The notes under the pieces were generated by a model. That model saw only the letters and a program-made list of their open reading frames with translations. It had not been told where the DNA came from and ran no database searches. A program made the position numbers and the translations under genes. From contig CM039463.1 in the NCBI GenBank assembly GCA_022414725.1, positions 33,131,926 through 33,195,925 on the forward strand: DNA of 64,000 bases. The letters run 5' to 3'. Source of the stretch: Microglena sp. YARC. Lineage: Eukaryota; Chlorophyta; Chlorophyceae; Chlamydomonadales; Chlamydomonadaceae. Positions 1 to 64,000 of the stretch are shown here, piece by piece (position 1 is the first letter of the stretch; the number at the start of each line of letters is the position of its first letter).

Positions 1-704
1 CAAACGTCTCCCTGACTGGTTACGCCCCTCCACTATTACTGTAGCGGACTGGAAGAGAATGAGACCTGATCTTGCCGTCCTACCTGACATAGACTCTCCT
101 ACCTGTATGTCTGATAAAGAACTCTGGGTTCTTGAGCTTGGATACTGCTCTGATACCAACCATGCTACTAAGTTTATCACTAAACACGCCCAGCATGTTG
201 AAATTAGTAAATGGCCTTAGATCGGCTGGATACCTCGTTCACTATGAAGTTATCACCGTTGGAACAACTGGTACTATTCCAACCTCTTTTTTGACTTCTA
301 TGACCACTCTTGGACTTCAGAGATCATGTGCCCTCAAACTGGCGGACACAGTCCACTCCCACACCATCACTAGCTTTCAGAGTATTTTACAGTGCAGACG
401 TTTTATGGAAGCACACCCCATGTCGATACCCGGGGACTAGCACACAGACCGTCCCCCCTCTCAGGTTTTGTCTTGCCAGCTGCATTGTGTCGGTGCTTCC
501 CAACCGGGGTGAAAAACCCCCGTATTAAGCTGCACTGGCATGATGTGGCTACGGTGCCTGCCGGTCAGGCATCGGTGGTAATTCTTTTTACTGAGATGGC
601 CCTACGGTGGCTATAGCTAGCTCCGGCTTACGCTATGGTGTCCTTAACTTCACGTCCTGTGAGTAACGGTTCTACACGGATGTAACAATTTCAATTTCAA
701 TTTA
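1..704 (+). mobile_element. 3' end of a non-LTR retrotransposon (LINE), broken
   Basis: Positions 2-215 read as protein in one frame (including RPDLAVLPD and ELWVLELGYCSD) and the reading continues in another frame to about 440 (GYLVHYEVITVGT, LQCRRFMEAHP), so there is at least one frameshift. The RPD...LEL pattern resembles the C-terminal endonuclease-like domain of some LINEs, which I infer rather than prove. A non-coding 3' part follows, with the block TAGCTAGCTCCGGCTTACGC, and ends in a short AATTTC microsatellite tail at about 687-704. The same 3' block recurs at 891-991, 19072-19157 and, inverted, 59507-59680. The element begins before the window. Confidence 0.65.
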
Positions 705-890
705 ATGTTAACCAGGTTCAAGTCCGTGATGCAACGGACCTTTTGACGTCGCTGCTGCGCGCGACAAAGGGGGCAGCGTCCTGAACAACCCTGTTCCGTA
801 CTCAATAGCAGTGTTTATAGTACACATGCTCTCTCCTGGGCGACGGGGCAATGGGATGAAGGGAACTAACGCTGTTGTTACACGTTGTAC

Positions 891-991
891 ACGGCGACTA
901 TAGCTAGCTCCGGCTTACGCTATGGTGTCCTTAACTTCACGTCCTGTGAGTAACTGTACTACACGGATGTAACAATTTAAATTTCATTTAT
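891..991 (+). mobile_element. LINE 3' tail, second short copy
   Basis: Repeats the last ~100 bp of the element at 1-704 (GCTAGCTCCGGCTTACGC, CTTAACTTCACGTCCTGTGA, CACGGATGTAACAATTT) with a different AT-rich tail. This is a severely 5'-truncated insertion. Confidence 0.6.
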
Positions 992-2190
992 ACGTTGTAC
1001 AAGATACTAGAAAGCAGGACTTGCCGATATTAATAGCAGATGGAGACGGCGGCATGGTTGGCCTGCCTCAGCTACAAAAGACAGGGCCTAGCTGGCGGAT
1101 GGTATCGGCCAGTAGCTAATCATCGGCCCAGGGTATAGAACCTGTCCGGGCCTACGCGTAACCGAGGTTAGTATGGTACGACCAATAAGGCGCACCATAA
1201 TTCATGGACTCCCGAGGGCTGAGAGTCCATGATATCCAAGTAATCCAATCCAAGTTGGGTACCCCTCCTTCCAGTTCACTCAGTTCATGGTTCCATTTTA
1301 GGCATATAATAATTTGGATCGATTATGTTACTGCCATAGACGGCGAGCAGCCTTACAGGCTGGAGACATGTAACCAAGTTCAAGTTCTAGGCATACCAAC
1401 TCCCAAACGTTAACAACACAAACAAGCGTGGCAGTGTTCACAATTGCTCCCAGTGTACTGGAATCAGTCACGACTCGGCTCAAAAACAATTTCTCCTGTA
1501 GTTGACAGGGTACTAAATGACGCACGCTACTGCGGTAGCACGCAAGGTTTTGGAGTCTGACTGCGCGATTGACACAAGTTTTTAAACCCCTCTGGGCGCA
1601 GCCAGCAGATTTCCGTTTTCAACCCAAAAGGAGGCAGTTGTGTCAAAAGCGCTACCCAAAATGACAAAATGTAGTACCTTGGTAGTTGATACTATATTTT
1701 CTCAAACCTATCTGTGTGCAATGTATTAGAGTCTGCAATCAGTTGCAGATGCTGGAATCAGTCACGAATCGAGGATAAACTATATAAACTAAATTGTTAC
1801 CAACTTCAAGTTAAGCCTATTCAGCTACTCCTGGACTGTAACACACACACATCATAGCTTTTCATTGCAGCTTCCAGCAGCAGCGCTCTGAAATTGTAAA
1901 ATATTGGGCCCAGTGGCTGGCCCAGGGAACTCTTGGGCCCAGTGGCTGGCTCAGGAAGCTGCCTAGAAGCTGCTGCCCGTAGCCGGAAATAACAGGTATG
2001 ACACACATGTATATGATTCCCTGTTTCAACAGCAAGGCGTCCAGTAGCAGTCCCCAGCTGTCTCAGAATAGCGGACAGACGTAAAAACTACTAATTGAAC
2101 ACACATAAACACAGTAGCTTACGTATTGTATCTACATGACTGCACTACGTACTGCATCTCGCTGCATGGCGACGCATGGGTCCGGCTAAA
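992..2190. other. Intergenic, no gene recognised
   Basis: No supported coding sequence. It holds a degenerate copy of the GACGGCGAGCAGCC dispersed family at about 1322-1393, two short copies of a GGAATCAGTCACGA motif near 1460 and 1752, and at 1852-2000 a repeat rich in CAGTGGCTGGC and AGCTGCCTAGAAGCTGCTGC, a motif also found near 10100, 10640, 35620 and (inverted) 35475 and 62170. Confidence 0.5.
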
Positions 2191-2203
2191 GTAGTCAGAA
2201 ATG

Positions 2204-2205
2204 CC

Positions 2206-2236
<31 letters not shown>

Positions 2237-2238
2237 AC
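2204..2238. repeat. Poly-C run followed by (CA)n
   Basis: About 19 consecutive C residues followed by a CA dinucleotide repeat. The same poly-C/CA junction recurs at 25417-25447. Confidence 0.95.
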
Positions 2239-2559
2239 CTTCCCCCGGGCTACGAGCTTCGCAGGGTTTGGGGGGCAGCGCGTCGCACTGGGTCGCACCG
2301 AATCGCTCAACTTGCAACGCGTCGCATGAAAGAAACCCCAACCTAACTCAACTTAGATTTTATGGGGCTGTCAAACATCTAAGGCTGGTGTATTTGCAAG
2401 TATTCTCCTTGGTTGCCAACATTGCTGTTGTTGCCATTGCCATTGTTGCTGTTCTTGCTCTTCTTCCTGTTTTTGCTGTTTTTGTTGCTGTAGTTGTTGG
2501 ATTAAAACGGCAGTGTCTAGCCATTTATCCTCACAGGACACAGGGCTCAAGTTAAATCA

Positions 2560-2695
2560 TCTGCATAGCACGAACTCCGCCCCCCTGTTGTTGATGATTT
2601 ATTGGGGTTTATTTCACCACTGCTTATATTGTATACAGCCCTTCCCAACATTGAGGTTTGGCAAGTCTATTTAGCCTTTTTGGCTACACGTTAAT
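2560..2695 (+). repeat. Dispersed repeat family D (TTGGGCAAGTC type)
   Basis: Contains AGCACGAACTC, a GTTTATTTCACC segment, CCCTTCCCAACATTGAGG, a GGCAAGTC core and TTTAGCC. Related copies lie at 15152-15219 (minus), 22152-22292, 59158-59290, 59316-59455 (minus) and 61083-61150. No coding capacity is seen, so it is a short non-autonomous element of unknown class. Confidence 0.6.
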
Positions 2696-2872
2696 CTAGA
2701 ATGCATAACAAACAAAGGACACAGGGCTGAAAATGAAGCTATCTAGATCACATGCACGCCAGCATGCCTAGCTGCCAAAAACTCAGCAGCAGTGTGGCCC
2801 TATCATCGTCGCAAGCTCACAAGTCCCCCTTGACTTCATCAAGCATTGGGGACATTTTGAGTCAAATCTGTA

Positions 2873-3018
2873 TGGACCGGCACACCATATGATGTCGACC
2901 AAAGGCAAGTATGATATTATATGATATTCTAAAAATTGCATCATATGAAATTGTATATGAATGGTAACTTTATCCTAGTCAGATATCATATTGCAATATC
3001 ATATTGCCGTTCACTACC
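2873..3018 (+). mobile_element. MITE-like element, copy 1
   Basis: About 150 bp built from ATCATATGATAT-type palindromic words, with an internal GACCAAAGGCAAGTAT and a GGTAACTTTATCCTAGTCAGA block. It matches the copies at 41076-41228 (inverted) and 58477-58628. Ends approximate to the inverted repeat GTAGGGAACGGCA, best seen in the other two copies. No ORF. Confidence 0.6.
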
Positions 3019-3164
3019 AATATGCCACTCTTGTTGTTTGTGATGCTCATATGCCTCACTTGATTAATCAGCTTGGGGGAAAATTTGGAGTTCAATGGGT
3101 CACCAGGGGAAAATCACCACCACCACCACCACAATCATCATCAATATCAGCAGCAGCTTTAAAT

Positions 3165-3250
3165 CCCTCTTGACTCCGTCAAGCCATGGGCACATTTGGA
3201 GTCCAGCAGGGCACCAGGAGTAATGTAATCATCATCATCATCAGCAGCAG
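3165..3250 (-). repeat. Dispersed family F with (GAT)n tail
   Basis: Reverse-strand copy of a family with CTTGACTCCGTCAAG, TTTGGAGTCCAGCAGGGC and a trinucleotide GAT/ATC tail. Other copies are at 5760-5925, 35652-35765 and 38725-38835, all on the plus strand. A more decayed copy lies at about 2818-2865 and another at 3050-3135. Confidence 0.55.
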
Positions 3251-3261
3251 CTATATACTAG

Positions 3262-3306
3262 CTACACTGGGTACATGCCTTTCTTCATCAATGCTGCCTT
3301 CAGAGC
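3262..3306 (-). CDS. CX9C protein exon 3 (terminal)
   Basis: 45 nt: ALKAALMKKGMYPV and a TAG stop at 3264-3262. The acceptor CCCTGACCAG directly follows the intron minisatellite, and the phase (0) agrees with exon 2. The short length lowers certainty, but the reading and the splice site fit together. Confidence 0.7.
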   Translation of the reverse strand, partial: ALKAALMKKGMYPV

Positions 3307-6300
3307 CTGGTCAGGGAGATCATGTGTGGATGTGTGTGGATGTGTGTGTGGATGTGTGTGGATGTGTGTGTGGATGTGTGTGGATGTGTGTGGATGTGTA
3401 GGGATGTGTGGAGATGCGTGGGGATGTGTGGGGATGTGTGGAGATGTTTGGAGATGATAGGGAGCAACGGTGCGTTGCGGTCCTACAGTATCAGGTGGAG
3501 ATGTGTGGTGATTGTGTGGCCAAGGATGGAGATGAAAGGAGGCTGGTGGAGATGTGTGGAGGAGTATGGAGATGAGTGAAAGTTGGTGGAGATGGGTGGA
3601 GATGAGTGGAGATGGATGGGGATTGAGTGGTGAAGGATGGAGATGAGTGGAGGGTGGTGGAGATGTGTGGAGGCGTGTGGAGATGAGTGAAAGTTGGTGG
3701 AGATGTGTGGGGATGAGTGGAGATGTTGGGGGATGTGTAGGGATGGGTGGAGGCGGTTGGAGATGTGTGGAGGTGTGTCGAGATGTATAGTGGTGTGCTG
3801 AGATGAGTGGAGATGAGTGGAGATGGGTAAATATGGGTAACGATGAGTGGAGATGGGTGGGGATGTGTGGAGGTGTGCCGAGATGTGCGGAGATGAGTGG
3901 GAATGTTTGGAGATGAGTGGAGATGGGTGAAGGCTGGTGGAGATGTGTGGAGATGATTGGAGATGTGTGGGGATGTGTGGAAGCGGTTGGAGATGTGTGG
4001 AGGTGTGTCAAGGTGTGTGGATATGAGTGAAGGTTGGTGGAGTTGGTCGGGATAGTGTGGAGGTGTGTGGATATGTGTGGATATGTGCAGATATTAGTGG
4101 AGATGAGTGGATACTCTATGTGTGTAGATGTGTGTAGTTGTGTGGAGGTTGGTGGCGAAGAATGGAAATATGCTGAGATGAGTGGATGTGGGTGGAGGTG
4201 TGCTGAGATGAGTGGAGATAAGTGGAGATGTGTGGACATGTGTGGAGATGACTTGTGTGGGGATGGGTGGGGATGGGTGGACGCGGTTGGAGATGTGTGG
4301 AGGTGTGCCGAGATGTGCGGAGATGAGTAGGAATGTGTGGAGATGAGTGGAGATGGGTGAAGGCTGGTGGAGATGTGTGGCGATGATTGGAGATGTGTGG
4401 GGAAGTGTGGAAGCGGTTGGAGATGTGTGGAGGTGGGACGAGGTGTGTGGATATGAGTGGTGCTGTGTGGATATGAGTGGAGATGTGTGGAGATTATTGG
4501 AGATGTGTGGGGATGTATGGAGGTGTGTCGAGGTGTGTGGATATGAGTGGGGATGTGTGGATATGAGTGGAGTTATGTGGAGCTGTGCCGAGATGTGTGA
4601 TGATGATTGGAGATGGATGGGGATGTGTGGAAGCGGTTGGATATGTGTGGAGGTGTGCCGAGATGTGCGGAGATGAGTAGGGATGTGTGGAGATGAGTGG
4701 AGATGGGTGGGGATGTAAGGAGATGAGTAAAGATGTGTGGGGATGAGTAAAGATGTGTGGGGATGTGTAAAGATGTGTGGGGATGAGTAAAGATGTGTGG
4801 GGATGTGTGGAAGGTGGTGGAGATGTGAGGAGATGAGTAAAGATGTGTGGGGATGAGTAAAGATGTGTGGGGATGAGTAAAGATGTGTGGGGATGTGTAA
4901 AGATGTGTGGGGATGAGTAAAGATGTGTGGGGATGTGTAAAGATGTGTGGGGATGAGTAAAGATGTGTGGGGATGTGTGGAAGGTGGTGGAGATGTGAGG
5001 AGATGAGTAAAGATGTGTGGAAATGTGTGGAAGCGGTTGGAGATGTGTGGAGGTGTGTCGAGGTGTGAGGATATGAGTGAAGGTTGGTGGAGATGGTCGG
5101 GGAAGTGTGGAGGCATGTGGATATGTGTGGATATGTGTGGATATGTGCAGAGATGAGTGGAGATGAGTGGAGATGAGTGGATACTCTATGTGTGTAGATG
5201 TGTGTAGTTGTGTGGAGGTTGGTGGGGGAGAATGGAAATGTACGGATATGAGTGGATGATGGTGGGGGTGTGTTGAGATGCGTGGATACGAGTGGAGATG
5301 TGTGAAGATGAGTAGAGGTGGGTGGAGGCGTGTGGAGATGTGTGGAGGCATGTAGAGATGTGCGGAGATGAGTGGAGATGATGCTGTGTAACTGTGCATT
5401 TCAGTCTAACAGCAAGAGGTGGGGATGTGTGGAAATGGGTGGAGATGATGGTGTTCAATATATTCAATACTCCATCCACCTCCACCTCAACAGAATGAGG
5501 CGGATGCGGGTGGAGATGTTGGCATGCCACGGTCCAACAACGCCAAGTCTAATGAGAAGATAGTTACCTCTGCACAAGGATCGCAATGTGATAGGCCCTT
5601 GTACTTCCCTCTTCATAAGGATCGCAATGTGACAGGCCCTTGTACTTACCTCCTCATAAGGATCGCAATGTGACAGGCCCTTGTACTTTCCACGGTTGAA
5701 GATGGTGTTGTAGCACTTGCGCTGTGCATGCATCTCCTCCTTGCAGAGCAGCTCTCCTACAGTGATGATGATGATGGTGATGGTGAAGATGATGATGATG
5801 CTGGTGATGATGATGATGATGATGATTGCATTTTTCCACATGCCCTACTGGACTCTAAATATGCCCGCAGCCTGACAGAGTCAAGGGGGACTTATGAACA
5901 CCACGAAACATTTATGTGCTACATTGTCTAGTGAAAGTTTTCCTCAGTGGGCCGAGTACATAAATATAGACAGAGTCGTGATCCAAGCACGCGATAGTAG
6001 CATCATCATCACATCATGGGGTTCAAGGGTCTTTCATAAGCTTGCCCCACAAGGTCAGTTGCTAAAAAAGGTCTGTCCCACAAGGCCCTGCGCAATAGAT
6101 CAGTCCCAAAAGGTGACAAAGCAGGTCTCAACGGACCAGGCTCGAATAATATTTAAATTGGCAGGGCCAGGATTCTTGAAACCCCAGTACGAAAGCGCTG
6201 GAGGATCGTATAAATTTACTGCATGAATGTGCAGTAGTGTAGTTTAACCGTGCTGCATGAATGTGCAGCAGTGTGTAGTGTGACTGAGCTACATCAGTGT

Positions 6301-6866
6301 GCAGCAGTATGTATAGTGACTGTGCTGCATTATTGTACAGTAGTATAGTGAAAATGCTCCGTTGAAATGTGTAGAAGTTCAGTGTCAGTTTGTCTGTCAT
6401 GGTGGAGTTATGGTACCTATTTGGAGAAAACCCTAGTCCAGCATGTTTGCATGATTGTTGGCTGGCTGTGGTGCCTGATTTAGAAAATCAAAGAGCAGGA
6501 GCAGATACTAAAGCATATCATGTGCATGTCCCTGCCACCATCACCACAGCGGTGTGTACTGTTATTTCATTCGTCCGACAGATCCTTCTGGGGACTCAGC
6601 TGGCTTCAGAAGGTGTAGGTGGCTGGTGACGTCATCGAAGCATGACGAGGGCCATAGAATGGGTGGACGAACTTACCGTAACACATAACCAAGCCAGTTT
6701 CCAACGATTTGCAAACGCGAAGGTTCTCTTCTCGGTTTGCGTTGGCGCGTTTACAGCTGTCTAGTCCTCGTTTCGAATTACCGCATTTCCGGTGCGCTTT
6801 CCGTTTATCCTCTTCCGTTGGGAGCTCCGGCGTTGGGAGCTCGATTTTCGAGGCCCCTAAACCCAT
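3262..6866 (-). CDS. Triple CX9C (CHCH-type) protein, three exons, complete
   Basis: The gene model joins exons 6866-6677, 5756-5650 and 3306-3262. Phases are 1 then 0 and give 113 residues. Three CX9C motifs are visible at residues 28-38, 52-62 and 68-78, the hallmark of CHCH-fold proteins that form disulphides through Mia40/Erv1 in the mitochondrial intermembrane space. A further Cys lies near residue 94. The N-terminus MGLGAS fits the N-myristoylation pattern (Gly2, Ser6), as in the MICOS protein CHCHD3. Donors are GTAAGT in both introns; acceptors are CTGTAG and GACCAG. The start has AAAATGG context. Intron 2 is about 2.3 kb, mostly minisatellite. I do not recognise the specific orthologue. 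The gene is divergent from the helicase at 7522. Confidence 0.8.
3311..5440. repeat. 2.1 kb GGAGATGTGTGGAGATGAGT minisatellite
   Basis: Purine/GT-rich tandem array built on a 6 bp theme (GGAGAT, GTGTGG, GATGAG) with higher-order blocks, for example AAGCGGTTGGAGATGTGTGG repeated at 3750, 3981, 4281, 4410, 4630 and 5030. It fills intron 2 of the CX9C gene. The long open frames through it (Ser/Thr/His/Pro-rich on minus, Trp/Cys/Val-rich on plus) are artefacts of repeats without stops. Confidence 0.95.
5566..5649 (-). repeat. Copies of the exon 2 end and donor
   Basis: Two further copies of the segment TACAAGGGCCTGTCACATTG ... CGATCCTTATGAGGAG with its downstream bases lie immediately in the intron; the donor in the copies is GTAAGT-like, GGAAGT or GTAACT. 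The unit is about 51 bp. This is the same splice-junction duplication seen across the helicase gene. Confidence 0.85.
5650..5756 (-). CDS. CX9C protein exon 2
   Basis: 107 nt. Completes a Gly codon with exon 1, then reads ELLCKEEMHAQRKC (third CX9C) and continues to HCDPYEE. The acceptor is CACTGTAG and the donor is GTAAGT. Its 3' end is partly copied downstream at 5566-5649. Confidence 0.8.
5760..5925 (+). repeat. (GAT)n and dispersed family F copy
   Basis: Trinucleotide GAT repeat (5763-5825) joined to GCATTTTTCCACATGCCC, CTGGACTCTAAATATG, GACAGAGTCAAGGGGGACTT and TATGAACA. The same arrangement occurs at 35652-35765 and 38725-38835. It lies in intron 1 of the CX9C gene. Confidence 0.7.
6222..6350. 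repeat. Short tandem repeat, about 40-45 bp unit
   Basis: Three to four imperfect copies of a unit containing GCTGCATGAATGTGCAGCAG and TGTAGTGTGACTG in intron 1 of the CX9C gene. The CTGCA...TGCAG parts can form small hairpins. Confidence 0.7.
6677..6866 (-). CDS. CX9C protein exon 1
   Basis: 63 codons plus one base, start ATG at 6866. It encodes an acidic/proline N-terminus, then HRKC...DSC and VCKSLETGLVMCY, two C-X9-C motifs. It ends at the consensus donor GTAAGT on the minus strand (6676-6671). Confidence 0.8.
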
Positions 6867-7521
6867 TTTAACGTATCAGCCAAACCAATGAGCTGCAAAA
6901 TATGCTAGGAGGCACAGCGTTAGGGGGTGAAAGCTCCTGCAGAATTCACTTCAGGATATCCAGAGGAAGTGATTAAACCCCAATATGATGTTGATCAATT
7001 TTCCATATCAAGGCCCAGGTAGGATGATTGCAAGAGTGAAATGATAAGTAGACACTCACCCTGCACTTGCATGCTGAAGAAGGCCAGATGGGCTTCGGTG
7101 GCCAGGTCAGAAGGGTGTCGTGGCTTGGTTGCCGAACGATACGAAATTCGTATCCACCGATTCGTATCGTGAATTCGTATCTAGCAGCTGCATAGATCCG
7201 AGGGCTCTCCTCGTTCGGGCCGGAAAATATTGATCGCGCGCGTGCGTTGTCCCACCATTATTATGCTTTAGATAGAAGCATGTTTGCTGCATAAGGAATG
7301 GTATTCAAATATCCGGGCCTGTGCCATTTGCTCCAGACAACCAACGCTATTGTCTGGCTGTGGCGCAGCACGCGCAGCATGCCAGCATATTTTGTTTTTC
7401 GCGACCTGCTAGTTCCAGCGTCCCCACGCCCCATCCATCATTGCAATCGGCTTTCTGACTTACAACGCCTTTCATAGATGAAATTATACTTCCAAAATAG
7501 CTTGCGCTTTCACTGAGCTAA
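6867..7521. promoter_or_regulatory. Divergent promoter region with TTCGTAT cluster
   Basis: 655 bp between the start codons of the CX9C gene (minus) and the helicase gene (plus), so both 5' UTRs and promoters should be here. At 7135-7181 the word ATACGAA or its complement TTCGTAT occurs four times, including the near-perfect palindrome GATACGAAATTCGTATC (7138-7154). I see no clear TATA box. Function is inferred from position and symmetry only. Confidence 0.45.
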
Positions 7522-8241
7522 ATGAGCGAATCCAATCCTTTGGGACAACCCCATTCCTACCTTCTCGCGGGCCACACTGTATTGTTCCCTCATTCCTCTG
7601 CTTATGGCACGCAGCTATGCTTCATGGCCAAGATGTTGGGGGCCCTTGCAGAGGAGGGCAATGCGCTTCTCGAAGCCCCCACTGGATCTGGTAAAACGCT
7701 CGCGCTTCTGTGCGCAGCCCTCGCCTGGCAAGACAAAATAAAAGCTAACATTCGTGCTGCTCCTGTCTGGCGCCCGGAAGAATCATCGCCGTACTCCAGC
7801 CCAGGTACTGGTGGCCCATGCACAGGTGGTGATGAGTTCAGTAATAAGGGCTGTGGGGCCAAGCAAGCTGCCAACTCCAAAGAGAGTTTCAAAGCAGAGA
7901 AGTGCTGTGGGGGTCCAGATCCTCTTCTCCCTGGTGCTTCCAACACATGGCAGCAAGAAAAAGACAAAGCATCAAACCGATTCTCCGATTTCAAGTTCAA
8001 GGGGGGAGAAGGAGGTGGCTGTTCGGTGGATCTGAACGAAGGCTGTGGAAGCAAGCCAGATGCCAAATCCAAGGAATATCCTGCAGCCGATAAATGCTGT
8101 GGGGGCAAGCAAGATGACAAATCTAAGGAAAGCAAGAAAGCAGATGAAGCTACTACCTCAGCTGGTCCTTCCCGGCAGCCTGAGGCCCAGAGGGTCCCAA
8201 AGGTTTACTTTGCAACAAGGACGCATTCGCAAATTGCGCAG
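7522..8241 (+). CDS. FANCJ: FANCJ exon 1: Q motif, Walker A, motif Ia
   Basis: 240 codons, phase 0 end. [14 protein letters not shown] is the Q-motif region, [19 protein letters not shown] the Walker A helix, [14 protein letters not shown] motif Ia. Between them is a ~130-residue Lys/Ser/Gly/Cys-rich insert with repeated GCG-K and CCGG units ([39 protein letters not shown]). The FANCJ family has a Cys-rich insert at this place. The donor is CAG|GTGCGC. The start is the first ATG of the frame, placing the Q motif about 25 residues from the N-terminus. Confidence 0.88.
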
Positions 8242-11200
8242 GTGCGCAATGGGCCATCAACTTCAGCTTTCCCGCTTATTTGATCACTGTCTCTAGGGAG
8301 CGAGTATTTTTGGAATAGGTCCCATGCCAGGCTCACAAAGCCCTCGATATTCACCCACTTCTCCTTCTCGTTATTGTTTTGTAGCTGCGTATAACAAAAA
8401 AACATTTGAATGATCAAATCACGCTTTTATGCGACTTCAAACCTGAAGTTTGTGCCCAATAGTGCTCAGTAAGCAAGAAACCTAATCTTATCCCCTTGCA
8501 GAGATGCCCCATTGTAATTCTTAATTCTGTGCGCTGATGTCTGGAGCTGATCTGAGATCCCAAGGCTAGACAAGGGTAGTGACTTTATTTGTTTTCTACC
8601 CTTCGCTGCACTTTTGCTGGAAGTATCTAACAGGCCAACACATTGATCATCCATTAAGTGCACTTTGTTAATCTGACTCCTTGGATTTGCTTCGCGTAAT
8701 ACAAGAAGACCAGATGGAGTGGGGCTCGTAAATTGTGATGAGAACAAATGAGTGGCGATATCTGAGCCTAGTTTGACTTCTTATACATGAAGAATTCAAC
8801 TGGGACGGAAGAATGAGGCATGACTCTGTTCACCCTTATGAACATTTCCTTGGACAGTAAGTTTTCGTATGATGAAGGTTACCTGAGTTGCTGACATCAT
8901 AACCCATGCCTCACTCCCTCTACAAGTACACTTACATGTGTGTATGATGCAAGCCATCTCTATCTCTCTCCCGATCATTCCCTCATTACCCATGCCTCCC
9001 TCCCTCTCACAAGTCTCTATCCCACAGCCATTCATGGTGTGAGTATGGTGCGTACACACACTTTTTGTTTTTTTATCAAGCCACCTCAGTACCTCCCTGT
9101 ACCCCCCCAGAGGTGGCAATGGGTGGTAGATTATGGTGCGTACACCCGCTTTTTGAATTTTTTATCAAGCCACCCCAGTACCCCCCTTGTACCCCCCAGG
9201 GATGGCACTGTATGGTAGGTAATGGGCGTGCTCTTTAGCTAAAGCTATTGCCCATCGTGGCCACCAGGTGCCACCCCAAGGAGGGGTAAGGGGTGAATGA
9301 CACCATACCCCACACCCTCACAACCTCACACCCTCATACCCTCACAACCGCACACCACCAAACCACCACACCACCACAACCCCACACCACCACCGCACCC
9401 TCACACCCTCACACCATGTCCAGGTTGTAAAGGAGCTGAAGAGAACACAGTACTCTCCCAGCATGGCTATTCTGGTAAGGACTTGCAACTCATGCTTTTT
9501 TAGGAAATGAGCCAGTGTCTTTCCGAAGCACCATGCTGCCCCAAAAGACTCTAACGTCTCCCCAAAACACGTAGGTGCATAATTTGGCACTTGTGCTACA
9601 TGCAGCACCTTACAGGAAACCCTGCTTGCAAATCATGATGTCATGTTTTCTGGCTATCCCAGGGGATGCGCAGCTCGAGAGTTTGTTTTGTGACTGGTTG
9701 TAAAAGGAAATTCGCCCCAGGAGGTGGGTCTCCCGACACAAACCAGCAGTGGCAGATCATTGGTACCTATCCTGCTGCACATACGTATTTTCATGTGCAA
9801 TTTGTCAAAGTGCTCCCATTGGCACCCGAATTGAAGGAGAGATGCAGGTGGCGTTAGGGATAGGGGTGAGGGTCAGAGTCTGGAGCTGGTCGTTTCGGGA
9901 CTCAGGGAAATTGGTGCATGGGTGGGGGGGTGTAGCGTTTCGGGACTCTAGGAAATTGGCGCGGGGGAGGTATGGGGGAGGGGTCTGGATTCAGTTTTTT
10001 GCAGCTCCCCGGGATCTCTCTTCATCCAAACCTTCAGCAACCTAGTGCACAGCTGATATCGTCAGCTTCCCAGTGCTCCTGGGATCTTTGGGTTTGGCCC
10101 AAAGGCAGTCCCGGGGCGCTGCTTAGAAGCTGCTGCAGATAGCAGAAAAGAAAAGCTCTGGTGAGGAGTGAATTATTCACCAAGTTACACATGGAACAGG
10201 CCCAAAAACCTCCCCCAGGGGGATGATAGCCCCCCCCCCCCCCCCCCCCCTATTGGTGGTTGGCCCCAGTGAAAGCAAACGGGCTGGCACCCTCTCAACC
10301 TCACGCCTCGTAACAAGACATACTATTTATTTATTTATTCACCAAGTTGCGACCACCAGATATGCAAAGTCAGCCCTGTGCCATCCCAATGTTAGCCTGT
10401 GACATGCAGCTCCTACAGCAACCCAGGCGTATTGCATCAGGCATCTACGTGCTCGATGACGCTGAAGTTTGTATTACAGTACATATACTGTTTCATTTTG
10501 GGCTACACATGGCAGCTTCCAGCCAGCTCCAACAGCCAGGCACCAGGTCTTGCCCACAGCTTTCAGTTGCATTGAAATGCCCGCCCGTAACATCAACTTG
10601 CAGACACACTAGCTAGCTTCAGGTTTGGCCCAAGGACGGAGGGAAGGAGCTGCCTAGAAGCTGCTACTCGTAGCAAAACAATGAAACAATGAGTACATAT
10701 GAGGTGTGCTAGGCTAAAATGGATTTGCATCCTATGAAATGATATTGACTTGGAAAAGGAGAACCACAGAAGTAGGTCGTAAGAAAAAGGACTCTGAAGT
10801 TCAGCCACTCACATGGAGTCATTGTGGCCCTCCGAGCGTCCAAGCCGCCAACAATGCATCTAGGCCGCGCACAAATTGTTTATTTACCAACAAATAACAC
10901 TGTAACCTTATCTTTGTTTAAAAAGCTTTATATCTCAGATAGCTGAAATACATCATTGTTAAAGTCACTTGCATGGAGTCATTGTGGCCCACTATGTGTC
11001 CAGGCCGCCCTCAAGCACTAAAGCTTTTAACAAACTTATTTTGTAATACAAACGTATAACACCGCAACCTTGTCTTCAAAAGCTATACAGCTAAAATAGT
11101 TAAAAAGCTATGTAGTTACCTAATCTTATCACATATATATAGTAACCTAATCTTATCACATGGAGTCTTCGTGGCCCACCATGTGCCCAGGCCGCCCGCA

Positions 11201-14200
11201 AGCACCAAAGCTTGTAACCAACTTTTTGCGTACAAAAAATAACACCGCAACCTTATCTTACTATTAAAAAGCTATGTAGCTAAACTAAATTATTGATTAA
11301 AGCCACCAACATGGAGCCATCGTGGCCCACCATGTATCCAGGCCGACACTGCAAGCATTACAGCGTATAACAAACATTGTTCTAACAAACAAACGGCACT
11401 TACCGTTATCTTCATTTAAAAAAGCGATATAGCTCAAATGAGTAAATTATTAAAGCCACTCACATAGAGTCATTGTGGTCCACCATGCGTCCAGGCCGAC
11501 CCTGCAAGCATTGCAGCGTATAACAAACATTGTTCTAACAAATAAATTGCACCTTATAAGCCACTCACATGGAGCCGTCGTGGTCCACCATGTGTCCAGG
11601 ATGGCCCAGCAAGCATTGCAGCGTATAACAAACATTGTGTTATCACACAAATAGCACGTTAATGTATCTTCATTTAAAAGGGCGATATAGCTGCAGTAAA
11701 TAAATTATTAAAGCCACTCACATGGAGTCATTGTGGTCCACCATGTGCCCAGGCCGCCTGTAAGCATTGCAGCGTATAACAAACACTTGTTTAGCACACA
11801 AATAGCACCTTAACGTTACCTTCGCTTAGCAAGCTACACAGCTAAAATAAAATAAATTAATATAAGCCACTCACATAAAGTCATTTTGGTCCACCGTGTG
11901 TCCAGGCCGCCCGTAAACACTACTGCATCAACAAGGCGGTGATGAAAAAGGGGAACATCGATGACGAATGTGAGAAGCTGATGTCGGGCGACGGCTATGG
12001 TTGCAGGTTCATGAAGAAAAAAGAGGAGATGTTTGGCATCAGTAACAGAGTTCCCAAGGTGGGTCATATTTTCAGGGCAGGAACCTGAACTGAGTTACTA
12101 CAGGGAGGTGGGGAAGGGAGGGGGGGGGGGATGTGAGAAGATGAAGGGCGACGGCTATGGTTGCAGGTTCATAAATATCCATAAGGAGATGTTTGGTATC
12201 AGTAACATAGTTCTCAAGGTGGGTTCCATTTTCAGGGCTGGACCCTGAGCTGAGTCACTTCAGGGAGGTGGGGGAGGTGGGAAGGTGGGAAGGTGGGGTG
12301 ACGAGGAATGTGAGAAGCTGATGAAGGGTGGCGGCTATGGTTGCAGGCATGTGCAGAAAAAAAGAAAATGTTTGGTATCAGTCAGAGTTCTCTTCTAAGG
12401 TGGGTTCCATTTTCAGGGCTGGACCCTGAACTGAGGCACTTCAGGGAGGGGGAGGAGGGGGAGGTAGGGAGGAGGAGAGGAGGGGCAAAGCCCATTATTT
12501 GTTTTGTTCTCGCTCACATTTCCCTGGTAAATGTATTTTACTGCCGAAGACGGCGAGCAGCCAAATTGCTGGCTGAAGCTATGGAACTAAGTGCAAGTTG
12601 AAGTTCAAGTTCAAGTTCAAATATAAAGTCATAAAAGAATGTTCTCTTAGGCAGGCCACTGTTGACCCAAGACAAGCCCGCTCCAATCATCTGGTTGTCT
12701 TCAAACCATTTGTTTGGCTAAATAAGAGTACAGCTAAGAGTACATGCAGTTATCATGTCCCTTTCTCCTATGTGACATTTGTTTTGACCATGTCCCTTTC
12801 TCATATGTGACATTATTATTACCATGTCTCTTTTGTTTTATGCTGCTGCAACAGCTAAACGCCGAAAGCTTCGATGTGAGAATCCCATCTCAAGATAACA
12901 GGGCTTTTTTCCTCCGCTACCTATTGCGATCAATACCTCGGACCTTGTTTTGGCCAGACCTTCCGCTACCTGAGACTCCGCTACCCCCCCCCCCCCCCCC
13001 CCCCCCCCCGGGACCGCCCTTCAGGCCACCTACCTAAGTCTCAGCCTGGAGATCACCCTTGAAAGACACTGAATCCCTGATTGCTAATAGGAGACTCTCT
13101 TTTTGAAACGAAACAAAACTTGAACTTGGTTACATAGCTTCAGCCAGCAATTTGGTTGCTCGCCGTCTTCAGTTAAACAATTATTTCCCGGAAAATGACA
13201 AGAAACAAAAAGCTCTGCAAGATGACAACTCTCCGACAGCCTTCCGGTATGAAGCGATCCCCTAGGATTAGAAGTTCAGAGTGTACAATTGCTGTATTGC
13301 TTGTTGCCTGTTCTTTGGAAAGATGGCTTGAAGACTCCCCCCCCCCCCCCCACACTCCCCCCCCCCCCCCCCCCCCCCCCCCCGTATGTTGTGGAGTGGG
13401 CTTGTCTTGGGTCAACTATGGCCTGTCTATGACAACGTAACGAAATGAAGAATTTCCATGGACTGTAACATGCATGCCTGCAACCTGTTGTCTTGTACTG
13501 CAAAGACCTGTAAAAGTCTTTAAATTGTCTATTCCGCTTAGTGTGCTCCCTGGTTTCCGTGGGTATTGCATGGGTAGACTTGGAATCGGCAGGCGGTGAG
13601 CAGCCCTGAGTTTGCTGAAGAGCCATGTTACAATTCAAATTCAAATTCAAATTCTTGTATTGCAGGTGCATGACATAAAGGACATGATTTCCTACCGTAC
13701 CACAGACAAGGCATGCCCCTTCTTGGCTGCCAAGTTGATTGCTGCCTTTAACGCTTCAAATTTAAATTCAAATTCAAATTCTCGTACTGCAGGTGCACGA
13801 CATAGAGGACATGATCTCCTTCGGTACCACAGACAAGACATGCCCCTACTTTGCTGCCAAGACGCTTGCTGCCTCAGCTGAGCTCATCTTCTGCCCATAC
13901 ACGTAGGTTGCAACTTCCTTGTATATTGAAAGGGTTGGGTTTAATAACATATATAATGTAAAAATAAACATATATATACATATATGTTTACATATTCTGT
14001 CCAAACACGTAGGTTACAGCCCTCATTCGTGTATTGAAAGGATATTAACCCCAGGAAGTGGGACTCATCTTCTGCCCATACGCGTAGGTTCCAGCTCTCC
14101 TTAGAAAGATGTTCATGTGGAAAAGTCCGAACGTGCTTGTTTATATATTTTTATTTCTCCCTCCTGCCTACCCCTGGAAAGAATGTAACATGCACATGCA

Positions 14201-17103
14201 TTCCTGCAAAGCTGCTTGCTGCCTCTGCACAGCTCATCCCTTGCCCATACACGTAGGTTCCAGCACTCCTTACAAAGATGTTCCGTGATAAAGTCCAAAC
14301 TTGCTTGTTTATATATTTTTATTTCCCCCTCCTGCCTACCCCTGGGCAGAAAGTAACATGCACGTGCATTCCTGCAAAGTGTCTTGCTGCCTCTTCACAG
14401 CTCATCCTTGGCCCCGTACATAGGTTCTAGCACTCCTTACAAAGATGATCCCTTGGTAAAGTCCAAACTTGCTCTTTTATATATTTGTATTTCCCCCTCC
14501 CGCCTACCCCTGGGCAGAATGTAACATGCACGTGCATTCCTGCAAAGCTGCTTGCTGCCTCTGCACAGCTCATCCTTTGCCCCTTCGCGTAGGTTCCTGC
14601 ACTCCTTATAAATATGTCCCCATGGTAAAGTCCGAACTTGCTTTTTTATGTATTTTTATTTCCCCCTCCTGCCTACCCCTGGAAAGAATGTAACATGCAC
14701 ACGCAGTCCTTCAAAGCCACTTGCTGCCTCACAGCAAGCACAGCTCCTCCTTTGCCCCTACGCGCAGGTTCCTGCACTCCTTATAAATATGTTCCTGTCG
14801 TAAAGTCCGAACTTGCTTTTTTATACATTTTATTTCCCCCTCCTGCCTACCCCTGGGCAGAATGTAACATGGCAGTGCATTCCTGCTGAGTGTCTTGCTA
14901 CCTCTGCACAGCACATCCTTTGCCTCTACACAAAGGTTCCAGCGCTCCTTGGAAAGATGTTCCTGTGGTAAAGTCCAAACTTGCTTTTGTATACATTTGT
15001 ATTTCCCCCTCCTGCCTACCCCTGGGCAGAATGTAACATGCACATGCATTCCTGCAACACCGCTTTCCGCCTCTGCGCTGCTCACCATCTGTCACTTCAC
15101 GTACGTTACATGTGATGGTAGCCGTACAGCTGAATGCAGCCTTGTATGTAAGCATGTTACAGTCCAGGGGGAGGCCAAATAGGCACAAGGGACTTGCCAA
15201 ACCATCTTAGGAAGTGCTAGTAGTATAGTAGTAGTAGTAGTAGTAGTATTTACCTTTTGTGAAGGCCTGCCTGAAGTTTCACCCCCCTCCCATGTCCAGC
15301 TACCTGACCGATCCAAATATCCGGGCTGCCATGGAAATCAACCCTGAAAATGCGGTTCTGATCTTCGACGAGGCTCACAACATCGAGGATGTCTCAAGGG
15401 AGGCTGCAAGCAATGACGTTGAGCTCGAGCTACTCCACGAGGTCCATGATTGCCTTTCAAATGCATATTCGTTCACGCAGAGCGAGATCTACAAACCCCT
15501 CAGGGTAAGAAGCCAGCCTTTAGCCTAATTTTCTACCCCTGGACTGCAACATATCTGACAGGCTACACAACACCTAGGAAACCCTGAGGTTGAGGAGCTA
15601 GCATTTTAGCCTAGTTGGCTTGCAATTGGGGGGGAAAACCTATCTAGTTGTCGTACTTTCATTGGCTGGCAGAGCATGCCTTACATAGGCAGAGTCTTTC
15701 ACACAGAAGAGTGACATCTACATACCTGTCAGGGTGAGAACCTAGCCTTTAGCCCAATTGGCTACCCCTAAAGTGCAACATACATAAACACGTACATATT
15801 CTTCGTCTGACGAGCTACACGACACCTGAGGGTGAGAGGCCTAGTTGGCTTGCAATTGGGGCAAACCCCCTATCTAGCTTTCATACTTTCATTAGCTGGC
15901 AGAGCGTGCCTTACAGAGGCAGAGTCTTTCACACAGAGTGAGATCTACAAACCCCACAGGGTGAGCAGCTTGCCTTTAGCCTAATTAGCCACCCCTAGAC
16001 TGCAACACATCCCCCGTCTGACAGGCTACACGACACCTACAAAACCCTGAGGTTGAGGAGCAAGCATATTAGCCTAGTTGGCTTGCAATTGGGGAAAAAA
16101 CCTATATAGTTTTCTTTCTTTCATTTGCTAGCAGAGCACGCCTTTCAAATGCATATCCTTTCACAAAGAGTGAGATCTACAACCCCCTGAGGGTGAGAAG
16201 CTTGCCTTTAGCTTAATTATCTACCCCTGAAGTGCAACATATATAAACACACATGCATATTCCTTGCCTGGCAGGCTACACGACACCTTCAACCCCCTGA
16301 GGGTGAGAAGCTTGCCTTTAGCTTAATTATCTACCCCTGAAGTGCAACATATATAAACACACATGCATATTCCTTGCCTGGCAGGCTACACGACACTTTG
16401 AACCCCCTGAGGGTGAGGAGCTTGCCTTTAGCCTAATTTGCTACCCCTGAAGTGCACCATACATAAACACACATGCATATTCCTCGTCTGGCAGGCTACA
16501 CGACACTTTGAACCCCCTGAGGGTGAGAAGCTTGCCTTTAGCCTAATTTGCTACCCCTGAAGTGCACCATACATAAACACACATGCATATTCCTCGTCTG
16601 GCAGGCTACACGACACTTTGAACCCCCTGAGGGTGAGAAGCTTGCCTTTAGCCTAATTTGCTACCCCTGAAGTGCACCATACATAAACACACATGCATAT
16701 TCCTCGTCTGGCAGGCTACACGACACTTTGAACCCCCTGAGGGTGAGAAGCTTGCCTTTAGCCTAATTTGCTACCCCTGAAGTGCACCATACATAAACAC
16801 ATACATATTCCTCGTCTGGCAGGCTACACGACACTTTGAACCCCCTGAGGGTGAGAAGCTTGCCTTTAGCCTAATTTGCTACCCCTGAAGTGCAACATAT
16901 ATGAAGACATACGTTTTCCTCATCTGACAGGCTGCACGGCATATGCATGCCCCTGAGGGTGAGAAGCTAGCATTGTAGCCTAGTTGGCAAACCCCTATCT
17001 AGCTTTCATTATTTCATTTGCTGGTAGAGCGCGCCTTACAGAGGCAGATTCTTGCACACAGAGCAAGATCTAACATACATACATACATACATACATACAT
17101 ACA

Positions 17104-17137
<34 letters not shown>

Positions 17138-20100
17138 CATACATACATACATACATACATACATACATACATACATACATACATACATACATACTCAGAC
17201 AAAACCTGTGACTGTGCAGGATGCTGTTGAAAGGGTACAGATCTGGCTGCATGAGATATCGCATAGCAGCATGATGCGGCCCAATGGCTTTGAGACCTTT
17301 GAACTGGTCCAGTCTGGACAACCTGTGAGTCTTCTTCATCCGAAAATGCTATTAAATAATTAAATGATAACGTATTAGTAGACATTTTTTATTTTTAATC
17401 ATAAATAATTAATTATAATATTTTTTGCGGTATAATCTCTGGGATGCGACCCAGTGGCTTTGAGACCTTTTAAATTGTCCAGTCTGGTCAACCTGTGAGT
17501 GCAATACTTCAGGTTTAGGGTTCAGGGTTTTTACGCTTTTTTAATTTGATATGGTCTTGAATGGACAACCCGTAAGTACAATACTTTAGGTTGTTTGCAG
17601 TTTTGAAATTTGAAATGGTCCAGTCTGGTCAACCTGTGAGTCTTCTACATCCGAAAATGCTATTAAATTATTAAATGATAGAGCATTAGTAGACATTTTT
17701 GTTTTTTTAAATGATAATCATATTTGCGGCATAATCTCTGGGATTCGACCCAGTGTCTTTTGAGACCTTTAAAATTGTCCAGTCTGGTCTACCCGTGAGT
17801 GTAGTGCTTAAGGTTAAGGGTTCAAGTTTTTTGCGGTATTTTAATTTGATATGGTCCAGTCTGGCCAACCCGTGAGTACAATACTTTGGGGTTTAGGGTT
17901 TGTGTGGTTTTTAATTTGAAATGGTCCAGTCTGGTCAACCCTTGTGTGCAATACTTAATCTTCTGTTTGCACTCCTCTTTGTAGATGGTAACAGGGGGAA
18001 CAGGGAAGGGGAGGAGACAGGGGGGGTGGGAGGGGATTCGTAGAGAGGGGATTGGTTTGGTAGGGGTGGGGTGGGGGTGGGGGGGTGGTGGAGAGGGGTG
18101 GAATGGAGAGGGGGGGAAAAGAACGGGAGGAGACAGGAGGTGAGGGAAGGGAAAGGAGGAAAGGGGAGGAAGGTAAAGAGCAGTAAAGCAAGCAGTTGAA
18201 CACGCTTATCGAGTCATCTGTGATAGTCTGATTCAATAGTCATGTCTTGGTGGTTGGCCCCAGTGCAAGCCAACGGGCTGGCTCCCTCAACCTCATGCCT
18301 CATCAGGCGTGTTATTTACTTATTTATGTATTTATTCATTACCATTTACTCGCATTTACTTATTTATGTATTTATTCATTACCATTTACTTGCATTTACT
18401 TATTTATGTATTTATTCATTACCATTTACTCGTATTTACTTATTTATGTATTTATTCATTACCATTTACTCGCATTTACTTATTTATGTATTTATTCATT
18501 ACCATTTACTCGCATTTACTTATTTATGTATTTATTCATTACCATTTACTCGCATTTACTTATTTATGTATTTATTCATTACCATTTACTCGTATTTACT
18601 TATTTATGTATTTATTCATTACCATTTACTCGCATTTACTTATTTATGTATTTATTCATTACCATTTACTCGCATTTACTTATTTATGTATTTATTCATT
18701 ACCATTTACTCGCATTTACTTATTTATGTATTTATTCATTACCATTTACTCGTATTTACTTATTTATGTATTAATTCATTACCATTTACTCGTATTTACT
18801 TATTTGTTTAATTATTGATCAGTATTTACTTCTTTATTTTGTATTAACATTTACTAGTTGATTGATTTATTGATTTATCAGCATTTACTTATCATTTATT
18901 TATTCACATTTACTTATTATTTGTTGACCTATCAACAAACATGCCAGGCTAAGCAAAGGTCGTGAATCCATAACCCAACAGCTGTCAGGGTTAACAGCCT
19001 TTTATTTTATTTTTTTCAGTTACAATCTGCCTTTGTTCAATCTGTGTATGTATAGAATATAACCTGGACGCATGGTGACTACTGCTAGTTCCAGCTTACG
19101 CAGTGGTGTCCTTAACTTCACGTCCTGAGAGTGGCACATTACTCGGATGTAACAAATAAGCCTTTCAACCCACGACCCGTCAGTTGCTGGCTGCCCTGGA
19201 TGGTGCTGGCCCAGACTCAGACCAGATATAGGCCGTATAAAATACACCACTTCAAAACAGCACAGCCTGGACCAGTATAGAGTATAACCAGGTTTGAAGT
19301 GCAAAAAATAAGCCTTTCAACCCACGACCCGTCAGTTGCTGGCTGCCCTGGATGGTGCTGGCCCAGACCAGATATAGGCCGTATAAAATACACCACTTCA
19401 AAACAGCACAGCCTGGACCAGTATAGAGTATAACCAGGTTACAAGTGCAAAAACAAAGCCTTTCAACCCATAATCTGTCAGTTGCTGGCTGCTCTGAAGA
19501 GTGCTAGCTTAGACTCAGCCCAGATTTACGGGCCATGAAATGTTTGAGGTCAAGCACGCAAGTACGATACAAATGCGTTGTATAATGATTGCGACCAGCT
19601 TGTAGCTGGAAGAAGAAAAAAAAGGCGTTTCGTCCCATGACCCGTGAGATGCTGGCTGCCCTGGAGAATGCTGGTGTAGGCTCAGCCCAGATGTAGGCGC
19701 CATGAACTGTGTTAGGGCACGCATGCAAGTACAATACAAATGCACTGTATAGTGATTGTGACTGGCTTGTAGCTGCAAAATAAAACAATATAAACATTAA
19801 AAATAAAGCCTTTCAACCCATGACCCGTCAGATGCTGGCTGCCCTGGAGAGTGCCGGCTTAGACTCAGCCCAGATGTATGCCCCATGAAATATTTTATGA
19901 CAAGCACACAAGTACAATACAAATGCGTTGTATAATGCTTGTAGCTGCAAAAAAAAAAAAAAAAAAGAGCCTTTCAAACCATCTTCCGTCAGATGCTGGC
20001 TGTCCTGGAGAGTGCTGGCGTAGACTCAGCCCAGATGTAGGCGCCATGACATGTTTTAGGACACAAGTACAATACACAAGCACACAATACACAAGCACAC

Positions 20101-23100
20101 AATACACAAGCGCACAATACACAAGCACACAAGTACAATACAAATGCGTTGTATAATACTTGTAGCTGCAAAACAAAATAAAAATAAAGCCTTTCAACCC
20201 ATGCCCCGTCAGATGCTGGCTGCCCTGGAGAGTGCTGGCCTAGACTCAGCCAAGGTGGATTTCTTATGCACCGCCTTGGCAGCAGCACGGGAGTATGAGA
20301 AAAAGGCAACGTTCGACACAGGTGTGTGATGTTATTTGTGCAGTCTAGGTGTGTGCGTGTGTGTGATGTTATTTGTGCAGTCTAGGTGTGTGTGTGATTT
20401 GTGCAGTCCAGGTGTGCGTGTGTGTGTGAATTGTGCAGTCCAGGTGTGTGTGTGTGTGATTTGTGCAGTCCAGGGGTAGCCACCCACCCACTAACACCCA
20501 CCCACAGACCCACCCACCAACACCCACCAACACCTCTCACCTCATAAGGAGACGCCGCCAATCTGGCAATACCTGCCAATGTGTACTCTGCTTATATGAC
20601 CCACCCACCACCAACCACCAACACCACACCCACCACCAACACCCACGCACAGACCACCCACCAACTCCCACCAACACCTCTCACCTCAGAAGGAGACGCC
20701 GCTGATCTGGCAATACCTGCCAATGTGCACTCTGCTGATATGACCCACCCACCAACCACCACAAAAACAACACCCACCAACACCACCAACACCACCAACA
20801 CCACCAACACCCACCCACCAACACCCACCCACCAACACCCACCAACACCCACCAACCACCACAAAACAAAACACCCACCAACACCACCAACACCCACCCA
20901 CCAACACCCACCCACCAACACCCACCCACCAACACCCACCAACAACCACCATCAACCACCAACAACCACCATCAACCACCAACATCCACCAACAACCACC
21001 ATCAACCACCAACAACCACCAACAACCACCAACAACCACCATCAACCACCCACCAACAACCACCCATCATCAACCACCATCAACCACCAACAACCACCAA
21101 CAACCACCATCAACCACCATCAACCACCAACAACCACCATCAACCACCAACAACCACCATCAACCACCAACAACCACCAACCACCACCAACCACCAACAA
21201 CCACCATCAACCACCAACAACCACCATCAACCACCAACAACCACCAACAACCACCGTCAACCACCAATAACCACCATCAACCACCAACAACCACCACACC
21301 AACAACCACCATCAACCACCAACAACCACCATCAACCACCAACAACCACCATCAACCACCAACAACCACCAACAACCACCAACAACCACCAACAACCACC
21401 ATCAACCACCAACAACCACCAACAACCACCAACAACCACCAACAACCACCAACAACCACCATCAACCACCAACAACCAACAACCACCAACAACCACCAAC
21501 AACCACCATCAACCACCAACAACCACCATCAACCACCATCAACCACCAACAACCACCAACAACCACCGTCAACCACCAACAACCACCATCAACCACCAAC
21601 AACCACCATCAACCACCAACAACCACCATCAACCACCAACAACCACCATCAACCACCAACAACCACCAACAACCACGATCAACCACCAACAACCACCAAC
21701 AACCACCAACACCTTTCACTGCAGAGGCAGACGCCGCCAATCTGGCAATACCTGCAAATGTGCACTCTGCTGGCGCGGGGACTATGTCCCTAGGTGTGCT
21801 AAGGCCAACACAAACACCCACCGACACCCACCCACAGACCCACCTACCAACACCCACAAACAATTTGCAGGTGCTGAGATATGATGGTTGACGGTAGAAG
21901 AGTAGTCGAAGATGAAATGGTTTCATATTAGAATGTCCGTTATACGCTGAGGGTAGAAAAAATAGTTTTGAGAAATGAACATTGAACCTGAATTGGTGGA
22001 TAAAAACTCCAGTATGAAGCTGGTCATGAATCCTGATTCCTTTGAAGGGTGGAAATACTCAATTTATAAAAAATGCGATAATAATTGCATAATTAAATTA
22101 TCATCCCAGCTGAGGGGATGATTTAATAATATTGTAGAATTAAATTATCACTGTAGCACGAACTCAGGGCCCCCGTCACTTAACGATTGTTTGGGGCTCA
22201 GTTCATCAGCGCTTTTTATTTTTAAGCCCTTCCTATACGGTTGGGCAAGTCCCTTAAGCCTATTTGGCCTACACCTGGACTGTAACATACATACAAACAC
22301 CACTAACTGCAGAGGGAGACGCCCCCAATCTGGCAATACCTGCATATGTGCACTTTGCTGGCGCGAGGACTATGTCCCTAGGTGTGCTAAGCCGCCTTCT
22401 GAACACCAACACCCACCAACAACCACCTACACCCACCAACAACCACCAACAACCACCATCACCCACTAACACCCACCAACAACCACCAACAACCACCATC
22501 ACCCACTAACAACCACCAACAACCACCAACAACCACCAACAACCACCAACAACTACCAACAACTACCAACACCCACCAACGCCCACCATCACCCACCAAC
22601 AACCAACAACAACAACCATCACCCACTAACACCCACCAACAACCACCAACCACCAACCACCAACCACCGACAACTACCAACAACTACCAACACCCACCAA
22701 CGCCCACCATCACCCACCAACAACCACCAACAACAACCATCACCCACTAACACCCACCAACAACCACCAACCACCGACAACTACCAACAACTACCAACAC
22801 CCACCAACGCCCACCATCACCCACCAACACCCACCAACACCCACCATCAACCACCGTCAACCACCAACAACCACCAACACCACTCACTGCAGAAGGAGAC
22901 GCTGCCAATCTGGCAATACCTGCAAATGTGCAATCTGCTGGCGCGGGGACTATGTCCCTAGGTGTGCTAAGCCGACTTCTGACCACCCTGAGAATGCTAT
23001 ACCAGGGGCAGGGGATCCCAAAGGCCGTGGTCAATGCTGCTGGTGAGTGCCATATGATGATTTGATGATATGATGTGGTGGTTGTGTCGGTTGGTTAATG

Positions 23101-23733
23101 TGATGGTGATATTGTTGTCGTATCAGGGGCAGGGAAGCTTCAAGGCGGGGGTCAATGCAGAAGGTGATTTCCATATGATGCTGTGGTGGTGGGTGGTGGA
23201 TGGTGGCGGTGTTGTTGTTTAATGGTGACTTTGGTGGTGGTGGTGATTGTGGTGGTTGTGGTGGTGGTTTGTGGTGATTGTGGTGGTGGAGGTGATTGTG
23301 GTGGTGGTGGTGGTTGGTGGTGATTGTGTTGGTTGGTGGTGATTTTGGCGGTGTTGTTGGTTGTCGGTGATTGTGGTGGGGATGGGGTTGGTTGGTGGGC
23401 GTTCGATTTATTTATGTTCAGTACCCGGTTTAACCAATTGGGACCACAAGTCATCAAGATAAGTCTAGACTATCTGGAGAGGCTGTATACAGAACCTCTC
23501 TAAGATCTGGTCCTCAACGACTGGCAGGGACGGGGCAGAGGTACTGAGATCAAGTCCTGCTAGATTGTTTAATGATGCTTTTTTGTATATGAGTAGTTTG
23601 ATGTTTTATTTTATGAGTGACCATGAAGTATATTATTCTGTGTACATCGATCATGCCAGATATATCCACACACACACACACACACACACAGAAACACACT
23701 CACACATACATATACAGATGCACACCCACACAT

Positions 23734-23790
<57 letters not shown>

Positions 23791-23959
23791 CACACTCACA
23801 CATACATATACAGATGCACACCAACACATGCACACACACGCACACACACACACACAGAAACACACTCACACATACATATACAGATGCACACCCACACCCA
23901 CACCCACACACACACAGAAACACACTCACACATACATATAAAGATGCACACCCACACAT

Positions 23960-23997
<38 letters not shown>

Positions 23998-24043
23998 ACA
24001 GAAACACACTCACACATACATATACAGATGCACACCCACACAT

Positions 24044-24110
<67 letters not shown>

Positions 24111-24138
24111 CACACTCACACATACATATACAGATGCA

Positions 24139-24176
<38 letters not shown>

Positions 24177-24215
24177 CACACTCACACATACATATACAGA
24201 TGCACACCCACACAT

Positions 24216-24256
<41 letters not shown>

Positions 24257-24295
24257 CACACTCACACATACATATACAGATGCACACCCACACAT

Positions 24296-24334
<39 letters not shown>

Positions 24335-24519
24335 CGCACACACATATACAGGCACAGTTGTATATTCTTCTGTGATTATCGATCACACAGAGACGCCAGA
24401 TATATTTGTGAAATACTGATTTGATGGCATAATCCACTTTGTGCGTTAGAGACACATGCAGAGACACATACGCAGACACATATACAGGCACATATACATA
24501 TTCATATACATATAAAAAC

Positions 24520-24562
<43 letters not shown>

Positions 24563-25414
24563 TATGTTCATATACATACACATATATACAGATACACACA
24601 CATGCATACCCTCAGCTCACCAGACTCACAAACACAGGCACATATACATATACATACACAGACACATACACGTATACAGACACATGTACGTATACAGACA
24701 CGGACCTACACATATGCGAATACAGACACATGTACACATACATACACATACAGATACACACACAGGCACACACTCAAATACATCCTCGGCTAGTCAGAGT
24801 CACAAGCACAGACTCAGGCATAGGCATAGACACAGGCACAGGCATACACATATACAGGTACAGGTACAGACACATATACAGGTACAGGTACAGACACAGG
24901 CACACACTCAAATACATCCTCGGCTAGTCAGAATCACAAGCACAGACTCAGGCACAGGCACAGACACAGGCACAGGCATACACATATACAGGTACAGGTA
25001 CAGACACATATACAGGTACAGGTACAGGCACAAGCATAGACACAGGCACAGGCATAGTCACAGATATAGACGCACAGGCAGACACATATACAGGTACAGG
25101 TACAGACACAGGCACAGGGGCACACTGAGTCACAAACTCAGACAGTCTGACTCAGAAACACATACATAGACACAGGCACATACACAGGTACAGGCATAGA
25201 AACAGATATAGACAAACATGCAGACCCATATGCATATACAGACACAGATATAGACAATCACACACACGCATATACACACACACAAGTATACACACAGACA
25301 CACACTGGGTCTAGCAGCAGCATTACACACACACTCACACACACACACACACACACACACATGCATACATACACACACATACATACATACACACAGGGTC
25401 TATCAGCAGCAGTA

Positions 25415-25445
<31 letters not shown>

Positions 25446-26447
25446 ACCCCCACACAGGGTCTAGAACAGCAGTACACACACACACACACACACCACACAC
25501 ACACCACACACCACACACACACACACACCACACCCATAGGGTCTAGCAGCAGCAGCAGCAATACACCCACACCCACACCCACACCAGACTTACACCCACA
25601 CCCACACCAGACTCACACCCACAAACAGGGTCTAGCAGCAGCAGTACACCCACACCCACACCCACACCAGACTCACACCCACACACAGGGTCTAGCAGAA
25701 GCAGTACCCCCCCCCCCCCCACCACCACCACCACCACTACCACACCACCACCCCACCACCCCACCCCACCACCACCCACCCACCCACACATCCACACAGG
25801 GTCTAGCAGCAGTATCATCAGCATCAACAATATCCCAGACTTCAGACTCGTCATCAAGAAATGGATTCGGCACAGGAATGAGAAGCGGCCCCAAATCAGG
25901 TGAAGAGTGGTGTGGTATGGTGGGCGGATGGTGTTGGGGGCGGTCGCCTGTGAAGGGGTGTGGTGGGGGTGGGGGGTGTGGTGTGGTATTGTGGGTGGGT
26001 GGGTGTGTGGTGTTGGGGGCGGGTCGCCTGTGAAGGGGTGTGGTGTGGTGGTGTTGAGTGGGGGTGCGTGGTGTGCTGTGGTATTGTGGGTGGGTCGGTG
26101 GGTGGTGTTGGGGGCGGGTCACCCGTGAAGGGGTGTGGTTTGGTGGGGGTGGGGTGGGGTGTGTGTGTGGGGGGGTATTGTAGGTGGGTGGGTGGGTGGG
26201 TGTTGGGGGCGGGTCGCCTGTGAAGGGGTGTGGTGTGGTGGTGTTGAGTGGGGGTGGGTGGTGTGCTGTGGTATTGTGGGTGGGTCGGTGGGTGGTGTTG
26301 GGGGCGGGTCATCTGTGAAGGGGTGTGGTTTGGTGGGGGTGGGGGGGTGGGGGTGGAGGGGGTGGGGTGGGGGGTATTGTAGGTGGGTGGGGTGGTGGTG
26401 TTGGGGGCGGGTTGCCTGTGAAGGGGTGTGGTGTGGTGGTGTTGAGT

Positions 26448-26484
<37 letters not shown>

Positions 26485-29400
26485 ATTGTAGGTGGGGGGG
26501 TGGGTGGTGTTAGGGGCAGGCTGCCTGTGAAGAGGTGTGGTGTGGTGGTGTGGAGTGGGTGTGTGTGGTGTGGTGTGGAGAGGTGGGATGGGTGGGTGAG
26601 TGGTGGGGGGGGCAGGCTGCCTGTGATGGGTGGGGTGGTGTTGAGGTGTTAGGGTGGTGTTGGGTGGGGGTACAGGGGGGGCTGTGAAGGAGTGGTGTTG
26701 AGTGTTGGGTGTGTGTGTGTGGGGGGGGGGGGGGGGGGGGGGGGGGGGCTGCCTGCGTTGTGTTTATTTTTTAAAGAAAACTGAGATTGTCGTTTTCAAC
26801 AAGCAATTCTGTGATGAGGCCCACATGGATCCTGATTACAAATTTTGTCTATGATGGAGCACAACTTTCTACACAGTTATCTTTTATCTACCTGGGATCC
26901 CTCTTTGTGGATGGTGACTCAAGCAATCGTGCAAAAGCTGCTTTTTCTAGGATGCTCACTAAGGCCCCAAAGGCACACCACATTCTCCGTAGGCGATGCC
27001 ATACTATGGAGATATACAATATTGATATTCTCACCTACCTGTTTGATTCTCTTGTACAACCTATCCTGAATTTTGGCTGTGAGGTGTGGGCTCCTTCTAT
27101 TCTGAACAACACACTTATCTCAAATGACCATGCTTGTGAGAAATGGCATAGAGGTATACTTAAACAAATGTTGGGTGTTTGCCAATCTACTACATCTAAT
27201 ATTATCATGGAAGAGCTGGGTAGAACCCCGTTGTGTTTTGCTTGGCTTAAACAAGCTTTGTGCTTCTGGAACAAGACCATAGATAAAGAACCTGAGGATC
27301 TCATTATAATGGCTCTTGAGGAATCTTTTGATTCCAACACTGGCTGGGTTCATGACTTACGTTGTGCTCTCCACAAGCTAGGATCCAGTAAAAACCTCAA
27401 CATTTTGGAGGCTGTCGATGTCGAAGGTATTATGTCTGAAGTTTTTGAGTCATGGAGGTTTAAGTACCCAAGTGACACCAATGCAGTCAGAGACATCCCT
27501 GATGAGAGAAGGGTTGGCTTTAAACGCCTCCGATACCAGAAATGGTTCGCAGCCAACAGCAATGATGAGAATGGCTTGATTCCCTTTACATCCGCCTTAC
27601 ATAAGCAGGATCAGATTCGTTCTATAGCACAGTTTAGAATGGGTTCCCATTGGCTGAACACAGAAAGAATGAGGTTGGTGGATAGAGCACACATCCCTTG
27701 TTCAATGAGACACTGTCAAATGTGTGGGTTCAAAAAACCTGAGGATGAAATGCATATGTTTGAGTGCCCTTTTTATAATGATATTCGCCTCCGCTACCAG
27801 AGGCTGTTTACAGATATTTATAGGCATGTCCATGAGGATACCGACTTAACCGTATAGAATGTGGAATTCTGCGATTCCACATTCAGAACCTTCATGAATG
27901 GAAATGGCACTAAGACTTTTTGGAGCAACCTAGCCGACTATCTTTGTACTTGTAGAAGAGCAAGACAGGAAGCCCTGGACTGCTTAGTGGCACCGTAATT
28001 TATTATCCCTTTTTTTTCTTCTTGTGACTTCTCATTTGTTAGCTTCTTACCTCCGCCACTGTAAGTGGTTGAGATCTGGGTCCTGCTCTAGGGGGTTTAA
28101 TACCTACGCCACCAAAACGGTGGTTGGGAGTTAGGTTTGTTTGTCCTCGACACACCCCTGATGTAATGGGGTTTTTTGCTTTGTGGGTGCTTTTTCTTTT
28201 TGTTTAAAGCACAGAGTCTCATACACCCTCGCGGTGTCAAGTAGACTTTAACATGTTATGTAATGTAATGTAATTACGTACAAGCATGAGTTTCCTGTGC
28301 CCCAATCGCTGTCCAATACTCTACAATACAGATTACAACATGTATTTGTGTTCCTACAATTCAATCATGCTTTGCTAGGTACATGTAAACCTTTTTGTAT
28401 TAGTATTGTGAGGATTTTCACCCCAGGAGTTGGGACCCGTACATAAACCAGCGCCACCAAGGATTCAGAAAGGCGGAGAAAACCTTACAAAAGAAGTCAC
28501 CCATTAGACCCCCCCCTCCCACCCCACCCCACCCCCACCAACCCCCTCCCCGCCCCGTCTACCCTCAGAGGCCAGCAAGCCAGGGTGGTCCAGCCCACCA
28601 AGCCATGGATAAAGGCGTCCACACACCACACACACACACAGAAATCCCCCCCCCACACACCCCCACGATCCCCCTCCCCCCCCTATTCCTAATGTCTCCC
28701 CCTCCCCTCCCGGGCCACCCTCAGAGGCCAGCACCAGCAGACGTCAAGCCAGTGGGGTCCAGCCAACCAAGCCATGAATATAGGCGTCCACACACACACA
28801 AATAAATCCCCCCACACACCACACACCCACACTGAAATCCCCCTCCCCCCCCCCCCCCCCCATTTCCCCCCTGATCCCCCCTCCCCCTCCCTAACGTCTC
28901 CCCCCCCCCCCCCCCCCCCCCCCCGTCCACCCCATCCCCTTTCCCCGTCCACCCCAGGGGACAGCGCCAGCGGAACGCAAGCCAGGCGGGACCAGCCCAC
29001 CGAGCCATGGATAAAGGCATCCACACACCACACACCCACACAGACCCCTCCCCGTCCCCGATCCCCCCCCCCTTCCTCACGTCTCCCCCCCTCCCCCCCC
29101 CCGTCTTCCCCGTCCACCCCCAGGGGACAGACCCAGCGGAACGCAAGCCAGGCGGTACCAGCCACAGTGGATGAAGGTGTGCGCTTCAGCCTGTGGTGTC
29201 TCAACCCTGCTGTCGCTTTCAGAGATCTCTCTGGCAAGGCCCACAGCGTTATCCTGACCAGCGGAACCCTATCCCCCCTGGACTCCTTTGCATCTGAGCT
29301 GGGGACGGAATTCCATCAGAAGCTAGAGGCTCCTCACGTGGTTAACATGTCGAAGCAGGTGAGGGAATGCATTACGATGAATGTATAGCTACATATACTA

Positions 29401-32400
29401 GTTGTTTTGTTTTGCTTGATCTCAGGTTGTACTGACTAGCATGGCCCCTATCCCCCCTAGACTCCTTAGCGTCTGAGCTGGAGACAGAATTCCATCAGAA
29501 GCTGGAGGCTCCTCATGTGGTTTACATGTGGAAGCAGGTGAGGGGATGCATTACGATGAATGTATAGCTACATATACTAGTTGTTTTGTTTTGCTTGATC
29601 TCAGGTTGTACTGACTAGCATGGCCCCTATCCCCCCTAGACTCCTTAGCGTCTGAGCTGGAGACAGAATTCCATCAGAAGCTGGAGGCTCCTCATGTGGT
29701 TTACATGTGGAAGCAGGTGAGGGGATGCATTACGATGAATGTATAGCTACATATACTAGTTGTTTTGTTTTGCTTGATCTCAGGTTGTATTGACTAGCAT
29801 GGACCCTATCCCCCCTAGACTCCTTAGCGTCTAAGCTGGAGATGGAATGTCATCAGAAGCTATAGGATCCTCAAGTAGTTACGTGGTTAACATGTTGAAG
29901 CAGGTGAGGGGATGCATTAATGCATTTTGATGTATGTATACCTACATATTCTATTTTTTGTTTTGCCTGATAGCAGGTTGTCCTGACTAGCATGGACCCT
30001 ATCCCCCCTGGACTCCTTTGCATCTGAGCTGTGCACAGAATTCCATCAGAAGCTAGAGGCTCCTCACGTAGTCACGTGGTTAACATGTCGAAGCAGGTGA
30101 GGGAATGCATTAATGCATTTCGATGTATGTATAGCTCTATATTATAGGTTATTCGTTTTGCTTGATCTCAGGTCGTCCTGACCAGCATGGCCCCTACCCC
30201 CCCTAGACTCCTTTGCCTCTGAGCTGGGAACGGAATTCCATCAGAAGCTCCAGGCTCCTCATGTGGTTCCGTGGTGAACATGTCGAAGCAGATGAGGGGA
30301 TGCATTACGATGTATGTATATCTACATATACTAGTTTGTTTTTTGCTCAATGACATGTCATCCTGACTAGCATGGCCCCTACCCCCCCTGATTTTTCACC
30401 ACAGCATTGCTTGCTTCCGAAACTCACACAACCCGCTTCTTGCAGGTGTGGGCCGGTGTCATCCCTTGTGGCCGTAATGAAACCACGTTGTCAGCCTCCA
30501 ACACCAAGGCAGCATTATATGATTATGTTATCACGGCATTGCTTGCTTTCGAAACTCACACAACCCGCTTCTTGCAGGTGTGGGCCGGTGTCATCCTTTG
30601 TGGCCGTAATGAAACCACGTTGTCAGCCTCCAACACCAAGGCAGCATTATATTATTTTGTTATCACATCACGTTCTTGCTACCAAAACTCACACGACACG
30701 CTTCTTGCAGGTGTGGGCCGGTGTCATCCCATGTGGCTGCAATGGAACCACCTTGGTAGCCACCTACGACAAGGCAGGCACGTTTGAATTCCAGGACGAC
30801 GCTGGGCAGTCAGTTCTCCAGGTAATGATTACTTTCTGGTAGTTCTGGTAGTTCTCCAGGTAATGATTACTTTCTGGTAATTCTAGTAGTCCTCGTTGTT
30901 CTGGTAGTTCTCCAGGTAATGATCACTTTCTGGTAGTTCTGGTAGTCCTCGTTGTTCTGGTAGTTCTCCAGGTAATGATCACTTTCTGGTAGTTCTGGTA
31001 GACGCGCAATGATATTAGAAAACGGTATGATTAGATGCAAGTTTGGTCACGAAAATTAAAATGTCAAGTTAATTATTGCACATGTGTATGTAAATGAGTA
31101 GGTATCAATATTCTAAGTTGTATTTTCATGTGTGAATATGTATATGTGTGTGAGAGTGTGTGGGGATATTTCCCTACATAGTAATTGGGTGAATGTGTGT
31201 TTTGGGTGAAATCATGTGTAACAAGGAGTTGCTAGGAGATCGCATGTGTGAGTATTTGTGATATGTACCGATATACATATGTATAACCCAATGCCCATGG
31301 GAAAGGTTTCGAGGATGCTAAAGAAAATGCCAATTCTACGAAATCCGGCACAAGGAGCAACTACACAAGGCATATTGCTTTCAATTATGCAAACCCTTAC
31401 CTCATGTACATAACCAACGCAAATCACATGAATGTGAATTAGTTCATCCATATCCATGGTGACCCAACCCAATCCATGTCCCCAACAATATAATTCTCAC
31501 CAATCTTCAGACTTCTCTTCTTTAGTGTAGAATGGATCGCTAGTGAAGAACGGATCATCACTTTCGATTAGCTCGTCCTTATATGTCGGTGGGACCCTCC
31601 CCACATTGCGTGAGCTACGACTTCCAGGAGAACTCTGAACATGTAGACCATCAACTTGCTCGACAGCATGGTCAATTAGACTGGCATCTTGCGAGACAGC
31701 ATCGTCAAATGAAGAAACTTTAAGCAGCTCAAACCTGCTCAAGGAGTCATTGGGGACAGCAGGGGTCCTACGTCAGGTTTATGTACCCCATGTAGGTGGT
31801 GAACCATGCCTGAGCCCCCATGCAGGTGGTGACCCATGCTTGAGCCTCCATGCAGGTGGTGACCCATGCTTGAGTTCTTATGCAGGTGGTGACCCATGCC
31901 TGAGCCCCCATACCAAGTAGTTTCCACGTATAGGCAAATAATACCACATTATTTCCAAATACCAAACAACGTCAAACTATAACAAGAGAAACGTACCGAA
32001 TCAATAACTGAACTTATTATCTACTCACTTGACCAACGCAGCTTGTTTACATGCCTTCTTCTCAGTTTGTTTCAGCTTCTTCTCCAGCCTCGCAGCTTTC
32101 CACTCCCTGTGCTTGTCCCTAAATGATGTAGTAAATGAGTGAGCATCAAATAAGGTTAATAATGTCAACATGATGATCAATTCGACCCAGATACATATGA
32201 ACATCCCAGCAAGCATGTACATACTATATACTAGCATGATGAACACAACATAGCATATCAAACTAGTTCAAATTATAACTTGTTTATATAGCTGACCATT
32301 TAAAACTATCAATATGATTCGTACTACTAGTAAATTCTTCACAAGTACTATTGGTTGATTAAAAGCATAACAATGTTGTTATATACAAACCCTAATTTCT

Positions 32401-35400
32401 GATTCGTGTCCTATTAAAAAAGGGTTTAGGGTTTAGGGTTTAGGGTAACAATGTTGTTATATACAAACCCTAATTTCCGATTCGTGTCCTAGTAAAAAAA
32501 CATGGGGCCATCAAAAAAAAAAATTATCCAAACCTCATTTTTATTGGATATTCGGACTCTCCTTGAAATTCTATGACCCTCTTTTTTTGTTATTCATGTT
32601 TCGCCAACATTTAAGCATCGTAAATGGCGGTACAAAGTACAAAAACACACCCAGGAAAGGACAAAAATAAGGTTTTGCCCCAATATTCTCCAAATGTAAA
32701 TTTTATTGCATATTCGGAAACGCCTTGAAATCCTATGGTATTTAGCACTAAGGAAATCATGTTTTTGCCACATGTAAGTATCGAGAAGTGAGGTACAAAG
32801 TACGAAAAGACCTGGCAAAAAATTATACCACAAAATCGGACATTTTATGCTTTTTCTCACGATTTGAAACCTTTGTGAGTACATTTAAGCACTCATTGTA
32901 CTTCGAAAAGCAATTATACATATTATACAGCCAGGTCACACGCAATAAAGAGTTCTGGTAGTTCTCCAGGTAATGATTATTTTGTGGTAGTTCTGGTAGT
33001 CCTGGTAGTTCTCCAGGTAATGATTACTTTCTGGTAGTTCTGGTAGTCCTGGTAGTTCTCCAGGTAATGATTACTTTCTGGTAATTCTGGTAGTTCTGGT
33101 AGTTCTCCAGATAATGATTACTTTCTGGTAATTCTGGTAGTTCTGGTAGTTCTCCAGATAATGATTACTTTCTGGTAGTCCTGGTAGTTCTGGTAGTTCT
33201 GGTAGTCCTGGTAGTTCTATTAGTCCTGGTAGTTCTGGTAGTCCTGGTGGTTCTGGTAGTTCTCTAGGTAATGATTACTTTCTGTAGAACGACTTCGGGG
33301 GTCAAGTAAATAAAAATAGGTAATATGCTATATCGGTGGTTGGCCCCAGTGCAAGCAAACAGGCTGGCCCCCTCTACCTCACGCTTCCTCATAAAGCAAA
33401 GCATGTATTTATGGCAACGACACAAGTACAAGAAAAGCAAGCAAATATGATCAAAACAACGTGAGTATCAGAAACCCCAAAAACACAAGTGCCATTACAT
33501 ATCTGAGTCAAATGTTGCGTTCTTATACTACGTATACCGTACATACCAGGGTACTACATTTTCTCAAATTGGTCAGCGCTTCGTAGTGCAAAAAGCGCAG
33601 ACACTTTACGCTGGGCCGACAAGGGGTTGAAAACCTGCGCGAATCGCGCAGTGGGGCTCAAAAAGGTGTAAGTGTGCTTCCGCGCGCGCTTTGTAGTACC
33701 CTGGTACATACCACTTGTTTCATGCCACAGCTATGCACAGCCAACCCCGATGGCGTGCCCCTGTTGCTTCCCAGCTACACTTCAATGCACTGGAACACAC
33801 ATACTCACACACTATGTATTCCATGGCGCAGCTATGCAGGGCCTCATCCAATGGCGTGCCCCTGTTCCGTCCCAGCTACACTTCAATACACTGGAACACA
33901 TTTACTCACATACTATGTTTTCCATGCCGCAGCTATGCAGGGCCTCATCCAATGGCGTGCCCCTGTTCCTTCTCAGCTACACTTCAATGCACTGCAGCAC
34001 ACATACTCACATACAATGTTTTCCATTCCGCAGCTATGCGGGGCTATCCACGATGGTGTGCTACTGTTTCTTCCCAGCTACACTTCAATGCACTGCAGCA
34101 CACATACATACTATGTTTTCCATGCCGCAGCTATTCCGGGCCATCCCTGATGGGGTGCTCTTGTTCCTTCCCAGCTACAGTTGGTCGCCGTTGAACTCCC
34201 CTGGACTGGAACACACATACTCACATACTATGTTTTCCATGCCGCAGCTATTCGGGGCCATCCCCGATGGGGTGCTCTTGTTCCTTCCCAGCTACAGTTG
34301 GTCGCCGCTGAACTCCCCTGGACTGGAACACACATACTCACATACTATGTTTTCCATGCCGCAGCTATTCGGGGCCATCCCCGATGGGGTGCTCTTGTTC
34401 CTTCCCAGCTACAGTTGGTCGCCGCTGAACTCCCCTGGACTGGAACACACATACTCACATATTTTGTTTTCCATGCCGCAGCTATGCAGGGCCATCCCCG
34501 ATGGGGTGCTCCTGTTCCTTCCCAGCTACAGTCTGATGGACAAGCTCACTGCTCGTTGGAAGACAACCGGAGTGTTCAGTTTTTTGAGCCAGGTCAAGGA
34601 GGTTGTGATGGAACCTCGGAATGCTGGCAATGACTTGACAGCTGCACTGGCAAAGTACAAGAGGGCCATTGATGAGGGGAGAGGAGCCTTGATGATTGCC
34701 ATCTGTAGGGGGAAGGTGAGCGGTGGGTAGTGAGGGGGGTGGGGGGGGGGCGTAACGATGGCATGGTAGAATCAGAATGCCAGCAGTGACTTGACGGCTG
34801 CTTTGGCGAAGTGCATGAGGGGCATTGATGAGGGGAGAGGAGCCTTGATGATTGCCATCTGTAGGGGGAAGGTGAGCCGTGGGTAGTGAGGGGGGGGGGG
34901 GGCTTAAGTATGCTGGGGGAAAGGGGAGGGGGGGGGGGGGGGTAGGGGGTAGTAAGGGTGTTTGATAAAGTGGGAAATCCTTATGGCGTAGAGTAATCGG
35001 AATGCTGGCTATGACTTGACGGCTGCATTGACGAAGTACAATAGGGCCATTGATAATGGGAGAGGAGCTTTGATGCATGATCCCTTGCCATCTGCAGAGG
35101 AACAGTGAACAGTGGGTTGTAACGGGAACATAAGTGCCCCCCCAACTGTATCTCAGTCCACTTATATTGCCCAGACTGCTTGTCAGTGAAGTAGTGTGCC
35201 CCCACACTCTTTTTCAGATCAGTTGTATTGCCCCAACTGCTTGGATGCTTGCCAGTGAAGTGCCTTGGCCCCCCACTCTTTTTCAGATCAATTATATTGC
35301 CCCAACTGCTTGCCAGTGAAGTGCCTTGGCCCCCCACTCTTTTTCAGATCAGTTGTATTGCCCCAACTGCTTGCCAGTGAATTGCCATGGCCTCCCACTC

Positions 35401-36299
35401 TTTTTCAGATCAGTTGTATTGCCCCAACTGCTTGTTAGTGAAGTGCTGAGGCCCATTATTTGTATTTCCAGCTACAAACAGCAGCTTGTAGGCAGCTCCC
35501 CGACTCATCCACTGGGCTCTGTGCCAACATTTCAACAGGAGTAGATTACTGATGAGGTCAGCGTCCAGGACTCCAGGTGCAGTAGATTGCGTTAGGTTCG
35601 GCTGGATAGAGAGGCAGGGTAGCTGCCTAGAAGCTGCGGCTCGTAGCTGAAAATCATGATGATGATGATGATGATGATGATTACATTTTGCCTGGTGCCC
35701 TACTGGACTCCAAATGTGCCCTCAGCTTGAGGTAGTCAAGGGGGCTTATGAACATCATGCACAAAGAAGAAAAGAAAAGGAATACAAAAATAAATTGAAA
35801 ATAAATATAATTTGAAAACAAAACTAATTCGAAAAGAAAAACACTGCTGAGCCCCCCCACTCTTGCTGTAGGTGTCTGAGGGCATTGATTTTGCTGATCA
35901 AGCTGCCAGGGCAGTGATCATCATCGGCGTCCCCTTCCCTGCAATAAAGGACACAAAGGTGGGTTTTTCGTGTCGCTGACATTGTCCACTGTTTTTTTGT
36001 GCGAAACATTTCTGGGAGTTTATTCTCCCATGGAAGTGGATAACTCCAATGCGTGTGGCTCCTTGGCTTCCACCCTTGAGGACCTGCAGGGCAATGCGCG
36101 ACTTGATGGTCCTACCTAGTCAGCCAGTACCTGTGCAGTGGGTAGGACCGTTACTAGTCTATTCTCACTCGAGCACCCCTTGGGTTGCATCTTTGCACAG
36201 GCCTGTGCATTTAAATTTGCATCCTGTATGTTATTGTAAACTTTACCTACATTCCTGTTGTTTTGTCATATGCCATCACCATCACCATCATCATCATCA

Positions 36300-36356
<57 letters not shown>

Positions 36357-36732
36357 TTCGCCACCACCATTACCATCACCACCACCACCATCATCATCAT
36401 CACTACCATCTCCACCACCATCATCATTATCACCACCATAACCATCATCTTCATCACCATCATCATCACCGTGATCATCATCATCACCACCACCACCACC
36501 AGAACCATTGTTACCCTCATCATCACTACCACAACCATCATCACCACCATCGGCATGCTCGTGAATATCATATCAATGACTGAATATCATATCAATGACT
36601 GCCACGATCACCTATAGGTTGTTCAGAAGAAGAACTACAATGACCAGATATGCAGGATGCCTCCTCCGCCCCGCACTGGCCCATCTCCTAGCACCCCCAG
36701 CTTGCTCACTGGGGATCTGTGGTACGTTTTGC

Positions 36733-36765
<33 letters not shown>

Positions 36766-37919
36766 GTGTTTATTGTTGTTGTTTGTCTGTTGTTGTGGTA
36801 CGTTTTGCTGTTGCTGTTGCTGTTGTTGTTGTTGTTGTTGTGTGCTTATTGTTGTTGTTTGTCTGTTGTTGTGGTACGTTTTGCTGTTGCTGTTGTTGTT
36901 GTTGTTGTTGTTGTGTGCTTATTGTTGTTGTTTGTTTGTTGCTTAGTGGTACGTTTTGCTGTTTTTTGTTGATGTGCGTTTGTTGTTGTTGTTTGTTTGT
37001 TTGTTGTTGTGGTTCGCTTATCCCTGAAAGCTACCAGAAGACCCCCTTCCTGAAACGGTAAGAACCTCTGCCGACCATGCACAGTCATCAGGCTTTCCGT
37101 GCCTTGAACCAGGCAGTAGGCAGATGCATTGTTTTTCAAGACACAATCAATAGCAATGATGGTCTTGGTATAACATGTGCTGCACAGTAGTACCTACCAG
37201 GTACCACCAACCCACCCATCCACCACCAACCCACCCATCCACCCACCAACCCACCAACCAACCCATCAACCCACCCACCAACCCACCCACCAATCCACCA
37301 CCCACCCACCAACCACCTCTTGATATAACACGTGCTGCATGATGGTACCTTCCAGGAACCGTCAGCAGGCTTTCCGTGCCTTGAACCAAGCGCTAGGCAG
37401 ATGCATTGTTTTCAAGACAGAATCAATCGCAATGATGGTCTTGGTATAACATAATAACATGTGCTGCACGGTGGTACCTACCAGGTACAAACAACCAACC
37501 CACCAACCAACCCACCCACCAACCGCCTCTTGACATAACGTGTACCTTCCAGGTACCGTCAGCAGGCTTTCCGTGCCTTGAACCAAGCGCTTGGCCGATG
37601 CATTCGGCACCGCAACGACTGGGGTGCCATCATTCTCCTAGACGAAAGGTTCCGTCAAAAGAAGTTTCAAGATGGGCTGTCACGCTGGGTTAGGACATCT
37701 ATACAGGTGAGCGTCATTTCTAATGATGATGATGATGGTGATGGTGATGATGAAGATGGGCTGTCACACTGGGTCAGGGCATCCATCCAGGTGAGCTTCA
37801 TTTCTAATGATGGTGATGATGATGATGGCGATGATAATGTTGATGATGAAAAGGATGATGATGGAGATGGGCTGACACCCTGGGTCTGGGCATCCATACA
37901 GGTGAGTGTCATTTCCAAA

Positions 37920-37952
<33 letters not shown>

Positions 37953-38409
37953 AAGGAATACGTTTCAAGATGGGCTATCACGCTGGGTCAGGGCATCCAT
38001 ACAGGTGAGCGTCATTTCCAATGATGATGATAAGGATGATGATGAAAATGGGCTGTCACGCTGGGTCAGTGCATCCATGTAGGTGAGCGTCATTTATGAC
38101 AAGTATGATAATGGTGATGATGATAATGTTGATTATGCGGATGATAATGATGATGATGATGTTGATGTTGATGATGAAGATGGGCTGTCACACTGGGTCA
38201 GGGCATCTATACATGTAAGCGTCATTTCTTATGATGATGATATGGATGATGATGATGATGGGCTGTCAGCTTGATCAGGGCATCCATACATGTGAGCGTC
38301 ATTTGTAATGATGTTGATGATGATGATGATGATGATGATAAGGATGATGATGATGGGCTGTCAGCTGGATCAGGGCATCCATGCATGTGAGCGTCATTTA
38401 TAATGATAT

Positions 38410-38443
<34 letters not shown>

Positions 38444-40797
38444 GATGGACTGTCAGGCTGGGTCAGAGCTTCCACCCAGGTGAGCGTGATTTCTAATGAT
38501 GGTGATGATAATGTTGATGATCATGATAATGTTGATTATGCGGATGATAATGATGATGATGAAGATGGGCTGTCACACTGGGTCAGGGCATCCAACCAGG
38601 TGAGCGTCATTTCTAATGATGACAATGATGGTGATGATACGTATGATGATGATGATGATGAAGATGAAGATGGAGTGTCACACTGGGTCAGGGCATCCAT
38701 CCAGGTAAGTGTCATTTCTAATGATGATGATAAGGATGATGATGATTACATTTTTCCTGGAGCCCTACTGACTCCAAATGTGCTGCGGCTTGACAGAGTC
38801 AAGGGGGGCTTATGAACATCACAACACATGTATGTGCCAATCTATCCCAGATTAGGTTAGGGACGGAGAGCTTGATGATTGTGGCGGTGGTGGTGGTAAT
38901 GGAGGGCTGAGGGTAGTGGTGACGGTGGTTGTAGGGGTGGCGGCAGTGGTCGTGGGGTTGGTAGTGGGTTGAGGTGGTTTTGATGGTAGTGGTAGCGGTT
39001 GCTGTTCGGTGGCGGTGGTTGACAACGACAAGGTCTATGAAGCTAATTTTGCACCCTCTTAACTGCTCTTGTAAGAGGTGTTTGTTGGTGGGGCTGTGGG
39101 TGGTGTGGTATTGGTGGTGGGGCTGTGGTGGTGGTGGTGGTTGGCAACGACAAGGTCTATGAAGCTAATTTCGCACCCTCTTAACTGCTCTTGTAAGAGG
39201 TGTTTGTTGGTAAGGCTGTGGGTGGTGAGGCTGTGGTTGTGGTTGTGTTTGGCAATGGCAAGGTCTATGAACTTAATTTCACATCCTCTTAACTGCTTCT
39301 GGAAGAGGTGTTTGTTGGTGGGGCTGTGGGTGGTGTGGTATTGGTGGTGGGGCTGTGGTGGTGGTGGTGGTTGGCAACGGCAAGGTCTTAAAGTTAATTT
39401 CACATCCTCTTAACTGCTTCTGAAATAGGTGTTTGTTGGTGGGGCTGTGGATGGTGTGTTATTAATGGTGGGGTTGTGGTGGTGGTGGTGTGGTGGGGCT
39501 GTGGTGGTGGTGGTGGTTGACAACAGTAAGGTCTATAAATTTAATTTCAAATCCTCTTAACTACTCCTGGAAGAGGTTTTTGTTGGTGGGGATGTGGGTG
39601 GTGTGGTATTGGTGGTGGGATAGTGGAAGGGGTGTGTGCTGTGGTGGTGGTGGTGTGCTGATTTGGTGCTGGAGTTGTGTTAGGGGGTGCAGGTCACACA
39701 TGTCACTCTCTTGAGGTGTGAGTCACACTAATAACACTTAAATATGTGTACGGGGGGGGGGGTGGGGGGGGGGGGGGGCGATGAATGGCCCCAAAAGGGT
39801 GTTGTAGAAAACTCTCTGTGTAGCATTGGCAGTTCCCCCACTGAGCTACGAGAGTGTACAAAATAAATAAATCATTAAAATTAAAAATTGAAATTTAAAA
39901 TGAAAGTTGTATGTTAATCCCCCTGCGGGCTGAGCTAAAACCAGAGAGTACAAAATAATAAATCATTACAATTCAAAAAGGAAATTTAAAATTAAATTTG
40001 TAAATTATTCCCCCTCTGTGCGGAGCTGCCACCAGAGTGTCAAGAAAACGCAACATTACAATTTGAATTCAAATTTAAAATAGTTCCTCCTCAGTGCTGA
40101 GCTACCTCAACAGTGCCAAGAAAACGAAACATTACAATTTAAATTCAATTTTAAAATGTAAAATAAATCCCCCTCCATGCTGAGCTACCACAAGAGTGTG
40201 AAGGAAACAAAAGATTACAATTTAAATCAAAACTAAACATTTAAAAAAAATCCCCTCCACGCTCTGAGCTAACTCAAGAGTGTGCAATAAATAAATAAAT
40301 ACAATTCTAAATAATAAATAAATGCAATTTTAAATTAAGGAACCAAACGTAGCCTCAGCAACCTCACGCCCAGCTTCCCCCATCGTCCGGCCACAGTCAT
40401 TCCAAGACTTCGGCGGCGGGCTACAATCTCTCAAGTCGTTCTTCAAGTCACAAGAGCCCAGCACAGCTACCGCAGCGAGTAGCGGGACTGGGGAGCCATG
40501 TGTATTGCTTGCGCAAGCGCAGGAGGCTAAGGTGGGTCACAGGGTGTGGGGTGTGGGGGTTGTAGGGGTGTGGGTGTGGGTGGGTGGGTGGGAGCCATGC
40601 GTATTGTGTGCACAAGCGCAGAAGGCTAAGGTGGTCACTGTGTGTGGGGTGGAATGGGTGGGGTGGGGATGGAAGGGGGTAGGTGTGTGTGGGGGGTGTG
40701 GGAGGTGTGTGGGAGGGGTGGGGGGGGAGCCATGCGTATTGTATGCGCAAGCGCAGGAGGCAAAGGTGGGTCACTGTGTGTGGGATGGGTGTGTGTG

Positions 40798-40829
<32 letters not shown>

Positions 40830-43800
40830 TGCATATTGCATGCACAAGCGCAGGAGGCCAAGGTGGGTCACTGTGTGTGTGGGGTGTGGGTTGGAGGGGG
40901 GTGTGTGTGTGTGGGGGGGGGGGGGGAGCCATGCGTATTGTGTGCACAAGCGCAGGAGGCCAAGGTGGGTCACTGTGTGTGGTGGGGTGGTGTGTGTGGG
41001 GGTGTGTGGGGGGGGCATAAGCCGTGCGTATTGTGTGCACAAGCGCAGGAGACCAAGGTGGGTCATGGCTTATATGTAGGGAACGGCAGTATGATATCAT
41101 ATGATGCCGGCAGTCTGACTAGGCTAAAGTTGCCATTTATTTACAATATCATATGATGCTGTTTGTGTGATATCATATGATATCAAACTTGCCTTTAGCC
41201 AACATCATATGATATGCTAGTCCCTACTTATGTGCCCCCCCACCCACCCATAAACACACACACACACCACACAGTCCCACCACCACCACCCCATACACAC
41301 CTTGCTTGGAGGTTCATCCCATGTTTGTATGCCAAATCGCAGGAGGCCAATGCAGCAAGCGCCGGGCTTGGGGTTGGGGCCCATATGAAGGAGGGAGCTC
41401 AAACGTATCATAGAGAGGGGTGCAATTCTATCCCTGCCCCTGCCTCTGCCCCTGAGGGCCGACAGCACCAGAGTCTACCCCGCCAACCTATACACCTGAA
41501 GTACGAGCAAGCAGGACACGGTGAGGTTAGCACACGGCTTGGTGCAGGCTGCTCTGGGTCAGCTGCAGGTGGAGGCCCCCTCCCTGCAAAGAGATTTGTC
41601 CAGCAAATAATCTCCCTACATGCTCAACCTAGATGTAATGCTCCCCAGTCTCCTGCGAAGCTAGCAGCGAGAGGAGATGGTTATGCTTTTCCTTCTCCTG
41701 ATCCTAAGCAGGCTCCTGATCCTAAACAAGCTCCTGATCCTAAACGGACTCCTGATCCTAACCAGGCCAGGAGAGGGAGCTGGGGTGGATCGCCAGGTCG
41801 ACGTGGTATCCCTCCTCTTGCCTTGATCACTCCAAGCAGGCTGAGGCTTGGTGAGGTGTTGGAGGCGCTGAAGCCTCCTGACCCCCACCTCATGTCACCC
41901 TCTGGAATTGACCCCCACCTCCTGTCACACTCTGGAATCGATCCCCACCTCCTGTCGCACTCTGGAATTGATCCCCACCTAATGTCACACTCTGGAATCG
42001 ATCCCCACCTCATCTCACCCTGTGGAATTGATCCCCACCTCATGTCACACTCTGGAATTGAGGAGAATGGACCACATCTGCAACAGCGGGAACTGATGCA
42101 GCCGATAGATGAGGGCCGGCAGCCTTCAAAACAGCAGCAGCAGCACATCCAGCAGCAGCAGCAGCAGCAGCGAGAGGATCAACAACAGCAGCTTCCATCC
42201 GCGCAGACACCACCACCATCAACACCACCACAGCAGCAGCTGGAGGAGCAGAATCCAGACTGTATCCAACCCAGGCTTGAAGGTACACAACAAGTGGTGC
42301 TGCAGGTGGCAGAGGGAGAAAGATGCACCCTCTTGGGCGAAGAATTCCCCCCTACCCAGGAGGTGTTCAGTGTGGAGGACGAGTCTCAAGCAGTAGCTTC
42401 CTTGGCACACGGTGTCCCACCTCGTGAATTTCTTACAGGCCTTGTGGAACCCAACCCCTTGCTTGGTGGTGGCGGTAGAGGTGGTGGTGGTGGTGGTAGT
42501 AATGGTGGTGGTGGTCATGCTCCTGGCACTGCAGTGGCTTCTGCCACCCTTGGGGCTCCTGCAAGCCTAGGGGAGCGTTCTTCTCATGCAGTGCCTATCA
42601 GAAATCAAGCTGGCCCAAGTACCAGTGCCTCCTGGGTCCCGGATTCACAAGGCAGTGATTTCTCCTTTGGGAAATCACCAGCCACAACAGTGAAGCCGCC
42701 TTTTGCACATCACCCAATCCCTGCCTGCCTCTGGGCAGCTTCACCTGCCACAGTAGTCCAGCCTTCCCTTGCACCACCTAGCTCGTCGTGGCAGCCTCCT
42801 CCAGAACCACCTACCACATCTGCACAGCACTCGATCCCTGGCAGCCCCTGGCTGGGTCATGATGGCAGGAGATCGTCACAACCTCATAGCCTGCAGCCAG
42901 GTATATCAGGCCAGCCTTATAGCCACCAGTCAGGTACATCAGGTCAGCCTTATAGCCTGCAGCCAGGTGCATCAGGTCAGCATCATAGCCAGCAGTCAGA
43001 TACATCAGGTCAACCTCATAGTCTGCAGCCAGGTTCATCAGGTCACGCCCCTGCTGCTAATGGCTCGCCCTCTAACACTTCTCCAAGCCATGGTGCCAAG
43101 CAGTTTGTAACACCCCCCTTGGATCTTGTGCAGCCTAACGCCCCCCAACCTTGGTCATCAGGTCACGCCCCAGGAGTGAGTATATCGCCCTCTAGCTCGC
43201 CTGCAAAGCATGATGCCAAGCAGTATTCAGCATCTTCCTTGGGTGTTGCCCCCCAACCTGGGTCATCGGGTCACGCCCCTGGTGCTCCTCACCCTTCCCC
43301 CCCTAGCTTTTGGTCAAGGCGCGGCATCCAGCAGGATTCAACAGCGCTCTCTCATAAAGCACAGTGTAAAACTTCCCAACCTGGCACATCAGTTCACGCT
43401 TCAGGTGCTAGTGGCTCGCCCTCTCCCATCTCTTCCCAACCCAACTCTTCTCCGAGCCATGCTGCCAACCAGTTTCCAATATCTCCCTTGGATGTCGTGC
43501 AGCCTAGCGCCCTCCAACCTGGCTCATCAGGTCACGCCCCTGCTGCTAACGGCTCGCCATGTAGCTTCTTCCCAGGTCATGCCCCTGGTGCTAATGGCTT
43601 GCCCTCTAGCTTCGCCCCAGGTCATGCCCCTGGTGCTAATTGCTCGCCCCCTAGCTTTTGGTCGAGGCATTGCACAGGGCAAAGCACAAGTACCGATCCT
43701 GTGTGCCAGCAAGTGTCCGAACAGCAGAACGCCAGAACAGGTGCAGGTGCGAAGCGCGGCCTTGCATCTCTCTACCCTGCATGGGAGCAAGAGCAGCACC

Positions 43801-46800
43801 CCAATAGTGCAGCAGTGGCATCTACATGGGAGCAGAGCTATCAAAGCAACAGCTCAGTAGTGGCTCCTGCATTGGAGCAAGAGCAGCAACACAAGAGTGC
43901 AACAGTGGCATCTACATGGGAGCAGGAGCAGCAGCACAAGAGCTCAGCAAATGCACCTTCCTGGAAATACAGCCCTCAACCCAAGAGCTCAGTAGTGGCT
44001 CCTGCATTGGAGCAAGAGCAGCAACAAAAAAGTGCAGCAGTGGCATCTACATGGGAGCAAGAGCAGCAGCACAAGAGCTCAGCATCGGCACCATCCTGGA
44101 AATACGGTCCTCAACCCAAGAGCTCAGTAGTGGGACTTGCCTTGGAGCAAGAGCAGCAACAAACAAGTGCAGCAGTGGCATCTACATGGGACAGGAGCTC
44201 TCTACCCAAGGGCTCAGCAGGAGCAGCTGCATGTGATAAAAGCCATCAAGACAAGACCTCACACAGTCTCAGTGCTGGGTGCAACAACACCTTGGGCCCC
44301 TCTATAAGCTGCCACCCCACAGGAGCCACGCCAAGCAGCAGTATGCCCTTGACTCATCAACCGCAGCACCCACCCCTGCAACACCACCTACCCCCGCACC
44401 TACCCACCCATCAACTGCAGCACCCACCTCCGCAGCACCCATCCCTTCAAAGTCGGGCGTGGCCTGCTACCTCAGCTGTCCCTCCCACCGCCCAGCATGG
44501 TAAGGACACCCATACCATGAATAAGCTCCCAGGAAGACAGACCCATACCGTAGACATACCACAGGCGTCTACAGACCAGACCAGACCAGAGGCACACAAC
44601 GCGCATCATCCACAACCCACCCACCACCACTGGTGCGGGTATGGTGGCTCCTCAATACCTCCATTCTATCCAGGTCCACCAGGGAAAGCATTTTTACCTG
44701 AATGTGGACCTGCATCAGGACCTGGATCCAGATCTGCGTTTGGATTAGAACCTAGATCTGGATTAGGCCCTGTGTTAGGATCTGGATCTGGACTGGGATC
44801 AGGACCTGGACTGGGACCTGCTTTGAGATCTGGTCCTCGATCTGGGCCTGCGTTTGGATCTGAACCTAGATCTGGTCCTGGATCTGGGCCTGCATTTGGA
44901 TCTGAACCTAGATCTGGGCCTGGATCAGGACCTGCATTTGGATCTGAACCTAGATCTGGGCCTGGATCAGGACCTGCATTTGGATCTGAACCTAGATCTG
45001 CACCCGGATCAGGACTTGTGTTTGGATCTGGACCTGGATCAGGACCTGCAGTGGGATCTGGTCCTAGATCTGGACCTGGATCAGGACCTGCATTTGAATC
45101 TATTCCTAGATCAGGACCTGGATCAGGACCTGCATTTGGATCTGAACCTAGATCTGGACCCGGATCAGAACCTGTATTTGAATCTGGACCTGGATCAGGA
45201 CCTGCATTCGGATCTGGTCCTGGAGCTGGTCCTGTAGCTGGAGTGGGAAACATAGGTGGAATCATGCATGAGGGGTCACCCCTGACAGATGCTCAACTGC
45301 AGGTGATGGTGACGCAAGATGTGAACGACTTCTTCTCCTACCTCAAGAGCTGCCAGCAAGAGCAGTATGCAGAAGGATCAAAAGGGGGGGAGGACACCAG
45401 CCCCGCTAATGAGCAAGACTTAAGAGGCTGCGAGGATGCTGAGTTGAAGGAGGTACGTGTTGATGTGTATGTAACCCAGTGATGACTAAGACCTTAGGTT
45501 ACGAGGATGCTGTGTTGAAGGAGGTACGTGTTGATGTGTATGTAACCCAGTGATGACTAAGACCTTACGAGGATGCTGAGTTGAAGGAGGTACGTGTTGA
45601 TGTGTATGTAACCCAGTGATGACTAAGACCTTAGGTTACGAGGATGCTGAGTTGAAGGAGGTAACGTGTTGATGTGTATGTAACCCAGTGATGACTAAGA
45701 CCTTAGGTTACTGACCTGATGACTAAGGGTTACGAGGATGCTGAGTTGAAGGAGGTACGTGTTGATGTGTATGTAACCCAGTGATGACTAAGACCTTAGG
45801 TTACGAGGATGCTGAGTTGAAGGAGGTACGTGTTGATGTGTATGTAACCCAGTGATGACTAAGACCTTAGGTTACGAGGATGCTGAGTTGAAGGAGGTAC
45901 GTGTTGATGTGTATGTAACCCAGTGATGACTAAGACCTTAGGTTACGAGGATGCTGAGTTGAAGGAGGTACGTGTTGATGTGTATGTAACCCAGTGATGA
46001 CTAAGACCTTAGGTTACGAGGATGCTGAGTTGAAGGAGGTACGTGTTGATGTGTATGTAACCCAGTGATGACTAAGACCTTAGGTTACGAGGATGCTGAG
46101 TTGAAGGAGGTAACGTGTTGATGTGTATGTAACCCAGTGATGACTAAGACCTTAGGTTACGAGGATGCTGAGTTGAAGGAGGTACGTGTTGATGTGTATG
46201 TAACCCAGTGATGACTAAGACCTTAGGTTACGAGGATGCTGAGTTGAAGGAGGTACGTGTTGATGTGTATGTAACCCAGTGATGACTAAGACCTTAGGTT
46301 ACGAGGATGCTGAGTTGAAGGAGGTACGTGTTGATGTGTATGTAACCCAGTGATGACTAAGACCTTAGGTTACGAGGATGCTGAGTTGAAGGAGGTACGT
46401 GTTGATGTGTATGTAACCCAGTGATGACTAAGACCTTAGGTTACGAGGATGCTGTGTTGAAGGAGGTACGTGTTGATGTGTATGTAACCCAGTGATGACT
46501 AAGACCTTAGGTTACGAGGATGCTGAGTTGAAGGAGGTACGTGTTGATTGTGTATGTAACCCAGTGATGACTAAGACCTTAGGTTACGAGGATGCTGAGT
46601 TTGAAGGAGGTACGTGTTGATGTGTATGTAACCCAGTGATGACTAAGACCTTAGGTTACGAGGATGCTGAGTTGAAGGAGGTACGTGTTGATGTGTATGT
46701 AACCCAGTGATGACTAAGACCTTAGGTTACGAGGATGCTGTGTTGAAGGAGGTACGTGTTGATGTGTATGTAACCCAGTGATGACTAAGACCTTAGGTTA

Positions 46801-49800
46801 CGAGGATGCTGAGTTGAAGGAGGTACGTGAGGTATGGTGATGGGATACGTGTTGATGTGTATGTAACCCAGTGATGACTAAGACCTTAGGTTACGAGGAT
46901 GCTGAGTTGAAGGAGGTACGTGTTGATGTGTATGTAACCCAGTGATGACTAAGACCTTAGGTTACGAGGATGCTGTGTTGAAGGAGGTACGTGTTTGATG
47001 TGTATGTAACCCAGTGATGACTAAGACCTTAGGTTACGAGGATGCTGTGTTGAAGGAGGTACGTGTTGATGTGTATGTAACCCAGTGATGACTAAGACCT
47101 TAGGTTACGAGGATGCTGTGTTGAAGGAGGTACGTGTTGATGTGTATGTAACCCAGTGATGACTAAGACCTTAGGTTGAGTGAAGGAGGTACGAGGATGC
47201 TGCTGATACGTTGAAGGAGGTACGTGTTGATGTGTATGTAACCCAGTGATGAGGTTACTTGTTGAAGACCTAGTTACGAGGAATTGCTGAGTTGAAGGAG
47301 TACGTGTTGATGTGTATGTAACCCAGTGATGACTAAGACCTTAGGTTACGAGGATGCTGTGTTGAAGAGGTACGTGTTGATCGTGTATGTAACCCAGTGA
47401 TGACTAAGACCTTAGGTTACGAGGATGCTGAGTTGAAGGAGGTACGTGTTGATGTGTATGTAACCCAGTGATGACTAAGACCTTAGGTTACGAGGATGCT
47501 GTGTTGAAGGAGGTACGTGTTGAATGTGTATGTAACCCAGTGATGACTAAGACCTTAGGTTACGAGGATGCTGAGTTGAAGGAGGTACGTGTTGATGTGT
47601 GGAGTGGTTAACCCAGTGATGACTAAGACCTTAGGTTACGTGTTGAGGATGCCCAGTGAGGGTTAAGGATGCTGTGTTGAAGGAGTACGTGTTGATGTGA
47701 TGGGTACGTGTTACGATACGTGTATGTGTGTGATGACTAAGACCTTAGGTTACGAGGATGCTGTGTGAAGGAGGTACGTGTTGATGTGTATGTAACCCAC
47801 CCTTTGCTGAGGAGTTACGTGTTGATGTGTATTGATGACTGAGGTTGATGCTGAGTGTGAGGGTGTACGTGTTGATGTGTATGTAACCCAGTGATGACTA
47901 AAGACCTTAGGTTAGAGGATGCTGTGTTGAAGGAGGTACGTGTTGATGTGTATGTAACCCAGTGATGACTAAGACCTTAGGTTACGAGGATGCTGAGTTG
48001 AAGGAGGTACGTGTTGATGTGTATGTAACCCAGTGATGACTAAGACCTTAGGTTACGAGGATGCTGAGTTGAAGGAGGTACGTGTTGATGTGTATGTAAC
48101 CCAGTGATGACTAAGACCTTAGGTTACGAGGATGCTGTGTTGAAGGAGGTACGTGTTGATGTGTATGTAACCCAGTGATGACTAAGACCTTAGGTTAGGA
48201 GGATGCTGTGTTGAAGGAGGTACGTGTTGATGTGTATGTAACCCAGTGATGACTAAGACCTTAGGTTACGAGGATGCTGTGTTGAAGGAGGTACGTGTTG
48301 ATGTGTATGTAACCCAGTGATGACTAAGACCTTAGGTTACGAGGATGCTGAGTTGAAGGAGGTACGTGTTGATGTGTATGTAACCCAGTGATGACTAAGA
48401 CCTTAGGTTACGAGGATGCTGTGTTGAAGGAGGTTACGTGTTGATGTGTATGTAACCCAGTGATGACTAAGACCTTAGGTTACGAGGATGCTGAGTTGAA
48501 GGAGGTACGTGTTGATGTGTATGTAACCCAGTGATGACTAAGACCTTAGTTACCGAGGATGCTGTGTTGAAGGAGGTACGTGTTGATGTGTATGTAACCC
48601 AGTGATGACTAAGACCTTAGGTTACGAGGATGCTGAGTTGAAGGAGGTACGTGTTGATGTGTATGTAACCCAGTGATGACTAAGACCTTAGGTTACGAGG
48701 ATGCTGTGTTGAAGGAGGTACGTGTTGATGTGTATGTAAACCCAGTGATGACTAAGACCTTAGGTTACGAGGATGCTGTGTTGAAGGAGGTACGTGTTGA
48801 TGTGTATGTAACCCAGTGATGACTAAGACCTTAGGTTACGAGGATGCTGAGTTGAAGGAGGTACGTGTTGATGTGTATGTAACCCAGTGATGACTAAGAC
48901 CTTAGGCTTACGAGGATGCTGTGTTGAAGGAGGTACGTGTTGATGTGTATGTAACCCAGTGATGACTAAGACCTTAGGTTACGAGGATGCTGAGTTGAAG
49001 GAGGTACGTGTTGATGTGTATGTAACCCAGTGATGACTAAGACCTTAGGTTACGAGGATGCTGAGTTGAAGGAGGTACGTGTTGATGTGTATGTAACCCA
49101 GTGATGACTAAGACCTTAGGTTACGAGGATGCTGTGTTGAAGGATGGTACGTGTTGATGTGTATGTAACCCAGTGATGACTAAGACCTTAGGTTACGAGG
49201 ATGCTGTGTTGAAGGAGGTACGTGTTGATGTGTATGTAACCCAGTGATGACTAAGACCTTTAGGTTACGAGGATGCTGTGTTGAAGGAGGTACGTGTTGA
49301 TGTGTATGTAAACCCAGTGATGACTAAGACCTTAGGTTACGAGGGATGCTGAGTTGAAGGAGGTACGTGTTGATGTGTATGTAACCCAGTGATGACTAAG
49401 ACCTTAGGTTACGAGGATGCTGAGTTTGAAAAGGAGGACGTGATGTGTAACCCAAGTGATGAACTAAGGACCTTAGGTTAGAGAGATGTGTGTGAAGGAG
49501 GTACGTGTTGATGTGTATGTAACCCAGTGATGACTAAGACCTTAGGGGGAGGGGGGGGATTTTTGGCTGAGGGTTGGGGAAAAAGGGGGGAGGTACGAGG
49601 ATGCTGACTCTAGAAGGAGGTTGTTGATGCTTGAGTAACCAGAGGTAGTGTATGTAACGTGTGACTGAAGGAGGTAGCGTTACGTGGATGTGTGTTTGAA
49701 GGAGGTACGTGTTGATGGTATGTAACCAGTGATGACTAAGACGAGGTGCTTTGAGGTTGTTTTGATGGTTAAGTAACGAGGATGCTGCCTGTTTGAAGGA

Positions 49801-52800
49801 GGTACGTGTGATGTGTATGTAATCCCAGTGAGACTAAGACGAAGGATGCTTAGGAGGTTACGATGGAACGCCAGTGCTGACCTGTTGAAGGCTGAGTTGA
49901 CAGGAGGTAGCGTGTTGATGTGTATGTAACCCAGTGATGACTAAGACCTTAGGTTACGAGGATGCTGTAGTTGAAGGAGGTAACGTGTTGATGTGTATGT
50001 AACCCAGTGATGACTAAGACCTTTATAGGTTACGAGGATGCTGTGTTGAAGGAGGTACGTGTTGATGTGTATGTAACCCAGTGAAGACTAAGACCTTAGG
50101 TTACGAGGATGCTGAGTTGAAGGAGGTACGTGTTGATGTGTATGTAACCCATGATGACTAAGACCTTAGGTTTACGAGGATGCTGTGTTGAAGGAGGTAC
50201 GTGTTGATGTGTATGTAACCAGTAATGACTAAGACCTTAGTTACGAGGATCTGAGTTGAAGGAGGTAATGGTAGGTAACCCAGTATGTGTATGTAACTAA
50301 GATGCTGAGTTGACAGGAGTACTGTGAGTGATTGAGACCTTAGGTTACGAGGATGCTGTGTTGAAGGAGGTAGCGTGTTGATTACGTGTATGTAACCCAG
50401 TGATGACTAAGACCTTAGGTTACGAGGATGCTGTGTTGAAGGAGGTACGTGTTGATGTGTATGTAACCCAGTGATGACTAAGACCTTAGGTTACGAGGAT
50501 GCTGAGTTGAAGGAGCGTACGTGTTGATGTGTATGTAACCCAGTGATGACTAAGACCTTAGGTTACGAGGATGCTGTGTTGAAGGAGGTACGTGTTGATG
50601 TGTATGTAACCCAGTGACAAGACCTTAGTTACTGCTGTGTTGAAGGAGGTACGTGTTGATGTGTATGAGTAACGAGTGATGACTAAGACCTTAGGTTACG
50701 AGGATGCTGAGTTGAGGAGGTACGTGTTTGATGTGTATGTAACCCAGTGGATGACTAAGACCTTAGTTAACGAGGATGCTGAGTTGAAGGAGGTACCGTG
50801 TTGATGTGTATGTAAACCCAGTGATGACTAAGACCTTAGGTTACGAGGATGCTGAAGTTGAGGAGGTACGTGTTGATGTGTATGTAACCCAGTGATGACT
50901 AAGACCTTAGGTTACGAGGATGCTGAGTTGAAGGAGGTACGTGTTGATTTGTGTAATGTAACCCAGTGATGACTAAGACCTTAAGGTTACGAGGATGCTG
51001 TGTTGAAGGAGGTACGTGTTGATGTGTATGTACCCCAGTGATGACTAAGACCTTAGGTTACGAAGGATGCCTGAGTTGAAGGAGGTAACGTGTTGATGTG
51101 TATGTAACCCAGTGATGACTAAGACCTTGGTTACGAGGATGCTGTGTTGAAGGAGGTACGTGTTGATGTGTATGTAACCCAGTGATGACTAAGACCTGAA
51201 TAGGGTTACGAGTCGATGACGTAGACTTAGTTGCTTTACGAGAGGTTGCAGGTACGTGTTGATTAGGTGTGGTACTGTAAACCCAGTGATGACTAAGACC
51301 TTTAGGAGGTACGGTTGATCGTTACGTGGAATATCGCGTGTGATGTGTGATGACGACTAAGGAGGTGATGTTGAATGTGTAAATGTAATTCGTATGTGTA
51401 TGTACCCAGTGATGACTAAGACCTTAGGTTACGACGAGGAAGGAGGATGTGTTGATGGTATGTCACTGATGACTAAGACCTTAGGTTACGAGGATGCTGT
51501 GTTGAAGAGGTACGTGTTGATGTGTATGTAACCCAGTGATGACTAAGACCTTAGGTTACGAGGATACGAGTAAATTTTAGTTGTGGAAGGAGGTACGTGT
51601 TGATGTGTATGTAACCCAGTGATGACTAAGACCTTAGGGACGAGGATGCTGACGTGTTGAAGTATAGAGACCTTAGTTTGACGTAAACCCAGTGATCTGA
51701 CCTTTAGAGTTGCTGGGAGTTGAAGAGGTACGTGTTGATGTGTATGTAACAGTGATTAAGACCTCCCAGTTACGAGTTATGCGTGTGCTGAGATGCTACG
51801 TGATTGACTGTTACGTATGAACCCAGTGATGACTAAGACCGTGTTGATGTGTATAACCCAGTGAGCTAAGACCTTAGCTGATGCTGATGTTGTGATGAGT
51901 TGTACGTGTTGATGTGTATGTGTGATGACTAAGACCTTAGGTTAGGAGGATGCTGAGTTGAAGGAGGTACGTGTTGATGTGTATGTAACCCAGTGATGAC
52001 TAAGACCTTAGGTTACGAGGATGCTGTGTTGAAGGAGGTACGTGTTGATGTGTCATTGTTTGTGTGTGTGCGGTTGACACTTCAAGGGTAGTCAAAAATC
52101 CAAGATGAACATGATGAAGTGGCATGGAGTTTGTTTCGCATGGAAGTTGCAGATAAACAACCAACTATAAATCCTACATGCTAACCTTGAAGCCTAGAAC
52201 CCTTTCTTGCTCGCTCCTCCCTCCTCACTCGCTCCCTCATCCCTCCCTCCACGCACCCTCCCTCCCCCCCTCGCTCCCTTATTCCCTCCCACCCACCCTC
52301 CCTCCCTCCCACCCTCGCCTTTATTCCCTCCCTCCCACCCACCCTCCCTCCCTCCCACCCTCGGGCTCCCTCATTCCTTCCCACCCACCCAACCTCCCTC
52401 CCTCCCTCCCATCCTCGCTCCCTCATTCCCTCCCTCCCATCCACCCTCCCTCCCTCCCTCCCTCCCCCCCTTGCTCTCTCATTCCCTCCCTCCCACCCAC
52501 CCTCCCTCCCACCCTCGCTTCCTCATTCCCTCTCCACCCACCCACCCTCCTCCCTCCCACCCACCCACTCTCGCTCCCTCATTCCTCCTACCCTCGCTCC
52601 CTCATTCCCTCCCTCCCGCCCACCCTCCCTCCCCTACCGCCTGCCTCCCACCACCCACCCTCCCTCCCACCTCGCTCCCTCATTCCCTCCCACCCACCAC
52701 CCCTCCCTCCCTCCTCCCACCCTCGCTCACCTCATTCCCTCCACAACCACCCACCCTCCCTCCCACCCTCGCTCACTCATTCCCTCCCACCCACCCACCC

Positions 52801-53236
52801 CTCCCTCCCACCCTCGCTCCCTCATTCCCTCCCACCCACCCACCCTCCCTCCCTCCTCTCCACCCTCGCTCACTCATTCCCTCCCATCCTCGCTCCTTCA
52901 TTCCCTCCCCCCCCCCCCCCCCTCCCTCTCACCCACCTACCCACCCTCTCCCCCTCCCTCCCACCCCCGCAATCCCCTCCCTCCATCCCTCCGAACCCCC
53001 ACAATGCCTACCTCCTTCCCTCCACCCACCCACCCGCTCCCCACCCTGCCCCCGCACACGTTCCTGGCAACAGTCTGCAGTTGAGGGGGTGGTCAACATA
53101 TTTGCATGGGCGCTGTAACACCCCCCTCCATCCCTCCCCCACCCTGATCCCCCCCCCGCCCCCGCACACATTCCTGGCAACAATTTGTAGTTGAGGGGAT
53201 AATTCAACTACTTTGCATGGGCGCTGTAACACCCCT

Positions 53237-53272
<36 letters not shown>

Positions 53273-53879
53273 CTGATCATCACCCCGCCCCCGCACACCT
53301 TCCTGGCAACAGTCTGCAGTTGAGTGGGTGATGGACTCCTTTGCATGGGCGCTGGAACAGCTGCAAGGTCTAGGCGAGCTTGATGATGCCATCCCATCCA
53401 CCCACCCACGCATCCCCCCTCCCTCCATCCTCTCACCCACCCACCCTCCCACCAACCCCCCTCCATCCCTTCCCTCCCTCCTCCCTCCCTCCATCCCCCT
53501 CCATCCCACCCACCCACCCACGCATCCCCCCTCCATCCCTCTCACCCACCACCCTCCCACCAACCCCCCTCCATCCCTCCATCCCTCCCACCCACCCACC
53601 CACGCATCCCCCCTCCCTCCATCCCTCTCACGCACCCACCCTCCCACCCACCCCTCCATCCCTCCTCCATAGTCTGCAGTTGTGGGGGTGATCGACTTCT
53701 TTGCCTGGGCGCTAGAACAGCTGCAAGCTCTAGGCCAGCTTGATGATGCCACCCTGTCAGGATGGATGTGCAAGCCCCCTCAGGGGTATCACCTGGCACT
53801 GAAGAACTCCCCAGTTGGGACCACAGACACCAGCTACCTCGCATCCGGGCTGCACCGTATGCAGGCACTCTACTCCAAG
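7522..53879 (+). CDS. FANCJ: FANCJ/BRIP1-family Fe-S DNA helicase, 19 exons traced
   Basis: ATP-dependent 5'-3' helicase of superfamily 2, XPD/Rad3 type; the family acts in cross-link repair and unwinds G-quadruplexes in the nucleus. Exons: 7522-8241, 9424-9474, 11906-12058, 13793-13902, 15300-15504, 17220-17324, 20213-20321, 22893-23042, 25839-25899, 29124-29358, 30711-30821, 34482-34715, 35872-35958, 36618-36721, 37031-37057, 37553-37706, 40397-40531, 41343-45452, 53673-53879. All phases agree and sum to 2356 codons. Motifs in order: Q motif, [20 protein letters not shown], four Fe-S cysteines, [34 protein letters not shown] and [15 protein letters not shown]. The WCLNP and [18 protein letters not shown] signatures and the long insert between motifs I and Ia favour FANCJ over DDX11, RTEL1 or XPD. 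The helicase part is about 917 residues; a long disordered tail follows. The C-terminus is uncertain (see 56093). Confidence 0.9.
8242..9423 (+). other. FANCJ intron 1
   Basis: Mostly unique-looking, with no supported gene. At 9048-9215 an ~85 bp unit (GTGCGTACAC ... TTTTTATCAAGCCACC ... TACCCCCC) occurs twice, and 9305-9415 is a CACCCTCACAAC-type simple repeat before the acceptor CATGTCCAG. No exon-end copies are visible here. Confidence 0.6.
9424..9474 (+). CDS. FANCJ: FANCJ exon 2 (17 codons)
   Basis: [17 protein letters not shown] continues motif Ia (human has ITRELRRTAYS at this place). Phase 0 at both ends; acceptor TGTCCAG, donor GTAAGG. Confidence 0.85.
9475..10799 (+). other. FANCJ intron 2, first part
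   Basis: No coding signal. A TTTCGGGACTCAGGAAATTG-like unit occurs twice at about 9893-9960. A poly-C run (about 20) at 10231-10250 is followed by a family B repeat (GTGGTTGGCCCCAGTG, AACGGGCTGGC) at 10252-10345. AGCTGC-TAGAAGCTGCT motifs occur near 10115 and 10640. Confidence 0.5.
10800..11905 (+). repeat. Acceptor-side array: copies of exon 3 start
   Basis: About 8 units of 120-170 bp, each containing AGCCACTCACATGGAGTCAT, GTGGCCCACCATGTGTCCAG and the first bases of exon 3 (GGCCGCCCGTAAGCA-like), then an AT-rich spacer TATAACAAACATTGTT...ACACCGCAACCTTATCTT...AAAAAGCTATATAGCTAAA. The last unit leads into the intact exon at 11906. Each copy retains an AG at the splice position. Confidence 0.9.
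11906..12058 (+). CDS. FANCJ: FANCJ exon 3: first three Fe-S cysteines
   Basis: 51 codons, phase 0 both ends. [12 protein letters not shown] ... DDECEKL ... GDGYGCRF supplies three of the four cysteines expected to bind the 4Fe-4S cluster (HYC, DEC, YGC). Acceptor TGTCCAG, donor AAG|GTGGGT. Confidence 0.85.
12059..12440 (+). repeat. Donor-side array: copies of exon 3 end
   Basis: Two further copies of the exon 3 second half (GATGTGAGAAG, GGCGACGGCTATGGTTGCAG, GAGATGTTTGGTATCAGTAA) with the donor AAG|GTGGGT and following TTTTCAGGGC, at about 12127-12260 and 12301-12440. Small indels break the reading frame in both. Confidence 0.9.
12510..13195. repeat. Inverted pair of dispersed family C
   Basis: 12510-12622 (plus) and 13112-13195 (minus) are inverted copies of a repeat with TTTACTGCCGAAGACGGCGA, GCAGCCAAATTGCTGGCTGA, AGCTATG and a (TTCAAG)n-type tail. 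GACAAGCCCGC near 12672 and its complement near 13400 extend the symmetry. Poly-C occupies 12985-13009. Single copies occur at 1322, 58862 and 60603. The pair could form a large hairpin in the pre-mRNA. Confidence 0.7.
13337..13383. repeat. Poly-C tracts
   Basis: Two C runs interrupted by ACACT, together more than 40 C residues, in intron 3. Confidence 0.95.
13620..13792 (+). repeat. Extra copy of exon 4 start with (AAATTC)n
   Basis: After AATTCAAATTCAAATTC and TTGTATTGCAG, the bases 13666-13745 repeat the first ~80 nt of exon 4 ([19 protein letters not shown]) with about 80-85 percent identity, then diverge before the second AAATTC tract and the true exon. This is the acceptor-side duplication, one copy. 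Confidence 0.85.
13793..13902 (+). CDS. FANCJ: FANCJ exon 4: fourth Fe-S cysteine
   Basis: [20 protein letters not shown] places the last cluster cysteine in TCPYF, followed by AELIFCPY. Acceptor ACTGCAG; donor AC|GTAGGT, phase 2. Chosen over the copy at 13666 because it runs on to FCPY and a usable donor. Confidence 0.85.
13903..15090 (+). repeat. Donor-side array: copies of exon 4 end
   Basis: About seven decayed copies, period about 170 bp, of GCTTGCTGCCTCTGCACAGC, TCATCCTTTGCCC and the donor TACACGTAGGTTCC, followed by AGCACTCCTTACAAAGATG, AAAGTCCAAACTTGC, TTTATTTCCCCCTCCTGCC and AATGTAACATGCACATGCAT. The donor GT is kept in several copies (near 14014, 14078, 14250, 14590) and lost in others. 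It occupies most of intron 4. Confidence 0.92.
15152..15219 (-). repeat. Family D copy (minus)
   Basis: GTTACAGTCCAGGGGGAGGC, CAAATAGGC and GGGACTTGCCAAACC are the reverse complement of the family D core; ends in a (TAG)n run at 15220-15247. Confidence 0.6.
15300..15504 (+). CDS. FANCJ: FANCJ exon 5: DEAH box
   Basis: [13 protein letters not shown], then [19 protein letters not shown] (Walker B, motif II). 205 nt, completing a Thr codon and ending phase 0 at YKPLR. Acceptor ATGTCCAG, donor AGG|GTAAGA. Confidence 0.9.
15505..16990 (+). repeat. Donor-side array: copies of exon 5 end
   Basis: About ten copies of the exon 5 end (AGTGAGATCTACAAACCCC, TGAGGGTGAGAAGC) with intron bases CTTGCCTTTAGCCTAATTTG, CTACCCCTGAAGTGCA, CATAAACACACATGCATATT and CTGGCAGGCTACACGACAC. 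From 16270 to 16930 the unit settles to about 110 bp and is highly uniform, implying recent amplification. Most copies keep the GTGAGA donor. Confidence 0.93.
17070..17192. repeat. (ACAT)n microsatellite
   Basis: Uninterrupted ACAT tetranucleotide repeat just upstream of the exon 6 acceptor. Confidence 0.97.
17220..17324 (+). CDS. FANCJ: FANCJ exon 6
   Basis: 35 codons, phase 0 both ends: [17 protein letters not shown] ... [12 protein letters not shown]. This is the helical (Arch-like) region after motif II, poorly conserved in the family. Acceptor ACTGTGCAG, donor CCT|GTGAGT. Supported by the array of its 3' end that follows. Confidence 0.75.
17325..17960 (+). repeat. Donor-side array: copies of exon 6 end
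   Basis: About six copies of GACCTTTGAA-TGGTCCAGTC, TGGTCAACCTGTGAGT and the following AT-rich intron bases, at about 17450, 17550, 17610, 17760, 17850 and 17920. The GTGAGT or GTAAGT donor is kept in most. Confidence 0.9.
18251..18330 (+). repeat. Dispersed family B copy
   Basis: GGTTGGCCCCAGTGCAAGCC, AACGGGCTGGC, CCTCAACCTCATGCCTC. Copies also at 10252 and 33336. TTGGC...GCCAA can pair as a small hairpin. Confidence 0.6.
18320..18815. repeat. 40 bp tandem repeat, about 12 copies
   Basis: Unit TATTTATGTATTTATTCATT plus ACCATTTACTCGCATTTACT, nearly identical throughout. Because 40 is not a multiple of three and the unit lacks stops on the plus strand, all three plus frames stay open and give spurious Tyr/Leu/Ile-rich proteins. 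Confidence 0.97.
19072..19157 (+). mobile_element. LINE 3' tail fragment
   Basis: Degenerate copy of the 3' block of the element at 1-704 (CTAGTTCCAGCTTACGC, GTGTCCTTAACTTCACGTCC, CGGATGTAACAA). Confidence 0.5.
19160..20212 (+). repeat. Acceptor-side array: copies of exon 7 start
   Basis: Six copies before the true exon of AAGCCTTTCAACCCATGACC, CGTCAGATGCTGGCTGCCCT, GGAGAGTGCTGGC and TAGACTCAGCCCAGATGTA, each followed by a CAAGCACACAAGTACAATAC, AAATGCGTTGTATAATG, TTGTAGCTGCAAAA spacer. Period varies from about 140 to 190 bp. Confidence 0.93.
20213..20321 (+). CDS. FANCJ: FANCJ exon 7
   Basis: [18 protein letters not shown] and [17 protein letters not shown], helical; phase 0 start, phase 1 end at ACA G|GTGTGT. 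The acceptor CCCCGTCAG is the one whose phase matches exons 6 and 8. Sequence conservation with known family members is low here, so the assignment rests on phase and on the array of its copies. Confidence 0.65.
20330..22892 (+). repeat. CCACCAACAA arrays with embedded copies of exon 8 start
   Basis: Long ACCACCAACA / ACCACCATCA minisatellites (20480-20520, 20600-21715, 22400-22880) contain four copies of the exon 8 5' end (GGAGACGCCGCCAATCTGGC, AATACCTGC-AATGTGCACT, and in later copies GACTATGTCCCTAGGTGTGC) at about 20548, 20692, 21722 and 22312, before the intact one at 22893. The 22312 copy is preceded by a family D repeat (22152-22292). Confidence 0.92.
22893..23042 (+). CDS. FANCJ: FANCJ exon 8
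   Basis: [20 protein letters not shown] then [17 protein letters not shown], matching the helical segment before the DD-Y region of FANCJ. Starts with two bases completing a Glu codon, ends phase 1 at GCT GCT G|GTGAGT. Acceptor CACTGCAG. Confidence 0.78.
23043..23400 (+). repeat. Donor-side copy of exon 8 end and (GTGGTG)n
   Basis: One decayed copy of CAGGGGCAGGG ... GGGGGTCAATGC with GTGATTTCCATATGATG lies at 23123-23180; a GGTGGTGATTGTGGTGGT-type repeat follows. Confidence 0.8.
23401..23664. other. Intron 8, unique stretch
   Basis: About 260 bp without recognised repeat or gene between the GTGGTG and AC arrays. Confidence 0.5.
23665..24350. repeat. (AC)n with higher-order unit
   Basis: Dinucleotide AC tracts interspersed about nine times with AGAAACACACTCACACATAC, ATATACAGATGCACACCCAC, ACATGC. 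The order is regular, so the compound unit (about 70-110 bp) has itself been amplified. Confidence 0.95.
24440..25285. repeat. ACAGAC / GGTACAGG simple-repeat complex
   Basis: (ACAG)n at 24521-24561 and many copies of ACACATATACAGGTACAGG, GACACAGGCACAGGCATA. A ~130 bp block containing CTCAAATACATCCTCGGCTA, GTCAGA-TCACAAGCACAGAC occurs twice (24770-24840, 24905-24980). Confidence 0.9.
25290..25838 (+). repeat. Acceptor-side array before exon 9
   Basis: Seven copies of the intron end ACAGGGTCTAGCAGCAGTA, separated by CACACCCACACC-type simple repeat and C runs, at about 25307, 25397, 25457, 25538, 25627, 25687 and 25797. The last one runs to the true acceptor ATATCCCAG. Here the copied part stops short of the exon itself. 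Confidence 0.85.
25839..25899 (+). CDS. FANCJ: FANCJ exon 9
   Basis: 61 nt: completes Asp, then [19 protein letters not shown], ending phase 2 (AG|GTGAAG). It corresponds to the DDY-(K/R) segment upstream of WCLNP. Both phases fit only with the acceptor at ATCCCAG, which selects this start. Confidence 0.7.
25900..26660 (+). repeat. Donor-side array after exon 9, G-rich
   Basis: About seven copies of the donor region CCTGTGAAGGGGTGTGGTGT with GGTATTGTGGGTGGGTCGGT and GGTGTTGGGGGCGGGTC, unit about 90-110 bp. 26451-26483 is a run of more than 30 G with one interruption. Confidence 0.85.
26722..26750. repeat. Poly-G tract
   Basis: About 28 consecutive G residues immediately upstream of the LINE insertion. 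Confidence 0.95.
26765..28275 (+). mobile_element. 5'-truncated LINE in FANCJ intron 9
   Basis: The reading begins as [11 protein letters not shown], then shifts frame to [21 protein letters not shown], a typical end of the reverse transcriptase thumb region, and continues open to 27857. SMRHCQMCG...[11 protein letters not shown] is the CCHC-type zinc knuckle found near the C-terminus of many LINE ORF2 proteins. The 3' UTR (27858-28240) has two short hairpins (CCGCCACTGTAAGTGG; GCCACCAAAACGGTGG) and ends in a TGTAA microsatellite tail at 28255-28273. The frameshift and missing 5' part make it inactive. Confidence 0.8.
28276..28504. other. Intron 9, unique stretch
   Basis: No gene or repeat recognised in these 230 bp; ACCCCAGGAGTTGGGACCCGT near 28420 resembles the ACCCCAGGAAGTGGGACTCAT near 14050. 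Confidence 0.4.
28505..29123 (+). repeat. Acceptor-side array: copies of exon 10 start
   Basis: Three copies of the acceptor and exon 10 start (CCACCCTCAGAGGCCAGC, AACGCAAGCCAGGCGGG, CCAGCCCACCAAGCCATGG, ATAAAGGCGTCC) near 28560, 28720 and 28952, with C-rich and CACACCACAC spacers and a C run of over 25 near 28899-28924. Confidence 0.9.
29124..29358 (+). CDS. FANCJ: FANCJ exon 10: WCLNP and motif III
   Basis: [16 protein letters not shown] is a FANCJ-type signature and [20 protein letters not shown] is motif III. 235 nt; one base completes Arg, ends phase 0 at MSKQ. Acceptor CCACCCCCAG with a long pyrimidine tract, donor CAG|GTGAGG. Confidence 0.9.
29359..30370 (+). repeat. Donor-side array: copies of exon 10 end
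   Basis: Five copies, period about 181-187 bp, of CTGACTAGCATGGCCCCTAT, CCCCCCTAGACTCCTTAGCG, GAATTCCATCAGAAGCTGGA, GGCTCCTCATGTGGT and the donor GAAGCAGGTGAGGGGATGCA. The two copies nearest the exon are almost identical; the last has lost the donor (CAGATGAGG). Confidence 0.94.
30395..30710 (+). repeat. Acceptor-side array: copies of exon 11 start
   Basis: Two copies, period 132 bp, of CTCACACAACCCGCTTCTTG, CAG|GTGTGGGCCGGTGTC, ATCCCTTGTGGCCGTAATGA, AACCACGTTGTCAGCC before the intact exon. Because 132 is a multiple of three, both copies keep the exon reading frame ([15 protein letters not shown]). Confidence 0.93.
30711..30821 (+). CDS. FANCJ: FANCJ exon 11
   Basis: 37 codons, phase 0 both ends: [19 protein letters not shown] and [16 protein letters not shown], matching the VW-G-I...L-ATF...FEFQDE segment of FANCJ. 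Acceptor CTTCTTGCAG, donor CAG|GTAATG. Confidence 0.9.
30822..31015 (+). repeat. Donor-side array of exon 11 end, first part
   Basis: Copies of GTAGTTCTCCAGGTAATGAT, TACTTTCTGGTAGTTCTGG: exon 11 end plus donor, 40-60 bp unit. The array is interrupted at about 31015 and resumes at 32950. Confidence 0.9.
31016..32949. mobile_element. 1.9 kb AT-rich insertion with telomere-type repeats
   Basis: It splits a tandem array, so it arrived after the array formed. Base composition is clearly more AT-rich than its surroundings. On the minus strand there are exon-like segments with good splice sites: 32120-32035 ([19 protein letters not shown], donor GTGAGT) and about 31733-31501 ([15 protein letters not shown] ... 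[13 protein letters not shown], donor GTGAGA). A 30 bp tandem repeat (CATGCAGGTGGTGACCCATG) occupies 31790-31915. 32422-32445 is (TTTAGGG)3-4. I do not recognise the proteins. Edges read ACGCGCAAT and ACACGCAAT, weakly suggesting ends. Confidence 0.55.
32369..32500. repeat. TTTAGGG repeats inside a 79 bp direct duplication
   Basis: About 53 bp (AACAATGTTGTTATATACAA ... TTCGTGTCCTA) occur on both sides of GGG(TTTAGGG)3. TTTAGGG is the plant and common green-algal telomere motif; Chlamydomonas uses TTTTAGGG. Confidence 0.85.
32950..33285 (+). repeat. Donor-side array of exon 11 end, second part
   Basis: About seven further copies of GTTCTCCAGGTAATGATTAC and TTTCTGGTAGTTCTGGTAG, with extra GGTAGTCCTGGTAGTTCT stutter near 33180-33250. 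Confidence 0.9.
33286..33700 (+). other. Intron 11 middle, with family B copy
   Basis: 33336-33410 is a family B repeat. The remainder has no coding signal; AGTACCCTGGTACATACCA near 33697 resembles a motif near 33543. Confidence 0.5.
33701..34481 (+). repeat. Acceptor-side array: copies of exon 12 start
   Basis: Seven units of 100-118 bp, each with TTTTCCATGCCGCAG|CTATG, CAGGGCCATCCCCGATGGGG, TGCTCTTGTTCCTTCCCAGC and a spacer ACTGGAACACACATACTCAC. The three units nearest the exon are almost identical at 118 bp. All plus frames are open across most of the array, so long ORFs here are not separate genes. Confidence 0.94.
34482..34715 (+). CDS. FANCJ: FANCJ exon 12: motif IV region to CRGK
   Basis: 78 codons, phase 0 both ends. 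[16 protein letters not shown] is motif IV; it continues to [11 protein letters not shown], the start of motif V. Acceptor GCCGCAG, donor AAG|GTGAGC. Confidence 0.92.
34716..35115 (+). repeat. Donor-side array: copies of exon 12 end
   Basis: Two copies (34767-34885 and 34988-35115) of AGTGACTTGACGGCTGC, GGGAGAGGAGCCTTGATGAT, TGCCATCTGTAGGGGGAAGG with GTGAGC retained in the first. Poly-G runs lie between them. Confidence 0.92.
35127..35460. repeat. ~63 bp tandem repeat carrying an acceptor-like tract
   Basis: Five copies of CCCCCACTCTTTTTCAGATC, AGTTGTATTGCCCCAACTGC, TTGCCAGTGAAGTG. The CCCCCACTCTT...AG tract resembles the real exon 13 acceptor (CCCCCCCACTCTTGCTGTAG), so this may be an acceptor-side array whose exon part has been lost. 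Confidence 0.8.
35470..35770 (+). repeat. AGCTGC hairpin repeat and family F copy
   Basis: CAGCAGCTTGTAGGCAGCTCC near 35477 and, inverted, AGCTGCCTAGAAGCTGC near 35619 flank about 130 bp, similar to 62165. Then (GAT)n and family F (TTTTGCCTGGTGCCCTACTG, GACTCCAAATGTGCCC, GTCAAGGGGGCTTATGAACA). Confidence 0.6.
35872..35958 (+). CDS. FANCJ: FANCJ exon 13: motif V
   Basis: 29 codons, phase 0: [19 protein letters not shown] then VPFPAIKD. With exon 12 it forms CRGK-VSEGIDF, the motif V signature. Acceptor TTGCTGTAG, donor AAG|GTGGGT. Confidence 0.93.
35959..36617 (+). repeat. Intron 13 with (CAT)n
   Basis: 36265-36560 is a CAT/CAC trinucleotide tract; frames through it give poly-His, poly-Ile and poly-Ser artefacts. 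GAATATCATATCAATGACT is directly repeated at 36564 and 36584. No gene otherwise. Confidence 0.9.
36618..36721 (+). CDS. FANCJ: FANCJ exon 14
   Basis: [20 protein letters not shown] then a Pro/Ser stretch to GDL; the Q(K/R)-K-YND signature follows motif V in FANCJ. Ends phase 2 (TG|GTACGT). Acceptor ACCTATAG. Confidence 0.85.
36722..37030 (+). repeat. Donor-side array of exon 14 end with (TTG)n
   Basis: Three or four copies of TGTGGTACGTTTTGCTGTTG, each followed by TTG repeats, TGTTTATTGTTGTTGTTTG and TCTGTTG; about 76 bp unit. Every copy repeats the donor GTACGT. Confidence 0.9.
37031..37057 (+). CDS. FANCJ: FANCJ exon 15 (27 nt microexon)
   Basis: One base, then YQKTPFLK and two bases (CG|GTAAGA). 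It fits the WY-x-Q/E segment just before ALNQALGR; phases agree with both neighbours. The acceptor CCTGAAAG is weak, so the exact left edge is uncertain. Confidence 0.65.
37058..37552 (+). repeat. Acceptor-side array: copies of exon 16 start
   Basis: Two copies of GTCAGCAGGCTTTCCGTGCC, TTGAACCAAGCGCTAGGCAG, ATGCATTGTTTTCAAGAC at 37085-37160 and 37361-37440, separated by ACCAACCCACCC simple repeats and GGTATAACATGTGCTGCA, GGTACCTACCAGGTAC blocks. Confidence 0.92.
37553..37706 (+). CDS. FANCJ: FANCJ exon 16: motif VI
   Basis: [20 protein letters not shown] then [13 protein letters not shown]: motif VI with both arginine fingers, near-identical to FANCJ of animals and plants. Ends phase 0 at SRWVRTSIQ. 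Acceptor CCTTCCAG, donor CAG|GTGAGC. Confidence 0.95.
37707..38725 (+). repeat. Donor-side array: copies of exon 16 end
   Basis: Ten copies, about 80-125 bp apart, of GATGGGCTGTCACACTGGGT, CAGGGCATCCATACAGGTGA, GCGTCATTTCTAATGATGAT, with GAT-repeat spacers. Nearly all keep CAGGTGAGC or AGGTAAG. The frame from exon 16 stays open through the first four units (to 38024). Confidence 0.95.
38726..38835 (+). repeat. Dispersed family F copy
   Basis: (GAT)n, TACATTTTTCCTGGAGCCC, GACTCCAAATGTGC, GACAGAGTCAAGGGGGGCTT, ATGAACATCAC; as at 5760 and 35652. Confidence 0.7.
38870..39720. repeat. ~120 bp GT-rich tandem repeat, five copies
   Basis: Unit contains GGCAACGACAAGGTCTATGA, AGCTAATTTCGCACCCTCTT, AACTGCTCTTGTAAGAGGTG, TTTGTTGGTGGGGCTGTGGG and a GGTGGTGGTGG tract (39010-39640). 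I could not match it to an exon edge. Confidence 0.92.
39745..40345. repeat. G runs and ~70 bp AT-rich tandem repeat
   Basis: G tracts at 39750-39778, then seven imperfect copies of CCCCCTC-ATGCTGAGCTAC, CACAAGAGTGT, ACAAAATAAATAAATCATTA, CAATTTAAATTCAAATTTAA to 40340. Confidence 0.88.
40397..40531 (+). CDS. FANCJ: FANCJ exon 17
   Basis: 45 codons, phase 0: [20 protein letters not shown] matches the segment after SKWVRQQIQ in FANCJ (short helix with F-x-SL-F). Ends ...[17 protein letters not shown]. Acceptor GGCCACAG. Confidence 0.8.
40532..41075 (+). repeat. Donor-side array: copies of exon 17 end
   Basis: Five copies of GGAGCCATGCGTATTGTGTG, CACAAGCGCAGGAGGCCAAG, GTGGGTCACTGTGTGTG near 40590, 40730, 40829, 40927 and 41019, with G-rich spacers including a run of over 25 G at 40800-40827. 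All keep AAG|GTGGGT. Confidence 0.95.
41076..41228 (-). mobile_element. MITE-like element, copy 2 (inverted)
   Basis: Begins GTAGGGAACGGCAGTATGAT and ends TATGCTAGTCCCTAC, an imperfect terminal inverted repeat; internal CTGACTAGGCTAAAGTTGCC matches the complement of the other copies. It is inserted at the edge of the exon 17 array, 114 bp before exon 18. Confidence 0.7.
41343..45452 (+). CDS. FANCJ: FANCJ exon 18: giant low-complexity tail
   Basis: 1370 codons without a stop, phase 0. The acceptor AATCGCAG leads into [18 protein letters not shown]. Blocks in order: [10 protein letters not shown] repeats (about 41878-42060); poly-Gln (42130-42210); poly-Gly (42465-42515); [10 protein letters not shown] repeats (42890-43035); [13 protein letters not shown] repeats (43035-43670); [10 protein letters not shown] and [13 protein letters not shown] repeats (43780-44210); His/Pro-rich (44340-44660); [14 protein letters not shown] repeats (44700-45240). 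It ends in a more ordered piece, [18 protein letters not shown]. Predicted disordered; no known domain. Phase fits exons 17 and 19, but whether all of it is translated is inference. Confidence 0.72.
45453..52060 (+). repeat. 71 bp array, about 93 copies of exon 18 end and donor
   Basis: Unit: GAGGATGCTGAGTTGAAGGA G|GTACGTGTTGATGTGTAT GTAACCCAGTGATGACTAAG ACCTTAGGTTAC. The first 21 bases are the exon 18 end and GTACGT is its donor. Two main variants (GCTGAGTTG and GCTGTGTTG) are interspersed. Segments at 47165-47890, 49420-49900 and 50220-51950 are scrambled with many small indels, while flanking units are near-identical. Confidence 0.97.
52195..53045. repeat. CCCTCC / CCCACCCACC pyrimidine array
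   Basis: C/T-rich minisatellite with CTCGCTCCCTCATTCCCTCC recurring every 50-70 bp. Pro/Ser/Leu-rich ORFs across it are artefacts. It supplies a very long polypyrimidine region in intron 18. Confidence 0.95.
53046..53672 (+). repeat. Acceptor-side array: copies of exon 19 start
   Basis: Three copies of CACACCTTCCTGGCAACAG|TCTGCAGTTGAG and CTTTGCATGGGCGCTG at about 53055, 53160 and 53291, separated by C-rich DNA including a run of about 30 C near 53239-53268. The third copy keeps an open frame for 25 codons into DDAIPS before diverging. Confidence 0.93.
53673..53879 (+). CDS. FANCJ: Exon 19 (C-terminal)
   Basis: 69 codons, phase 0 both ends: [51 protein letters not shown]. Acceptor CCTCCATAG, donor AAG|GTGGGG. 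No family domain recognised. Phase and the flanking copies of its edges support it being a real exon; membership of the helicase transcript is inferred. Confidence 0.7.
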
Positions 53880-54480
53880 GTGGGGTCAAATGATACTTTT
53901 TATGTTATTATGTATGTTATGTGTTATTATTTGTTACAGTCTGGGGGTAGCCAGATAGGCTGACGGAAGGTGAGCTTGAATGCAGCTGTGGGCAACACAC
54001 ACACTACCACCACCACACACGCTCTCTTATGCCCCCCCCCCACCACCACCACCACCACCACCACCTCCACCTCCCATCCACTCTCATACCCCACCTGGTG
54101 GGGAAGAACTCCCGGGTTGATTTACAACCTACTTCGTTTTGGGAAAGAGAAGGCATCCCTGCTTCTGCCTGAAAAGGCCAAAGCACAAGAAATACCTTTC
54201 ACATCTTAATTAGCCGGAGTACTTTAACTGGAAAAACAAAATTGTTTTAAACACGCACGCCACCACCACCACCACCACACACATGCACTCTCTAAAGACC
54301 CCCCTCACTCTCACACACACACACACACACACACACACCAACACACCCATACACTTTCATACCCCAACTGGTGGTGAAGAACTCCCGAGTTGGTTACACG
54401 GACGCCAGCTCTCTTGCCTCCGAGCTGAACCATACGCAGGAGCTCTTCTCTGGGGTCAAATTAGGTTTATTTATCTAGAA
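53880..54480 (+). repeat. Donor-side region after exon 19 with partial exon copies
   Basis: Copies of the exon 19 middle and end: CTGGTGGGGAAGAACTCCCG near 54096 and GAAGAACTCCCGAGTTGG, ACGCCAGCTCTCTTGCCTCC, CATACGCAGGAGCTCTTCTC near 54377-54460. CACCAC and (AC)n repeats lie between. Confidence 0.85.
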
Positions 54481-55030
54481 AGTATGTACGTCACAGCCAG
54501 TATGTATGTACGTCACAGCTAGTATGTACGTCAGCTAGTATGTACGTCAGCTAGTATGTACGTCAGCTAGTATGTACGTCAGCTAGTATATACGTCAGCT
54601 AGTATGTACGTCAGCTAGTATGTACGTCAGCTAGTATGTACGTCAGCTAGTATGTACGTCAGCTAGTATGTACGTCACAGCTTTTCTTTTCTTTGCACTC
54701 TACTCTAAGGTGAGGTCAAATCAGGTTTGTTTATTTATTTGTGAAAGCATGTATTTATGTATGTATGTGGGTATGTTTGTTTGTGACAGCTTTTCTTTTC
54801 TTTGCAGTCTACTCTAAGGTGAAGTCCAATATGGTTATTTATCTTGTATGTATGGTTGTATGTATGGTTGTATGTATGGTTGTATGGTTGTATGGTTGTA
54901 TGTATGTATGTATGGTTGTATGTATGGTTGTATGGTTGTATGTATGGTTGTATGTATGGTTGTATGGTTGTATGGTTGTATGGTTGTATGTATGGTTGTA
55001 TGTATGTATGTATGGTTGTATGTATGTACT
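54481..55030 (+). repeat. GTATGTACGTCAGCTA and GTATGTATGGTT arrays
   Basis: 54481-54675 repeats TAGTATGTACGTCAGC (18 bp) about 11 times; 54845-55030 is a GTATGTATGGTT repeat. Between them, two copies of TCTTTGCACTCTACTCTAAG GTGAGGTCAAA repeat the exon 19 end and donor (54692, 54803). A further copy with GTATG repeats sits at 56560-56650. Confidence 0.9.
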
Positions 55031-55134
55031 AGTACATTGCCCGTGTGGCCGAGGCCACCCGCCACCCGCCACACCACCCAGGTCCTGGGTCCTGTTCTGG
55101 CCTGGGTTACATAACGTGCATCGCCCTTGAACGT

Positions 55135-55171
<37 letters not shown>

Positions 55172-56092
55172 TTACTCACATGCACACAGTCAAGATATGA
55201 CCCCCTCTGCAAAATATCTAACACATGCCCACTTCCTTTCCTTACTAAAAATATACCCCCCCCATCCCCAGCCCCCAGGACCTGGGTAACATATCGGGTT
55301 ACGTCCTTGTATGTACCCCCCTTACCCAGATGTATCGCACATACCATTCCAACTCAACCCAAGCTAGACCCACAGCCCACACACATTTCTGAATCCCTCC
55401 TTGCCCTTCACCCCACCCCATGTACACACTTTCTCTTTCTTCCCCCTCCCCTCGCCCCAAGCATCCCCACCCATGGTGGGTCAACCTGCAGCTGTTGCTT
55501 TGACCAGAAAGTTCCAGCCAGTCTTCTATCGCAACATGCTAAGCAACCGATGTATCAATGCTTGAAACAATGAAAAGAGATTGGATGAGGGGTGCAAGGG
55601 CCATGTCGCGATTCTATGGTAGAAATCTTCGACTTCCGTCCGATCAACACCTGCTGAATCAAAAATCGCAGCGCCGTGCTTAACGATCATCGATACAATG
55701 ACAAGAGATTGCATAGATAGGATGAGCGGTCCAAGTGTGAGAAATGGGAAGGAAATGGCTGCTCGCATCCACTGGCTGCCAACCGTGACATAATTGATGC
55801 ACAGGCATGGTGAAATTGCGCATGCGTGAAGAGAATGGTGGCAACGCTCGCAGGCGGAAGAGCGCTGAGGATAGAATGAGCGCCTGACGAGAACAATGAG
55901 AACTCAGAATGTATTTTGAGAATTCGAATGCCCCTGGCTCTTCATGCGAGAGTCTGGGTGAGGAACAGGGGAGGGAGGCATGGATGCCTAGGCACAAAGA
56001 TCGCTGGTGAGAAATAATTGCGCATGATTGGGGAAAGAGATTTGAAGTTCCGGGGTTGCGAGAAAGTTGCGAGTATCTATTTCCATTCCCAG
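55031..56092 (+). other. Intron 19 or 3' region
   Basis: 55137-55171 is a run of about 35 C. CCAGGACCTGGGTAACAT and its relative at 55078 form a degenerate duplication. Near 55565 and 55695 AATGAAAAGAGATTGGATGA-like words repeat. 55450-55566 reads CCCCAAG|CATCCC then QPAAVALTRKFQPVFY to a stop, a weaker alternative last exon. A minus-strand open frame (56297-55680) has no recognisable protein. Confidence 0.4.
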
Positions 56093-56290
56093 CTCGTCCA
56101 GGCTGGCGTACAGGAATTGCCAAACGCCGTCTCTGATTTGCATCGCTCCTATGCTCTTCGGCATGTAGAGCTGGCCTTTCGCTGTGAAGAGCTCGCTGGC
56201 TTGCTGTATTCGTCGCCCGTCTGCCTACATCTTGTAGACTGTGCGCATTCATGGCATCTAGGAGCAAAAGATTATAGACAATTAGTCTGA
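56093..56290 (+). CDS. Candidate last exon (exon 20)
   Basis: The acceptor TTTCCATTCCCAG is strong and the frame following exon 19 (phase 0) gives LVQAGVQELPNAVSDLHRSY, ELAFRCEELAGLLYSS and a stop TGA at 56288. The composition looks like an ordinary helical protein, unlike the surrounding repeats. Against it, a copy of the exon 19 end lies downstream at 56610, so the order of exons and array is unusual. It could instead belong to another transcript. Confidence 0.4.
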   Translation, partial: LVQAGVQELPNAVSDLHRSYALRHVELAFRCEELAGLLYSSPVCLHLVDCAHSWHLGAKDYRQLV

Positions 56291-56567
56291 GCGCCATTAC
56301 TGGTTTTAATGCTCATATCGAATGCGGAATAGATTATCGCTTCGCATTCATCTGCTCTGTCATTTTTCGAAATCTGGGGAGGGATTTGGATGGGTATTCG
56401 GCTCAGTCATGATAAGCTATTACTAACCCGCGAATTCAGCCGATAGCCAGGGTGGGTGATTCGCTATTTGTATCTCGGTAAAGCCAGCTAGCGTCGGCAT
56501 GAAAAGTTCGCATGAAAACTTTTCTCAGGAATCCGTGTATGTCTTTATATATATAGATGTATGTATG

Positions 56568-56598
<31 letters not shown>

Positions 56599-57001
56599 CA
56601 GCTTTTATTTTCTTTGCGCTCTACTCCAAGGTGGGGTCATATTATACGTATTCATCTCATGCGCGTCTTATTGTATGCTGTGTTATGTTTTGTTATGTAA
56701 CAGTTGCAATTGCAGTTGCAAGAGTTAGAATTGTATCATTGGAATTGTAAGGAATTCTTCATTGTGGAATCTAACAGGAGAATATAAAGTCAAGTTATTT
56801 GCGGGGGGGCGCGAGGAAGTTTTTTTCATACACCTGCGTCGGAAGTTTTTGTAATCTGCCTTACCCCCCCACGCACACCCACACCCGCACACCCCACACC
56901 CCAAAGGCCCCACCCCCCAAAGGCCCATATCTTCTTCATAAATTATAATTAGGGGGTCAAAGTAGGGTCTACAGTTATTTAGTACTAGTCATTTGCGTAC
57001 T
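56291..57001 (+). other. Intergenic with exon 19 copy
   Basis: 56560-56600 is (GTAT)n followed by TTTGCGCTCTACTCCAAGGT GGGGTCATA, a copy of the exon 19 end with its donor. Otherwise no coding signal; TGTAA words (algal polyadenylation signal) occur near 56594, 56695 and 56747. Confidence 0.5.
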
Positions 57002-57190
57002 GTTGGCGGAGCCCCCTCTTCAAGTGGGCGGGAGCCACCATGTTTACCGATTTGCCCGTCCGACTGACCGACCGACCATCCATCCGACCATCCGTCTGAC
57101 CGCGATGAAGCCTGACTGCCTGACACGTCAGCCAATGGTCTCGTTACTAACTCGCTTCTGTTGCCACCTGTCCGCTTCTTGACACGCAAC
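57002..57190 (+). repeat. Family G repeat with GCCCCCTCTTCAAG hairpin, copy 1
   Basis: TTGGCGGAGCCCCCTCTTCA, CCGACCGACC repeat, GAAGCCTGA, GACACGTCAGCCAATGGTCT, CGTTACTAACT. Copies at 58268-58446 (minus) and 63683-63880 (plus). Confidence 0.75.
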
Positions 57191-57506
57191 CGGTTTCAAA
57201 ATCCAACTGCGATGCAACAGACCCCCCAAATCTGTGTCTGCGACGCTCCCAGATCCTCTGAGATGCAACCTACCCACTAGATCTGCGTCTGCAAAGCAAC
57301 GTACCCTCCACACGTTGCATCTGTGATGCAAGACGCAGCGTTCTGATCAACCTTGGAAGGGATTAGGAAGGATTATCAATCAAAACCGCAACCAACTCTG
57401 TAACCAACACCAACACTATAACAAACACTGCAATCAACACAAACGAAAACACCAGCACCAGCGACAACAACGCGACTGAACGCAGATGCACTTACCCACA
57501 CCCTTG

Positions 57507-57712
57507 GCCTCTTTCAGTGATATACATTGGTCTAGTGGTAGACTAAATCACTTTGAGAATGAAGAGTCGGGGGTTCGACTCCCCCTTCGGTCGCTCTTGG
57601 CGTTGCAGGTCGTCGTCAACCGCAATGGTAGCTTGTCCAGTTGAGGTAGGAGACCGCTCCCCACCCGCGTACGACGGGCTCCCTTAACACCACGCCCCAC
57701 AAGGCGTTATCA
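57507..57712 (+). mobile_element. tRNA-derived SINE, copy 1, with target-site duplication
   Basis: Head has a perfect box A (TGGTCTAGTGG) and box B (GGTTCGACTCC) at tRNA spacing; the body carries CAGGTCGTCGTCAACCGC, TTGTCCAGTTGAGGTAGG, GTACGACGGGCTCCC and ends GGCGTTATCATTAC. The 15 bp TTACCCACACCCTTG at 57492-57506 is repeated at 57713-57727. The head cannot close an acceptor stem, so it is not a tRNA gene. Confidence 0.85.
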
Positions 57713-57727
57713 TTACCCACACCCTTG

Positions 57728-58267
57728 CCCACACTCTCTTGTACTTATTCACACCCTCCTTCCATGCCTGCAGATTTTGCAGCAAGAGGTCACCCATTTC
57801 GATGCCAGATATAGCGAGTAGTTCTGAGGCTGGAAAGTGCTGTGCCTATTGTGGTCTGCAAAACAAAACCCACGGTAGCCTTTCCCAGTGCAATCAAAGA
57901 GGAAGGTTATCTTAACTCCATGCACCGCTGGAAGACGTAACAATTTTGATTTTTCTGTACATATTACATTGCCTTACATAGCCATTGACAGGCCACAATT
58001 GTGTGTGCTTACATTACATTAAGCTCTCATAGTCAGGCCATTGTTGGCCCGGGACAAGCCCGCACCATAAATAAATAAATAAATAGAACGCCCCTACGCC
58101 TTATTACGAGGGGGAACAGCCCATAAGCTTGCCCTGGCGCCAACCACCTATGGCCCACACCACAGTATCCGGGTGGTTCTTCAACTGATTTTCCAACAAA
58201 CAGGCTAACTACCAGAAGGGTGCTGGACAGAAATCAAAGAGGCATATATCAACAAGTCCGATGCAGC
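57728..58267. other. Intergenic, no gene recognised
   Basis: 58037-58085 has TTGTTGGCCCGGGACAAGCC followed by (AAAT)n, related to a motif near 12662. No coding support. Confidence 0.5.
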
Positions 58268-58446
58268 GTCGCCTGCGACGCTAAAAAATGGCGGAGAGTG
58301 ATCGCGACGGAGCAACAGGTGGCAAGGGAAGCGAGTTAGTTACGCGACCGTTGGCTGACGTGTCAGGCTTCAAGTTTTTCGGTCAAACGGACAAATGGGT
58401 AACCCTGGGGGCTCCCGCCCCCTTGAAGAGGGGGCTCCGCCAAAAA
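58268..58446 (-). repeat. Family G repeat, copy 2 (inverted)
   Basis: GGCTGACGTGTCAGGCTTCA, GGTCAAACGGAC, CCCTTGAAGAGGGGGCTCCG CC is the complement of the copy at 57002. It abuts the MITE copy at 58477. Confidence 0.75.
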
Positions 58447-58476
58447 CAGGCAAGAACTAAGAGTGGCATATAAAAA

Positions 58477-58628
58477 GGAACCGGCATATCATACGATGTA
58501 GACCAAAGGCGAGTATAATATTATATGATATCATACAAACTGCATCATATAGTATTTGTACATAAATGGCAACTTTAGCCTAGTCAGACTGCCGACATCA
58601 TTTGATATGATATTTGCCGTTCCCTACT
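58477..58628 (+). mobile_element. MITE-like element, copy 3
   Basis: GGAACCGGCATATCATACGA ... GACCAAAGGCGAGTATAATA ... GCAACTTTAGCCTAGTCAGA ... GATATTTGCCGTTCCCTAC: ends are imperfect inverted repeats. 152 bp, the same length class as the copies at 2873 and 41076. Confidence 0.72.
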
Positions 58629-58639
58629 TATGAAGCAAA

Positions 58640-58855
58640 AAGGTTAGATCAGCACTATTTCGAGTCAATGTTGCAGTTCGGGTCAGGTTAGATCAGCTCT
58701 CAGAGCTGTCCCCAGACAATGTTGCAGTTCATTTAAGATCAGCACTATTCCCAGTAAATGTTGCAGTTCAGGTCTGATCAGCACTATTCCCAGTCAATGT
58801 TGCAGTTCAGGTCAGATCAGCTCTATCCACAGTCAATGTTGCAGTTCAGGTCCTT
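58640..58855. repeat. ~40 bp tandem repeat, five copies
   Basis: Unit GGTCAGATCAGCACTATTCC CAGTCAATGTTGCAGTTCA, imperfect. Confidence 0.88.
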
Positions 58856-59157
58856 TAGTTTAGCTTTAGCCAGCAATTTGGCTGCTCGCCGACAAAATAA
58901 ATGGAACCTCCACGTCCTCCATATATCAAGATCATCAGGAGGGGCTCATTGTAAGATACGCTTGATTTGTATGTTTTAAATTGCATTCTGTACTCAGGGA
59001 TGTCGTGCAGCAGTGTGTTTACTTCTCGTGTTTACTCCACCTGCAGACGGTGAGCAGCCTGACGTCCGGTAGACCAGGTACTGGTAATCAATTCGATTAA
59101 ATTCTGAAGTTGGTCACATCATGTGGCAAGATACGTTAAGTTCGATTATCTGCATAC

Positions 59158-59455
59158 AGTATCGCGAACTCCAGGCCCCCGTCGGTTATGATCTGTTAGG
59201 GCTCAGTTCAGAAGTAATTTTTAACTGCCTTTCCATTTTTTTTAAGGTTGGGCAAGTCCCGTAAGCTTATTTGGATACCCCTTCAGGTTGTCAACTGGTC
59301 ATGAGTATGTATAAAACAGTCCAGGGCAGGGGTAGGCCAAATAGGCTAAAGGGACTTGCCGAACCGTGATAGGAAGTGCTTAAAAAGAAAAAGCATTGAT
59401 GAAGTGAACCCCAAACAATCATTTAGCCGACAAGGGCCCTGAGTTCGTGCCACAG
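59158..59455. repeat. Head-to-head family D pair
   Basis: 59158-59290 (plus) and 59316-59455 (minus) are inverted copies (GAACTC-AGG-CCCCGTCGGT and its complement GACAAGGGCCCTGAGTTC; GGTTGGGCAAGTCCC and GGGACTTGCCGAACC). They are separated by about 25 bp and could form a ~130 bp arm hairpin. Confidence 0.75.
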
Positions 59456-59506
59456 TGATCATTGAATTCTACAATAGAATACATAAACTGGTCATGAGTG
59501 CATACC

Positions 59507-59680
59507 TATTGAAATTGAAATTGAAATTGTTACGTCCGTGTAGAACCGTTACTCACAGGACGTGAAGTTAAGGACACCATAGCGTAAGCCGGAGCTAGCT
59601 ATAGTCACCGTAGGGCCACCTCAGTAAAAAGAATCACCACCGATACCTGACCGGCAGGCATCGTGGCCACATCATACACA
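59507..59680 (-). mobile_element. LINE 3' tail (inverted copy)
   Basis: Reverse complement of 530-704: (GAAATT)n tail, TTACGTCCGTGTAGAACCGT, CACAGGACGTGAAGTTAAGG, GCGTAAGCCGGAGCTAGCTA, CACCGATACCTGACCGGCAG. High identity suggests the family was active recently. Confidence 0.75.
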
Positions 59681-59693
59681 GCATACCGGTAGT

Positions 59694-59875
59694 ATTATAA
59701 TTCATGTACGAATATGTGTTTATGGTTGCATTTGCAACGTTGTCACGCTCATTATAATTCATGTACGAATATGTGTTTATGGTTGCATTTGCAACGTTGT
59801 CACGCTCATTATAATTCATGTACGAATATGTGTTTATGGTTGCATTTGCAACGTTGTCACGCTCATTATAATTAT
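59694..59875. repeat. 57 bp tandem repeat, three copies
   Basis: Unit ATTATAATTCATGTACGAAT ATGTGTTTATGGTTGCATTT GCAACGTTGTCACGCTC, almost perfect. 57 is a multiple of three, giving a spurious minus-strand repeat protein. Confidence 0.95.
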
Positions 59876-59899
59876 GTGCCCTAGGGGGGGCATACAAAA

Positions 59900-61370
59900 C
59901 TGCATTTTCGTGAATTGCAATGCTCATACGTGCTCTCCTATGAATCTAACTGGTACAAATAAGTCCTTTACAAAAAAATTCTTACATGGTTTATCATGTA
60001 CTGTATTCAGGTGGTCTGGCATTAAACCTGAACAAGTAATTGTGGCACATGCGCGGACATTTTTGATAGGGTAATCCAATCCCTCTTTTTTTTTAAATCA
60101 TTCGGGTATAATTTTAATGGAGATGGTTCTGGAATTATTTATTCTCGCTCACGCCTAGCTGGCCACCAAACCCTTTACAATGGATAGATTTCCAAGGCTT
60201 TCTGTATGTATAAGGTCCCATTGGCCGTAGCTGTCCCAACCCCTCTCGGCTTCGAAGCCGACTATTTTACTAAATCACTGCCCTGGTCAAACAGGTGTTC
60301 AAGTGCGTGGGCAAGCTGTTTAATTAGCCTTGTAAAACATATGGATGTTGACGTTTTGAACATGCTAGCAAGGGTAGTTAACACCCTGGACACCTGGTTA
60401 AGAGGGTGCAGACCAAATCACCCCTATTAAACGTCATAGGCTGTGAACTATCAGCACCCCGCTAAACACCTTTTCACTGGGTGGTTAAACATCATCCACA
60501 CCTGTTAAAATCGGGTGCCTGAACACCCAGAACACACGTTATACATGTTAAAACCCTTGTTTACGTATTTAAGGCAAAAAAGTGATTTGTTTGCGTTTAC
60601 ATTTCCTGGTAATAATTGTTTCTTACTGCCAAAGACGGCGAGCAGCCAAATTGCTGGCTGAAGCTATGTAATCAAGTTTAAGTTAAACTGCAGGCAGCCG
60701 TACGGGTACCATACAGCGGAGCATATGATACTGTCAGATTGTCAGCTTTCGCCATAGGCCATGGCAGGATGCGAAACTAAGATACATAGTAAATTGCTTC
60801 GTGTCTGCTTTTGGCATTCACGGAGACATCACACATTTTTGGCATTCACGGAGACATCACACATTTTTTCCTGCAGCCGCGGAGATTAATTCAATTAAAC
60901 CCTGTTCAACAACTACATGTTTACCCATTTACGTACATGAACAGGTGTTTAACACCCTGAGCACCTGTACAGCCTGGACAGGGTGCAGGTTGCCGTAGGG
61001 CACATGGGTATAGGTACAGGCCAACAATTTTGATATCAACCTACCATACAAATTGTTTACCAGCCTACCATGCAAAAAATCGATATCAACCTAGCCCTTC
61101 CCAATACTGAGGTTGGGCAAGTATATTTAGCCCGTGTGCCCCCGCCTTAACCGACTAGACTGCAGCAGCGACAGGCTGGGGACATAATAAGAAAAGGTCG
61201 AAGTGGGTTTCGCACGGGAGGACTTAGCATTTGAAGAAGGTGATCAGCCCACAGTTGGCTGAGAACCATGAAACAATCCAACTAAATCCAAATAAGATAC
61301 GGTCAAAACATGGTATGCGTTGTCTGCTATCAAAAGTATGCATACCTAGCAGTGTGATTGAATTCTACAC
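59900..61370. other. Intergenic repeats, no gene recognised
   Basis: Holds a family C copy (60603-60690), a ~28 bp direct repeat TTTGGCATTCACGGAGACAT at 60809 and 60836, AACACCCTGGACACC-type words near 60380 and 60950, and a family D fragment at 61083-61150. No supported coding sequence. Confidence 0.5.
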
Positions 61371-61377
61371 TCGGAAA

Positions 61378-61560
61378 TGATCATCAGCATGTCAGACATG
61401 CCAGCCTATCATCAGCCTGTCATCCGCTTGTCAGACATACCAGCCTGTCATCCGCATGTCAGGCATGCCAGCCTGTCACCAGCCTGTCAGACATGCCAGC
61501 CTGTCATCAGCATGTCATCCGCATGTCAGACATGCCAGCCTGTCATTAGCATGTCAACTG
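61378..61560. repeat. GTCAGACATGCCAGCCTGTC tandem repeat
   Basis: About nine imperfect copies of a 20-22 bp unit alternating CATCAGCATGTCAGACATGC and CAGCCTGTCATCC. Confidence 0.9.
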
Positions 61561-61789
61561 ACGAGCCCCGCAGAATGTGATTGCCTTCTGTTCTCTGGCG
61601 TGTGGCATAACAGTGTTTGATCACTATTTTGATAATACCCTGGACATATTATAAGGAATGCATGGTGAATATCCAAGCATCACGGAAAACGCTTTAGCAG
61701 TCACTAATCAATAAAAGGGCTAGGATATTCGAGGTCTGGAGTGGGGGGTCCTAAGGGGGTCCTAAGGGGGCTAGGAGATTCGAGGTCTG

Positions 61790-61811
61790 GGGGGGGGGGG
61801 GGGGGGGGGGT
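61790..61811. repeat. Poly-G tract
   Basis: About 21 consecutive G, preceded by duplicated GGGGGTCCTAAGG words. Confidence 0.95.
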
Positions 61812-61888
61812 TCCTAAGGGGTCTAAAGCGAAAATAAATCAAGGAACAACACCATCACTTTAATTCCAACAGTTCATTCAAATGGCCT

Positions 61889-62098
61889 AGCCCCTTTCGG
61901 TGATATACGATGGTCTAGTGGTAGACCAGATCGCATTAGGACGAAGAGTCGGGGGTTCGACTCCCCCTTCGGTCGCTCATGGCGTTGCAGGTCGTCGTCA
62001 ACCGCGATGCTTGTCCAGTTGAGGTAGGAGACTGCTCCCCACCCGCGTACGACGGGCTCCCTGAACAGCACAGCCCACCAGGCGTTATCATTACCTTT
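61889..62098 (+). mobile_element. tRNA-derived SINE, copy 2, with target-site duplication
   Basis: Same structure as 57507-57712: GTGATATACGATGGTCTAGT, GGGTTCGACTCCCCC, CAGGTCGTCGTCAACCGC, TATCATTAC end. The 12 bp TTCAAATGGCCT at 61877-61888 is repeated at 62099-62110. Confidence 0.87.
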
Positions 62099-62491
62099 TT
62101 CAAATGGCCTGTGAGTGGACCATCACTGGTCAGTGTAGGGCTCATACCCAATCTTTTCGTCTACAAGCAGCAGCTTCTAAGCAGCTCCCCTGGCTTGCTA
62201 CCCATCCAAACCTAAAGCAAAGTAGTGCATCTGAATGGCCAGTGAGTGGACACATAACATAGTAATGATAACGCCTGGTGGGGCATAGCCATTAAGCCTA
62301 ATTGGCTACCTCTGGGCTGCAACATACAGCCAATACTGGACTTAATCCATTGGCGTAGGACTCGGCACAGACGTTCATGAGGGCCACGCCAAACACGAGC
62401 CACATGATCGCAGTACAGGACATGCAGCAAAACAAAAGTAAACAAAATACAGGACTTACCCAAACCCAAGGAAACTACAGGACACAAGACA

Positions 62492-62692
62492 ACTAGTAAT
62501 GGTAACACCTGGTTGGGCGTGGTATTAAGGGAGCCCCGTCTTCCAGTGGTAGCAAAGGGGCTGCTACTTTACCTGGACAAAGCTACCAAGGCGGTTGACA
62601 GCGACCGCGAACACTAGGGCGCACCCGTGGGGATTCGGACCCGGCACCTTCGTAGTTCAAGGAGCTCTGCCATTGAGCCATTCGTTGAATGG
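62492..62692 (-). mobile_element. SINE copy 3 (minus)
   Basis: Reverse strand: box B GGGTCCGAATCCCC, GTCGCTGTCAACCGC, GGGCTCCCTTAATACCACGC, end GGTGTTACCATTA. The body matches copies 1 and 2, while the tRNA-like head differs. A short 3' fragment of the same family lies at about 62260-62290. Confidence 0.72.
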
Positions 62693-62884
62693 GGATTGGA
62701 CACATAACAGCATAATAGGATTGGAGGGGACACAGCTAATTTAAGAGTCTATGGCAGGTCTAGGACGCCCTTTTATTCGGCTTTAAATTGATTGCGTGTT
62801 TCTGCCCTGGTATTTGTTGCAAGTGTGATACTCCCGGTACCGGTATATAGCAAGTGTGACACTAGCGGTAATATAAAAATTAAT

Positions 62885-63085
62885 GAGGACTCCTGGTGGG
62901 GAGTGGTATTAAGGGAGCCTGTCATTCGGAGGTAGAGTACGGGCTGCTACCTGACCTGGACAAAGCGACCTTGGCGGTTGACAGCGACCGCAAGCGCTTC
63001 AGCGCACCCGGAGGGATTTGAACCCTCCACCTGCGTCGTTTTAAAGAATGGTCAACCATTCAACCATTCATCGAAACGGGATTCA
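62885..63085 (-). mobile_element. SINE copy 4 (minus)
   Basis: Reverse strand: box B GGGTTCAAATCCC, GGTGCGCTGAAGCGC, GTCGCTGTCAACCGCCAAGG, GGCTCCCTTAATACCACTCC. More similar to copy 3 than to copies 1 and 2. Confidence 0.72.
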
Positions 63086-63424
63086 CTAGCCGCATATAAT
63101 ATGCCATTCACTGACCAAGGACCACCATAATTTGGGTTTGTGATAAATTGCAAGTTTCTGCCCCGCTATCTGAAGCAATTGTGACACTTGAGGAATACAA
63201 AATGCCTACATTGAACAAGGATCACCAGATTTGGCTTGACAAAGTTTGTTTGCTTGTGGAGCCAAGTCATGCCACAACTAAATAACTAACTAACCAACTA
63301 ACTAACCCCATGTGGTGAGCCCCATGAACCCCAGAAATCACTTTGCCCTCATGCTTGGAGCCAAGCCACACAGATTTGGGGGCTCTATAGCAGGTCTTTG
63401 ACACATTTTTATTATTCCGCTTGA

Positions 63425-63610
63425 CAAGGTTGCATTCTGGGTGGGAAGGGTGCTGGTGGGGTGCCAAAAGGGTGCCCAAGACCCCATAAATGGTATGTAT
63501 GGTGCCAAAAGGGTGCCCAAGACCCCATACATGGTATGTATGGTGCCAAAAGGGTGCCCAAGACCCCATAAATGGTATGTATGGTGCCAATAAGGGAGCC
63601 AAATGGGGCA
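63425..63610. repeat. 41 bp tandem repeat, about four copies
   Basis: Unit GGTGCCAAAAGGGTGCCCAA GACCCCATAAATGGTATGTA T. Confidence 0.95.
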
Positions 63611-63682
63611 CCGAAGACCTCATAAATCTGCAGTGGGATAGAACAGCTGCTGTCAAGAACCATACTCACACACCAGTTGTTT

Positions 63683-63880
63683 TTGGCGGAGCCCCCTCTT
63701 CAGGGGGCGGGGGGCCCCAGTGTTACCCCGTTGTCCGTCCGACCGACCGACCGACCGACCGAAAAATTGAAGCCTGATATGTCAGCCAATGGTCTCGTAA
63801 CTAACTAGCTTCCATTGCCACCGGTCGCTCCGTCGCGAACACTCTCCACCAATTTGCGGTGTCGCATGCGACGCTGCATA
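63683..63880 (+). repeat. Family G repeat, copy 3
   Basis: TTTGGCGGAGCCCCCTCTTC, (CCGA)n, GATATGTCAGCCAATGGTCT CGTAACTAACT, and CGCATGCGACGCTGCAT, matching 57002 and the complement of 58268. Confidence 0.75.
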
Positions 63881-64000
63881 GAACTTTTGTTAAGCTTTTT
63901 TCTTTTTCTTTCTCTTTTTTTCTCTTTGTTTTTCCGGAAAAAAAAGAAAAACAACTTGTTTTAAGCTTGATTAATTGCGCACCCCCGATTCTAAATGTTT

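Follow-up and report, generated by a model that had tools for sequence, protein, structure and literature searches.

The window, a 64,000-nucleotide stretch of DNA from the alga Microglena sp. YARC, contains a FANCJ gene whose introns carry tandem copies of their own splice junctions. This raises the question of what kind of process builds such arrays: one directed at splice junctions, as the initial annotation had suggested, or one that duplicates short segments over the whole gene. The gene model consists of 19 exons between 7522 and 53879 on the plus strand, with an open frame and with all introns GT-AG. The Pfam domains found in the product, DEAD_2 and Helicase_C_2, are the helicase domains expected of FANCJ. 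A protein search was done with the helicase part of FANCJ as the query, accepting only proteins up to 1.75 times the query length; among the 120 of 258 matches listed, the top-scoring proteins are green-algal, those with a name coming from Myrmecia (44% identity) and Tetradesmus (48%). The outer exons of FANCJ are presumably the ones used, judging from the open frame and the protein match. The exons are as follows.

7522..8241, plus strand, exon 1, no donor array
9424..9474, plus strand, exon 2, arrays at neither edge
11906..12058, plus strand, exon 3
13793..13902, plus strand, exon 4
15300..15504, plus strand, exon 5
17220..17324, plus strand, exon 6
20213..20321, plus strand, exon 7
22893..23042, plus strand, exon 8
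25800..25899, plus strand, exon 9
29124..29358, plus strand, exon 10
30711..30821, plus strand, exon 11
34482..34715, plus strand, exon 12
35872..35958, plus strand, exon 13, arrays at neither edge
36618..36721, plus strand, exon 14, donor repeats below threshold, few exon bases by eye
37031..37057, plus strand, exon 15, 27 nt
37553..37706, plus strand, exon 16
40397..40531, plus strand, exon 17, choice of acceptor uncertain
41343..45452, plus strand, exon 18, 4110 nt, tandem arrays kept in frame within a low-complexity tail
53674..53879, plus strand, exon 19

The exon following exon 19 was not found, and an arbitrary stretch (53880-57500) was taken as I19. Rfam and tRNA scans of the window gave no matches. 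Some other features of the window and of the assembly can be mentioned here. Intron 9 contains a 356-codon open frame (window 26787-27857) that by eye resembles a mobile-element fragment, with a Cys/His-rich end, and that has no Pfam match. In intron 11 there is an interstitial (AGGGTTT)n repeat (window 32421-32446), which we take to be the plant-type telomere repeat. Upstream of FANCJ, a 2-kb array with a 10-bp unit occupies 3322-5380 of the window, and the long open frames found there are probably spurious. The COX1 model was matched on contig G000:C1118 over positions 1-435 of 436, with a frame that stays open only when TGA, present 12 times, is translated as Trp; the product is 85% identical to that of Chlorogonium elongatum, of the order Chlamydomonadales, which is the best named record, and unnamed sequences reach 90%. 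Partial COX1 matches are present on further contigs of the same assembly.

To detect copies that cross a junction we used probes made of 50 nt of exon and 40 nt of intron. Such copies were found at 22 of the 37 FANCJ edges (12/19 donors and 10/18 acceptors), compared with 0-1 scoring junctions in 20 second-order Markov surrogate sets of the introns, and elsewhere the same probes gave a single same-strand match in another intron and none antisense. Probes containing only the last or first 60 nt of the exon found copies for 17/37 edges, all of them in the adjoining intron and on the same strand, with no matches in other FANCJ introns or on the opposite strand, and none of six mid-exon control probes had a match. 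These results confirm that repeats of the exon edges are really present in the gene's own introns and that the arrays include exon bases, both of which had been claimed from inspection of the letters. The arrays are listed below.

10966..11782, plus strand, acceptor array of exon 3, 6 copies, unit about 153 bp
12169..12435, plus strand, donor array of exon 3, 2 copies
13632..13715, plus strand, acceptor copy of exon 4, single
13991..14788, plus strand, donor array of exon 4, 6 copies, unit about 169 bp
15681..16887, plus strand, donor array of exon 5, 10 copies, unit 110 bp
17445..17947, plus strand, donor array of exon 6, 5 copies
19150..20037, plus strand, acceptor array of exon 7, 6 copies, unit about 164 bp
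20511..22362, plus strand, acceptor copies of exon 8, 4 copies, broken by a CCA-rich simple array
23121..23204, plus strand, donor copy of exon 8, single
25371..25674, plus strand, acceptor array of exon 9, 4 copies
28696..28997, plus strand, acceptor copies of exon 10, 2 copies
29488..30331, plus strand, donor array of exon 10, 5 copies, unit 179-195 bp
30410..30627, plus strand, acceptor array of exon 11, 2 copies, unit 132 bp
30850..33284, plus strand, donor copies of exon 11, 8 copies in two blocks with unrelated sequence between, 10 exon bases only
33715..34414, plus strand, acceptor array of exon 12, 7 copies, unit 97-117 bp
34823..35126, plus strand, donor array of exon 12, 2 copies
37063..37405, plus strand, acceptor copies of exon 16, 2 copies
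37753..38744, plus strand, donor array of exon 16, 10 copies, unit 77-132 bp
40590..41065, plus strand, donor array of exon 17, 5 copies, unit about 99 bp
45482..52053 (whole stretch 45453-52060), plus strand, donor array of exon 18, 80 copies, base unit about 71 bp
53028..53363, plus strand, acceptor copies of exon 19, 3 copies
54695..56652, plus strand, donor copies of exon 19, 3 copies, 15 exon bases included

The acceptor arrays (exons 3, 4, 7-12, 16 and 19) are exactly those first described. The donor list was retained for exons 3-6, 8, 10-12 and 16-19, with the donors of exons 9 and 14 falling below the threshold (by eye, their exonic part is a few bases). Arrays contain from 1 to 80 copies that are 69-98% identical to the junction, with a median spacing mostly of 77-187 bp and up to 115 exon bases included, spacing and exon bases being measured on at most 40 copies per array. 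Six introns (3, 6, 8, 10, 11 and 18) have arrays at both ends. Two units were also searched against the whole assembly (2390 contigs totalling 568 Mb, of which the largest one seen measures 195 Mb): the exon 5 unit gave nine matches, all nine within intron 5, and the exon 10 unit gave six, all six at exon 10 and in intron 10. FANCJ introns with arrays have a mean length of 2473 bp (n=15) versus 717 bp for those without (n=3, p 0.027), the mean over the gene being 2181 bp. In a table of PMC11247165, the mean intron length of Chlamydomonas reinhardtii is given as 229 bp.

The phenomenon had been presented as belonging to one gene. This restriction had to be abandoned, because copies also accompany 16 of the 21 exon segments sampled from kinesins and 15 of the 26 from myosins. 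The kinesin sample consisted of the 21 strongest of 128 matches, in at most 17 genes and in 20 regions taken with 700 bp flanks. For myosin, the genome was searched with the myosin head family, giving 27 exon matches in four places that were taken as genes, one of the regions containing 2500 withheld bases; one match, itself a copy, was dropped, and each of the remaining 26 segments was aligned to its surroundings. All 182 copies in the two families are on the same strand and none lies on the wrong side, with five kinesin copies falling short of the segment edge. The 73 kinesin copies thus comprise 34 of the 3' edge lying downstream, 34 of the 5' edge lying upstream and these five, and of the 109 myosin copies 88 repeat the 3' half and lie downstream, while the other 21 repeat the 5' half and lie upstream, 42 of the 109 coming from one exon. 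By gene, copies were found for 6/7, 0/6, 5/6 and 4/7 myosin segments. When a splice-site matrix was applied to the 47 kinesin and myosin segments, 77 junctions were placed and 43 of them had crossing copies (23/40 donors and 20/37 acceptors). In the HSP70 match table, at the level of protein matches, repeated partial matches share a common exon end, for example near C3:11606017-11606801. The genes sampled represent three families and are not a genome survey. The myosin gene at G000:C2:69437855-69444762 has shorter introns, with no exon-edge copies by the main method and one by a laxer method, and so provides a natural contrast with the other three.

If each copy had been made anew and independently from a slowly changing exon, distances between copies should greatly exceed those between copy and exon. 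We compared the two in the 16 FANCJ arrays with three or more copies. The mean copy-copy distance is less than twice the copy-exon distance in all 16 and less than the copy-exon distance itself in nine. When only the nearest copy is considered, it is closer than the exon in 95 of 117 cases, but this way of counting is biased towards copies since the best of several is taken. The mean distance to the other copies is smaller than the distance to the exon for 71/117 copies, or for 41/85 when the exon 18 array is left out; of 69 copies outside that array, 41 are nearer to their outward neighbour than to the exon. The exon 18 donor array is clearly homogenised (copy-copy 0.042 versus copy-exon 0.180). 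As far as sequence distances can tell, the balance leans to growth inside the arrays and away from new copying of the exon, and outside exon 18 it is not decisive. A decay of copies towards the interior of the intron, claimed initially, did not turn out to be general: in 11 arrays, how far a copy lies from the exon does not predict its divergence (mean rho 0.07, p 0.90 by the Wilcoxon test). This test used rounded distances and left out E6_D, E10_A, E12_D, E18_D and E19_A of the 16, and E5_D entered with 10 of its 13 copies. With the exon 18 donor array left out, identity between copy and exon is lowest at third codon positions (0.757 versus 0.816 and 0.853). That copies differ mostly at third positions indicates that the outer unit is the constrained coding one, and also that the exon has changed under coding constraint since the duplications, so that the arrays are not all recent.

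Copies of junctions bring with them copies of splice sites. Of 147 aligned FANCJ copies, 131 retain the splice dinucleotide, a count in which four "exon 18 acceptor" copies are exon 17 donor copies counted again, and in which two or more of the apparent losses, at exon 19, come from one-base alignment offsets. The exon 19 acceptor scored 0/3 intact, but two of its junction-crossing copies are offset by one base, so this gives no sign of loss. Compared with random adjacent positions, retention of the dinucleotide is slightly higher in all four tests, namely FANCJ donors (0.870 versus 0.839, p 0.33), FANCJ acceptors (p 0.023), kinesin and myosin donors (p 0.044) and kinesin and myosin acceptors (p 0.12). 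Second codon positions are likewise almost invariant in the exon, and junction-weighted identity is 0.854 there versus 0.903 at splice sites. Some of the excess would arise anyway, since the reference keeps GT and AG fixed and the other positions also change in the exon flank. Some upkeep of the dinucleotides by selection is possible from these comparisons.

We then asked whether repeats are concentrated at the junctions. Over the 18 FANCJ introns, with simple repeats counted in, coverage by local direct repeats inside the intron is 0.64 at 0-20 nt from the edge, 0.68 at 20-50, 0.67 at 50-100 and 0.67 at 400-1000. The corresponding values for the exon side, in bins whose far limits are 20, 50, 100 and 200 nt, are 0.56, 0.54, 0.48 and 0.59, with short exons overrun by the outer bins. 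These values suggest that the arrays cross the exon-intron boundary without a sharp barrier. As an estimate and not a computed value, 22 of 37 junctions is roughly what such coverage would yield. The exonic share of the unit, computed for 21 arrays from values of reach and spacing picked by hand, with E18_A and E19_D left out, has a mean of 0.51 and an sd of 0.17 (KS versus uniform, p 0.089), with breakpoints on both sides; the shares are somewhat bunched near one half, slightly tighter than random.

Exon 18 carries similar arrays in coding sequence. It encodes a long low-complexity tail rich in Pro, Gly, Ser and Gln, downstream of the helicase and full of tandem arrays, and each of the 22 TRF rows there has a period that is a multiple of 3 (14/14 at periods of at least 20), versus 32/104 of the intron rows with periods of at least 20, rows overlapping in both sets. 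In-frame periods are what is predicted for general duplication filtered by the reading frame. The donor array that follows exon 18 is irregular and indel-rich at about 49.4-51.9 kb, which may reflect either consensus errors of unpolished reads or real decay.

Taken together, we consider it probable that the arrays are minisatellites straddling the junctions, produced by a generic and frequent process of short tandem duplication over the whole gene. Replication slippage, or the repair of staggered nicks, would duplicate random segments of roughly 50-200 bp. Where such a segment crosses a junction, the order exon-intron-exon-intron would result, as the position of the copies suggests; the outermost splice site keeps the whole exon and, we propose, remains in use, so that the mRNA is unchanged. 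Duplications lying wholly within conserved exons would be removed by selection. The array would subsequently grow and turn over through internal duplication, for which the relationships among copies give partial backing; growth within the array is plain in the exon 18 array and less so elsewhere. Junctions would look special only because an exon beside an intron makes a duplication both recognisable and tolerable. The earlier suggestions that growth was independent at each splice site and that decoy sites are tolerated are compatible with the sequence.

A process focused on splice sites or transcribed introns, through R-loops, stalled spliceosomes or conflicts between transcription and replication, would instead make duplications preferentially there. 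The tandem content of introns speaks for it: coverage at periods of at least 20 is 0.51 in FANCJ introns and 0.20, 0.37, 0.51 and 0.79 in those of the four myosins, compared with 0.23 in random genome windows (19 unmasked of 20, 1.2 kb each) and 0.06 and 0.11 in the flanks of the window. Duplication may therefore be stronger in transcribed DNA, although intergenic DNA may only look poorer, with mobile elements unmasked there. The bunching of exonic shares near one half would also fit. However, a mutation process starting at junctions, R-loops or RNA intermediates, as advanced initially, is left unsupported by the lack of enrichment beside junctions relative to intron interiors (0.64-0.68 within 50 nt versus 0.67 at 400-1000 nt), by similar arrays inside coding exon 18, by the mean share of 0.51 and by copy-copy distances below twice copy-exon in 16/16 arrays, and we regard such a focus as unlikely. 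The same distances bear on the idea that each copy is templated anew from the exon edge, by RNA and reverse transcription or by gene conversion. Copies do derive from the nearest exon edge, and outside the exon 18 array their average distance to one another is no smaller than that to the exon (41/85), as templating would allow; but this model predicts copy-copy distances well above copy-exon, whereas they stay under twice that value in all 16 arrays and under the value itself in nine, and the next copy is closer than the exon in 41/69. Spliced RNA is not the template, because the copies contain intron bases. We find templating from the exon very unlikely.

Perhaps the copies are kept by selection as splice-competent sites, whether as decoys, as alternative sites or for stepwise (recursive) splicing of long introns. 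The 131/147 intact dinucleotides, the slightly higher retention in four tests and the excess over second codon positions are in its favour, but the FANCJ donor effect is not significant and frozen GT and AG in the reference account for part of the excess, so that maintenance by selection appears to us distinctly improbable as the explanation for the arrays. Hardly any credence is due to an assembly artefact or to the insertion of a dispersed repeat family next to the exons. The array at exon 18 is indeed very regular, and its noisy part at 49.4-51.9 kb is of the kind expected in unpolished long reads; copies 69-98% identical to their junction are nevertheless mostly too diverged for misassembly, and the pattern recurs with differing sequences in many genes. 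A dispersed family was rejected also because the exon-edge probes match no other FANCJ intron and the two units searched genome-wide match their own loci only.

Under generic duplication, a new intron could arise if the acceptor in use lies in a copy of the donor-side exon end, and one suggestive case, perhaps, is intron 17. The stretch concerned is the following.

41319..41350, plus strand, acceptor stretch of intron 17, aligning with the end of exon 17

The alignment between the acceptor region and the exon 17 end covers 35 columns with a score of 17, and the other 17 introns score 6-11.5. As high a score was reached by 3 of 306 mismatched donor/acceptor pairs; two of these are short exons' own overlapping flanks (E2 and E15), and the third, the exon 18 donor with the exon 6 acceptor, has a chance-like score of 18. 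Birth of intron 17 by tandem duplication is, on this alignment, suggestive only. The statement that the two ends of one intron are unrelated stands for the 17 other introns, where no such match was found, and may fail for intron 17.

A wider reading can be put forward tentatively, and we hold it to be rather doubtful: across the lineage, tandem duplication over junctions would be the main engine of intron lengthening genome-wide and a source of new introns, the spliceosome would obey an outermost-site rule at thousands of decoy-rich junctions, and the decoys would perhaps be kept in part for stepwise splicing. If the sampled genes are typical, the genome provides thousands of natural tests of how the spliceosome chooses the true site among near-identical neighbours and would show intron lengthening by a process that does not involve transposons. 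It might also offer introns caught soon after birth by tandem duplication.

Several known systems resemble these arrays in part. In the potato RdRp case (PMC4974935), a duplication crosses the intron-exon boundary, and the intron 17 acceptor, which aligns with the donor-side exon end, is comparable to it. Unlike intron gain by tandem duplication, the algal arrays enlarge existing introns, and the 17 other introns are without an end-to-end match. Introner elements are a single dispersed family of repeats that add intron sequence across many genes. The algal repeats likewise add intron sequence in many genes but, unlike introners, each junction has its own private repeat, as seen with the FANCJ probes and with the two units searched genome-wide. 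The closest likeness is to the "mirages" of lancelets, described in PMC3087553 as tandem repeats that span exon-intron boundaries in Adh3 and globin genes, with splicing reported as normal and with copies homogenised within clusters, the boundary unit excluded; according to PMC3902484, they also occur in lancelet PGBD5 and TnC. As far as these sources go, the Branchiostoma mirages and the algal arrays are both minisatellite-like repeats across boundaries on donor and acceptor sides, and many mirage copies retain AG or GT. Length polymorphism and somatic instability are further features of the mirage type. In FANCJ, a boundary-spanning unit is found at 22/37 junctions, with 5' boundaries (12 donors) and 3' boundaries (10 acceptors) both represented. 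Mirages are reported there for a handful of lancelet genes, whereas the algal repeats occur at most sampled exons of three gene families and reach 80 copies. No green-algal report of junction arrays was recognised among the open-licence full texts searched. We conclude that this alga presents a new, as far as searched, and much larger case of mirage-type arrays, one that is apparently widespread in its genome.
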